From Styela clava (lineage: Eukaryota > Chordata > Ascidiacea > Stolidobranchia > Styelidae), in the NCBI RefSeq assembly GCF_964204865.1, contig NC_135250.1, forward strand, positions 7,750,001-7,814,000: DNA of 64,000 nt. The letters run 5' to 3'. Position numbers and translations under genes: made by a program. Shown piece by piece: positions 1 to 64,000 of this stretch (position 1 is its first letter; every line of letters begins with the position of its first letter). The notes below the pieces were generated by a model. That model did not search any database. It was not told the DNA's origin and was given only the letters and a program-made list of their open reading frames with translations.

Positions 1-109
1 TAAAATCACTTTTTCAAAGCTACAGAACTCAGTACGACACAATTTCCATTGGCTTAAATTACGTATTGGGCACGACACTAATGAAAAATATAATAAACAA
101 ATCTATTAC

Positions 110-3100
110 GTGCATAAACTCCGGGCGTAGCTTTCATCAGTGCAGGTCACCGTACCTCCAACTACTCGACCTCTATTTCTGCATTGCTGCCCTGTGATGG
201 TTTAATAAAATATATAGATTTTCATATCAAACAATTTAGCATTATTAAAGAGGGTGGGTTATGTTAACTTATGTACGCCAACTTGTACCTTTCCAAAATG
301 CGAAACTTGGCTAAATGTCAAAGTGTGGGTATATCTATATCACAAAAGTGTTCACTTGGAACGATTCATAAAATATAGGAATGCTTTCTGTCGCAATCTG
401 ACCCTAAATTTCCTACCAGACCCACAGTAGCGACAGAAGTAAACAAGAGAGCAATCAACAGCAAATTTCTGCGTGAAATATCGGGTCGCTTCATGTCGAG
501 TAAATGATTGGATGAAAAAAATTGAAAATACAAATTTTAAACGAATAAAACGACATTCACAATCTTACTCTGGCAAGCAGCAAGTGGTGCACTCCATTCT
601 CCCGAGTCTAAACATATGCTAACTGGTGTGTTGATTATTGTCCTGAAAAGTTCACACTCGACCCTAATAAAAGAAAAGCGTATGACATGGAGTATATATT
701 AATGTTTACCGGTTTAACCTTTCAGTTTTCACCAACATTTACTTAACACACTTACGTGCATATGCTTTTTGCTAAATTTCCATTCGTGCATTTTACTGTA
801 CCACCTTCCACAGTTCCTCGAGGTTCACAAACTATTTCTGAAAACGGACAGTGAAAATGACAGTTACTGAATCATTAGCGACATAAAACCTGCCCTTTTC
901 ATTGAAAGATTTTTTTGTAGTTATGGCCTAATATTGAAAAGAAATCGATGATGTATTTTAATAGTAGCCTTCCAGAAAATGTTCCACGTAATAGATACAC
1001 TTAGCCTGACACAATTGTCCATTGAGCATTGCAGAATAACACTATACGAAACCTCAAAAAAAAAATTAAATGCTAAAATTGTCAGATTTATCCTCGAAAC
1101 GAACAAGATTACTTACGTTCACATTCCGGCAGTGGATTGCTCCATTCCGTAGAATCTAAGCAAGTGCTTGACGATTCACCAGATAATCTTCGTCCTTTAT
1201 TGCATCTCGCTCTGCAGGAAATCCGCCAAATAAATATATTCGTACAATAAGTCTCCATTCGATTTACAAAGCTTTCTCACTATACTTAACATCACCTTAC
1301 TTACCTACAATTACTAGCAACAAAATTTCTGTTCGTGCACGTAACGTATCCATGTTCAAGTGGTCCCCGAGGTCGGCATTCTAATTCTGTTGAACGAATA
1401 AAAGCATGTGTATACGTAACAATATATGGGGATAATTTTGATCCACTTGGTTTTTGCACTCATTGTGCCGCATGTAGGTCATGTACGTTTTCTATTTTTT
1501 AACGCGACTCATTGGTTTACGCCAGTGGTCTACAACACGCGGGCCGCATGCGGCCCGCCAGGCATTTTTTTGCGGCCCGCGTCATCGTTGGGATTTTTCC
1601 ACAAAAACTATAGTAGTACAACTAATGTCAACTATTAGTAAGTTTTATCGTGATATTTCTCATCAAGAATCCGGTCCGACTGTGAAAAGTGAAGCAAAAA
1701 TTTCCCGCCCATTATCCATTTTCATGTTTTATTCTATGGTTATAATTCAATTATAAATTCAATAATTTCATTTCGCATGTTCATTGTGACGTAATAAACG
1801 AGTTTCGGTCAGTCCATTGTGCCCGAGAAAGGTTTACAAAGCCAATCGCACATTCACGTCGTATACATGCGATGTTTGGCAGTTCTTATATTAGCGAGCA
1901 GTTTTTTTTCCAAGTATGAAAGTTAGCCCTCCGCACTGGACTAACGGACGAGCATTTGCATGTTGTCTTAAGACTAGCAACCCAACGCAAAATAAGGCCA
2001 AACATCGAAACCAAATATCCAGCACAAGTAAATAAATATGCTTCATGGTTCGTTTGCTGTAAGATTGAAGTGTAATTTCAACACAGTACATTCAGATACC
2101 CATTTTTGTATCTATGTTCTTGGTTTGCGGCCCGCGTGGTCAATAAATTCCAAAAAGTGGCCCGCGACATGTTTTGAGTTGAAGACACCTGGCTTAGTTT
2201 CGTATGCCATTTAAACGTCATACGTAATAACATATTATTGTGTTTCTAAAATATTAAATCATTTGAAAGTATCAAATACATTTAATTATTCCAATAAATT
2301 CTTCTTCTCTACTTCGAGAGGATATTAATATTGCGTTCTGAATGAATAAATAAATTTTGAATGAATTCCTCTTAATTGGAATGATGAGTAGTTCAATTTA
2401 ACCATTGCTGTTACACCTATATGTGATGAACTTTGTGATTATCAGCTATATGTTGTCTAAATTGCAATGTAATTTCACTGACACGACGATCTGCTTAGCT
2501 ATAATATCTTCTTGTTGGCAATGTTCGGCCACGTAGAATTTAACAAATGCTCTTACTACGGACAATTTTACATCCTTGTCTGGACAAGAATGGTATTGAG
2601 ACAAAGCGAAATAAACTCGATGCAGGTGAATGTATATCTACGAACAGTTGGGCAAACTTGAAACATTGATATGTTCGTTTAAAAATCGTGGCTCAACTAT
2701 GATTCGAACTAGCTTGAAATCTGAAGACCGTTGCATTGCTAGCTTTACGCTTGTTTTGGAAAATATGCTGACAAGGTTTGTGACATGACGTAATAAATTA
2801 CACTAATTAATCGTGAGTCTAGACGCAAGGGACGTTGACGTATTTTTGTTTATATTTTCACATGCAATTAACAAAGTCTATTATTTGCAGTAGAAATTTG
2901 CATTCTATCCCGAAATTCAAATTTGCAAAGGTTTCGATCATTTAAGCACTACATGACAATCACTTTTTGAATAATTATATAATTAGAAAAATATATTGAT
3001 CAACTTACTTCTACATGCTGGCAACGAAAAGTCCCATTCTCCTTCCGATGAGCATGTGCTTTGCGCTTCTCCGACCATGAAATGCCCAGAATTACATTCA

Positions 3101-6100
3101 GCTCTATAATTTAAAAAGGGATATTTGCAGGCTTGTCCATGGGACATATTTTCGGTCCCATTCCCATCCCATAGCAATTATGCTTGTCCCATCCCATGGG
3201 ATTCACATTGAAATGAAATTTGTTAAATTTAGGTTTAGCGTCCACTATTTAGGACTACATGCACGAAGAGACATGCAAAACAACAAAATTTACGGACTTT
3301 ATAAACTTTATATCCATAACTTCTATATACATGTGCTAGAGCTAAGATCTGAAGCCCGAGCCCGACTCGACATTTCGGGTCGGGTCGGGCCTGAAATGCC
3401 AATCATTACGTTCGGGTCGGGTCGGGCTTCTCTATCGCTGACTTTTTTTGAAATAAATACTTAAACTATGTGTGGATACTAAACAAAGGAATACCTGTTA
3501 TAAAGGAAATAATTCGAATAAAACAAAGAAGAAGCTGTAATGGACCTTTCCTCGACCTTTAACCCCCGAAAATATTCTTCCTATACTTTACCATGCTCGG
3601 GTCGGGTCGGGCCTGCAAATCCAGTTTATTAGGCGGGCTCGAGAATGGTCGGGTTCAATACCCACGGGCCCCCGTCGGGTCGGGCCTGCGAATCCAGTTA
3701 AATTAGTCGGGCTCGGGTCGGGTCTGGTTTAATACCCACGGGCCCGGGTCGGGTCGGGCTGGAATTTTTTGGGCCGATCTTACCTCTAACATGTGGCCAT
3801 CAGACCCTTCACGAAGTATATTGTTAATGCTGCATATATTTTGCTTTTTATAACCGACAAGAGAGCTCTGCTCAAATGTATGCCCACGAAGTCGATAACA
3901 AAATGTTTTACCATCATTTTCCCGAGAATCATACGGTTTTCCTGTCCCATGGGATTTACAATTGTGTGCTATCCCATCCCATGGGAATACCATGGACAAC
4001 CCTGGATATTTGTAAAATTTATCTATATCTAATGAAGTCGCTATAGCTTTTCGTTATTTAACTGTTTCGGCCTCCAATTTTAAGTCGTAAAATGGCTCAT
4101 AATGATTAGATTGGAATATAAATCTATTCATTCATTAATGATTCGGTCTTTATTATGAGTTTGTTTGCTAAACCATGGCCATTTGAAGTTGAGCCATGCT
4201 GCTGTTTATCAGTATTATTTCAATTTCCTACTTGTAGCTTTTATATCACGATTTATAAAATGTACCTTTTAAAAGAAAGTTCATCTCTTAGTTCTCTCAT
4301 CACATTACATTGACAATAATGAATAAATAAATAGTTGATTCAAATATCAATACTGTACATATATATATATATATATTCATATATATAAATACACAGCAGA
4401 TAAATCAGTAATCACCTGCATATACTTTTAGTGAAAGATCCCATTGAACATCCTACTTTCCCAAACATAATGAAGCCTCTTGGCGGACACATTATTCCTA
4501 AAAAAATAGAACATCCATCAAGATTCAGGTTCAATTCATATAAATATACATGAGTTGCTTCTGTAACGATGTATCGAAAACGTTTAACAAATAAAAACCT
4601 CTGCATGGCTGTCTTTGCATTTGTTTTGCAGGTTGTTCACGTATGATCGAATAGGACTTTCCGATGTTCAGAACAGATAATTCAAAACAATATTAATCAC
4701 ATCCGATTTCGATTAGCTATTTACTTTTTCAATTACTGCATATGCAAATCAATTTGTCGTAAACACAAAAGAATAAAAAAATTTGGCATGTACGATCAAT
4801 AATAGATTTATCATTCATAAGATGAAAACGAACAAAAAGTGGGAATTATCATAAATCAATCTACTAAAATCTTGTCACGATTCAATAATAGTGCATGCCA
4901 ATGTTATCGGAAGTAAGTTTCTTGAGTATTAATCATAACAATCCTATTTAACTTTTATTACGTAAGATTGCTCAAATCGAAGCAAAGTCACGAACATCAG
5001 AAACATTGACGATAGCAAAGTGGCGAGTGTCCAATAACACACTTACTGCTACGTATTGAAGTCATGGCTCAGGAACATTATTTGAACTGAGTTCAGTTCA
5101 AACCCTCACTTGCTTATGATGTAAATGTATATAGTATACCGTGAATTGCAAATACCTAAATTATTTTACAATTTGAACTATTATAATGAGTTTACTTAGA
5201 CACATTGGCAAAGGACTACTCCATTTTCCATCGATTTGACAAATTGATGTAGAGTCTCCTCGCATTCGATAATCCCTGTTACACTTATACCTGATTTAAA
5301 TGAAAAATATAAAATTATCAAACCAATAATGATTAAATATGTAACTAAACGGCTTATTGAAATTTGTCCATGGGCATGAAACAAATTAAATATTTCAATA
5401 TATAAAAATGCAATCACATCAAACATCAACAACAGGCTGATGAGCGTCGATATGCTTGAAATTAATCCCTCCCACGGTCAAGTCAAGCTTATAAATCTAT
5501 CAAGTAATGATATTAATACTAACCGACAAATACTGTTTGCTGTTGTTCCTTTATTGCATGTTGTTGACCCGTGCAAGACTCTAGGTCTTTTTGGACAACT
5601 GATTTCTTAAAATAAATAAAAAGTTCGTGATAATATTTAGAAAAAATATATTTTGATTTTCAAAACCGCAATAGGTATAGTTTTTATATTTGTGCCAAGC
5701 TTTGTATTACCAAGAATGGTTATTGTAAAGTGGTGTTTAAATATATTCAATGAAAATATTGAAAATAAAATATAATTTTTTCTCAACAATTTAATTTTTG
5801 GTCCAGACAGCTACTCAATCAGGTATCCCAAAACAACTGTACATCTGATTGTTAATCGGAAAATCAATTGAAGTGACTGGCCGCTATGAAAACGAGGCAA
5901 TTCCATTTATACCAACCTTCACACACTGGCATCTTATGGCTCCACTTTCCATTTTCCTGGCAATGGCGTTCATTTAAACCTTTCATCGTTCTGTCCGGGT
6001 CGCATGTGAACCTAATAGAAGGCAAACGTTACAAATGTGGGACAGTAGTTGACTGATTGGCGCTAAATGTATTAATAGATATTGATAACGACCAATTATG

Positions 6101-9100
6101 AAGCTATTCCAATAAATTTTATAGCTTTTCGACTCAATTGTATAATAATTAATTGACCTGCATCTACTTTGTACTCTTCTCCCGTCACTGCATTCAGCAT
6201 TCCCGCCGATCAGTTTGTCAGAAATTGGACAAAGAATTGCTATAATATGTATGTATTGCTTATAATAATACATGCATTGAAAGAACATTAAATTTGTAGA
6301 TTCCATTTTCAATTCTGTTCAAAATAGTAGCATCAAGAAAAAGAGATTCTGAGCTATTTATGATATAAATAGCACAAAGTCCAGCAAATTCCAAAAATGA
6401 AATATTTGGCATGTGGAGGCATTTAATATGAGCGAAAGAGATTCCATATTGTTAGTGATAATATGAAATAAAACTTTTCACTTACGAACACAAAATGGTG
6501 GCCGCAAAGTCCACAATCCATACATTGTACATGTACTTTGTCTAAAACCTCGTAAAATATATCCTGGTCTACACTGTGCTCTGAATAAAATTGTATATGA
6601 AAGTGAGTACTTTTTGTTTATTTTATTTATATTAAGTGGGTACAAAATTTCCAATCGACATGTAAAAGGTCTTACATTACACAAATGTTATTGTGGCAGA
6701 ATTCAAGCAAACTTGGGTAATATATAAAAAATGATTTCATACGAACACGAATTTTGTTTGGAGTTCAGAATATTATTCGTACAAAAATACGCTACGATGG
6801 TTCACATACACTCACCGGCATTTGCTACCTGCAAAGTTTCCCTTTGTGCATGAATACCATCCGTTTCTTATATTAATTCGTTGACGGCATATAACATCTT
6901 AAATAAAAATTAAGTAGCCTATTCAAAATTTGTATTTTCAAACTGGCGTTTTTTATATTAAATTTCTGTGGCATATCTGGAAGTATTTAATAGTAATAAT
7001 GTTTTGCATCACAAACTGTTTTTATACTTTTTGTAAAAATTGACATATAGCGCCAATATGCTCCATTTGGGATCTGCTACTGTCTTTTCTTAGATTATTA
7101 GAAATAATATAAATGACCTATTTTTCTAGTTTCGTGAAAGTCAGACATTTATCCAACTTAAAGGGGGTAGTTGAAGAAGAATAGTTGAGAACCACATAGC
7201 ATACCAATACATGAATTTTTGAAGAAATTTACTTACCCCCGCAGCGCGCAAACGGATGACTCCAGTATCCATTCGACTTGCAATAATTTGTTTTCGTTCC
7301 GACCAATCTAGTGCCAGAGTTACATGTTGTGCTATAGCAAAAGTATAGGATAGATGTGATTACTTTGAATAATATTATAATTTCAATTTGCTTTAGCCAT
7401 AGCATACCTACATTGGCTGCCCGGTAGTCTCCCGTTTGAGCAAGAAATCATCCCTCGGTGAACGTAGTTTGGCGGATTAGGGCACATCACTTGTCCTAAA
7501 GTGAATGTTAAAAAGTAAGAAATTGTCTTTAATCAAAGTTTTGACGAAATGTGGAATGATTACAAAGTGTACTATCGTGTCCCACACTTGTCCTACTTAA
7601 CCCGCTTGTTCTGCCAAAGTATTACATCTATCCTAACTAAGAGCATAATTCACATATGCATACTTTAACCATTTGCTTCACAATAAATGTCTAACCCCAT
7701 TTCAGGACAATGGGACAAGCGCTAATGAGGGGACAAGTAGAACGTGATATTGTTGAGATACTGTGATAGCAGATTCACAACCAATGCCGCGCTACGAGCA
7801 ACATAAAAGTTCATGCTTACAAAAGGAACAATTCAGGCCAATATTATCAGAAAATATTTAATCGATCAATTATGAAATCAAATTTGACGTAATGCATTTT
7901 CATTTCTATTACAGTGAGAATACACAGAAGTCACTGTTGTATTGGCGGAAAGCCATGCAATGGTGATAACAACTGATTTAGGTCACAAAAAAAGAACATA
8001 GAAAAATAGCAAATATCCAATATTACCAAAACATTGCTCTCTGGCAATATTACACATGCTTGTAAAGCAGCAGCAACGACACACGGAGTTTCTTTCATAT
8101 GGATTGCATTGTGTGGGTTTCCAAGCGTCTCTTAGATTCTGTCAGTAATATATGTTGGATTAAATCACTACTATTAGGCAAACATGCTGTGACATTCGCT
8201 GAAAATCAATACATTGAGAGTAGCAGTCGACATACCTGAACGTGATTATTCTCACACGCCCTTGATTCCTTGCATTGCTTGAAAATTAATAATCCACCAC
8301 CCCATCCTCCATGATTACGAAGTTCGATTTCACAAGCGTCCTATCAACACAAAAAACTTAGTATGTATATATAATATAAATTGCAAACAGAAGAGTTACC
8401 CAAAGACCTCCAATGACAAAGAATCATCACTGAAGGTCTGTCGATAACCCTTCGTTCGGGCTATTTTTTTTTTATTATCAGTGATTACCGAAAACAATTT
8501 AACTTTTTAAAAATAGTGCAAATATATTTTGTACCTGTCGATATCCACATGTTCTAATTCTCCCAGTTGCACGACATTCTTGATCGGAACGAACACCAGA
8601 GCATTCCAAGCAAGTGATACCTAAATCGAAAGTAAGGCATGTTTGTAGAGACATAAATTTGTGAACAAAAATTGTTTTCATCTGGTTTGTATACGTTTTA
8701 AAACTGCAAAAGTACCCATGTTGGGCAATAGGATCAGTTAAGATCCAATCTCTCGTTTTGTATTTTCATTCTCTCGCTTTGAAGACGGACGTGTCTTTAT
8801 TAACAAGCAGTTACCTTCATCTGCAGAGCTAACTTTGTCTAATCCATGACCCATATCCCCAATTAGGGAGAATAGTGTGCGAGAACAGAAAATAGTGAAA
8901 CGGGAGTTGGATACCGAATTGTTTTGGCCCCAGTAATTCACTCAAGTCGACCTTATATTTCGCTTGACTTACATTTTACTCCCATCCAGTATTTACCAAT
9001 TCCGATTTGTTATCAAGATATAAAGAAAAATGTTTTAACAGAAATTAAGATTTTTACAAATATTTCCAGGAAACAAACGCTTAATTTGTGACAGAGAAGC

Positions 9101-12100
9101 ATCTGCAGTCCGCACTAAAAAAAAATTTTCGAATTCCCCTTTTATCACCTAATTTGCTGGACTTTCCTGTTGTCGAAGTGATCTCAATTTGAATAAAATA
9201 AAACATTCGATACAATTTAAGCTTAAACTGTGGCTTGCTGGCATGAGAGGCAAGTATTTGATATGAGATAGGAACTAAGATATTTCAGCACCAGCACGAA
9301 TACCACGTTATAATGCGGTTTACGCCCATGAAATTATGAAATGTTAGACTACTGGCTACGCGTATTTATTCCACAGCGAATAATACGAAAATGAATTCAA
9401 AGTTCGAGTTATACTGATTGTGAGATTATATCAAATTTATTCCCTTCGCAAAGCCAGAATTGTTTGACAAGTTAAGTCAGTCGAATATAATACGATTCAT
9501 CTGTGTCGTTAGGGTTCGCGGGTGATTGGTATTAAATGAATTCACTTTTTTTTTTACTATTCTTCGTTGCAGATGATAGATTAATGTCATCTAAAATGCA
9601 TTGAATGACGTCGAAACAATTTTAAATGATGACAACCTTATTTAAATATCATGATTAGGTATGCTAATACAAACGGTGTTGAATATAACGTACGAATTCA
9701 AAAAGGTACAATGACGTGGATCATATAACCCATATATACTATCGATCTGTTTATTGGCGCTTCAAAACCGGTTGAAATTTCAACCTTTATCTTCAGACGC
9801 ATCACTTGTTAATACACTCGTCATGTATATGTAAATCAAACACTCTTCTGATTGTCGAATTTAATATGATAGAAATTACCAACACGTCATGCACTCAGCT
9901 ATCGCACGTTTTTATCTATCTTATAGAATGATATGTTATTTGATGAATGTGTAAGATTTCTCAAAAATTCACCAACAAACAAACCCATGTACCGTTGAAC
10001 TTTCAATACTTGAGTAATTAGTAGATTACAGATTGAAACCGCCATCCCTTTTATATCTTATAATTTATTCTCATTTCCACTAGTTGCAAATTGCATATAG
10101 GAAAATTCATGTTAATTATAACACTAATTTTTAAAATGATTCGGACAAAACAATCGAAAGTTATCAATCACGTTCTAACTGCAAATAATTTACCTTTCAA
10201 GTGGTTGTCAAGAGTGGCAACAATTAAACAGAACCGGTAAACAATAATTTTCTATTTACATTTTCTATTTGTTTCTGGATATAAGCATTTTTGTTAGCCA
10301 TTAATTATAGGAATCTGCCGAATTTTAAACGTGACTTAGCACTTTTTCAACGACGAAAAGACTCTTGAAACAAAAACGGATCACGATTTGTTTCACGTGA
10401 AAACGCCATTTAATTTAAAGTATCTGTTATTACTGATACATTATCGCCAGTGGGACTATTATGAAGTGCTTCTGTAATAGCCGTTCCGAAGAACGCTGGA
10501 CAAAGGCTTGCTCTCTCAGTCTCGAGGAGGTCAGAAAAACCCGGCTCGTTTGGATTTTATACTACTTTCCACTATTTTGCTATCGTCTGTGGTCGATGTG
10601 GCGGATGTGGGTTTATCATCAGTCTTCCCCATTAGAATTTAAACCCGGGTCTTTATCGTCCAGAATTAATTATAAAACACGAACCGCGGATACTGTTCCC
10701 TTCACATATGACCAATATCTCGGCTCAAATATAAATATTTGAAAAAACTCAAACCCAAGTTACAGATTACCCGAAATAGATGACAACCAACTTGAATTTT
10801 CTCAAAACTATTAAATAAAAATCGCTGATGTAAAATATTTGTTAAAAATAATCGTTAGCTAGTTTCAAGCATGGTTGCGATTTCGAATTCCAGAACCTAC
10901 TTTACTCCTAAACTTTCGTAAATTCAATGTTTCGTCTTATTTAATTCTTTTCCAAGAAAGTTTAAGTAAATTTACTTCTGAAAGACAAAAGCCGTGCCTG
11001 TCGGAACGAAAGTTTCAAAATTTTATAAATTCGAAATATTTGATTATGATGGGAGGATCCGATTTACATTTCCGAATACTATTAGTTATTTTATTCAACA
11101 GTTAATCCCGCTTAGCACTACAAAGCTAGTGTAAATAAATAATAACACCGGTTTTGCGCTGAGCCGGGGATTAGACATGCTTCTAGGTTTTTGTATGATA
11201 GAATTTATTAAATTTATAGAAGAAACGGGTTTGTCACCGAATTTAGAAAAAAACATGTATTTGAGATTGAAAAATGCCCCGCGGAAAATGATGCAATCGT
11301 GCTATATTTGAACTTGTATCATACTCGCTTGGAGTGTAATTCTTGTGTTATGCGAAAGAAAGCATATAGTTCATATAGCACGTTTAACTGTGGATCATGG
11401 TCATCGAAATGATTTTCCTAGGAAAATTTCCATGCCATTAAAACTATTGTCCATTGATCCGGAAAAAACAAGCCATTCCCAAGTTTGATACGGCTCGCAA
11501 TTAAGCTTTTTAACAGTAATCAATCACAATGGCGATTTAACGAATAAAAATGAACTCAACTGATAGTGTCTGGTATCTAATGAATATTTTTCAAAAATAA
11601 ACAAAACATGACACAGCGGGTTACTTTGAGTTCAAGTTTTGGATTCAAAATAATTGATTGATTTGTTGCCCGCAAAAATTGTTTTTCGCCAATGGAACGC
11701 AGACTGTTGAGTTTTCATTATTTAGTGATATATTCTTGATGCAAAATCACGAAAACAGAGTGCACTGGCTGCCTTTGTGTATGGAGTTTCATTGATATAA
11801 TAATTGAATTCGTATGGTAAAGTTTCTATACAAAATGTTTAACAAGTTGGCAAACATATTACGAAAGGACGCGGGATTTGTTATAAGGTGTTTTCCATAA
11901 ATATTGAAGACTTTTATATTTTATTATAATAAATAATGAGGACTTTCATATTTCAATATTATAAATAATGAGGACTTTCAAATTTTACTAATTATCAATA
12001 AATCAATATTTTTTTTATATTCGCATAGTCCGATTCCAAATATAAATTGTTATTAATTTTCTCCAATTTTTTAATTCATACGTTATACATATACTTCGGC

Positions 12101-12486
12101 AAACCACCACATTCTTGGTGACGTACATGTCACCAATTGATACTTCCATATATCGGCGTGAACCTGATGATTTCAAATAAACTGATAATGAGATTAATTT
12201 AGGTTGAAAAATGCAAGATTTTCATACTAAATAGTAAAAAGTTTTATCAGATTGAACCCCAAGCGAATCGCATTTAATGCTATACCTGCCTATTTCCATA
12301 ATAAACCAATTCTATGATACAAAACAAAAATTTTATAGCATGTTTTTCATAACCTAGTATATCGTGTACGATAATATAATATATACAACTTAAAGATTAT
12401 AATTCAAAGCTATTACCTGAGGTTGTTTGTATGGTGAACATCAAAAGAAATCCACTTAGAAGCAACACACGACATACGATCATCAT
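110..12486 (-). CDS. Secreted Ly6-like plus multi-sushi (CCP) protein, partial at its 3' end
   Basis: Nineteen exons were assembled on the minus strand: 12417-12486, 8535-8620, 8236-8340, 8027-8138, 7408-7495, 7237-7331, 6816-6897, 6486-6580, 6158-6239, 5917-6011, 5524-5605, 5196-5290, 4416-4497, 3009-3103, 1305-1386, 1117-1211, 756-837, 569-663 and 110-191. All junctions are GT/AG with matching phases, giving about 566 codons before the window ends. Exon 1 is a signal peptide (MMIVCRVLLLSGFLLMFTIQ). Exons 2-4 form a Ly6/uPAR-like domain. Then come seven complete sushi domains and the first half of an eighth. The sushi domains have six cysteines, as in selectins, with the usual C-x-P start and G-x-W near the last cysteine. 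The second ATG is equally possible as start. The likely role, inferred, is extracellular binding or adhesion; no transmembrane segment is seen in the part present. Confidence 0.9.
1523..2191. mobile_element. hAT-type non-autonomous element with GC-rich ends
   Basis: The left end begins CAGTGGTCTACAA and the right end, read inverted, begins CAGGTGTCTTCAA. Both are followed by GCGGGCC-rich stretches that contrast with the AT-rich surroundings. The middle is AT-rich with no long open frame. A good 8-bp target duplication is not visible (gtttacgc left, gcttagtt right), so the copy is old or my ends are slightly off. It lies in the intron between exons 1305-1386 and 3009-3103 of the sushi gene. 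Confidence 0.6.
2688..2750 (-). repeat. tRNA-like SINE fragment
   Basis: Read on the minus strand this looks like the body of a tRNA: a D-arm-like start, a GGTCTTCAGATT anticodon-like stretch, and AGTTCGAATCA matching a polymerase III B box, ending in TTGAGCCAC. It is intronic in the sushi gene. A clear A box is not visible, so it is a decayed or truncated copy. Confidence 0.45.
3128..4004. mobile_element. hAT-type MITE with perfect 8-bp target duplication
   Basis: Terminal inverted repeats CAGGCTTGTCCATGG (left) and CAGGGTTGTCCATGG (right, inverted) bound the element. The flanks are gatatttg at 3120-3127 and gatatttg at 4005-4012, an exact 8-bp duplication as expected for hAT transposases. 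Subterminal CCCATCCCATGGGA motifs occur at both ends. There is no transposase frame, so it is non-autonomous. A diverged relative sits at 20295-20972. Confidence 0.88.
3337..3788. mobile_element. Second hAT-like element nested inside the 3128-4004 copy
   Basis: The ends are TAGAGCTAAGATCTG and, inverted, TAGAGGTAAGATCGG. The flanks acatgtgc (3329-3336) and acatgtgg (3789-3796) match at seven of eight positions. The interior is rich in tandem GGGTCGGGTCGGGC motifs, the most GC-rich DNA in the window. Its position within another element gives the order of insertion. Confidence 0.75.
4358..4391. repeat. (AT)n microsatellite
   Basis: A run of about nine AT dinucleotides followed by an interrupted second run, in the intron downstream (minus strand) of sushi exon 4416-4497. 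It has no apparent function. Confidence 0.9.
7573..7748. mobile_element. Possible short MITE with imperfect terminal inverted repeats
   Basis: The left end starts TATCGTGTCCCACACTTGTC and the right end, inverted, starts TATCACGTTCTACTTGTCCC. Similarity continues for about 38 bp, through CGCTTGT in both arms. No clear target duplication is seen. It sits in the intron between the Ly6 module and the first sushi exon. Confidence 0.4.
8027..8620 (-). other. Ly6/uPAR-like domain encoded by three exons
   Basis: Exon 8535-8620 starts GITCLECSG and ends phase 0. Exon 8236-8340 carries CEIELRNHGGWGGG and CKESRACENN. Exon 8027-8138 carries QCNPYERNSVCRCCC and ends with a CN pair (SMCN). The opening CxxC and the cysteine-rich end closing in CN are the hallmarks of the three-finger LU fold. 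The count of cysteines is higher than in a minimal LU domain, so an atypical variant is likely. The domain joins the signal peptide in frame across a 3.8-kb intron. Confidence 0.75.
9740..9805 (-). repeat. Retroelement-like tail with a 16-bp palindrome
   Basis: GGTTGAAATTTCAACC at 9770-9785 is a perfect palindrome. On the minus strand it is preceded by CTGAAGATAAA and followed by GGTTTTGAAGCGCCAATAAA. This arrangement resembles the end of some non-LTR or Penelope-like retroelements. The family assignment is a guess from general appearance. Confidence 0.3.
10618..10690 (-). repeat. Possible tRNA-like SINE fragment
   Basis: On the minus strand, GCGGTTCGTG is followed about 30 nt later by GACCCGGGTTTAAATTC, which resembles the T arm and B box of a tRNA. 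It lies in intron 1 of the sushi gene. The match is partial. Confidence 0.3.
11897..11990. repeat. Tandem repeat, about three copies of a 32-bp unit
   Basis: The motif ATAAATAATGAGGACTTTCA occurs twice, starting near 11929 and 11961. A degenerate first copy lies near 11898. The unit is AT-rich and lies in intron 1 of the sushi gene. Confidence 0.75.
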
Positions 12487-15400
12487 TTCTATGATTAAAT
12501 ACAACTATAGTATTATTATAAATTGAAATACTTTGTTGCCTAAGAAATATATAAAAATTTACGTTTAAAAGAGTAGTTCATTGTCCACCAGATGTGATAC
12601 AAGTATAAGACTCTAAAAATCCTCCTTGTATATCTGCTAAATACTCGCAAATAAACTCTGATTCTTCGGCAATCTATCCACAATTTTGTTTCTACTAATT
12701 CACAGTCTAATACAGCAATTTTGTTGTTTCCGTATTATTCATTTATATTTCAGTTGTGCGTGGCGTCACTGCCTGTTTTTGCTATTAGCATCTGGATGAA
12801 CTGTTATCCCCGCCGTATAGACAACACGACCGCCAGACGGAGATACGAAACCTCTTTACACATATATGTGGCATACACACAACTACAATAGATTGTACGC
12901 AAGACATGAAAATTGCCATTAACTTCAATAAACACGTCATATCTAGAACACTAATTGTTGTTAATATATTCAATTTCAGTAGACGAACGTGAAAAGTCAT
13001 TTAGCTATTATTAAAATAAAACAATCGACAGACGCGTCAGTCGGACGTTATAGTTTCCGCGCCAATTTTGAACGACTGCACATGTAAGTGTCCGTGCGAA
13101 TGAATATAACGTGATGGTAGTTTACACTAAATATGTAGAAAAAAAGTATTCTCAATCTTTTGATATAAAAATGAGAAATATTTAACACTTCAACTTTTGC
13201 TTATGTATGGTTGTACACGAGAGAAGTTTCAGTAACTTAGGACATTTTGCACAAATGTTATGTTCTGTACAATAGGTTACATATGGTCTGAGTTCTATTC
13301 TGGGGGGCCACTCTGTGTTTATGCTCTTTCTAGCATGCAATTGAGACAACGTTTTTCACAAACCTCTAATAAATATCTCTGAATTGGCATAGCCATGATT
13401 TCAAATAATTCACAATCGATTTTTATAATTGGTTGATTTAACCTTTAGCTATAGTGGCGAAAGTGGGTCCGATTGTTTAGAATTCATTTCAAAAAACTTT
13501 ATTCTCCGCTGGGCTTTTCCGATAGCTGCGCACAATACTGCACTAAATCTTCATAAATCTGGACGCAATCGATATAGAAGTGGATGTTTTCCATCCCATC
13601 ACTAATTCCTATATATTTAATTCAGCGATAGACACATAATTTGTACAAATCCTAAGGATATAGACAGGGTAGAGTCCAACTGCACATGGGTAGGTGGCAT
13701 ATGGCGATAAACCCCACGCCATGGTGGCGCTGCAATTTTGTTACAGATTAATTACACCTACAGATCGATCTGAGCAAATTTACAAATCACTACAAACATA
13801 AATATTGCAAACAAATTTCACGTACAACGCATGGCATCTTTTCTTCTTTAGAATTGATCAAATCAACAAAAATATACATTTTGAGTTTTTAAAAAAATTA
13901 CAATGAAATATTCTTTTATGCTCCAAACAAAAGTTCACCTCACCTAAATAAATCATTGTTAAACCAAATATAACGACAAAATAAATCATGTACCGGTTTC
14001 TATATTATGATATGCACGCTCGAGGCATTAAACTATACCACTCTAACATTTTCATGGTTAAAACCATACATGCCCATGTGTTGCGAGAATGCGTAATAAT
14101 GAACGTAATTCTACGCACGATTTTACGCAAAATAAAGCGTGAAACGTTATAGCGCTTTCAAATCAGTCAAAGCAGACGTTTGACATTGAACCTGATTAAC
14201 CTTGAATCGTGCTGATTGATGATTTTACACAAACTAGTTCTCATATACGTTATAATAATTAAAAAAAAATAATACTACATGCTATCCGAACACGTTGACG
14301 GTTTGTGCGTGGAGGATGGTATTTATTATCTCAAGGCCATAACAACACTGTTCTATGCGACGTATAAATCGTTATTATTTTTTAAATTATTATTTATGTT
14401 AGAATATTGTGAACCGCAAAGATTCTGCCAATTCAAACAGCGCCGGCTACCGATGAAAATCTTCATATGGTGGCTTTTACTATTAGGTTGTAAATAGAAA
14501 TGATAAAAACTAAATTAGGTAATAAAATTAGATATGAAAGGGTGCGTCACCCTATAAGACAAGCTTCACTTATACGGGTAATTTTCAAGCCAGCGATCTA
14601 AACCTTCGAGTGTATACTACTGGAGTAAGGAAGAGTATATGGCCCAATCGCTATCTAAATGTTCATCTCCGAAGCGGGTTCATTTGAATTAGGTATATAC
14701 AGAGGGCAGCAACAGATGATGTGTATTGGAAATTGCAATGATTCATGTAAAGACTTACTGTTTATATTATTTCAAATGTCTCTAACCTGAATTAATATTG
14801 GTGATAATTGTGCTAAGATTAGCGTGGTAAAGTTTGTCGTAAATATTTTACTGCACCAAAGTCAAATAGCCCAGATAAAAACAGCCGTCTTTTATAGATT
14901 CTAAAACTGATATTTACTTGGGGCAATGAATCAATACACATCCAGTTTTACTGAATCACAGTTCAAGGACGTGAAAGTTCGTCCGATTCTACTGGAAATG
15001 AAGTTTAACACCATTAATAAAACTGTAGAGATCGCAGGGCTTCCAAAGATATTCGCTTCGAAAACTTCTTCGTCTTTCTCAACATATAAGAGCCAGGTCC
15101 ATGTTGGGATCCGGTTCTAAAGCAGCATCAAATGGATCTCCACAATTCTTGAAGAAATGATTCAAACATAGAGGTGACTCAGCTGATCACTCCCATGTTC
15201 TTCAATACCACGACGTCACACTGTCAGCTATTTCAAATGACGTAACGTTCAGCTGTTCCACATGGGGATTGCTGAATTTCTAAAACTAGGCCTTAACAAA
15301 TCTGTTGCTAAAGGTGAACTAATTCAGAAAAATTTGAACACCGATATGAATTGCAAAGATACGAACGCACGAAATTAGATGGAAAGTCAAATACTTCATC

Positions 15401-16763
15401 TGAGATGACTATTGTAACTGCAACGAATATAGAAAAAATATAACAGTCTGTCGAGAATTAAAAATAAAAATCATTCTACAAATCATCCCTTCTTTTATAT
15501 TCCAAGCCTAACATTTTCCTAGAAAATATATTTTAATCATTTGTTGTTACCCAGTTGCGGAAACATAACGTATTTACAATTATTCAAATGACAATTTTCT
15601 ACAAAATGTTAAAAGAATCTTGTTTCGGGAATCTTATGCAATCTTACAGATGATGTATTCATTTGAAGTAGTTCAATATTCATTGAAGACACTGATTATT
15701 ATGACCATGGATTACGATTTAAATTTTTAAAATTATCAAACAAAATCTCGAATCGGGAATAGTTTCCCCAAGCATTGCCCACAAATGGAGTCCACATCTT
15801 GGTTGCGTGTACGATCAATGGATCATGCTTGATGGTAATTGAATACATAACCCGACTGGGCTGTATTCAAAAATTAGTAATCACCGCATTTGAATACTTT
15901 TATACTCGTGGGATTTCCGCCTTTTTCCCGATAGCTTTGGCAAACATGATTATTTCTGGAAGATGAGGGAATCCTTTGCGCGACCCGTTTGTGGAGCAGC
16001 ACATATAAGGAAAGATCTCTTTCGAGATGCTTCCAATACCGACATACCAAATTCACCACTCGTCTGGAGAATGATGTATAATTGAATTTGTGTAACAACT
16101 CAAAGAGCAAAAGTTCCGAGCATTGGTAATATCGTCTTCATATTTGAGTAACTGCACCCTGATACTTTTGCTTAGCAGTTACAATTCGCAACCCAGTACT
16201 TTATTGTTAGAATTTTGGTAAACGTTATAACTCTACGCTAGGTATTGGTAGCAATCAGTTTATACAAGTTACAGATTGTTGTATTGAATTGGCTACAAAC
16301 AATACGTCGTTGAAAGGAATATTGTTTTATAGTTCCATTATTGGTGAATTGTCAATTGTTGTCTCCCAAATATTAAAACAGTTTTCTCAGTTAAATTTTT
16401 TCAGTAATTCAGAGTATGAACTTGAACAGATTAGTAAGCAGTTAATTTGGCGTTGATAAACTTCAATCGTCAAACGTCATGATATAATATTTCAGTATAC
16501 TCAGATGTATGCTGCAACTATTCTATTTAATTCAAGAGTCTTGCTGTAATCTAACACAAATGAAACGGTCAGACGAAACGCTACAAAAATACATTCGTGT
16601 TAGTGAGCAACAAGACTCGAATTAAAATGCACTCAAATAAATAAGTAGTTGACTGCATACTGCAGCCTAAAATCAAGATTTTTTTAAAAACCTTCCGCAC
16701 TTCGATTTATTTTTAGATCCATTTTTAGCATAGAATTATCTAATTAACTAATCAACTACCACA
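12487..16763. other. Intergenic region between divergent genes
   Basis: This 4.3-kb stretch separates the start of the sushi gene (minus) from the transgelin gene (plus), so promoters of both should lie in it. I see no exon with convincing coding content. The open frames at 12785-13000, 14279-14497 and 14926-15120 lack recognisable domains and flanking splice logic. The only clear structure is the motif cluster at 15180-15255. Confidence 0.5.
15180..15255. promoter_or_regulatory. Candidate muscle enhancer: two CAGCTG E-boxes and two CRE-like sites
   Basis: Within 76 bp there are CAGCTG at 15180, CGACGTCAC at 15211, TGACGTAA at 15238 and CAGCTG at 15250. CRE plus MyoD-type E-box clusters are a known feature of ascidian muscle regulatory modules. 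The nearest downstream gene, 1.5 kb away, is a transgelin/calponin-like gene. A further half-CRE (ACGTCA) lies at 16474. The function is inferred from motif clustering only. Confidence 0.4.
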
Positions 16764-18921
16764 ATGGCCAACAAGGGATTCGCGTATGGCATGAGCGCTC
16801 AGGTCGCTAAAAAGGTAGGTATATTTTTTTGAAAAGTTCCTAGTTAAATTTGTACCATCTCTTTTACACATGACAGTCAATACTTGAACAATCTATGGCA
16901 AGTGGAATTGCTTATGTGATGATATGATGTGACGATTTCCTCCAATATTCCTACCATAGTCGTGAAAAATGATTTCAAACAAAATTTGTTAAACAAACAA
17001 AATGTTTTGTACTAGTCCAAGTGGGGCGATTTTAAGTTAATTTGATGTATATATATTCAATTTCTACATGAGCTGTAAAGGTTTCTGAGGTATTTGTATT
17101 TTAAATTCTTCTGGTTGTTGTTATATTATTACACAGTGTGTAGGTTGAAATAACCAATAGATTCCTGGTCAAATACAAGGCAAGGGTGAACAAATACCTT
17201 GGATTCGTGTCACTCCTGATCAAAGAATCAACAGTAAACGCAGAAATATAATAAAGTAGAAAGCAAAGCTATTGCTTATGTTGATAGTTGTTACGGAAAT
17301 TAAACCTTATTTAAATGAGTTGTACACATGTTTACACTTAAAGCACGACGTAAATAGGCAAATTTTATAAAGATAGTAAGATACAAGACTATATAAAAAT
17401 GAAGAAGCTCTGTTCATTTACTTCATAACCCTTTTTACCTAGATTGCTGGAAAGCGCGATACGGATGCGGAAGCCAAAGTGCAGCATTTTATTGAGACAA
17501 TCACTGGTCAATCTTTCGATTCTTCCAAAAGCTACGAGGAGAATCTTCATGATGGCCAACTCATATGCCAGTAAGCAATCCATATGTATTATCTCTTAAT
17601 TTTAAATTCAGTTAGTACAACCCTAGTTCAGTGTTAGGTAGAACCTTAGACGCAAGTCCAATCGAGTCAAGTACATCACTGAGTTAAGTCTCACTGGTGG
17701 TCAGTTGATGGCGAGTGACGTTTTTGGTAAATGGTCACCCGGGTTCAACTTGAGCCGTGTCAATCATTCTAGCCTCTCCAAATCAGGTAAAGCCAGGCAA
17801 AGCTTTTTTCTGGAATCCTATCATTCATTTAGTGTTTATTGTTTTTTCCAATGTGATTTACAATCAACATTTTCAACAGCTTGGCCAACAAATTGAAACC
17901 AAAATCAGTTAAGAAGATCCAAGAAAGCACAATGCCATTCAAAAAGGTAAGTATATCATTGTGATAAACGAGTGTTATTCTACCGGAAAATGAGATCGGG
18001 GTCTCAGTTAACATATTGTCACATTTTGTCACAGTTATCTTTATATATGGATGAGAGGCTTCAAATAAGTTAAAAGTGCAACATACTAGTTTATATATAT
18101 ATTTTTCTTACTTTATAATTTTTTTGTTTTTTTAGTTTTATTCTATTACTGAAAATCCACTGAATGTCAATTATAGGTGCATTTTAGCTCCGAAAGAAAA
18201 ATAAAATTTGTACTACTTTAGAATATTTAGTTCAAATGGTACAAAATAAGGTCAAGGCGGTTGAAATTGGCTACCACACTACAATAAACGGTTTTCAATC
18301 CGATTTCTCTAACTGGGGAAGGCATAAAGACTTGTTGTTCAATATATAATTTTTCAATAAGATGAGATTGCTCAATGGCTCAAACAGCATAAAAGTAATT
18401 ATTATTTGACTTCAGATGGAGAACATCGAAAACTTTTTGAAATTCGCCCAGGACTATGGTGTCCCAAAAGGCGACTTGTTTCAAACAGTTGATCTGTACG
18501 AAACCTCGAATATTCCTGCTTTCACTGCAACAATGGTCGCCCTTGGTCGCGCGGTAAGTAAAGTTTATATTTTCTGTGATTTGTTTGACTGTGGTAATGT
18601 GAATTGCCCCCCATACTGAAGATGTGAGATCACACTGTACTGTCATCACGCCAGAATGGATATATTGTACTTCAATTATAGTGATGGCTCATAGCAAATT
18701 GTTCTTTTCAGTGCCAACTGAAACCAGAATGGGATTCATCATCTTCCTCCTACCAAAAGGATTGGCCCGTTCTCGGACCCAAACCCTCGATTGAAAACAA
18801 ACGTGAATTTGACGAGAAAACTATCGCTGAAGGCAAAAATATTATCGGAATACAAGCCGGAACCAACAAAATGGCTAGCCAAGCTGGCCAGTCTTTTGGA
18901 GCAAGAAGACAAATCAATTAA
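16764..18921 (+). CDS. Transgelin/calponin-like muscle protein with CH domain and one calponin repeat
   Basis: Five exons (16764-16814, 17443-17570, 17880-17946, 18416-18553, 18712-18921) join in frame through GT/AG sites to 197 aa plus stop, close to the usual transgelin length of about 200. The start sits in a good context (ACAATGG) and begins MANKGFAYGMSAQVAKK. Residues about 25-130 form a calponin-homology domain, with DGQLICHLANKLKP, VKKIQESTMPFKKMENIENF and GDLFQTVDLYE matching the family. A single calponin-like (CLIK) repeat near the C terminus reads NIIGIQAGTNKMASQAGQ. The protein should bind actin and stabilise filaments in muscle or other contractile cells. Transgelin, insect Mp20 and short calponins share this layout, so the exact orthologue is not fixed. 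Confidence 0.95.
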
Positions 18922-20294
18922 CTTTGAATTTATTAGCAGTTATGGTGTTTTAACTATCCAAAATATTTTCTTTTTACTTTTGCATACGGTTCAACGCCAA
19001 AATGTTAATAAATGTTGGTCTCCCGGCTATTATTTTGCAATATTAAAAGATGCATATATATAAATAAAAAAAAATTGCGTCTCCTAAAAGTAGAGCCTCT
19101 CGTGTCAACACACGGGTAGTTATTTGCATCTCAGCTAATAATTAATCTTCTTTTTACCAAATACTAAAAATAATTATAATCTCCGAACAACCAGAAAAAT
19201 ATTGTGTCGTTTTCTGTATATGTTTAGGACATCATTTATTTCGTAATGTTTATCAAATCATAACAACGACAAAATACAGTATTTGCTAGATAATTTGGCA
19301 TTTTTTGTTTTAGAAGACTAAGTTAGGGCTTAGGATGAGCATAACTGTACCAAACGTACCCACGCTCAGTCTACACAAACAAAGGGGTGTATCATCAATT
19401 TCTCCCTTCTCGTTTTAGCCAAAAGATAGCATCTCGTTATAATTTCAAAAATTGAGGGATGACCCAAGTACTCAAAGCTGGGTATCTTTTGTAATTTAAT
19501 ATATATTACAAGTAGGCCACGAACTGGTTGGAATTTACTTAACACAATAGTTGTGACCAGAAGTACCTCTGATAATTCCCATGCTTACCGACTGAATAAA
19601 CCTATGTAACCTTTGATGATAACACATTGTAATAGCAATCAACATTTGTTCGACAACTTTTTTATTTCTTTGAGCTACACCCAAGGGAGGAACATGCTAC
19701 AAGCATGCACGCGAAGGCACGTTTGCATTTCTGTCAACACTTTAATGCAGTTTTGGAGTTTATGTCAGTACATAGGAATGTAGTTTAGTCCTTTGGGATA
19801 TAGGTCGAGACGACGGAAAATAGTGCCAATGATATAAATAGAAAAGACAGAATTGGCTGACTACGACGACATCCTTCAACAGAAGATAGAATATAGCGTA
19901 TGCATGCATATCGAAATCAAATTAAATTATTTACTGCTATATTTGGTTGTTTGCTATAGTAAATAATCAAACGCAAGAATTACCAATTTTTTTTACATAT
20001 AATTCGACTGCGCATTGCATAAATATGTATCCATATCCGCTACTAACCCCGACAGCTGCACCATGTCGATACTGAAATAAAATCACGACGTCATCATTGT
20101 CGCCAATATGTAGAAATTCTGAAAACGACACCTAAGACACATGTACGATACATCATGCCTTAATTCCTCATGATCAGTCAATAACGTTTCAATGCTCAAG
20201 CCGGTACTTGTTGAACACGAAATGAATCTATAGATTGTTTTGTCATTTCGTATTTTTCTCCTTGTTGTTTTTCTTTATCTACTGGACCAATTGC
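18922..20294. other. 3' region of the transgelin gene and intergenic DNA
   Basis: After the polyadenylation signals this is AT-rich DNA with no open frame, RNA gene or repeat that I can support. Confidence 0.5.
19006..19068 (+). terminator. Polyadenylation signals of the transgelin-like gene
   Basis: AATAAA occurs about 85 bp after the stop codon (near 19007) and again at 19063-19068 just before an A-rich run. Either could end the transcript. Confidence 0.6.
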
Positions 20295-20972
20295 CAAGCT
20301 TATCCTTGGGGTATGTTTTTCTATCCCATTCCATAACAATTTATGCCTGTCCCATCCCATGGGATTCCCATACAACCCAATGAAAATTAGTAAATTTATG
20401 AAAATTCAGGTTTATTGTCTAGTGAATAAGACTACATGAAGGAAGAGACATGCAAAAGGACAAAATTTATTGACTTTGTTAACTTTAAAATTCAAAAGTA
20501 TTGACTAATTATATCAATTCAATATCACGGCCCTATCGCCAAACTACTCTGAAAACGACCTCTAACCACAAAATCATCCGAGTGTGACTTGGTTGATGTT
20601 TTGATTGGCAGGTATCCGGCTTAAAATTACAAAAACTTCTCTGGCCCGATCGCAATGAAAAATTTTCTGGGTTATGTGGACGCTATCCCAGACTAACACG
20701 CCGAGTTTCGTCCGAATCGGCCCGCCAGAATTGTGCTCGCACTCTATATATAGAATGTATTAATAATACCTATCACTTACGTCTAACGCCATACGTGCAA
20801 CAATTTTCGACTCTGACTGTATATAAGCATTATCGTGCTAACTCGTAAAAATCGCGCCGGTAAGAACATAATGGTAATTTTGTTGACGTACAAAGCATTA
20901 TCTTCTATGAAATTGTCTCACGTGTACTGCTTGTCCCATCCCGTGGAAATCCCATTCTCATGGTCAAGCCTG
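20295..20972. mobile_element. Second copy of the 3128-4004 hAT family, with target duplication
   Basis: The left end CAAGCTTATCC and the inverted right end CAGGCTTGACCATG match the termini of the 3128 copy. Flanks are ccaattgc (20287-20294) and ccgattgc (20973-20980), seven of eight identical. Interior segments, including CCCATCCCATGGGATTC and the GAAGAGACATGCAAAA region, also align with the first copy. The stretch at about 20505-20800 is unlike the first copy and may be another insertion. Confidence 0.8.
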
Positions 20973-22342
20973 CCGATTGCTTTGAAATTTTCGGTGGTTA
21001 GAGATTGTTGTTGTCTCTAGAAGGCTATTATTTATTTCAAAAATGGTGTTGGCTCTATGGAATTCGTTTTTTACTTCAAATTTTTGTGTGAAGACGTCAT
21101 CAAAATTCATAAATCCGCACCATATATATCGTGTTTACGTGACCATATTTCACCGACCTAGTGGCTAGACTACCTGTAATGTAACAGTTTTGGTGCTAAC
21201 TCGTTTTCGCTTTCGTGTCCATATATTCGAGCGTGACCTTCTTGTTTCCTGTACGTAACGCTTCTCAAACCATTGGTTTTTTATTGTAGTAAATCGCCCA
21301 TGTTAAAAAATGTTCTTTGTTCCTCACAAAAACGAGCCGGGACAATGACCATGGTAAAAAGATCATGGCATATATTCATAGGGTAAACTCTTTTCGGTTA
21401 TATCCATGTTGGTCCAGTGGATGACAAGGTCACATATCTTTGAATTCATATAGTAGGAGCCATACGGCAATTATTGTAGGATTCCTATGGGCAACCTTGA
21501 AGCTTTACTTATACAAACTGTTTTATTTTTTCAGTCAGATCAACGACCCAGCTGTGTGCTCTAAAAATTCGATTCTCAATCAGTTGTTGAAATACTGCTA
21601 CAGATTATCATATCAATGGTCCAAATTCAGCAGCATTGTATATTGATGAGAAAATATCTTTATTCTGTCAGATATAAATCATTGTGGGGAATTATTTTTT
21701 TGACTAATGAGTTGTTTGCCTATGCGAAACTCAACCAACAGTAATATCGGACTTGTGAGAGAAACGGAAAACATTTGGGAATCGGGTTCGATATATTGTC
21801 CAGCCGTTGAATGGCCCCTGGAACGAGCGCTACTGTTGGTACAAGGAAACTGGCGTATTTATATACATGTCCTCATTTCATTCTACCAGGAATGTCAAAA
21901 ATTTCGAATCTGAACAATGCGTCCACAGCGTAAACGGTTTTCCGTCAAATGGTCAAAATAACTTATGTTGACAATATTTATGTGAATACTCAGAATAAGC
22001 AAACAAATAAATAATCTTTTCGACGAATCGAAATGAACAGTCATATTAAGTTCGAAGCAAACATTAAAAGTAACTGTAGAACAATATGCTATTGATGTAC
22101 TATATCAAGAATCAACGGTTTTTCAAAATGAGGTAAAAATCAACAATAAAAGATATAAATGAATGCAATATTAAATAAGCCGAAACTCGAAGCCAAATAT
22201 TCTCTTGATCAGAGCTGCGAATTTGATGTTGAACGTACATTCATAAAGAGTTTCAAACCAATCAATGGTTACAAATGGTTTCGATTCTCCACCTAATGGT
22301 TGCCTATATTCACACAAAACTGGGCTACGGGCTAACACCAAG
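20973..22342. other. Unassigned region with coding-like fragments
   Basis: A strong-looking splice acceptor at about 21534 precedes a short open stretch (INDPAVCSKNSILNQLLK), and another open stretch around 21780-21970 reads GPWNERYCWYKETG in one frame. No frame extends far, and I cannot join them into a gene. They may be remnants of a decayed gene or isolated exons of an unrecognised one. Confidence 0.3.
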
Positions 22343-22869
22343 ATGAAAGTGCTACTACTAGTCTTGTGTGGTTTACTGTAAATTACCACGTTTTGTAATT
22401 GCTGTAAAATTTTCGGTAACAAGGCGGTGTATTATAGGATCGTGAAAACGATATAAATCAATTACAATTACTTTTGATTCAATTCAAGACTGACTTAAAT
22501 GGTATAAACGTAAAAAATTTTTTTTATGCATTTGATCTGAACCTCTTAGCAAAGTCACAATGTACCGTTGTCAAACAGCCTAATAGTAAGTGAAAATTTG
22601 TTATTGCGTAATATCATTTACCCCTCATGTGTATTATAGTACGAATTCTCGATATAACTAACGTGACACGACGCAATTCGTTCCTGTGTCATTACTCAAA
22701 AGACAACGTGGATCGTTTTATCAAGGCGGTTCTTAATGGGAAGGCTTCCGATATCTTGGATTGTTTGAATGAGCGTTCGTTATCAACTCCGTTTTGGAGA
22801 GTCAATATTGAACATAGCGACAAAATGATATACTCGCTACGTCACTCAAGAGTCCGTTATAAACAATAA
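22343..22869 (+). CDS. Possible small secreted protein, three exons, unrecognised
   Basis: An ATG in good context (AAGATGA) opens a hydrophobic signal-like leader, MKVLLLVLCGLL. A 36-nt exon at 22550-22585 and a last exon at 22640-22869 share a frame (phase 1 junction) and read KSQCTVVKQPN and then ILDITNVTRRNSFLCHYSKD, ending YSLRHSRVRYKQ. AATAAA overlaps the stop and recurs at 22880. The weak point is the first junction. The better donor (after 22377) is in the wrong phase, while the phase-correct donor near 22371 is poor, so a missing exon or a different first exon is possible. The mature part would have three cysteines. No family is recognised. Confidence 0.35.
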
Positions 22870-22879
22870 ACATAATTTT

Positions 22880-22885
22880 AATAAA
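22880..22885 (+). terminator. Polyadenylation signal for the tentative small secreted gene
   Basis: AATAAA lies 11 bp after the stop codon of the exon ending at 22869; another overlaps the stop itself. Confidence 0.35.
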
Positions 22886-25367
22886 GGCCCTTCATGAAAT
22901 CTTGAATTGGCCACATATGGACCTTATCAAATACACTAATATCATTAATATCTTACAGGGTTCTTGTGTGGTTTGAGTTTACTCTCTCGTCATCTTGAAA
23001 CAAGAACTGGCTTATCTTTGTGCGCCTCGTTATGTTTACCGTCAATTCGAAATAGCGACTTTGAGCAGATGCTTGTGACGGGAATTTTCACTTGTGACAT
23101 TGGACTGCCATTTCGTAGCTCTGACAACTGGTGTGAGATTTTAGTGAGGTACTGTTTTAAAAAAGAAACTTGGGGACTGGCACTTTGTTCTTTTGCTATC
23201 TGGGACCCATAAATGCGACAATCTTCGACGAAGTTTTATTATCTCGAAAAACGTACGGAAAAGAAGGAAGACTCAAACTCTGGCTATGGACGCCTTAACC
23301 TGAAAACCCGTTTGGTATGGTATGTGCATAAATCTGGTGCTGTGGATCCTCTTGGTACGTCATGTTTAAAATAGGAGTTGAATATTATAACAGTGAACAC
23401 TAGTAATGTTTTAATATTTTCAATAAAAACTAGAATAGCTTTAAAATTAGTCTAGACTGCATTATGAGGTAAGTTTGGGTAGCCGTTTTGTTCATTACTG
23501 CTTTTAAAAGATGAGTAGGTTTTTTATTGAAATTTTGATTTAAGGGTTTTTCTATAGATGAGCTTCAGTGCAAACGAACTACTAGATTTCTCCACGAGAA
23601 TGCTTTATTTAAACTGACTGAATCAAATTTGACATGGATAGAAATAGCCTAAAAAAAAACTATGTCGGTTTCGAATTGCTCCATATGCAAGGCACCTTCT
23701 TTCAATACACGAAGTGTAATGTCTATGGAAGCAGTATGTAACAGACACTATCACCACTAGTATTATAAGTTCAACCTTATTAAGTGTTGTGGAATTTTTT
23801 TCGTTTTTCATCACAAACAGATCCAATATAAAATGTGGCCTACCGATGAAGAACATGGAAATCAAATATCTATTCGATGATCTAATTCCTACATAAAAGA
23901 CTGAATTCAGGCAACTTGACCAGATAGACAATGGGCTTACAGGAAACTGCACTTTTTTTTTATCAAATATGACCTATATTGCTGCACTGGCCTACCGAGA
24001 CAAGTGACGCCAATCTTACCATAACAGTGACAATATTTACTTCATTATGCACGAGTTGCGGGAAAAGCACAAGTTACCCAATCCTTTTCCCTTTGTGAGT
24101 CCACGTCAGGGTGTTCGATACAAAAAATGAAGAAGTATCAAATATTCAAGAAACTAGAGCAGGGGTGGGCAAGGTTTTTGGATCAAGGGCCGAAAATTTT
24201 CAACATATATACTGGATTTTTTTCATCTGCCAAATTTCAGTGCACTGTGTATGGAACTCGGGATTCTATTTATAACATTTTCCAATCTGTCGCTACAACA
24301 ATACCTTTGCCCAAATAATGCCTTTAATGTGATTTTTACAGGTCTACTGGCATTAAAACACCGATATTATTGTCATTTTATGCTTCAATTTTACTTAGTT
24401 GTCATGTAGTTTTTCCGCGATAGAGAAGCATTATTCAATTTTGGATGTTCATGCAAATGTCAACGTGAAATATTTGTTTGATTGATAGCTTGCTGCTCTA
24501 TTATTTTGTTGGAGATTGCACTATATCCAGCATTTGTGCCAAGTGTGCAAACTGCCGTCGTGCAGTCGAGTCACCAACTAGAGAACTAGCATCAGTTTGA
24601 GAAAACTGTCGATTTTTGCAATTTGTAAGACTCCCATTTTCCATGAAGAAACCAACCATTGATGCAAACACCGTCTCGTAACATTCCTATCCTAATTGGA
24701 GTTGAGCATGGTTTTAGAGCCGTCTGACTAGTTTATAGAATCGATGAACGCGAAGGAATATCTAGTCGATTATCTTAGTACTTTGAATTGATAAATGAAG
24801 CGTTCATAACTGTTTAATGTATTTAAACGATATTGAAAAAAAATAAAATTTGACAATTTGCAATATAAATAAAATGTTGATAGAAATCAAAAATGAGAAA
24901 CGGACAACTACAATGTTGTTGCATATCCAGTACGAAAATGGTATAATGCGTTGTCGCCACCTGTTGTAAATTTTCACGAGAAATCTTAAACATCATGTTG
25001 ATGTCAGTTTGCTAGAACAGGGTTTTAGACTCACTCTGCTTGTATGTTATCTTCCTTTGAATGAATTAAAGTTTTGAAGCAATTAGCTTGTACTGAGAGC
25101 AGTTTGGGCCTAACTATATTGGGGTATTACGTTGACTATTTCGAATATCATTTTTTCCGAAATTACCATGGACTTTAATCTTAATATAATGCTTCAAATT
25201 TACCTTCTTTTTTAAATAAAATAATATCGTTTCGATAGACAATACCTATTTATCGCAATTGCGTTGTAATATACACCATAACTAATACATGACGAGCAGA
25301 TTCGTTTTCGAATTCTTAATGTTATAGAAATGACATTTTTGATAATTGGCAAAAGCGATTGAAAACT
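22886..25367. other. Intergenic region before the 3' end of the GT7 gene
   Basis: Open frames at 22964-23212 (plus) and 23623-23952 (minus) have no recognisable domains or splice context. The only element I can name is a hAT-like left end at 24160. The rest is AT-rich and featureless to me. Confidence 0.4.
24160..24215 (+). mobile_element. Left end of a hAT-like element, right end not found
   Basis: CAGGGGTGGGCAAGGTTTTT followed by a GGGCCG motif is the typical terminus of many hAT elements. No inverted partner ending CCCACCCCTG was found downstream. The upstream 8 bp, aactagag, reappears at 24576-24583, but the sequence just before that does not look like the expected terminus. Confidence 0.45.
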
Positions 25368-28300
25368 TCAATGTTCAGGTTGCAGCGACTCCTTTCTTAC
25401 TAATTCCAATACTCTGTCCGGCAACTTGCTCTTTATATTTCCTCCTTTTTCTTTTAATTTTTCATGATATTGTAACCACATTTGTCTTCTCTTGTTCACA
25501 GTTTCAGCGAATTCAACGCCCGCTTTCCTTGCTTTCTTCAATTGCTTCACCTGAGTAAACAATAAAAATAAGTTACAACGCGATAACGTATTTGTGAGGT
25601 TTATTTTTGTTGAGCGCGAATCTAGCATTTCCAACACATATCGACCCAAATGTTTTTACCCATCTGTCACAAAATTGTTTTCACGAAAAAAATAATTTTA
25701 GGTGTGGCGGAACGCCTTAGTTTAGGTATTACTTGAGAGAAATCGCAAAAAGATTTCGAGGTATTTCCACAGTTTTTTTACCGACGGCGCAGCAACTATT
25801 CAAAATCTGATTTTGTGACAGTAAATTGATATTTTTCATGTTAAATTGTATAAGTCCATTCGTGGTTATTATACGTGACCCTAAACCTGATAGTATTTGA
25901 CCAAAAAATTTTAATTCGGATTGTAAGAATACAATAAAGACGCTGCTTCTATGAAAGGAACGAATTTCTCACCAAAATTTCGTCTTCGATTTCTTTCGTT
26001 TTTGCTCTTATTTCAAACCACCACTTCCACTGCAAAAGAGCTGCCCCATTTACATCCACGAGACTGCCTTTACATACATAACATCCAGGGTTTCGAAGAA
26101 TTCCGGTTATTGGAGATTTGATGTGTAATATTCCATCACCATTTTTAACAACCTCATTCATGTTCTTGTACGTTTTAGGCATAATTTTGGCTACACTTGC
26201 TGCATCAGAAGTATTGAGAAGTTTGACACGATCTAGGAAATAACATTAAAATTTATAGGCTCCAATATTGGACTTTTTTAGCTATCTATGAAGATCTTGA
26301 AGATGAATTTAGGGAGAATTTACTAGAACTTACTAGAGTAAACATTTCCTAGTGTATCCCATGTCCCCATTTCCTCAATATTTGCATGAACTTTTTCCTG
26401 TATGATTGCTCTAGAAATGAAATATAGGATTAGTTGAGTAATTCGATGCATTGTACGGAAGTATTAAGGCAACTTAAGCTTATAGACGTACTTTAACGAT
26501 GACATAGAACATATTTTGTTTCCATAAATTATGCAATTGAGATATGTTTAATTACAGTTATACTTTCAATTAATCACCAACGCAAGTAGAGTCTAATAAC
26601 AGTACAGATGAGCTACATTAAAAACAAAGCCTGTTTTGAAACTATGGTTTTTTCATTTAGTTACCCGTGACATAATCTCACCTGTGGGCGGTCATTATAT
26701 CTGAATTATAGTACAAAGTTGTGTTAATGTCGTAGAATATCTTTATTCTAAATTCAACAAAGTATGCGGGAGACGGACCTGAAATGAGTAAATTTGTTAC
26801 ATAAACAAAACCTGTTAAATACCAATCAAATTATAAGCATTGCTAGTCCTAAATGCGGGGTATTTAGATTAGAAGTACGCTTTGAGTCTGGGACGAAGCG
26901 TATTTATTGGTTACCAGTAGACTGGATAGTAATGAGTGGCAAAGTTGTTTGAATAGATATAAATTCAAGCCGCGACCAAGTATACGCCAAGCATGAACTA
27001 ACGGTTTTATATAATTTAAACTACTTGTTTCTACTATCTCGTCTTTCGAATATACATATCAACTTAGTTTTGACTTAAAATATATTTTTTTATTTTCTGC
27101 ACACTTTTCTATTGTATTTTAATGACAGTCAATATCATTTTAACCGTATCTGCTTTTCTTATTTTTACACAGCCAATGAAGAAACACAAGACATTTGGCA
27201 ACCCACGGTGATGTACTTATACCGCCCTGTTTTTTTTTAGTTCAATAATCATGACAGTCAAAAGTTATCTGATGCTATTGACAGATAACACATGCTGAGA
27301 AATTTTATGACAAAAAGACAGGGGTCAAAGCAGTATATATATATATATATTAAGTACGAGTCGGGCCTAGTAGAAGTTCCCATGCAACATTACTCCTGAG
27401 GCCTGGCCTGGATCACGGTAAATAGCGTGTGTATTGCCATCGTTAGGAGATAGTTTTGCTCGATTCTGACACTCTACAGTCTACATAATATTGAAGGCCT
27501 ATACAAATGCCTATTTGTCTAAATTCAGGCGGATTATCCTGCATTTGTCCAAGGCCTAGATGTTAAGGCATTCATTGTATTTCTATAGTTTACCAATAAA
27601 TCAAATAACTCAACAGTGTGTCTTATGTCTCTATTTGCTATACTCAAAACTTTTGTTCAATCTGGAGAATTGCTGCAATAATTCGCTAACAAACGACTGC
27701 ATGCGATTAACGAAATAGCAACTTACCTTTTTCAGCGTCACCCACCATTACAATAGGCTTAACGAAAAAATTGAGGTAACTGGCTGACCCTGGGCATGAT
27801 TTAGCATGAACTGAGAGTGTTGGATGATTCTCTATGACTTCCTCTTGCTTCACCATTCCCTGTAATCAAATACGGGAATATACGAAGATATAATTCGATT
27901 TCGTCTTAACATAAATAGTAACAGCAATATATATACACAATTTGCTCGCTGCTAGGACGTTATTAAGTCGGGCTCAAGAATTGTATGCTTGTATATAAGT
28001 ATGCAATATAAGCGGACCGAATAACTAATGCAATTATATATATGTAGCCCACATGGAGTAGCCTACCGGTAAATATTAAAATACGCGGTCGTTGAGAACC
28101 CGCTGGCAGTAATTTTCTGAACCAGGATAACAAGGGTTGTACGAAAACATTAGGAAAAGGACACAACACAGGAGAACTTTATAAAGATTGCGTTCGGGAG
28201 TTGGTGTTTGAGAAACCGCCTTGACTTACCTTTAAGTAGTGGAGATTCTTTTCATGCATAAATGCAGTAGAACGCAGTGAATACCGCCCAGGCATTTGTT

Positions 28301-28687
28301 CAACAATTGATCCACAATAAGATTGCATTTCATTACAAACTTTTTCAGCCTCTTCCAAGGTTTTGTACATACGACCGTATTTGACTTTTTCCTGGAGACA
28401 AACAATAATTGTTCAAGATGAAGGCTTAGTTTATATTGTGGATGTTGCGTTTATATGTTGACACAGGGAAAATTACAACGCACAGCAAAAATTCCTTACC
28501 CGAATTCCGAGAGTCTTGTTCACTGTTTTCCCGGTAAACTTTCTATAAAAACAGTTCATCGGAGCTGGGGTAATCGGTGACATCTGCGTTCCCTTTTCCG
28601 TCTCTTGTGACGGACTTGTAAATTCAAGATCCCCAACATCTCCATATCCATAAAAACGGACTGTTGCTTTCTCTACCAAGATTGTTC
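25368..28687 (-). other. Unrecognised C-terminal region of the GT7 enzyme (exons 8-14)
   Basis: Exons 8-14 encode about 366 residues after the end of the catalytic domain. Exon 9 has an apple-like pattern (MYKTLEEAEKVCNEMQSYCG, then YSLRS), suggesting a PAN-like or other disulphide-bonded module. Exon 13 has a CYVCKGSLVDVNG motif and a tryptophan pair (QWKWWFE). Exon 14 is highly charged. Junction phases are consistent throughout, so this is part of one reading frame and not a chance overlap. Confidence 0.7.
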
Positions 28688-31600
28688 CTATGTAAAAAGA
28701 GACAATTTTTCTAATTTAATTCCTGTAATGCCGCCATATTTCCTGCTTCTCTATAAATATTTGTTTCGAATTTCGAATTCATTTTACCGGTGTCTATCCG
28801 GAAGTTTCCAGCCAATTTTTTGACCAATATACCCAGTATTTTCAAGGCCCAACTCAATTTTTTACTTTACTGTAGTCGTTAGCGGAAGAGTAGACCTTAC
28901 ATAAGTGTATGCATTCGTTGTTGCTGATGTTAACAATATTACCGGAAGTATTTAGCTAGCTTCTATGTTGATAGTGTGATCACTGTTGTTGATACTAATA
29001 GAATATCGGATCGGTATATACTTATAACTCACTTATATCAATTGTCATTTTAGTCCACAATTTATGTTGACTAGTGAATTTTAATGAATAACGAATATCA
29101 CCAAGCCCGCTGTTATCTATCCCTTTCACACTCCAATGTCTTCTCCTGTCAAATTTGAATACGAAAATTGTAATAAAAACATGACATCAATCAACAATAT
29201 TATAACAATAATATTTTAAGCCTTTGTAGGTTTATGAATGCTTCCATGACAATCTCGCACAGAGTGTACAATGACACGCCAAACGGAATGATATTAAGTA
29301 TACATCCAAATGCCAATGGCTCTGCAAAGCCTATATATAAATGTTAAGAGTTTAAGAGCTTTATATATACATATACTAATTTTTATATTGCTCAATATAT
29401 ATGAGTTACGGGTAAAACATTTGTGATGAATGCTGATATGCTAAAAAGAACCTCGAGAAATTGTTTCTATTGTAAACTGGTAACTAACTTTTAGTGGAAA
29501 ACATGATTATTTTTTATTTATTCCGGACTTGTAGAATGATTACATTCATCAGATGTTTACGTTATAAGTCAATTCTGATAATATGAAACTCACGAATGAA
29601 GATAGCTGCCTATCCCATATAACGGACTAAACCACCAGGGATGTTCATGAGGAATCATTTTGTATCTTCCATATGTGGTATTGGTTGAAACAATCACCAT
29701 TTTATTACGAGCAATTCTGAAAAATAACATTTTTAGGCTTGCTTAGTCATTGGTAAAAAAGAATGCTTGAACGGATCTCCGATCTGAATCTTATCAAAGT
29801 CAAGTGGGCCAAATCCAAGAAGTACGCAGAATATTTGTATGTTCATCTACTCAAGCGTGCTTACCAAAAGGGCTGTGCTGAAAAGTTCTATCCTAACAAT
29901 AAAAAAGAGTTAGAGAGGAAAAATGTAACGCGTCTACCGTTTAGTTTGCGCTTGAAAACTTAAGATAATTTTTACCAACTATCTTGCAGATGAGCATACT
30001 GAAAAATAATTCAGACTAGCAACAATCAGGCTATTAAATATCAAAGCCATTCTATGCTTACCTCATTTCCATATCGTTATCTTCTCCACCCCATCCCCAA
30101 AAATTGTTGCTGTGTCCGTTTGCTTTTATGTAATTTTTTACAGATATTGCAGTGACTCCGCCAAATCTCGTGCCATAGTTTAGAGTGTAGTTAAATTTGT
30201 CAATAGCTTAATTAAAAAATAAAAGAACAATAATTACTTTAATGACAATACTTTTAAGATTTGGACAAGTTTAAGGTGTTTAATTTTACAAAGAAGAACG
30301 ACGCTGAAAATGCGTCATGATGTCAACTCGCTCGCTTTGTTAAGCATTCTCTTCACTGGTAAGGGTCGCAGATGAATATATAATATATTTTTGAAATAAA
30401 TTTTATCCAGTGGTAAACTGACATAACTCTTTAATCGCATTTCTCCCTCTTTACTAACAGTTCCTCATTATTTTCGTGCAAATTATATTGACATGAAATT
30501 CCGATAAAACTTGAAAGTTTAGAAAAATTTCCACTCGACAATCGCTTAATAACAAATACTTTACAAAAAAATTCCCAATAGAAATAGACGAAAATCTTTG
30601 GAGTAGGATTGAAACATAAAAACACTTGGATTCCAGAAGTCAAATGATACCCATTTAGTTCAGTTTATATCAAACGAAGCAACTGTGGAATTTTACCCGG
30701 AGAAAGATGTTTTGGCATCTTCGAACACGTGTGTAAATTTCTGTCATCTTCCACAAGCATGTCTACATCATGAAAAATGACACAATCAAAATTAATTTTT
30801 GAAAATTTTATAATTTCCAGAAAAGCTGCATTCATCACACGCGCTTTATTGAAAGCTCCATTATCAAATTGCTCAGCAACAAAAATGCAGTATCGAAGTG
30901 ATTGCCGCTGAAAAATGATGAGAATCATAAATAAATTTGGGAAAGGATGATTTCACCGCACAAGATATAAAAAAGATATGGCGAATTGCCGTTTTCTTCT
31001 TTTGTTATTCTCTGTTGTTGCTTGTCAAATGTTAGTTCGTCATGATGACTACATTTCTGTAAATTTTTGAGCATCTAATTCGTTGACATAGTTTAAATGT
31101 TAACTTCGCTGTCATAGATATCACGCTGAATCATATTTGAACTGGCTAATTTTTGAACTTTAGCATTATATATTGCAAAAATATCCAATATATTTATGGT
31201 CTATGGATTTAGCAAATAATAATCGCACCTGTAAAATAGGGTTTAGATGATTCATCAACGTAATAAGATGCTCTTTTCTATCTTTATATGGTATAATGAT
31301 GGCCACAGTTTGACGTGCCACGCACCAAGTAGGTTCAAAGCAACCGTTCTCCATAGTTCCGCCTGACTTCATAGCTTCATCTTCGGTAGGAGAGTATGAT
31401 GCGTTCACTTGAAGAGGACCAACTGGAGAAGAAGATTTTATTATTAAAGAACACATTTGCAATATACGACGTTTTCACGGTTTATTGAACAACCACTAGA
31501 TCCGATAGTTTAGGACTGTCGGTCTCTCAGTGTGGCATATGAAAAGGTTCTTATGCTATCATAGGCATAATAAAAAGCGGCACTATGTATCAGTCTACGT

Positions 31601-32709
31601 CTTATACAGAAAGGCGGAGAGAGATTAGAAACCAGAAACTGTACTACACACATACTGACACGGAACCCGCATGGGTATTTTTCAGACAGAGGAAGTTCAA
31701 CTCAAAACATGCCAAATGTAGATATACTGCAACCACAGTAAGCCTTAGTACGGTCTTTATCAACCACTGTGTACAAAAATCTCATTCAATATCAATTAAA
31801 TGATATTATTTTCTTAAAGTTAGATATATATTTTCAATACCCAATAATTTCGAATATTCTGGGCAAATGGAAAGTTTGTTCGATTCGGCGGTAGCTCGTT
31901 TGGGTGATTCCGACTCTTGAGATTTGGAACGATTTTCCGTTTCTGGTGGTTCACTTTCATATGACCTGTAGATAGGCTTCTGCTCTGATGCGTTGTCAAT
32001 GCTGTCAGGCTCAATTGTCACTTCTTCATTCTGAAATATAGTAATGAAAGTTAGTATAACAGATTGGATGATAATTTGTCCACAGAACAAATAGCAATTT
32101 TGAATTACTACTAACGCCGATCCAGAAGATGGGAAAAGAAAAACATTCCATTCAGAGGAAATGAATCACAATTTACTTTTATTTTATGGTGAACTCATTA
32201 AACGATATAAAATTTTGGAGAAATTTTCTTGCACTAAAATAAGGGATGATTACACAACGCATCCTGATACCAATCTTGAGGATAAATTGAAAGATATATG
32301 ATGCGATTTCAAATCATAACGAAAACGAAGAGGTGGAGATTTGACTTACAGAATCTGCAACAATCTTGTCGCCATATCCCTCTGTTGGAATTTCAGTGCT
32401 GGTGTATTTCCTTGTATATTCCTTCGCTTTTTCCTGTTTTTCAGTATATTTCTCCATTAGTTTTTCATCTTGAACAGTGCTTTCCGAAATATCATTGCTT
32501 TCCGAAGTCGTTTCTTGATCTTCATTTTCATCATTATTTTCTGTATTATAATCTTTTTTTATAAAATTCCGCTCTTCGTAATGATCATTTCGTATTTGAA
32601 GAAAAAGTCTGTTTTCTTTATCAGTGTTTAGGTATATTTGCATTGCAACGAGCATCAACATAGTTGTCGCAAAAATAACAATCGCAAGATGCTTAAAAAG
32701 TTTCTTCAT
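25368..32709 (-). CDS. Beta-1,4-galactosyltransferase family (GT7) enzyme with long C-terminal extension
   Basis: Fourteen exons join in frame: 32350-32709, 31841-32030, 31229-31422, 30697-30907, 30062-30206, 29594-29716, 29033-29145, 28500-28687, 28230-28391, 27727-27859, 26682-26778, 26334-26410, 25973-26232 and 25368-25550, for 811 aa. A type II signal anchor (about residues 8-26, LAIVIFATTMLMLVAMQIYL) is followed by an acidic, low-complexity stem. The catalytic domain spans about 184-445, with VGPLQVN, VAIIIPYKDRKEHL, the metal-binding DVD at 295-297 (FHDVDML), FWGWGGEDND near 354-363 and GRYKMIPHEH. It should act in the Golgi, moving galactose or N-acetylgalactosamine from UDP-sugar to a beta-linked GlcNAc. 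Donor choice cannot be read from the sequence by eye. Residues 446-811 are an extension I do not recognise; ordinary members stop near 400 aa. Confidence 0.93.
27334..27350. repeat. (TA)n microsatellite
   Basis: About eight TA dinucleotides within intron 10 of the GT7 gene. Confidence 0.9.
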
Positions 32710-34073
32710 CTTGGAAAAGTTTTTGTTTCAATAAAAATCATAAAAACAAAATGCGCCAGGAAATCTTCAAGGATTCAATGTTGTTTCATTTTTTAATTTT
32801 TTAATTTGGTTATTCTGTAAATTTACATTAAGAGAAATTTATATAACACAAGCAGTATATATGTCCACGCACATAATTGAGCTTTTATTTAAATCATGGT
32901 ACAAATGTTCAACCTTAGCCTCCAGCCAAGCTTTTCCAGATCCAATCGAAAACGAAAGCTAAAATGCACACTGGACATTATTTAAGTCCGGTAACTCAAA
33001 TCCTAATATTTAAAATATAAAATTGACTTATAACGGTATGTTGTAAACAAAACATCTGTTCGCTCATATCAACCTCTAACCTTGACAGCATCACTTATCC
33101 CATTCTCATTGTAACAGCTCAACTTACTTTCACTGGTTTTAATTCAAGTTAGATTGGTGATAAATGTTAGATCGAAGTTTACATTGCTACTGAAATACAA
33201 TTTATAAACAATGAAATTGAAACTCTCAATGAAAATAACTTGAAATTCAATATGCATTGAAGATTTTTGCAACACTTAGTTTTTAGGTTCAATACTGAAC
33301 TACATATAACGCGGTTGCATAAAATTGGTTATCACCTATTAAAAGCATCAAATGAATTTACGTAAGAAGTGGTGTTGTTACTTCAACGTCCTTATTTTTT
33401 GATAATAGACATTTATGCTACAGGACACAGGCGATCTCACATATTACTGCCAAGCATATTTTCACTTTTACAGACTGCTACCAACCTCCAACATATTCAC
33501 AGAAACTAAAATGATCTGTACTAGCAATTGATATCACTGATATCTATATAACTAACCAGTAATATCTAATAAACTGTGCAGCATTTGATCTAATTGCTGG
33601 TCAACGGCTTCCACAATATCGTAAATGAAGGCAAATACCCCCAGGCAATACAAATTATCGAAAACGTGTTTTGCTTGTTATAGAATACGTATACTATCTT
33701 TTTTATTAACGTAATGGTTTGAGGTTTGGATCAAGCGTGACTTGCGTGTATATAATTGAAATACACTTCTTATCTATAGCTAGTGATTGGTGGGAGAAAA
33801 TATGGCTGTTTAATCCTTAAATTTTGGTTCAGGTATTTATAAACTATCCATGGATTAAAAGTTTATTAACCCTATGTTACATGGCTTTTTCGATCTATAC
33901 CGTCAATATGGTGAGGACTAATGAACTTGGAAGCTTAAAACCGAATTTGTTTATCGTTTTTTCCCGAAACATCAACGCCATCAGAACTGATATTTTAGGG
34001 AATATGGCAGCTTAGAGGTGAAATAACCCAATCATTTATATATTAGTTCTGGTCATTAAACTACCTATATATT
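32710..34073. other. Upstream region of the GT7 gene, up to the repeat array
   Basis: This 1.36-kb stretch should contain the promoter of the GT7 gene. No exon, RNA gene or repeat was recognised. The frame at 33824-34015 has no supporting features. Confidence 0.45.
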
Positions 34074-35240
34074 AAATAAATTTATCTCATATAAGACATA
34101 CATCATATTGTTCTGATAAGATGATGACAAAAACATGTATGTAATCGCCACTTGACATTGGCTTGGCATCTATAAATAAAACTTGATTCCGTTAGACATA
34201 AATTCCGCAAAAATAAGACACAAAAATTCACATATCGTCCTTATTAAATATCAGCACATCCTAATTTGCTATATTTTAGAACCTGGTTGTTGAAGCATTA
34301 ATAAAATTGATAGCGTCTCAGCTAATTTAACACCCCTTTATCACAAACCAAATTAGCGAAAGCTTCGTTTTTAGAAGTTATATATGCAAGATGTCAAAAG
34401 TTTATTTGATGAATAAATATATTTAAATAAAAAAACTTGGTATATATGTAAATGATATGAATATTCCACCGTTAGTGCACCCTGCTGCTCACTGGAACGA
34501 CAATACGCCCGTAAACATGGTCCGAAGAATTAACTCATCGATGCCGCAAGGTGTCTCGCGTAATTGCCCACATAAAGAATGTGAACTTCCTGAAAAAGAT
34601 GTCGTTCGACTATTGTTATATTTGCTCGTCGAATTTTGTCTATTACAAGAAAGATACAGCTAATCTGAATCTTACAGTGAAGAAAGTACTTAGCCTGGTT
34701 TAACCAAATTGTCTAATAAACCTGTAAAATTCTATGTATTGTTATATGGTTTCAGTATTTGAATCAATTTTTCTTCAAACCTTGCTCTAATCAAAAAAAG
34801 GCATGAAGCAATTAAGCAAGCATTTTCAATGTCTCCAAAATAAACTATACCCAACCTGAGAGGATTGCATGAACCAACGTAACAGACTATGGTATATATA
34901 TACTTTTATTTACATTACATATATATTCACTAAAATTCTTACACACAAACAAACACAATAAATGAACAAACTACCCCACCAATTTCTGATGTGTTAATAT
35001 AAAACCTACAATTTGTATGTTGCTGACTTAAAATACGTTGTTGAATAAAACAAAATAATTAAATATTTAAATTCAAATTGTAGAAAACAATAACAAATTG
35101 TAAACTACATCCATAATGCAATTATAGTACGATATAATACATAAAGCAATTTCACATTTGCGAAATGGTTCAATAATAACACTGCAATAAATGCAAGCAA
35201 ATGGAGACTTAGTAGTATTACAATCGTTCTTAGGAGCGAT

Positions 35241-35322
35241 GGTGTTATGGTTATGGCGTTGTACTGACTACGTTGGTATCGTATGGACATTCGACAGGTC
35301 ACGTGAGCGGGGGATCGCCAGG
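35241..35322 (+). repeat. tRNA-like SINE piece, plus orientation, unit 1
   Basis: The unit 1 copy reads GGTGTTATGGTTATGGCGTT, resembling a polymerase III A box, then ACGTTGGTATCG and a TTCGAC motif like a weak B box. Equivalents lie at about 40995-41080, 46951-47032, 52818-52900 and 58683-58765. Confidence 0.4.
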
Positions 35323-36129
35323 TATGATTACCTGGTATGATGATTCGGTGAGAATAAATTGGACCAATTTAAGAGATGAAAAACCCGCGCGTTGGTGTAA
35401 CTCTTCGAAATTAGCCAAATTTGGAATAGAACAATTGGCACTAATTAGGACAGTCCAAAAATAATTTGAAACCAAATCAAAGTAAAAAACTTTCAGAAAA
35501 CAAAACTATTCTACTGTGAACTACTTTAATTAAAGGAATTGGTCTAACAACTGCAGAAAAGAAGATGTTGTCAACAACATGAACAACAATACAGCAACAC
35601 TACTGTCTGCGAGTTGTTTCTGTAAATAGTCAGATTTTCAGTATAAAAAATGAAAAATCTCAAGGCTCAATTGGCCATACAGAAACATTTCACATCCAAG
35701 TAGGAACATTATCCAAACAAAGCATTTCCGTAACTAGTCAGGCTCGTCATAAGCCTCAAGGTGAAACCACCATGTCGTTGGAAACACTGTTGATTGAATG
35801 AATGTTATATGCTGGATTTTGATATTTGAAAACATTTATTAATGATGTTCTGTTGTTGCCTTAATTTTTGGTACAAAATAAATGAAAGATTGATAAATAT
35901 CGCCTAAAAATTTATGATAATTCATTCGGGAATTTTTGCAAAAATTGCTACAACACATTGTTTTTAACATACGCACGAATGTGAATCAATTGTTAAAATA
36001 TGGTACAATACTCGAATTTAGAAGATGACTGGACTTTTTATAAATAAATTAACCATTATTAATTCTCAGATTGACGTTATTTGTTATGCCCTAACCTTTG
36101 CTTTATCGGTGAGCTTGAACAACGGACTA

Positions 36130-36208
36130 GCCTTGGTTCGAGATCTTTAATACGAATGCGATACCAACATCTTATCCAAACGCACTAATCACTGAGTCAT
36201 CGCGACCA
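36130..36208 (-). repeat. tRNA-like SINE piece, minus orientation, unit 1
   Basis: On the minus strand it reads GACTCAGTGATTAGTGCGTT, a good A-box match, then GATGTTGGTATCGCATTCG and a decayed B box (ATCTCGAACC). It shares the GTTGGTATCG core with the plus-oriented piece about 870 bp away. Equivalents lie at about 41867-41946, 47822-47902, 53691-53769 and 59557-59635. Confidence 0.45.
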
Positions 36209-36848
36209 AAGTTGCGACATTATTGGCAGAGCATTCGGCTGCTTTCAAATTGGTAAACTTCGTAACATAGAACTATATATGTGCCAAACGGGGTTAAGAC
36301 TTTAAGGGTCTTTATATAGATGATAGATGCATTTGTCACTACGTTAAAACAGAATTAGAATCATAACACTGTAAGTTGAGAGGTACATCCTCCAACAATT
36401 ACTACTTATATGCATCTAGAATGAATATCCACCTAACAAGACCAGGTGTGGAGAATGGGCAAGCATTCGATTACCAGTGGGATAAATACAAAGTATAATC
36501 CTAATACTACCTATATAAAATACTATCGACACAGAGTTGTAAGTCGAGCCGAGTTTATCTGTACAGGATTGGGTGCGCGATTTAGTTTGATGGAAAATGA
36601 ACAAATTTGTCAATTATCAAATTCAACTAATTAACAGGTATTGAAATCCCCCATAAAGATTTGTTTTATTTATTAAATAATTTTACCAATTTCATTAAAT
36701 TTACAAATACAACAATTTTAATTCTGGATTGCGCTTGGAATTGTGAATTCTGGTCAAGTATATGGGTTAAAATCAGCTCGCTTACAACTCTGTGCCCCTA
36801 AATAGTCACTCACGCTCGCACTCAATCAATTATAATTAAACTTTTATG

Positions 36849-38424
36849 TTAATGTTTGCGATGTAAACCCAAGCATCGCGCAAATGGGAATAACAAGCAT
36901 TTCAGAAACTTGCTTGCTTTCTTCCCCTTTGCTTTCTGTCGAGGATGAACACGTCGGTGGTTACGACTTGTGTTGATTGACTCGTTTTCCATTTTCATGG
37001 GTTTCAGTTTTGCCTCCATTGCTTCCTCTGTTCTTGCTCTCTCAAGGCTGTAAAGAATTATATATATGTGTCAGATGGAACTCTGAAACAGGACTTTACT
37101 TGAACGCAAATTGAATCACTGTGTGCGTATATATGACTAGCCACTTGGCCAAAAGAACTTACACGCTGCTCTAGTCAAATATTATGTCGTGACTCTAATA
37201 AGTGTTACCATTACTGGCGTTTAAATTTACCCGTTAGTAGAAGCAGACGGGACATACGATTTTCTTATTATACATAACTCTTGATTCTACGTTATGAGAT
37301 GCTAAAACCGTCGTTAATTAGAAATAAATAAACACAAGTTAGTAATCACCATTCATCAATGAGTTTGTCAACCATCACGTTGAGAATTTCCGCTACGTTG
37401 CTGCAATATTCATACGATAAAAATATTTCTTCCGGATAATTCGGGATGGGGAAGGCGACTGCTTGTGGTTTAGGATCATGAAACGATTCTTGATCAAACA
37501 ATCCAAGAATGTTGTCCTCCAGTTGCAGGCTTTCCAAAGATCCTTTTTAAACAAAATATGTTCAATATAGGGCACGAAACTTGAACTTCCCAACGGTTAT
37601 TTCCATTCACAAACATTAACATTTTCGTTAAAATGTAGTTCCAGACGAGCCCTCAGCACCTTGGCTACAAATATGTAGGGCCGACCGGTCGGCTTTAATC
37701 TATAAATACGAGTATAGGTCATCACACTTATTTGTTCCTATACTACGCCTCAATATTGTTTCACATTTCACTCTGCTTACTCAAACTTACTTAAATTTGG
37801 ATAGCTGCGTGTCTCCATTATCGGAACAATTACCTGATCTTGCGTCATCACGATAGGTTCGCTAGCCATTTTCTCCATAATTTTCTGGTATTCGACATGC
37901 TTCGTTTCGAACAAACCTGGGAATTTATAGCTAATTTTTTAACATCTATATTTTAAAATTCCATTACATATTTTAAAAAATATACTTACTCAAGATGCAA
38001 GGTGAACTTTGAGTGCTCAGCCAGCATTCCTGCTTCGGTTTTTGAATGATTGATGGATTGAGATAGTACTCGCTTCTCCACTTTTTGGTTGTCGTTAGTG
38101 GTGAGATCTATGTAAATTAAAATAAATTGTACCGTGGACATTTTAAATAGTAGTGATACAAATATCATGCCCAAAATGAAGCGAAAATTCAGAAAGATGA
38201 TATGTAGTAGTATATTCGGTAAACTAATAGCGAAGAGGTTTGTTAACGTTTACGCTATCTTAACTTCACCCTAAATAACTCTTTTCTACAAAAAAGTAGT
38301 CAGCTGATGTACAAGATTAATGATAGGTTTATAATCTTTTGTGAGAAAGTCTCCCATATTCTTTTGTAGAAAAAAAAATCGACACAGTTATCGCATTATT
38401 CATTCTCGACTGCATAATTTTCAT
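36849..38424 (-). pseudogene. Array gene copy 1, first exon broken
   Basis: Exons 2-5 (37990-38107, 37791-37916, 37350-37542, 36849-37047) are open, with sites and phases like the other copies. Exon 1 is cut. Homology stops near 38397, removing its last 26 or so bases, its donor and the start of intron 1, so the 38424 start codon no longer leads to exon 2. No good replacement donor is visible nearby. Exon 4 is also the most divergent, reading LGLFDQESFHDPKP where others read LSDQESVHDPKP. The copy is probably dead, or uses an unseen alternative first exon. Confidence 0.6.
37680..37693. other. 14-bp palindrome in intron 3 of array gene copy 1
   Basis: GCCGACCGGTCGGC is self-complementary and GC-rich in AT-rich surroundings. 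It recurs unchanged at 43433-43446, 49387-49400, 55255-55268 and 61094-61107. Confidence 0.6.
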
Positions 38425-38504
38425 CTAGTTGTTCACGCGGTGAAAACTGTGCAATTGATATTTTCTCAAAATATAAATCAATTTTAATAAAATTGTTACG
38501 TTTA

Positions 38505-38512
38505 TGACGTCA
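38505..38512. promoter_or_regulatory. CRE-like TGACGTCA upstream of array gene copy 1
   Basis: A perfect 8-bp palindromic CREB/ATF site lies 81 bp upstream of the ATG (minus strand), retained although exon 1 is broken. Confidence 0.5.
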
Positions 38513-39730
38513 CAATAACCAAATACACTTCGCCGGACGTCCCATTGCTTGTGGCATTTTATACTACTATATTTGTTTGCCGTTTAAAGTGATTTCCAGA
38601 ATAAGTGTTAGATAAAATTAAAATAAAAAAGCAGCTTTCCACCTCATGAAACAGGATTGTTTTCGTGTACACCGTAATTGTGTGCGGGTCGCTGACGACG
38701 ATTTCGCCACTCGTTTGCCTTGCTCATAACTGTATTAGCACGGACCGCGGCAATGAAGTCCAAACAGACTTCATAATGGCGCCAAGCAAAGTGATTAGTT
38801 CTTTTCTAAGCGCCTCATAGTGTTGTGCTGGAAGCCTGCTTAGTAAATTGGTTTGCAGCTCAGGAATCGGTGGACACTTGGTTGTGTTATCATACGGACT
38901 TCAAACTGAGGTTACATGGTTTAAAAAGATCGGTAAGTTCTGAATTACGTCAGGTTTATTTGTGTTTGTTTTATGTTAATGCACTAATGTAGTATTGCGG
39001 TACAATACTTTCATATGGAAGGGCTATTCGTACACTAATGAATTGTTGTGACCTAAGTGACAGAATTTCCGTACTTCATTGGGACTGAGAATATTCTGCC
39101 AACCGTATTTTCATGTAAAACTGACCTTCGCACTATTAATGCTTTCAAATAACAAAGTGTCCACACGATCCTCATTTGCTGCAAAGCTAGACAATGTATT
39201 TTACGCTACAAGCATTTTTATTACTCAGTAAAATCACATATTTAAGCAAATTAAATGAGACGGTCAAAGAACAACACACCACAGTTGGCAGAAATATTCA
39301 TGTACAGGAACGGCACTTCGATATCGAATAAGAAACATAGGGTGTAACAAAATGAAAATGATTACGTAGTCTAATTATCGCGTTTTTAGACTTTAGTTTG
39401 GTTCTAATTTCAATGTCCGAGTCAAATTGGTATTATTTTGAGTTAAAACACGTCCAATAAATGAATATAATCTGAGATAAGCAATTGCATTTTTGAAGAT
39501 TCTTGTAAATAGCAAATACTTAATCAATAACCTTGAACGTTGTTTCGGATGTTTTTAATAAGATAGTTGTATATATAATGAAAGCGTGGATTAATGTTAA
39601 AATATTTTTGCTAAATTTTTTGTCGATATATATAAATATATATATATATGTAGAATTATATGAACTGGGATTTTGCCGTACACGTAAGATACGGTCAAAT
39701 TCCAAATGGAATGTGGAGATTCTAAATATT
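38513..39730. other. Upstream flank of array gene copy 1 (same layout in every unit)
   Basis: It holds a conserved CG-containing stretch (about 38690-38930) ending in a plus-strand donor-like ATCG/GTAAGT, and an open stretch near 39240-39330 (plus, LSKLNETVKEQHTTV). These could be exons of a plus-strand or noncoding transcript, but I could not link them. A (TA)n tract near 39626-39650 varies in length between units. Confidence 0.35.
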
Positions 39731-42581
39731 AAATAAATTTATCTCATAAGAGACAAACAGCATATTGTTCTGATAAGACGGTGGAAAACATGTATGTAAT
39801 CGTCACTTGACATTGGCTTGCCATCTATAAATACACATTGATTCCGTTAGACATAAATTCCGCAAAAATAATACACAAGAATTTACATATCGTCCTTATT
39901 ATATATCAGCACATTTTAATTTGCTATATTTAAGAACCTAATTGTTGAAGCATTAATAAAATTGATAGCGTCTCAGCTAATTCAACACCCCTTCATCACA
40001 AACCAATCTAGCGAAAGCTTCGTTTCTAGAAGTTATATATGCGAGTTATATATGTCAAAAAATTAGTTGATGGATAATTATATTCAAATAAAAAAAACTT
40101 GGTTAATATGTAAATGATATAAACTTTCCACCGCTAGTGCGCCCTGCTCAATGAAACGACAATACGCTTGTAAACATCGTCCAAAGAATTAACTCCTCAT
40201 GCCGCAAGGTGTCTCGCGTAATTGCCCACATAAAGAATGTGAACTTCCTGGAAAGGTTGTCGTTCGACTATTGTTATATTGGCTCGTCGAATTTTGCCTA
40301 TTACAAGAAAGATACAGCTAATCTGAATCTTACAGTGAAGAAAGTATTTAGCCTGGTTTAATCAAATTGTCTAATAAACCTGTAAAATTCTACGTCTTGT
40401 TATTTGGTTTCGGTATTTGAATCAATTTTTCTTCAAATCTTACTCTACTCAAAAAAAGGCATGAAGCAATTAGATATTAATCGCGGCTGTTGGAATAGTT
40501 TACATGAAACTATTTGCCATTGAGTAACGCTTTATTAGTTTTCGCAAGCGGGAAGCATGATCTTTTTGTCATTTTCAATGTTTCCAAAATAAACTATACC
40601 CAACCTGAGTGGATTGCATGAACCAACGTAACAGACTATGGTATATATATACTTTTATTTACATTACATATATATTCACTAAAATTCTTACACACAAACA
40701 AACACAAACACAATAAATGAACAAACTACCCTACCAATTTCTGATGTCTTAATATAAAACCTACAAATTCTTTGTTGCTGACTTAAAATACGTTGTTGAA
40801 TAAAACAAAATAATTAAATATTTAAATTCAAATTGTAGCAAACAACAACAAATTGTAAACTACATCCATAATGCAATCATAGTACGATATAATACATAAA
40901 GCAATTTCACATTTGCGAAATGGTTCAATAATAACACTGCAATAAATGCAAGCAAATGAAGACTTAGTAGTATCACAATCGTTCTTAGGAGCGATGGTGT
41001 TGTGGTTAAGGCGTTGCACTGACTACGTTGGTATCGCATGGACATTCGACAGACCACGTGAACGGGGGATCGCCAGGTAATCATACACCGTTCGGTGAGA
41101 CTAACTTGGACCAATTTAAGGGATGAAAAACCCGCGTGTTGGTGTAACTCTTCGAAATTAGCCAAATTTGGAATAGAACAATTAGCACTCTTTAGGACAG
41201 TCCAAAAATAATTTGAAACCAAATCAAAGTAAAAGACTTTCAGAGAACAAAACTATTCTACTTTGAACTAAAGGGATTGGTCTAACAATTGCAGAAAAGA
41301 AGCTGTTGTCAACAACATGAACAACAATACAGCAACACTACTGTCTGCGAGTTGTTTCTGTAAATAGTCAGATTTTCAGTATAAAAAAAGAAAAATCTCA
41401 AGGCTCAATTGGCCATACAGAAACATTTCACATCCAAGTAGGAACATTATCCAAACAAAGCATTTCCGTAACTAGTCAGGCTCGTCATAAGCCTCAAGGT
41501 GAAACCACCATGTCGTTGGAAACACTGTTGATTGAATGAATGTTATATGCTGGGTTTTGATATTTGAAAACATTTATTAATGATGTTCTGTTGTTGCCTT
41601 AATTTTTGGTACAAAATAAATGAAAGATTGATGAATATCGCCTAAAAATTTATGATAATTCATTCGGGAATTTTTGCGAAAATTGCTACAACACATTGTT
41701 TTTAACATACGCACCAATGTGAATCAATTGTTAAAATAAAGTACAATAATCGAATTTAGAAGATGACTGGACTTTTTATAAATAAATTAACCATTAATAA
41801 TTCTCAGATTGACGGTATTTCTTATGACCTAACCTTTGCTTTATCGGTGAGCTTGAACAACGGACTAGCCTTGGTTCGAGATCTTTAATACGAATGCGAT
41901 ACCAACATCTTATGCAAACGCACTAATCACTGAGTCATCGCGACCAAAGTTGCGACATTATTGACAGAGCATTCGGCTGCTTTCAAATTGGTAAACTTCG
42001 TAACATAGAACTATATATATATATGTGCCAAACAGGGTTAGGACTTTAAGGGTCTTTAGCTAGATGATAGATGCGTTTGCCACTACGTTAAAACAGAATT
42101 AGAATCATACCACTGTAAAGTTGAGAGGTACATGTTGAGAGGTACATCCCCCAACAATTACTACTTATATGCATCTAGAATGAATACCCACCTAACCAGA
42201 CCAGGTGTGGAGAATGGGCAAGCATTCGATTACCAGTGGGATAAATACAAAGTATAATCATAATACTACCTATATAAAATACTATCGACACAGAGTTGTA
42301 AGTCGAGCCGAGTTTATCTGTACAGGATTGGATGCGCGATTTAGTTTGAATGGAAAATGAACATAATTTTCAAATATCAAATTCAACTAATTAACATGTA
42401 TTGGAATCCCCTATAAAGATTTGTTTACATTATTAAATAATTTTACCAATCTCATTAAATTTACAATTACAACAATTTTAATTCTGGATGGCGCTTGCAA
42501 TTGTGAATTCTGGTCAAGTATATGGGTTAAAATCAGCTTGCTTACAACTCTGTGCCCCTAAATAGTCACTCACGCTCGCAC

Positions 42582-44252
42582 TCACTCAATTATAATTAAA
42601 TTTTTCTGATAATGTTTGCGATGTAAACCCAAGCATCGCGCAAATGGGAATAACAAGCATTTCAGAAACTTGCTTGCTTTCTTCCCCTTTGCTTTCTGTT
42701 GAGGATGAACACGTCGGTGGTTACGTTTTGTGTTGATTGGCTCGTTCTCCATTTTCATGGGTTTCAGTTTTGCCTCCATTGCTTCCTCTGTTCTTGCTCT
42801 CTCAAGGCTGTAAAGAATCATATATATGTGTCAGATGGAACTCTGAAACAGGACTTTACTTGATCGTAAATTGAACCACTTGTGCGTATATATGACTAGC
42901 CACTTGGCAGAAAGAACTTACACGCTGCTCTAGTCACTTATTATGTGGTGACTCTAATAAGTGTTACCAGTACTGGCGTTTAAATTTACCCGTTAGTAAA
43001 GGCAGACGGGACATACGACTTTATTATTATACATAACTCTTGATTCTACGTCGTTAAAAAACGTCGTTAATTAGAAATAAATAAACGCAAGTTAGTAATC
43101 ACCATTCGTCAATGAGTTCGTCAACCATCACGTTGAGAATTTCCGCTACGTTGCTGCAATATTCATACGACAAAAATATTTCTTCCGGATAATTCGGTAT
43201 GGGTAGGGCGACTGCTTGTGGTTTAGGATCATGAACCGATTCTTGATCAGACAATCGAAGAATGTCGTCCTCCAGTTGCAGGCTTTCCAAAGATCCTTTT
43301 TAAACAAAATATGTTCAATATAGGGCACGAAACTTGAACTTCCCAACGGTTATTTCCATTCACAAACATTAACATTTTCGTTAAAATGTAGTTCCAGACG
43401 AGCCCTCATCACCCTGGCTACAAATATGTAGGGCCGACCGGTCGGCTTTAATCTATAAATACGAGTATAGGTCATCACATTTTTTTGTTCCTATACTACG
43501 ACTCAATATTGTTTCACATTTCACTCTGCTTACTCAAACTTACTTAAATTCGGATAGCTGCGTGTTTCCATTATCGGAACAATTGCCTGATCTTGCGTCA
43601 TCACGATAGGTTCGCTAGCCATTTTCTCCATAATTTTCTGATATTCGACATGCTTCGTTTCGAACAAACCTGGGAATTTATAACTAATTTTTTAACATCT
43701 ATATTTTAAAATTCCATTACAAATTTTAAAAAAATATACTTACTCAAGATGCAAGGTGAACTTTGAGTGCTCAGCCAGCATTCCTGCTTCGGTTTTTGAA
43801 TGATTGATGGATTGAGATAGTACTCGCTTCTCCACTTTTTGGTTGTCGTTAGTGGGGAGATCTATGTAAATTAAAATAAATTGTACCATGGACATTTTAA
43901 ATAGTAGTGATACAAATATCATGCCCAAAATGAAGCGAAAATTCAGAAAGATGATATGTATTAGTATATTCGGTGCACTAATAGCGAAGAGGTTTGTTAA
44001 CGTTTACGCTATCTTAACTTCACCCTAAATACCTCTTTTCTGCAAAAAAGTAGTCTGCTGATGTACAAGATTAATGATAGGTTCATAATCTTTTGTGAGA
44101 AAGTCTCCCATATTCTTCTGTAGAAAAAAAAATCGACACAGTTATCGCATACCGCAGGCATGTGCATACTGGCATTTAAATTTCAATTAATTGCTTACCA
44201 TCATATCCCCAGAAGCTTTCACAATATTCATTCTCGACTGCATAATTGTCAT
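42582..44252 (-). CDS. Array gene copy 2, unrecognised protein, stop-lost C terminus
   Basis: Exons 44199-44252, 43744-43861, 43544-43669, 43103-43295 and 42582-42807 join to 238 aa. The usual stop after the HRKH ending has become a tyrosine codon, so the frame adds nine residues (YQKNLIIIE) before the next stop. Exon 4 reads DILRLSD where copies 3-5 read LGLSD. All splice sites are GT/AG. An in-frame TAG lies just upstream of the ATG. Confidence 0.65.
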
Positions 44253-44332
44253 CTAGTTGTTCACGCGGTGAAAACTGTGCAATTGATATTTTCTCAAAAT
44301 ATAAATCAATTTTAATAAAATTGTTACGTTTA

Positions 44333-44340
44333 TGACGTCA
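44333..44340. promoter_or_regulatory. CRE-like TGACGTCA upstream of array gene copy 2
   Basis: The same site lies 81 bp upstream of the start. A TATA-like TTTATATTTT lies between it and the ATG. Confidence 0.5.
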
Positions 44341-47300
44341 CAATAACAAAATACACTTCGCCGGACGTGTCATTGCTTGTGGCATTTTATACTACTATAT
44401 TTGTTTGCCGTTTAAAGTGATTTCCAGAATAATTGTTAGATAAAATTAAAATAAAAAACGCAGCTTTCCATCTCATGAAACAGGATTGTTTTCGTGTACA
44501 CCGTATCTGTGTGCGGGTCGCTGACGACGATTTCGCCACTCGTTTGCCTTGCTCATAACTGTATTAGCACGGACCGCAGCAATGAAGTCCAAACAGACTT
44601 CATAATTGCGCCAAGCAAAGTGATTAGTTCTTTTCTAAGCGCCTCATAGTGTTGTGCTGGAAGCCTGCTTAGTAAATTGGTTTGCAGCTCAGGAACCGGT
44701 GGACACTTTGTTGTGTTATCATACGGACTTCAAACTGAGGTTACTTGGTTTAAAAAGATTGGTAAGTTCTGAATTACGTCAGGTTTATTTGTGTTTGTTT
44801 TATGTTAATGCACTAATGTAGTATTGCGGTACAATACTTTCATATGGAAGGGCTATTCGTACACTAATTAATTGTTGTGACCTAAGTGACAGAATTTCCG
44901 TACTTCATTGGGACTGAGAATATTCTGCCAACCGTATTTTCATGTAAAATTGACCTTCGCACTATTTATGCTTTCAAATAACAAAGCGTTCACACGATCC
45001 TCATTTGCTGCGAAGCTAGACAATGTATTTACGCTACAAGCATTTTTATTACTCAGTAAAATCACATATTTAAGCAAATTAAATGAGACGGTCAAAGAAC
45101 AGCACACCACAGTTGGCAGAAATATTCATGTACAGGAACGCACTTCGATATCGAAACACAGGGTGTAACAAAATGAAAATGATTAGGTGGTCTAATTATC
45201 GCGTTTTCAGACTTTAGTTTGGTTCTAATTTCAATGTCCGAATCAAATTGGAACTATTTTGAGTTAAAACACGTCCAACTGTTAACTTAAGTTGGTTAAA
45301 TTAACCCAATATGCTATGAGAGTACAATGATATCTCAGTTTACAAACATCCATGTGCATGGTATCCACAGCCATAAATATAATGACAAATACACATATCA
45401 CTGAACAAAATAAATTGAATTTAGTCCCAGCGCAAAATGAATATATTCTGAGATTGACTTTTTGAAGATTCTTGTAAATAACAAATATTAAATGAATAAC
45501 CTTGAACGTTGTTTCGGATGTTTTTAATAAGATAGTTGTATATATAATGAAAGCGTGGTTTATTGGTAAAATGTTTTTGCTAAATTTTTTTGTCGATATA
45601 TATATATATATGTAGAATTATATTAACTGGGATTTTGCCGTACACGTAAGAGACGGTCAAATTTCAAATGGAATGTGGAGATTCTAAATATTAAATAAAT
45701 TTATCTCATAAGAGACAAACAGCATATTGTTCTGATAAGACGGTGGAAAACATGTATGTAATCGTCACTTGACATTGGCTTGCCATCTATAAATACACAT
45801 TGATTCTGTTAGACATAAATTCCGCAAAAATAAGACACAAGAATTCACATATCGTCCTTATTATATATCAGCACATTTTAATTTGCTGTATTTTAGAACA
45901 TAATTGTTGAAGCATTAATAAAATTGATAGCGTCTCAGATAATCTAACACCCCTTTATCACAAAACAAGCTAGCGAAAGCTTCGTTTCTAGAAGTTATAT
46001 ATGCAAGATGTCAAAAAATTAGTTGATGGATAAATATATTTAAATAAAAAAACTTGGTTAATATGTGAATGATATGAACTTTCCACCGTTAGTGCGCCCT
46101 GCTGAATGGAACGACAATACGCTTGTAAACATGGTCCAAAGAATCAACTCCTCATGCCGCAAGGTGTCTCGCGTAATTGCCCACATAAAGAATGTGAACT
46201 TCCTGGAAAGGTTGTCGTTCGACTATTGTTATATTGGCTCGTCGAATTTTGCCTATTACAAGAAAGATACAGCTAATCTGAATCTTAGAGTGAAGAAAGT
46301 ATTTAGCCTGGTTTAATCAAATTGTCTAATAAACCTGCAAAATTCTACGTCTTGTTATTTGGTTTCAGTATTTGAATCAATTTTTCTTCAAATCTCACTC
46401 TACTCAAAAAAAGGCATGAAGCAATTAGATATTAATCGCGGCTGTTGGAAGAGTTTACATGAAACTATTTGCCATTGAGTAACGCTTTATTAGTTTTCGC
46501 AAACGGGAAGCAAGTTATTTTTGTCATTTTCAATGTTTCCAAAATAAACTATACCCAACCTGAGTGGATTGCATGAACCAACGTAACAGACTATGGTATA
46601 TATATACTTTTATTTACATTACATATATATTCACTAAAATTCTTGCACACAAACAAACACAAACACAATAAATGAACAAACTACCCTACCAATTTCTGAT
46701 GTGTTAATATAAAACCTACAAATTGTTTGTTGCTGACTTAAAATACGTTGTTGAATAAAACAAAATGATTAAATATTTAAATTCAAATTGTAGCAAACAA
46801 CAACAAATTGTAAACTACATTCATAATGCATACATAGTACAATATAATACATAAAGCAATTTCACATTTGCGAAATGGTTCAATAATAACACTGCAATAA
46901 ATGCAAGCAAATGAAGACCTTGTAGTATTACAATCGTTCTTAGGAGCGATGGTGTTGTGGTTATGGCGTTGCACTGACTATGTTGGTATCGTATGGACAT
47001 TCGACAGGCCACGTGAACGGGGGATCGCCAGGTAATCATACACCGTTCGGTGAGAATAACTTGCACCAATTTGAGGGATGAAAAACCCGCGTGTTGTGTA
47101 ACTCTTCGAAATTAGCCAAATTTGGAATAGAACAATTGGCACTAATTAGGACAGTCCAAAAATAATTTGAAACCAAATCAAAGTAAAAGACTTTCAGAAA
47201 ACAAAACTATTCTACTTTGAACTAAAGGGATTGGACTAACAATTGCAGAAAAGAAGCTGTTGTCAACAACATGAACAACATTACAGCAACACTACTGTCT

Positions 47301-48562
47301 GCGAGTTGTTTCTGTAAATAGTCAGATTTTCAGTATAAAAAATAAAAAAATCTCAAGGCTCAATTGGCCATACAGAAACATTTCACATCCAAGTAGGAAC
47401 ATTATCCAAACAGAGCATTTCCTTAACTAGTCAGGCTCGTCACAAGCCTCAAGGTGAAACCACCATGTCGTTGGAAACACTGTTGATTGAATGAATGTTA
47501 TATGCTGGGTTTTGATATTTGAAAACAATTATTAATGATGTTCTGTTGTTGCCTTAATTTTTGGTACAAAATAAATGAAAGATTGATGAATATCGCCTAA
47601 AAATTTATGATAATTCATTCGGGAATTTTTGCGAAAATTGCTACAACACATTGTTTTTAACATACGCACCAATGTGAATCAATTGTTAAAATAAAGTACA
47701 ATAATTGAATTTAGAAGATGACTGGACTTTTTATAAATAAATTAACCATTAATAATTCTCAGATTGACGGTATTTCTTATGACCTAACCTTTGCTTTATC
47801 GGTGAGCTTGAACAACGGACTAGCCTTGGTTCGAGATCTTTAATACGAATGCGACACCAACATCTTATGCAAACGCACTAATCACTGAGTCATCGCGACC
47901 AAAGTTGCGACATCATTGACAGAGCATTCGGCTGCTTTCAAATTGGTAAACTCCGTAACATAGAACTATATATATATATGTGACAAACAGGGTTAAGAAT
48001 TTAAGGGTCTTTAGCTAAATGATAGATGCGTTTGCCACTACGTTTAAACAGAATTAGAATCATACCACTGTAAGTTGAGAGGTACATGTTGAGAGGTACA
48101 TCCCCCAACAATTACTACTTATATGCATCTGGAATGAATACCCACCTAACCAGACCAGGTGTGGAGAATGGGCAAGCATTCGATTACCAGTGGGATAAAT
48201 ACAAAGTATAATCCTAATACTACCTATATAAAATACTATCGACACAGAGTTGTAAGTCGAGCCGAGTTTATCTGTACAGGATTGGGTGCGCGAATTAGTT
48301 TGAATGGAAAATGAACATATTTTTCAATTATCAAATTCAACTAATTAACATGTATTGGAATTCCCTATAAAGATTTGTTTACATTATTAAATAATTTTAC
48401 CAATCTCATTAAATTTACAATTACAACAATTTTAATTCTGGATGGCGCTTGGAATTGTGAATTCTGGTCAAGTATATGGGTTAAAATCAGCTTGCTTACA
48501 ACTCTGTGCCCCTAAATAGTCACTCACGCTCGCACTCACTCAATTATAATTAAATTTTTCTG

Positions 48563-50205
48563 TTAATGTTTGCGATGTAAACCCAAACATCGCGCAAATG
48601 GGAATAACAAGCATTTCAGAAACTTGCTTGCTTTCTTCCCCTTTGCTATCTGTTGAGGATGAACACGTCGGTGGTTACGTCTTGTGTTGATTGGCTCGTT
48701 CTCCATTTTCATGGGTTTCAGTTTTGCCTCCATTGTTTCCTCTGTTCTTGCTCTCTCAAGGCTGTAAAGAATCATGTATATGTGTCAGTTGGAACTCTGA
48801 AACAGGACTTCACTTGATCGTAAATTGAACCACTTGTGCGTATATATGACTAGCCACTTGGCCAAAAGAACTTACACGCTGCTCTAGTCAATTATTATGT
48901 CGTGACTCTATTAAGTGTTACCAGTACTGGCGTTTAAATTTACCCGTTAGTAAAAGCAGACGGGACATACGACTTTCTTATTATACATAACTCTTGATTC
49001 TACGTCGTTAAAAAACGTCGTTAATTAGAAATAAATAAACACAAGTTAGTAATCACCATTCGTCAATGAGTTCGTCAACCATCACGTTGAGAATTTCCGC
49101 TACGTTGCTGCAATATTGATACGATAAAAGTATTTCTTCCGGATAATTCGGTATGGGTAGGGCGACTGCTTGTGGTTTAGGATCATGAACCGATTCTTGA
49201 TCAGACAATCCAAGAATGTCGTCCTCCAGTTGCAGGCTTTCCAAAGATCCTTTTTAACCAAAATATGTTCAATATAGGGCACGAAACTTGAACTTCCCAA
49301 CGGTTATTTCCATTCACAAACATTAACATTTTCGTTAAAATGTAGTTCCAGACGAGCCCTCAGCACCCTGGCTACAAATATGTAGGGCCGACCGGTCGGC
49401 TTTAATCTATAAATACGAGTATAGGTCATCACATTTTTTTGTTCCTAAACTACGACTCAATATTGTCTCACATTTCACTCTGCTTACTCAAACTTACTTA
49501 AATTCGGATAGCTGCGTGTTTCCATTATCGGAACAATTGCCTGATCTTGCGTCATCACGATAGGTTCGCTAACCATTTTCTCCATAATTTTCTGATATTC
49601 GACATGCTTCGTTTCGAACAAACCTGGGAATTTATAACTAATTTTTTAACATCTATATTTTAAAATTCCATTACATATTTTAAAAATATATACTTACTCA
49701 AGATGCAAGGTGAACTTTGAGTGCTCAGCCAGCATTCCTGCTTCGGTTTTTGAATGATTGATGGATTGAGATAGTACTCGCTTCTCCACTTTTTGGTTGT
49801 CGTTAGTGGTGAGATCTATGTAAATTAAAAAAAATTGTACCATGGACATTTTAAATAGTAGTGATACAAATATCATGCCCAAAATGAAGCGAAAATTCAG
49901 AAAGATGATATGTATTAGTAGATTCGGTGCACTAATAGAGAAGAGGTTTGTTAACGTTTACGCTATCTTAACTTCACCCTAAATAACTCTTCTCTACAAA
50001 AAAGTAGTCAGCTGATGTACAAGATTAATGATAGGTTCATGATCTTTTGTGAGAAAGTCTCCCATATTCTTTTGTAGAAAAAAAATCAACACAGTTATCG
50101 CATACCGCAGGCATGTGCATACTGGCATTTAAATTTCAATTAATTGCTTACCATCATATCCCCAGAAGCTTTCATAATATTCATTCTCGACTGCATAATT
50201 GTCAT
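48563..50205 (-). CDS. Array gene copy 3, unrecognised five-exon protein of 229 aa
   Basis: Exons 50152-50205, 49698-49815, 49498-49623, 49057-49249 and 48563-48761 join with phases 0, 1, 1 and 2 at the four junctions. The protein begins MTIMQSRMNI and runs through ISPLTTTKKWRSEYYLNPS, FETKHVEYQKIMEKM, MTQDQAIVPIMETRSYPNL and SLESLQLEDD. Near residue 150 comes a probable amphipathic helix, NVAEILNVMVDELIDECLER. The C terminus is strongly basic (KGKKASKFLKCLLFPFARCL, then HRKH). There is no signal peptide or clear membrane segment, so a cytosolic or nuclear protein is likely. I do not recognise the family. Private changes include SYQYCSN in exon 4 and TEETMEAK in exon 5. Its upstream CRE is mutated. 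Confidence 0.65.
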
Positions 50206-50285
50206 CTAGTTGTTCACGCGGTGAAAACTGTGCAATTGATATTTTCTCAAAATATAAATCAATTTTAATAAAATTGTTACGTTTA

Positions 50286-50293
50286 TGGCGTCA
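50286..50293. promoter_or_regulatory. Mutated CRE (TGGCGTCA) upstream of array gene copy 3
   Basis: One base differs from the other four copies, so this copy could be expressed differently if the site is functional. Confidence 0.45.
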
Positions 50294-53200
50294 CAATAAC
50301 AAAATACACTTCGCCGGACGTGCCATTGCTTGTGGCAATTTATACTACTATATTTGTTTGCCGTTTAAAGTGATTTCCAGAATAAGTGTTAGATAAAATT
50401 AAAATAAAAAAAGCAGCTTTGCATCTCGTGAAACAGGATTGTTTTCGTGTACACCGTATCTGTGTGCGGGTCGCTGACGACGATTTCGCCACTCGTTTGC
50501 CTTGCTCATAACTGTATTAGCACGGTCCGCAGCAATGAAGTCCAAACAGACTTCATAATGGCGCCAAGCAAAGTGATTAGTTCTTTTCTAAGCGCCTCAT
50601 AGTGTTGTGCTGGAAGCCTGCTCAGTAAATTGGTTTGCAGCTCAGGAATCGGTGGACACTTGGTTGTGTTATCATACGGACTTCAAACTGAGGTTACATG
50701 GTTTAAAAAGATCGGTAAGTTCTGAATTACGTCAGGTTTATTTGTGTTTGTTTTATGTTAATGCACTAATGTAGTATTGCGGTACAATACTTTCATATGG
50801 AAGGGCTATTCGTACACTAATGAATTGTTGTGACCTAAGTGACAGAATTTCCGTCCTTCATTGGGACTGAGAATATTCTGCCAACCGTATTTTCATGTAA
50901 AATTGACCTTCGCACTATTTATGCTTCCAAATAACAAAGCGTTCACACGATCCTCATTTGCTGCAAAGCTAGACAATGTATTTTACGCTACAAGCATTTT
51001 TATTACTCAGTAAAATCACATATTTAAGCAAATTAAATGAGACGGTCAAAGAACAACACACCACCGTTGGCAGAAATATTCATGTACAGGAACGGCACTT
51101 CGATATCGAATAAGAAACACAGGGTGTAACAAAATGAAAATGATTAGGTGGTCTAATTATCGCGTTTTTAGACTTTAGTTTGGTTCTAATTTCAATATCC
51201 GAATCAAATTGGAATTATTTTGAGTTAAAACACGTCCAACTGTTAACTTAAGTCGGTTAAATTAACCCAATATGCTATGAGAGTACAATGATATCTCAGT
51301 TTACAAACATCCATGTGCATGGTATCCACAGCCATAAATATAATGACAAATACACATATCACTGAACAAAATAAATTGAGTTTAGTCCCAGCGCAAAATG
51401 AATATAATCTGAGATAAGCAATTGACTTTTTGAAGATTCTTGTTAATAACAAATATTAAATCAATAACCTTGAACTTTGTTTCGGATGTTTTTAATAAGA
51501 TAGTTGTATATATGATGAAAGCGTGGTTTAATGTTAAAATGTTTTTGCTAATTTTTTTTGTCGGTATATATATATATATATATATATGTAGAAATATATG
51601 AACTGGGATTTTGCCGTACACGTAAGAGACGGCCAAATTTCAAATGGAATGTGGAGATTCTAAATATTAATAGACATAAATTCCGCAAAAATAATACACA
51701 AGAATTTACATATCGTCCTTATTATATATCAGCACATTTTAATTTGCCATATTTAAGAACCTAATTGTTGAAGCATTAATAAAATTGATAGCGTCTCAGC
51801 TAATGTAACACCCCTTTATCACAAACCAATTTAGCGAAAGCTTCGTTTCTAGAAGTTATATATGCGAGTTATATATGTCAAAAAATTAGTTGATGGATAA
51901 ATATATTCAAATAAAAAAAACTTGGTTAATATGTAAATGATATAAACTTTCCACCGCTAGTGCGCCCTGCTCAATGAAACGACAATACGCTTGTAAACAT
52001 GGTCCAAAGAATCAACTCCTCATGCCGCAAGGTGTCTCGCGTAATTGCCCACATAAAAAATGTGAACTTCCTGGAAAGGCTGTCGTTCGACTATTGTTAT
52101 ATTGGCTCGTCGAATTTTGCCTATTACAAGAAAGATACAGCTAATCTGAATCTTACAGTGAAGAAAGTATTTAGCCTGGTTTAATCAAATTGTCTAATAA
52201 ACCTGTAAAATTCTACGTCATGTTATTTGGTTTCAGTATTTGAATAATTTTTCTTCAAATCTTACTCTACTCAAAAAAAGGCATGAAGCAATTAGATATT
52301 AATCGCGGCTGTTGGAATAGTTTACATGAAACTATTTGCCATTGAGTAACGCTTTATTAGTTTTCGCAAGCTGGAAGCATGATCTTTTTGTCATTTTCAA
52401 TGTTTTCAAAATAAACTATACCCAACCTGAGTGGATTGCATGAACCAACGTAACAGACTATGGTATATATATACTTTTATTTACATTACATATATATTCA
52501 CTAAAATTCTTACACACAAACAAACACAAACACAATAAATGAACAAACTACCCCACCAATTTCTAATGTGTTAATATAAAACCTACAAATTGTTTGTTGC
52601 TGACTTAAAATACGTTGTTGAATAAAACAAAATAATTAAATATTTAAATTCAAATTGTAGCAAACAACAACAAATTGTAAACTACATCCATAATGCAATC
52701 ATAGTACGATATAATACATAAAGCAATTTCACATTTGCGAAATGGTTCAATAATAACACTGCAATAAATGCAAGCAAATGAAGACATAGTAGTATTACAA
52801 TCGTTCTTAGGAGCGATGGTGTTGTGGTTATGGCGTTGCACTGACCACGTTGGTATCGTATGGACATTCGACAGGGCACGTTAACGGGGGATCGCCAGGT
52901 AATCATACAACGTTCGGTGAGAATAACTTGCACCAATTTGAGGGATGAAAAACCCGCGTGTTGGTGTAACTCTTCGAAATTAGCCAAATTTGGAATAGAA
53001 CAATTGGCACTAGTTAGGACATTCCAAAAATAATTTGAAACCAAATCAAAGTAAAAGACTTTCAGAAAACAAAACTATTCTACTTTGAACTAAAGGGATT
53101 GGTCTAACAATTGCAGAAAAGAAGCTGTTGTCAACAACATGAACAACATTACAGCAACACTACTGTCTGCGAGTTGTTTCTGTAAATAGTCAGATTTTCA

Positions 53201-54430
53201 GTATAAAAAATAAAAAAATCTCAAGGCTCAATTGGCCATACAGAAACATTTCACATCCAAGTAGGAACATTATCCAAACAGAGCATTTCCTTAACTAGTC
53301 AGGCTCGTCACAAGCCTCAAGGTGAAACCACCATGTCGTTGGAAACACTGTTGATTGAATGAATGTTATATGCTGGGTTTTGATATTTGAAAACAATTAT
53401 TAATGATGTTCTGTTGTTGCCTTAATTTTTGGTACAAAATAAATGAAAGATTGATGAATATCGCCTAAAAATTTATGATAATTCATTCGGGAATTTTTGC
53501 GAAAATTGCTACAACACATTGTTTTTAACATACGCACCAATGTGAATCAATTGTTAAAATAAAGTACAATAATCGAATTTAGAAGATGACTGGACTTTTT
53601 ATAAATAAATTAACCATTAATATTTCTCAGATTGACGGTATTTCTTATGACCTAACCTTTGCTTTATCGGTGAGCTTGAACAACGGACTAGCCTTGGTTC
53701 GAGATCTTTAATACGAATGCGATACCAACATCTTATGCAAACGCACTAATCACTGAGTCATCGCGACCAAAGTTGCGACATTATTGACAGAGTATTCGGC
53801 TGCTTTCAAATTGGTAAACTTCGTAACATAGAACTATATATATATATGTGCCAAACAGGGTTAAGACTTTAAGGGTCTTTAGCTAGATGATAGATGCGTT
53901 TGCCACTACGTTAAAACAGAATTAGAATCATACCACTGTAAGTTGAGAGGTACATGTTGAGAGGTACATCCCCCAACAATTACTACTTATATGCATCTAG
54001 AATGAATACCCACCTAACCAGACCAGGTGTGGAGAATGGGCAAGCATTCGATTACCAGTGGGATAAATACAAAGTATAATCCTAATACTACCTATATAAA
54101 ATACTATCGACACAGAGTTGTAAGTTGAGCCGAGTTTATCTGTACAGGATTGGGTGCGCGATTTAGTTTGAATGGAAAATGAACATATTTTTCAATAATC
54201 AAATTCAACTAATTAACATGTATTGGAATTCCCTATAAAGATTTGTTTACATTATTAAATAATTTTACCAATCTCATTAAATTTACAATTACAACAATTT
54301 TAATTCTGGATGGCGCTTGGAATTGTGAATTCTGGTCAAGTATGTGGGTTAAAATCAGCTTGCTTACAACTCTGTGCCCCTAAATAGTCACTCACGCTCG
54401 CACTCACTCAATTATAATTAAATTTTTCTG

Positions 54431-56074
54431 TTAATGTTTGCGATGTAAACCCAAGCATCGCGCAAATGGGAATAACAAGCATTTCAGAAACTTGCTTGCT
54501 TTCTTCCCCTTTGCTTTCTGTTGAGGATGAACACGTCGGTGGTTACGTCTTGTGTTGATTGGCTCGTTCTCCATTTTCATGGGTTTCAGTTTTGCCTCCA
54601 TTGCTTCCTCTGTTCTTGCTCTCTCAAGGCTGTAAAGAATCATGTATATGTGTCAGTTGGAACTCTGAAACAGGACTTTACTTGATCGTAAATTGAACCA
54701 CTTGTGCGTATATATGACTAGCCACTTGGCCAAAAGAACTTACACGCTTCTCTAGTCAATTATTATGTCGTGACTCTATTAAGTGTTACCAGTACTGGCG
54801 TTTAAATTTACCCGTTAGTAAAAGCAGACGGGACATACGACTTTCTTATTATACATAACTCTTGATTCTACGTCGTTAAAAAACGTCGTTAATTAGAAAT
54901 AAATAAATACAAGTTAGTAATCACCATTCGTCAATGAGTTCGTCAACCATCACGTTGAGAATTTCCGCTACGTTGCTGCAATATTCATACGATAAAAATA
55001 TTTCTTCCGGATAATTCGGTATGGGTAGGGCGACTGCTTGTGGTTTAGGATCATGAACCGATTCTTGATCAGACAATCCAAGAATGTCGTCCTCCAGTTG
55101 CAGGCTTTCCAAAGATCCTTTTTAAACAAAATATGTTCAATATAGGGCACGAAACTTGAACTTCCCAACGGTTATTTCCATTCACAAACATTAACATTTT
55201 CGTTAAAATGTAGTTCCAGACGAGCCCTCAGCACCCTGGCTACAAATATGTAGGGCCGACCGGTCGGCTTTAATCTATAAATACGAGTATAGGTCATCAC
55301 ATTTTTTTGTTCCTATACTACGACTCAATATTGTTTCACATTTCACTCTGCTTACTCAAACTTACTTAAATTCGGATAGCTGCATGTTTCCATTATCGGA
55401 ACAATTGCCTGATCTTGCGTCATCACGATAGGTTCGCTAATCATTTTCTCCATAATTTTCTGATATTCGACATGCTTCGTTTCGAACAAACCTGGGAATT
55501 TATAACTAATTTTTTAACATCTATATTTTAAAATTCCATTACATATTTTAAAAATATATACTTACTCAAGATGCAAGGTGAACTTTGAGTGCTCAGCCAG
55601 CATTCCTGCTTCGGTTTTTGAATGATTGATGGATTGAGATAGTACTCGCTTCTCCACTTTTTGGTTGTCGTTAGTGGTGAGATCTATGTAAATTAAAAAA
55701 AATTGTACCATGGACATTTTAAATAGTAGTGATACAAATATCATGCCCAAAATGAAGCGAAAATTCAGAAAGATGATATGTATTAGTAGATTCGGTGCAC
55801 TAATAGAGAAGAGGTTTGTTAACGTTTACGCTATCTTAACTTCACCCTAAATAACTCTTTTCTACAAAAAAGTAGTCAGCTGATGTACAAGATTAATGAT
55901 AGGTTCATAATCTTTTGTGAGAAAGTCTCCCATATTCTTTTGTAGAAAAAAAAATCGACACAGTTATCGCATACCGCAGGCATGTGCATACTGGCATTTA
56001 AATTTCAATTAATTGCTTACCATCATATCCCCAGAAGCTTTCATAATATTCATTCTCGACTGCATAATTGTCAT
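54431..56074 (-). CDS. Array gene copy 4, closest to the copy consensus
   Basis: Exons 56021-56074, 55566-55683, 55366-55491, 54925-55117 and 54431-54629 give 229 aa. Intron 2 is only 74 bp, so mis-joining there is unlikely. The acceptor of exon 4 (TTTAAAAAG before GATC) has a poor pyrimidine tract in every copy and is the weakest site in the model. The longer open frames overlapping exon 2 in another frame (starting MGMIFVSLL) are shadows, because only the frame used here is compatible with both neighbours. Confidence 0.67.
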
Positions 56075-56154
56075 CTAGTTGTTCACGCGGTGAAAACTGT
56101 GCAATTGATATTTTCTCAAAATATAAATCAATTTTAATAAAATTGTTACGTTTA

Positions 56155-56162
56155 TGACGTCA
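56155..56162. promoter_or_regulatory. CRE-like TGACGTCA upstream of array gene copy 4
   Basis: The intact palindrome lies 81 bp upstream of the ATG, with a TATA-like stretch near 56117-56128. Confidence 0.5.
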
Positions 56163-59100
56163 CAATAACAAAATTCACTTCGCCGGACGTGCCATTGCTT
56201 GTGGCATTTTATACTACTATATTTGTTTGCCGTTTAAAGTGATTTCCAGAATAAGTGTTAGATAAAATTAAAATAAAAAAAGCAGCTTTCCATTTCATGA
56301 AACAGGATTGTTTTCGTGTACACCGTATCTGTGCGCGGGTCGCTGACGACGATTTCGCCACTCGTTTGCCTTGCTCATAACTGTATTAGCACGGTCCGCA
56401 GCAATGAAGTCCAAACAGACTTCATAATGGCGCCAAGCAAAATGATTAGTTCTTTTCTAAGCGCCTCATAGTGTTGTGCTGGAAGCCTGCTTAGTAAATT
56501 GGTTTGCAGCTCAGGAATCGGTGGACACTTGGTTGTGTTATCATACGGACTTCAAACTGAGGTTACATGGTTTAAAAAGATCGGTAAGTTCTGAATTACG
56601 TCAGGTTTATTTGTGTTTGTTTTATGTTAATGCACTAATGTAGTATTGCGGTACAATACTTTCATATGGAAGGGCTATTCGTACACTAATGAATTGTTGT
56701 GACCTAAGTGACAGAATTTCCGTCCTTCATTGGGACTGAGAATATTCTGCCAACCGTATTTTCATGTAAAATTGACCTTCGCACTATTTATGCTTCCAAA
56801 TAACAAAGCGTTCACACGATCCTCATTTGCTGCAAAGCTAGACAATGTATTTTACGCTACAAGCAATTTTATTACTCAGTAAAATCACATATTTAAGCAA
56901 ATTAAATGAGACGGTCAAAGAACAACCTACCACAGTTGGCAGAAATATTCATGTACAGGAACGGCACTTCGATATCGAATAAGAAACACAGGGTGTAACA
57001 AAATGAAAATGATTAGGTGGTCTAATTATCGCGTTTTTAGACTTTAGTTTGGTTCTAATTTCAATGTCCGAATCAAATTGGAATTATTTTGAGTTAAAAC
57101 ACGTCCAACTGTTAACTTAAGTTGGTTAAATTAACCCAATATGCTATGAGAGTACAATGATATCTCAGTTTACAAACATCCATGTGCATGGTATCCACAG
57201 CCATAAATATAATGACAAATACACATATCACTGAACAAAATAAATTGAGTTTAGTCCCAGCGCAAAATGAATATAATCTGAGATAAGCAATTGACTTTTT
57301 GAAGATTCTTGTAAATAACAAATATTAAATCAATAACCTTGAACTTTGTTTCGGATGTTTTTAATAAGATAGTTGTATATATGATGAAATCGTGGTTTAA
57401 TGTTAAAATGTTTTTGCTAATTTTTTTTGTCGATATATATACATATATGTAGAAATATATGAACTGGGATTTTGCCGTACACGTAAGAGACGGTCAAATT
57501 TCAAATGGAATGTGGAGATTCTAAATATTAATAGACATAAATTCCGCAAAAATAATACACAAGAATTTACATATCGTCCTTATTATATATCAGCACATTT
57601 TAATTTGCTATATTTAAGAACCTAATTGTTGAAGCATTAATAAAATTGATAGCGTCTCAGCTAATTTAACACCCCTTTATCACAAACCATTTTAGCGAAA
57701 GCTTCGTTTCTAGAAGTTATATATGCGAGTTATATATGTCAAAAAATTAGGATAAATGGATAAATATATTCGAATAAAAAAAAAACTTGGTTAATATGTA
57801 AATGATATAAACTTTCCACCGCTAGTGCGCCCTGCTCAATGAAACGACAATACGCTTGTAAACATGGTCCAAAGAATCAACTCCTCATGCCGCAAGGTGT
57901 CTCGCGTAATTGTCCACATAAAGAATGTGAACTTCCTGTAAAGGCGGTCGTTCGACTATTGTTATATTGGCTCGTCGAATTTTGCCTATTACAAGAAAGA
58001 TACAGCTAATCTGAATCTTACAGTGAAGAAAGTATTTAGCCTGGTTTAATCAAATTGTCTAATAAACCTGTAAAATTCTACGTCTTGTTATTTGGTTTCA
58101 GTATTTGAATAATTTTTCTTCAAATCTTACTCTACTCAAAAAAAGGCATGAAGCAATTAGATATTAATCGCGGCTGTTGGAATAGTTTACATGAAACTAT
58201 TTGCCATTGAGTAACGCTTTATTAGTTTTCGCAAGCGGCAAGCATGATCTTTTTGTCATTTTCAATGTTTCCAAAATAAACTATACCCAACCTGAGTGGA
58301 TTGCAGGAACCAACGTAACAGACTATGGTATATATATACTTTTATTTACATTACATATATATTCACTAAAATTCTTACACACAAACAAACACAAACACAA
58401 TAAATGAACAAACTACCCTACCAATTTCTGATGTGTTAATATAAAACCTACAAATTGTTTGTTGCTGACTTAAAATACGTTGTTGAATAAAACAAAATAA
58501 TTAAATATTTAAATTCAAATTGTAGCAAACAACAACAAATTGTAAACTACATCCATAATGCAATCATAGTACGATATAATACATAAAGCAATTTCACATT
58601 TGCGAAATGGTTCAATAATAACACTGCAATAAATGCAAGCAAATGAAGACTTAGTAGTATTACAATCGTTCTTAGGAGCGATGGTGTTGTGGTTAAGGCG
58701 TTGCACTGACTACGTTGGTATCGTATGGACATTCGACAGACCACGTGAACGGGGGATCGCCAGGTAATCATACACCGTTCGGTGAGAATAACTTGGACCA
58801 ATTTAAGGGATGAAAAACCCGCGTGTTGGTGTAACTCTTCGAAATTAGCCAAATTTGGAATAGAACAATTGGCACTAAATAGGACAGTCCAAAAATAATT
58901 TGAAACCAAATCAAAGTAAAAGACTTCCAGAAAACAAAACTATTCTACTTTGAACTAAAAGGAATGGACTAACAATTGCAGAAAAGAAGCTGTTGTCAAC
59001 AACATGAACAACATTACAGCAACACTACTGTCTGCGAGTTGTTTCTGTAAATAGTCAGATTTCCAGTATAAAAAATAAAAAAATCTCAAGGCTCAATTGG

Positions 59101-60269
59101 CCATACAGAAATATTTCACATCCAAGTAGGAACATTATCCAAACAAAGCATTTCCTTAACTAGTCAGGCTCGTCACAAGCCTCAAGGTGAAACCACCATG
59201 TCGTTGGAAACACTGTTGATTGAATGAATGTTATATGCTGGGTTTTGATATTTGAAAACAATTATTAATGATGTTCTGTTGTTGCCTTAATTTTTGGTAC
59301 AAAATAAATGAAAGATTGATGAATATCGCCTAAAAATTTATGATAATTCATTCGGGAATTTTTGCGAAAATTGCTACAACACATTGTTTTTAACATACGC
59401 ACCAATGTGAATCAATTATTAGAATAAAGTACAATAATCGAATTTAGAAGATGACCTGACTTTTTATAAATAAATTAACCATTAATAATTCTCAGATTGA
59501 CGGTATTTCTTATGACTTAACCTTTGCTTTATCGGTGAGCTTGAACAACGGACTAGCCTTGGTTCGAGATCTTTATTACGAATGCGATACCAACATCTTA
59601 TGCAAACGCACTAATCACTGAGTCATCGCGACCAAAGTTGCGACATTATTGACAGAGCATTCGGCTGCTTTCAAATTGGTAAACTTCGTAACATAGAACT
59701 ATATATATATATATGTGCCAAACAGGGTTAAGACTTTAAGGGTCTTTAGCTAGATGATAGATGCGTTTGCCACTACGTTAAAACAGAATTAGAATCATAC
59801 CACTGTAAGTTGAGAGGTACATGTTGAGAGGTACATCCCCCAACAATTACTACTTATATGCATCTAGAATGAATACCCACCTAACCAGACCAGGTGTGGA
59901 GAATGGGCAAGCATTCGATCACCAGTGGGATAAATACAAAGTATAATCCTAATACTACCTATATAAAATACTATCGACACAGAGTTGTAAGTTGAGCCGA
60001 GTTTATCTGTACAGGATTGGGTGCGCGATTTAGTTTGAATGGAAAATGAACATATTTTTCAATTATCAAATTCAACTAATTAACATGTATTGGAATCCCC
60101 TATAAAGATTTGTTTACATTATTAAATAATTTTACCAATCTCATTAAATTTACAATTACAACAATTTTAATTCTGGATGGCGCTTGGAATTAATCAGCTT
60201 GCTTACAACTCTGTGCCCCTAAATAGTCACTCACGCTCGCACTCACTCAATTATAATTAAATTTTTCTG

Positions 60270-61913
60270 TTAATGTTTGCGATGTAAACCCAAGCATCGC
60301 GCAAATGGGAATAACAAGCATTTCAGAAACTTGCTTGCTTTCTTCCCCTTTGCTTTCTGTTGAGGATGAACACGTCGGTGGTTACGTCTTGTGTTGATTG
60401 GCTCGTTCTCCATTTTCATGGGTTTCAGTTTTGCCTCCATTGCTTCCTCTATTCTTGCTTTCTCAAGGCTGTAAAGAATCATGTATATGTGTCAGATGTA
60501 ACTCTGAAACAGGACTTTACATGAACGTAAATTGAACCACTTGTGCGTATATATGACTAGCCACTTGGCCAAAAGAACTTACACGCTGCTTTAGTCAATT
60601 ATTATGTCGTGACTCTATTAAGTGTTACCAGTACTGGCGTTTAAATTTACCCGTTAGTAAAAGCAGACGGGACATACGACTTTCTTATTTTACATAACTC
60701 TTGATTCTGCGTCGTTAAAAAACGTCGTTAATTAGAAATAAATAAACACAAGTTAGTAATCACCATTCGTCAATGAGTTCGTCAACCATCACGTTGAGAA
60801 TTTCAGCTACGTTGCTGCAATATTCATACGATAAAAATATTTCTTCCGGATAATTCGGTATGGGTAGGGCGACTGCTTGTGGTTTAGGATCATGAACCGA
60901 TTCTTGATCAGACAATCCAAGAAAGTTGTCCTCCAGTTGCAGGCTTTCCAAAGATCCTTTTTAAACAAAATATGTTCAATATAGGGCACGAAACTTGAAC
61001 TTCCCAACGGTTATTTCCATTCACAAACATTAACATTTTCGTTAAAATGTAGTTCCAGACGAGCCCTCAGCACCCTGGCTACAAATATGTAGGGCCGACC
61101 GGTCGGCTTTAATCTATAAATACGAGTATAGGTCATCACATTTTTTTGTTCCTATACTACGACTCAATATTGTTTCACATTTCACTCTGCTTACTCAAAC
61201 TTACTTAAATTCGGATAGCTGCGTGTTTCCATTATCGGAACAATTGCCTGATCTTGCGTCATCACGATAGGTTCGTTAACCATTTTCTCCGTAATTTTCT
61301 GATATTCGACATGCTTCGTTTCGAACAAACCTGGGAATTTATAACTAATTTTTTAACATCTATATTTTAAAATTCCATTACATATTTTAAAAATATATAC
61401 TTACTCAAGATGCAAGGTGAACTTTGAGTGCTCAGCCAGCATTCCTGCTTCGGTTTTTGAATGATTGATGGATTGAGATAGTACTCGCTTCTCCACTTTT
61501 TGGTTGTCGTTAGTGGTGAGATCTATGTAAATTAAAAAAAATTGTACCATGGACATTTTAAATAGTAGTGATACAAATATCATGCCCAAAATGAAGCGAA
61601 AATTCAGAAAGATGATATGTATTAGTAGATTCGGTGCACTAATAGAGAAGAGGTTTGTTAACGTTTACGCTATCTTAACTTCACCCTAAATAACTCTTTT
61701 CTACAAAAAAGTAGTCAGCTGATGTACAAGATTAATGATAGGTTCATAATCTTTTGTGAGAAAGTCTCCCATATTTTTTTGTAGAAAAAAAAATCGACAC
61801 AGTTATCGCATACCGCAGGCATGTGCATACTGGCATTTAAATTTCAATTAATTGCTTACCATCATATCCCCAGAAGCTTTCATAATATTCATTCTCGACT
61901 GCATAATTGTCAT
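60270..61913 (-). CDS. Array gene copy 5
   Basis: Exons 61860-61913, 61405-61522, 61205-61330, 60764-60956 and 60270-60468 give 229 aa. Differences from copy 4 include KITEKMVNEP in exon 3, LEDNFLGLSD in exon 4 and EKARIEEAM in exon 5. All are substitutions that keep the frame open. Confidence 0.65.
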
Positions 61914-61993
61914 CTAGTTGTTCACGCGGTGAAAACTGTGCAATTGATATTTTCTCAAAATATAAATCAATTTTAATATAATTGTTACGTTTA

Positions 61994-62001
61994 TGACGTC
62001 A
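61994..62001. promoter_or_regulatory. CRE-like TGACGTCA upstream of array gene copy 5
   Basis: The intact palindrome lies 81 bp upstream of the ATG. Confidence 0.5.
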
Positions 62002-63371
62002 CAATAACAAAATACACTTCGCCGGACGTGCCATTGCTTGTGGCATTTTATACTACTATATTTGTTTGCCGTTTAAAGTGATTTCCAGAATAAGTGTTAG
62101 ATAAAATTAAAATAAAAAAAGCAGCTTTGCATCTCGTGAAACAGGATTGTTTTCGTGTACACCGTATCTGTGTGCGGGTCGCTGACGACGATTTCGCCAC
62201 TCGTTTGCCTTGCTCATTACTGTATTAGCACGGTCCGCAGCAATGAAGTCCAAACAGACTTCATAATGGCGCCAAGCAAAGTGATTAGTTCTTTTCTAAG
62301 CGCCTCATAGTGTTGTGCTGGAAGCCTGCTCAGTAAATTGGTTTGCAGCTCAGGAATCGGTGGACACTTGGTTGTGTTATCATACGGACTTCAAACTGAG
62401 GTTACATGGTTTAAAAAGATCGGTAAGTTCTGAATTACGTCAGGTTTATTTGTGTTTGTTTTATGTTAATGCACTAATGTAGTATTGCGGTACAATACTT
62501 TCATATGGAAGGGCTATTCGTACACTAATGAATTGTTGTGACCTAAGTGACAAAATTTCCGTCCTTCATTGGGACTGAGAATATTCTGCCAACCGTATTT
62601 TCATGTAAAATTGACCTTCGCACTATTTATGCTTCCAAATAACAAAGCGTTCACACGATCCTCATTTGCTGCAAAGCTAGACAATGTATTTTACGCTACA
62701 AGCATTTTTATTACTCAGTAAAATCACATATTTAAGCAAATTAAATGAGACGGTCAAAGAACAACACACCACCGTTGGCAGAAATATTCATGTACAGGAA
62801 CGGCACTTCGATATCGAATAAGAAACACAGGGTGTAACAAAATGAAAATGATTAGGTGGTCTAATTATCGCGTTTTTAGACTTTAGTTTGGTTCTAATTT
62901 CAATGTCCGAATCAAATTGGAATTATTTTGAGTTAAAACACGTCCAACTGTTAACTTAAGTCGGTTAAATTAACCCAATATGCTATGAGAGTGCAATGAT
63001 ATCTCAGTTTACAAACATCCATGTGCATGGTATCCACAGCCATAAATATAATGACAAATACACATATCACTGAACAAAATAAATTGAGTTTAGTCCCAGC
63101 GCAAAATGAATATAATCTGAGATAAGCAATTGACTTTTTGAAGATTCTTGTTAATAACAAATATTAAATCAATAACCTTGAACTTTGTTTCGGGTGTTTT
63201 TAATAAGATAGTTGTATATATGATGAAAGCGTGGTTTAATGTTAAAATGTTTTTGCCAATTTTTTTTGTCGATATATATATATATATATGTAGAAATATA
63301 TGAACTGGGATTTTGCCGTACACGTAAGAGACGGCCAAATTTCAAATGGAATGTGGAGATTCTAAATATTA

Positions 63372-64000
63372 ATAGACATAAATTCCGCAAAAATAATACA
63401 CAAGAATTTACATATCGTCCTTATTATATATCAGCACATTTTAATTTGCTATATTTAAGAACCTAATTGTTGAAGCATTAATAAAATTGATAGCGTCTCA
63501 GCTAATGTAACACCCCTTTATCACAAACCAATTTAGCGAAAGCTTCGTTTCTAGAAGTTATATATGCGAGTTATATATGTCAAAAAATTAGTTGATGGAT
63601 AAATATATTCAAATAAAAAAAACTTGGTTAATATGTAAATGATATAAACTTTCCACCGCTAGTGCGCCCTGCTCAATGAAACGACAATACGCTTGTAAAC
63701 ATGGTCCAAAGAATCAACTCCTCATGCCGCAAGGTGTCTCGCGTAATTGCCCACATAAAAAATGTGAACTTTCTGGAAAGGCTGTCGTTCGACTATTGTT
63801 ATATTGGCTCGTCGAATTTTGCCTATTACAAGAAAGATACAGCTAATCTGAATCTTACAGTGAAGAAAGTATTTAGCCTGGTTTAATCAAATTGTCTAAT
63901 AAACCTGTAAAATTCTACGTCATGTTATTTGGTTTCAGTATTTGAATAATTTTTCTTCAAATCTTACTCTACTCAAAAAAAGGCATGAAGCAATTAGATA
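63372..64000. repeat. Tandem array unit 6, first 629 bp only
   Basis: This continues the array past the window edge with the shortened junction. It shares CCCACATAAAAAATGTGAAC and CTACGTCATG with unit 4 but not with unit 5. Confidence 0.93.

Follow-up and report, generated by a model that had tools for sequence, protein, structure and literature searches.

The window analysed here, the whole 64,000-nt stretch C1:7750001-7814000 of the 376.6-Mb genome of Styela clava (GC content of the window 34.6%), contains an array of head-to-tail units, each carrying one minus-strand gene. Five tandem units of 5.7-6.0 kb and part of a sixth had been described in an earlier note on this DNA, and self-comparison bears this out, with unit starts at 34193, 39848, 45810, 51671, 57532 and 63373 (Table 1). 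The five units in the window are 95.5-98.5% identical to each other (pairwise differences of 1.5-4.5%), U1, the leftmost, being the most diverged. The partial sixth unit is present, although it is not the end of the array: it is cut merely by the window edge, and in the 39 kb read past this edge the array extends to 87667 in window numbering (C1:7837667), giving nine units in total. The array is flanked on the left by a beta-1,4-galactosyltransferase-like gene (Pfam Glyco_transf_7N on the minus-strand ORFs 31166-31474 and 30668-30952) and at its right end by a sulfotransferase gene (Sulfotransfer_1 on the ORFs 87645-88055 and 88259-88552, window numbering). Two kinds of repeat were also observed: an interspersed repeat of about 130 nt in the upstream part of the unit (unit position 492-622, approximately 45188-45318 in U2), whose matches, at 75-86% identity, were listed at 33 places spread over many chromosomes, and a GC-rich 74-bp tandem repeat (2.2 copies, 3601-3759) in the otherwise AT-rich window.

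Gene model of the array

The array gene is composed of five coding exons with phases 0, 1, 1, 2 and codes for a protein of about 226 aa. Exons of 118, 126, 193 and 199 nt are bordered by AG/GT in all five units of the window, and these exons 2-5 and their frames, as proposed in the earlier five-exon model, agree with the paralogues on C8 described below. The 54-nt exon 1 of that model had to be abandoned, being usable in U2 only: in U3, U4 and U5 it is interrupted by a stop and its GT donor is replaced by TT, and in U1 both the ATG and the donor are gone. Coding exon 1 is a 45-nt exon located about 110 nt upstream of the 54-nt candidate and was placed by means of the intact paralogues L035 and L036; it starts with MQSRMN... 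in the array and with MLS... on C8. Under this corrected model the frame is complete in seven of the nine units (U2-U6, U8 and U9). In U1 a deletion has truncated exon 1 to 38415-38397 and the donor is lost, and U7 lacks the acceptor and the first 8 nt of exon 4. In U2 the TAA stop reads TAT, so the last exon has 226 nt instead of the 199 nt of the other units. An alternative reading (exon 1 beginning with MGDFL, exon 2 in the frame DLPTND... and a longer exon 3) was dropped, because that exon 1 has a stop in four of the five units; its exon 2 frame was ruled out since exon 2 of L034, L035 and L036 is open and alike solely in the frame originally proposed. A conserved ACAG/TTT just upstream of the ATG of exon 1 (around 44274 in U2, and at the same place in L035 and L036) could possibly serve as a splice acceptor to a 5' exon that is either non-coding or trans-spliced.

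Table 1. Positions in the window of the array units, coding exons and downstream RNA-like domains
Feature	Position	Strand	Remarks
Unit U1	34193..39847	-	exon 1 truncated; probably a 5'-damaged copy
Unit U2	39848..45809	-	complete CDS, 235 aa, stop shifted
Unit U3	45810..51670	-	complete CDS
Unit U4	51671..57531	-	complete CDS
Unit U5	57532..63372	-	complete CDS
Start of unit U6	63373..64000	-	cut by window edge; U6-U9 run on to C1:7837667
U1 exons 2-5	38107-37990, 37916-37791, 37542-37350, 37047-36849	-	
U2 coding exon 1 (45 nt, phase 0)	44199..44243	-	homology to exon 1 of L035 and L036, same donor position
U2 exon 2 (118 nt)	43744..43861	-	least variable coding exon
U2 exon 3 (126 nt)	43544..43669	-	
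U2 exon 4 (193 nt)	43103..43295	-	
U2 exon 5 to stop (226 nt)	42582..42807	-	basic, cysteine-containing C terminus
U3 exons 1-5	50196-50152, 49815-49698, 49623-49498, 49249-49057, 48761-48563	-	
U4 exons 1-5	56065-56021, 55683-55566, 55491-55366, 55117-54925, 54629-54431	-	
U5 exons 1-5	61904-61860, 61522-61405, 61330-61205, 60956-60764, 60468-60270	-	
U2 d1	41459..41526	-	outer stem, small hairpin, UUG, hairpin, GACUA, outer stem
U2 d2	41341..41438	-	plan similar to d1; z-score -4.22
U1 d2	35603-35700	-	
U3 d2	47295-47393	-	
U4 d2	53163-53261	-	
U5 d2	59028-59126	-	

Paralogues and the encoded protein

A search of the whole genome with the array protein gave 46 matches, of which 36 fall in the array; among the other 10 the weakest are at chance level, and seven regions outside the array, L033-L039, were read. 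L035 (216 aa) and L036 (217 aa), both on a different chromosome, C8, are intact genes with five coding exons and with the same phases as in the array; exon lengths are 45/109/132/184/181 in L035 and 45/109/135/181/184 in L036, compared with 45/118/126/193/199 in the array, and each protein is 39% identical to that of the array. The pN/pS ratio is 0.51 between L035 and L036 (bootstrap 0.38-0.70; dN/dS 0.40) and 0.49 between L036 and U2 (0.41-0.59), with synonymous sites saturated in the latter pair; dN/dS between L035 and U2 is 0.42. It is therefore through the C8 paralogues (exon layout and a pN/pS of about 0.5) that the earlier proposal of a real, constrained protein gene holds, and not through the argument first offered for it, that exons 2-5 are open in all copies while other frames decay. 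That argument does not discriminate: U2 has, on its two strands, 107 stop-to-stop ORFs of 30 aa or more, and 48 of them are likewise open in all five units; in an array as young as this one, a frame that is still open is weak evidence. Exon number, phases and splice borders are conserved across diverged copies and the protein is under purifying selection between them; from this sequence comparison, the existence of a spliced protein-coding gene family appears very probable.

The other regions look less well preserved. L034, which adjoins L035, has no recognised exon 1, a stop in exon 4 and a changed frame near the end of exon 5, and looks like a pseudogene; exon 2 is interrupted by stops in L033, L037 and L039, and L038 gives piecemeal matches only, its coding part being degraded. 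Among the 38 matches of a genome search with the L035 protein, three weak places on C6, C2 and C17 being left out, no further intact locus was recognised. A viral origin was discarded after a viral contig scan in which none of 110 pattern matches was confirmed. Elsewhere in the genome, protein kinase domains were seen in clusters (C5:2.6-4.4 Mb, C10:4.0-4.4 Mb, C2:7.7-7.9 Mb and C18:1.8-2.0 Mb) as single frames of about 290-390 aa, which suggests intron-poor tandem kinase expansions, and two kinase domains share one uninterrupted 749-aa frame at C3:5546485-5548359, a layout that we take to be that of an S6-kinase-like gene without introns. No COX1 was found in the assembly, and a search for cuticle-protein domains found none either, a weak negative because the control genomes gave no signal.

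The earlier note could assign the protein to no family, and neither could we: the searches gave only chance-level matches (best E from 0.058 to 0.87) in Pfam, PDB (sequence and profile), NCBIfam and PHROGs, the last two being prokaryote and phage libraries, and one PDB search and one Pfam query having used the rejected reading of exons 2-3. Nothing in the proteins is hydrophobic enough to point to a membrane span (the highest 19-residue Kyte-Doolittle mean is 1.05). In the three pairwise comparisons among the array, L035 and L036 proteins, identities are 22/37, 23/37 and 30/37 in exon 2 and 24/54, 22/55 and 35/59 in exon 5; exon 4 is the least conserved (11/55 between array and L035, 11/54 in the second pair, 26/60 between L035 and L036). 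Exon 2 contains the conserved block K(K/R)W.SE ... WL.TQSSPCILS, in which one residue is changed in U8. A serine site, R-x-x-S-x-P-N, is present in both C8 proteins and altered in the array. For the central amphipathic helix proposed previously, structure prediction gives a helix in array exon 4 (residues 43-61 of the folded piece, block pLDDT 88), but it is barely kept in the C8 proteins: counted by eye, L035 has 2 of its 23 aligned residues. It lies just after a 9-residue stretch that the C8 proteins lack. Nor is it the strongest amphipathic segment, which in the array, L035 and L036 proteins is the basic C terminus (hydrophobic moment 0.56-0.59). The strongly basic character of this C terminus was rightly noted (net charge of +9 to +11 in the three proteins), and it contains two invariant cysteines (KCL..P..RC.G). 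Single-sequence structure models of exons 4 and 5 are little informative (mean pLDDT 71).

A conserved RNA-like element past the stop codon

Apart from the end of exon 2, the DNA of an array unit has one longer match only to that of L035, and this lies past the stop codon. It corresponds to an RNA-like element, absent from the earlier note, that lies about 0.4 kb past the stop of L035 and 1.1 kb past that of U2 and is composed of two similar domains, d1 and d2, on the sense strand of the gene. Out of 1000 shuffles, 1 attains the local similarity between d1 and d2 seen in U2 (which spans 17 nt only), 1 that seen in L035 and 8 that seen in L034. The fold of d2 is better than that of shuffled sequences in all six loci tested (z-scores of -4.22, -2.50, -2.96, -2.28, -5.62 and -2.28), and larger pieces of 212-235 nt are not unusually stable (-0.66 to -1.95). 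In an alignment of eight d2 rows, which include three array units and two close copies (L034 and L035) and so represent few independent lineages, 92.9% of the cells are paired and the covariation score is 0.188, values each reached by none of 500 shuffles; slid versions are 41-62% paired. A 10-bp stem is paired in all eight rows despite changes from C-G to U-A and from A-U to G-C. The number of cells with a double change is attained in 9 of 500 shuffles. The number of pairs in which both partners have changed (3 of 23) is attained in 136 and that of further pair types in 448, so that neither exceeds what shuffling gives, which speaks against a structure. An invariant U-G pair, together with recurring U-G pairs, suggests that the strand of d2 would be the sense strand of the gene.

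A covariance model of d2 matches in all nine units and in L034, L035, L036, L038 and L039 (five of the seven other regions), with scores of 80-99 bits versus weak matches of up to 26.7 bits on the reverse strand; it has no match in L033, where d2 is lost, or in the stretch read of L037, beyond whose end an element DNA match is found at C1:14174408-14174610. When the genome was searched at the DNA level with the element, the 13 places listed all fell within or next to loci of the family. Domain d1 is whole in U2, L033, L034 and L035; L036 and L039 have lost part of it, and in L038 it cannot be recognised. The high match of L033 over d1 is not special, because this region resembles the array along a large part of the unit: between intron 1 and the element, most 60-base windows are 78-97% identical and some stretches are low. 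The minimum-energy fold of d2 in L034 differs from the consensus fold, in L035 and L038 it is the inner hairpin that departs from it, and variation of d1 plus d2 within the array is not significantly low (424 of 5636 windows are as low). Rfam has no match in the whole window, and permissive searches with the element gave chance-level results, none near the gathering score. A selenoprotein insertion element was dropped by inspection against the consensus. Taken as a whole, a functional RNA structure is the likely nature of this element.

Origin of the array and possible roles

The reading that we favour, with reasonable rather than high confidence and leaving functional details aside, is a nine-fold head-to-tail amplification on C1 of a family gene together with its conserved downstream RNA-like element. 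It might be objected that the C8 genes alone are functional and that the C1 units are recent, unselected duplicates still open by chance. Several observations point that way: among U2-U5, for which the comparison of copies proposed in the earlier note is uninformative, pN (0.010-0.019) is about equal to pS (0.008-0.023) in exons 2-5; over the nine units, exons 3, 4 and 5 are about as variable as introns; U1 and U7 are broken; and L033, L034, L037, L038 and L039 look degraded. On the other hand, the same comparison of U1 with U2-U5 gives, in the originally proposed frame, pN of 0.025-0.031 against pS of 0.054-0.070 (pN/pS 0.36-0.50), exon 2 is unusually invariable over the nine units (2 of 118 columns; P 0.0025 uncorrected, with 135 of 5704 same-length windows as low) and seven of nine frames are intact, so that we regard a dying array as the less probable account, with a chance that is far from negligible.

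A different possibility is that amplification of the unit served a non-coding RNA, the element being its own transcript and the protein gene carried along, as could be argued from the retention of d2 in L038, whose coding part is degraded, and from the element being the longest DNA match between array and L035. This seems improbable, given that the element lies downstream of and sense to the gene in the loci read, that the 13 listed places are all in or beside family loci, that the C8 loci show constraint on their coding exons and that no Rfam class is matched. More improbable still is that the element is what remains of additional coding exons instead of an RNA structure: short peptides are alike between L035, L036 and L039, and several left-arm changes fall (by eye) at third positions, but stops close the frame in U2 and precede the conserved right arm in L034, L035, L036 and L039 (by eye), the motif common to d1 and d2 (CCTTGAGA) falls in different frames in the two, and right-arm bases change together with left-arm bases.

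Under the favoured reading, that of a gene and its element amplified together, a spliced gene of a small multi-locus family has been amplified nine times head to tail on C1, with seven frames remaining full and two damaged, and this amplification would raise the dose. Each unit, like five of the seven other family regions, carries the conserved sense-strand RNA-like structure downstream of the last exon, presumably in the 3' part of the mRNA, where it could act post-transcriptionally on localisation, stability or translation. The protein may be a soluble, largely unstructured regulator working through short motifs, the candidates being the exon 2 block, the serine site of the C8 proteins and the basic amphipathic C terminus with its two cysteines. 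This C terminus would most likely dock the protein on a membrane or an acidic partner, a role that its cationic sequence suggests tentatively at best. One may go further and picture an undescribed small basic protein and an undescribed two-domain three-way-junction RNA in the 3' region of its gene, amplified together, in which the protein might bind its own 3' element and thus form a self-regulated, dose-amplified module; this is a speculation to which we give little credence.

Animal genomes commonly contain young tandem arrays of genes that belong to no recognised class. The array resembles tandem taxon-restricted ('orphan') animal families in its recent head-to-tail copies of high identity, some of them broken, in its dispersed degraded relatives and in its lack of match to described domains; unlike in those families, the gene model is anchored here by intact paralogues elsewhere in the genome and an RNA-like element travels with the gene. 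This element recalls structured mRNA 3' elements (such as the histone stem-loop and localisation elements) in its sense orientation, its position past the stop codon and its conserved pairing, although it has two similar domains, has no Rfam family near the gathering score and is known from genomic DNA alone. It also recalls three-way-junction ribozymes of the hammerhead type, with three helices around a junction and UGAC(G/U)A after one hairpin; a hammerhead was ruled out, by inspection only, on account of a GAAA inside a helix, a G before the candidate hairpin and the lack of an Rfam match. A literature search for the combination of array, protein and RNA features found no matching paper. 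Protein and RNA match nothing in the libraries searched (Pfam, NCBIfam, PHROGs, PDB and Rfam, with no eukaryotic protein collection among them), and neither can be called new to science, because the comparison lacked such a eukaryotic collection. The analysis provides a corrected, testable model of a gene that has recently expanded to nine copies and in which no domain is recognised, and it is the conserved downstream RNA-like element, which has no Rfam match and accompanies the gene through its duplications, that lends this array more interest than the common young arrays of unclassified genes. If the element is part of the mRNA, the family would be a clean example in which a protein and a 3' structure evolve side by side.
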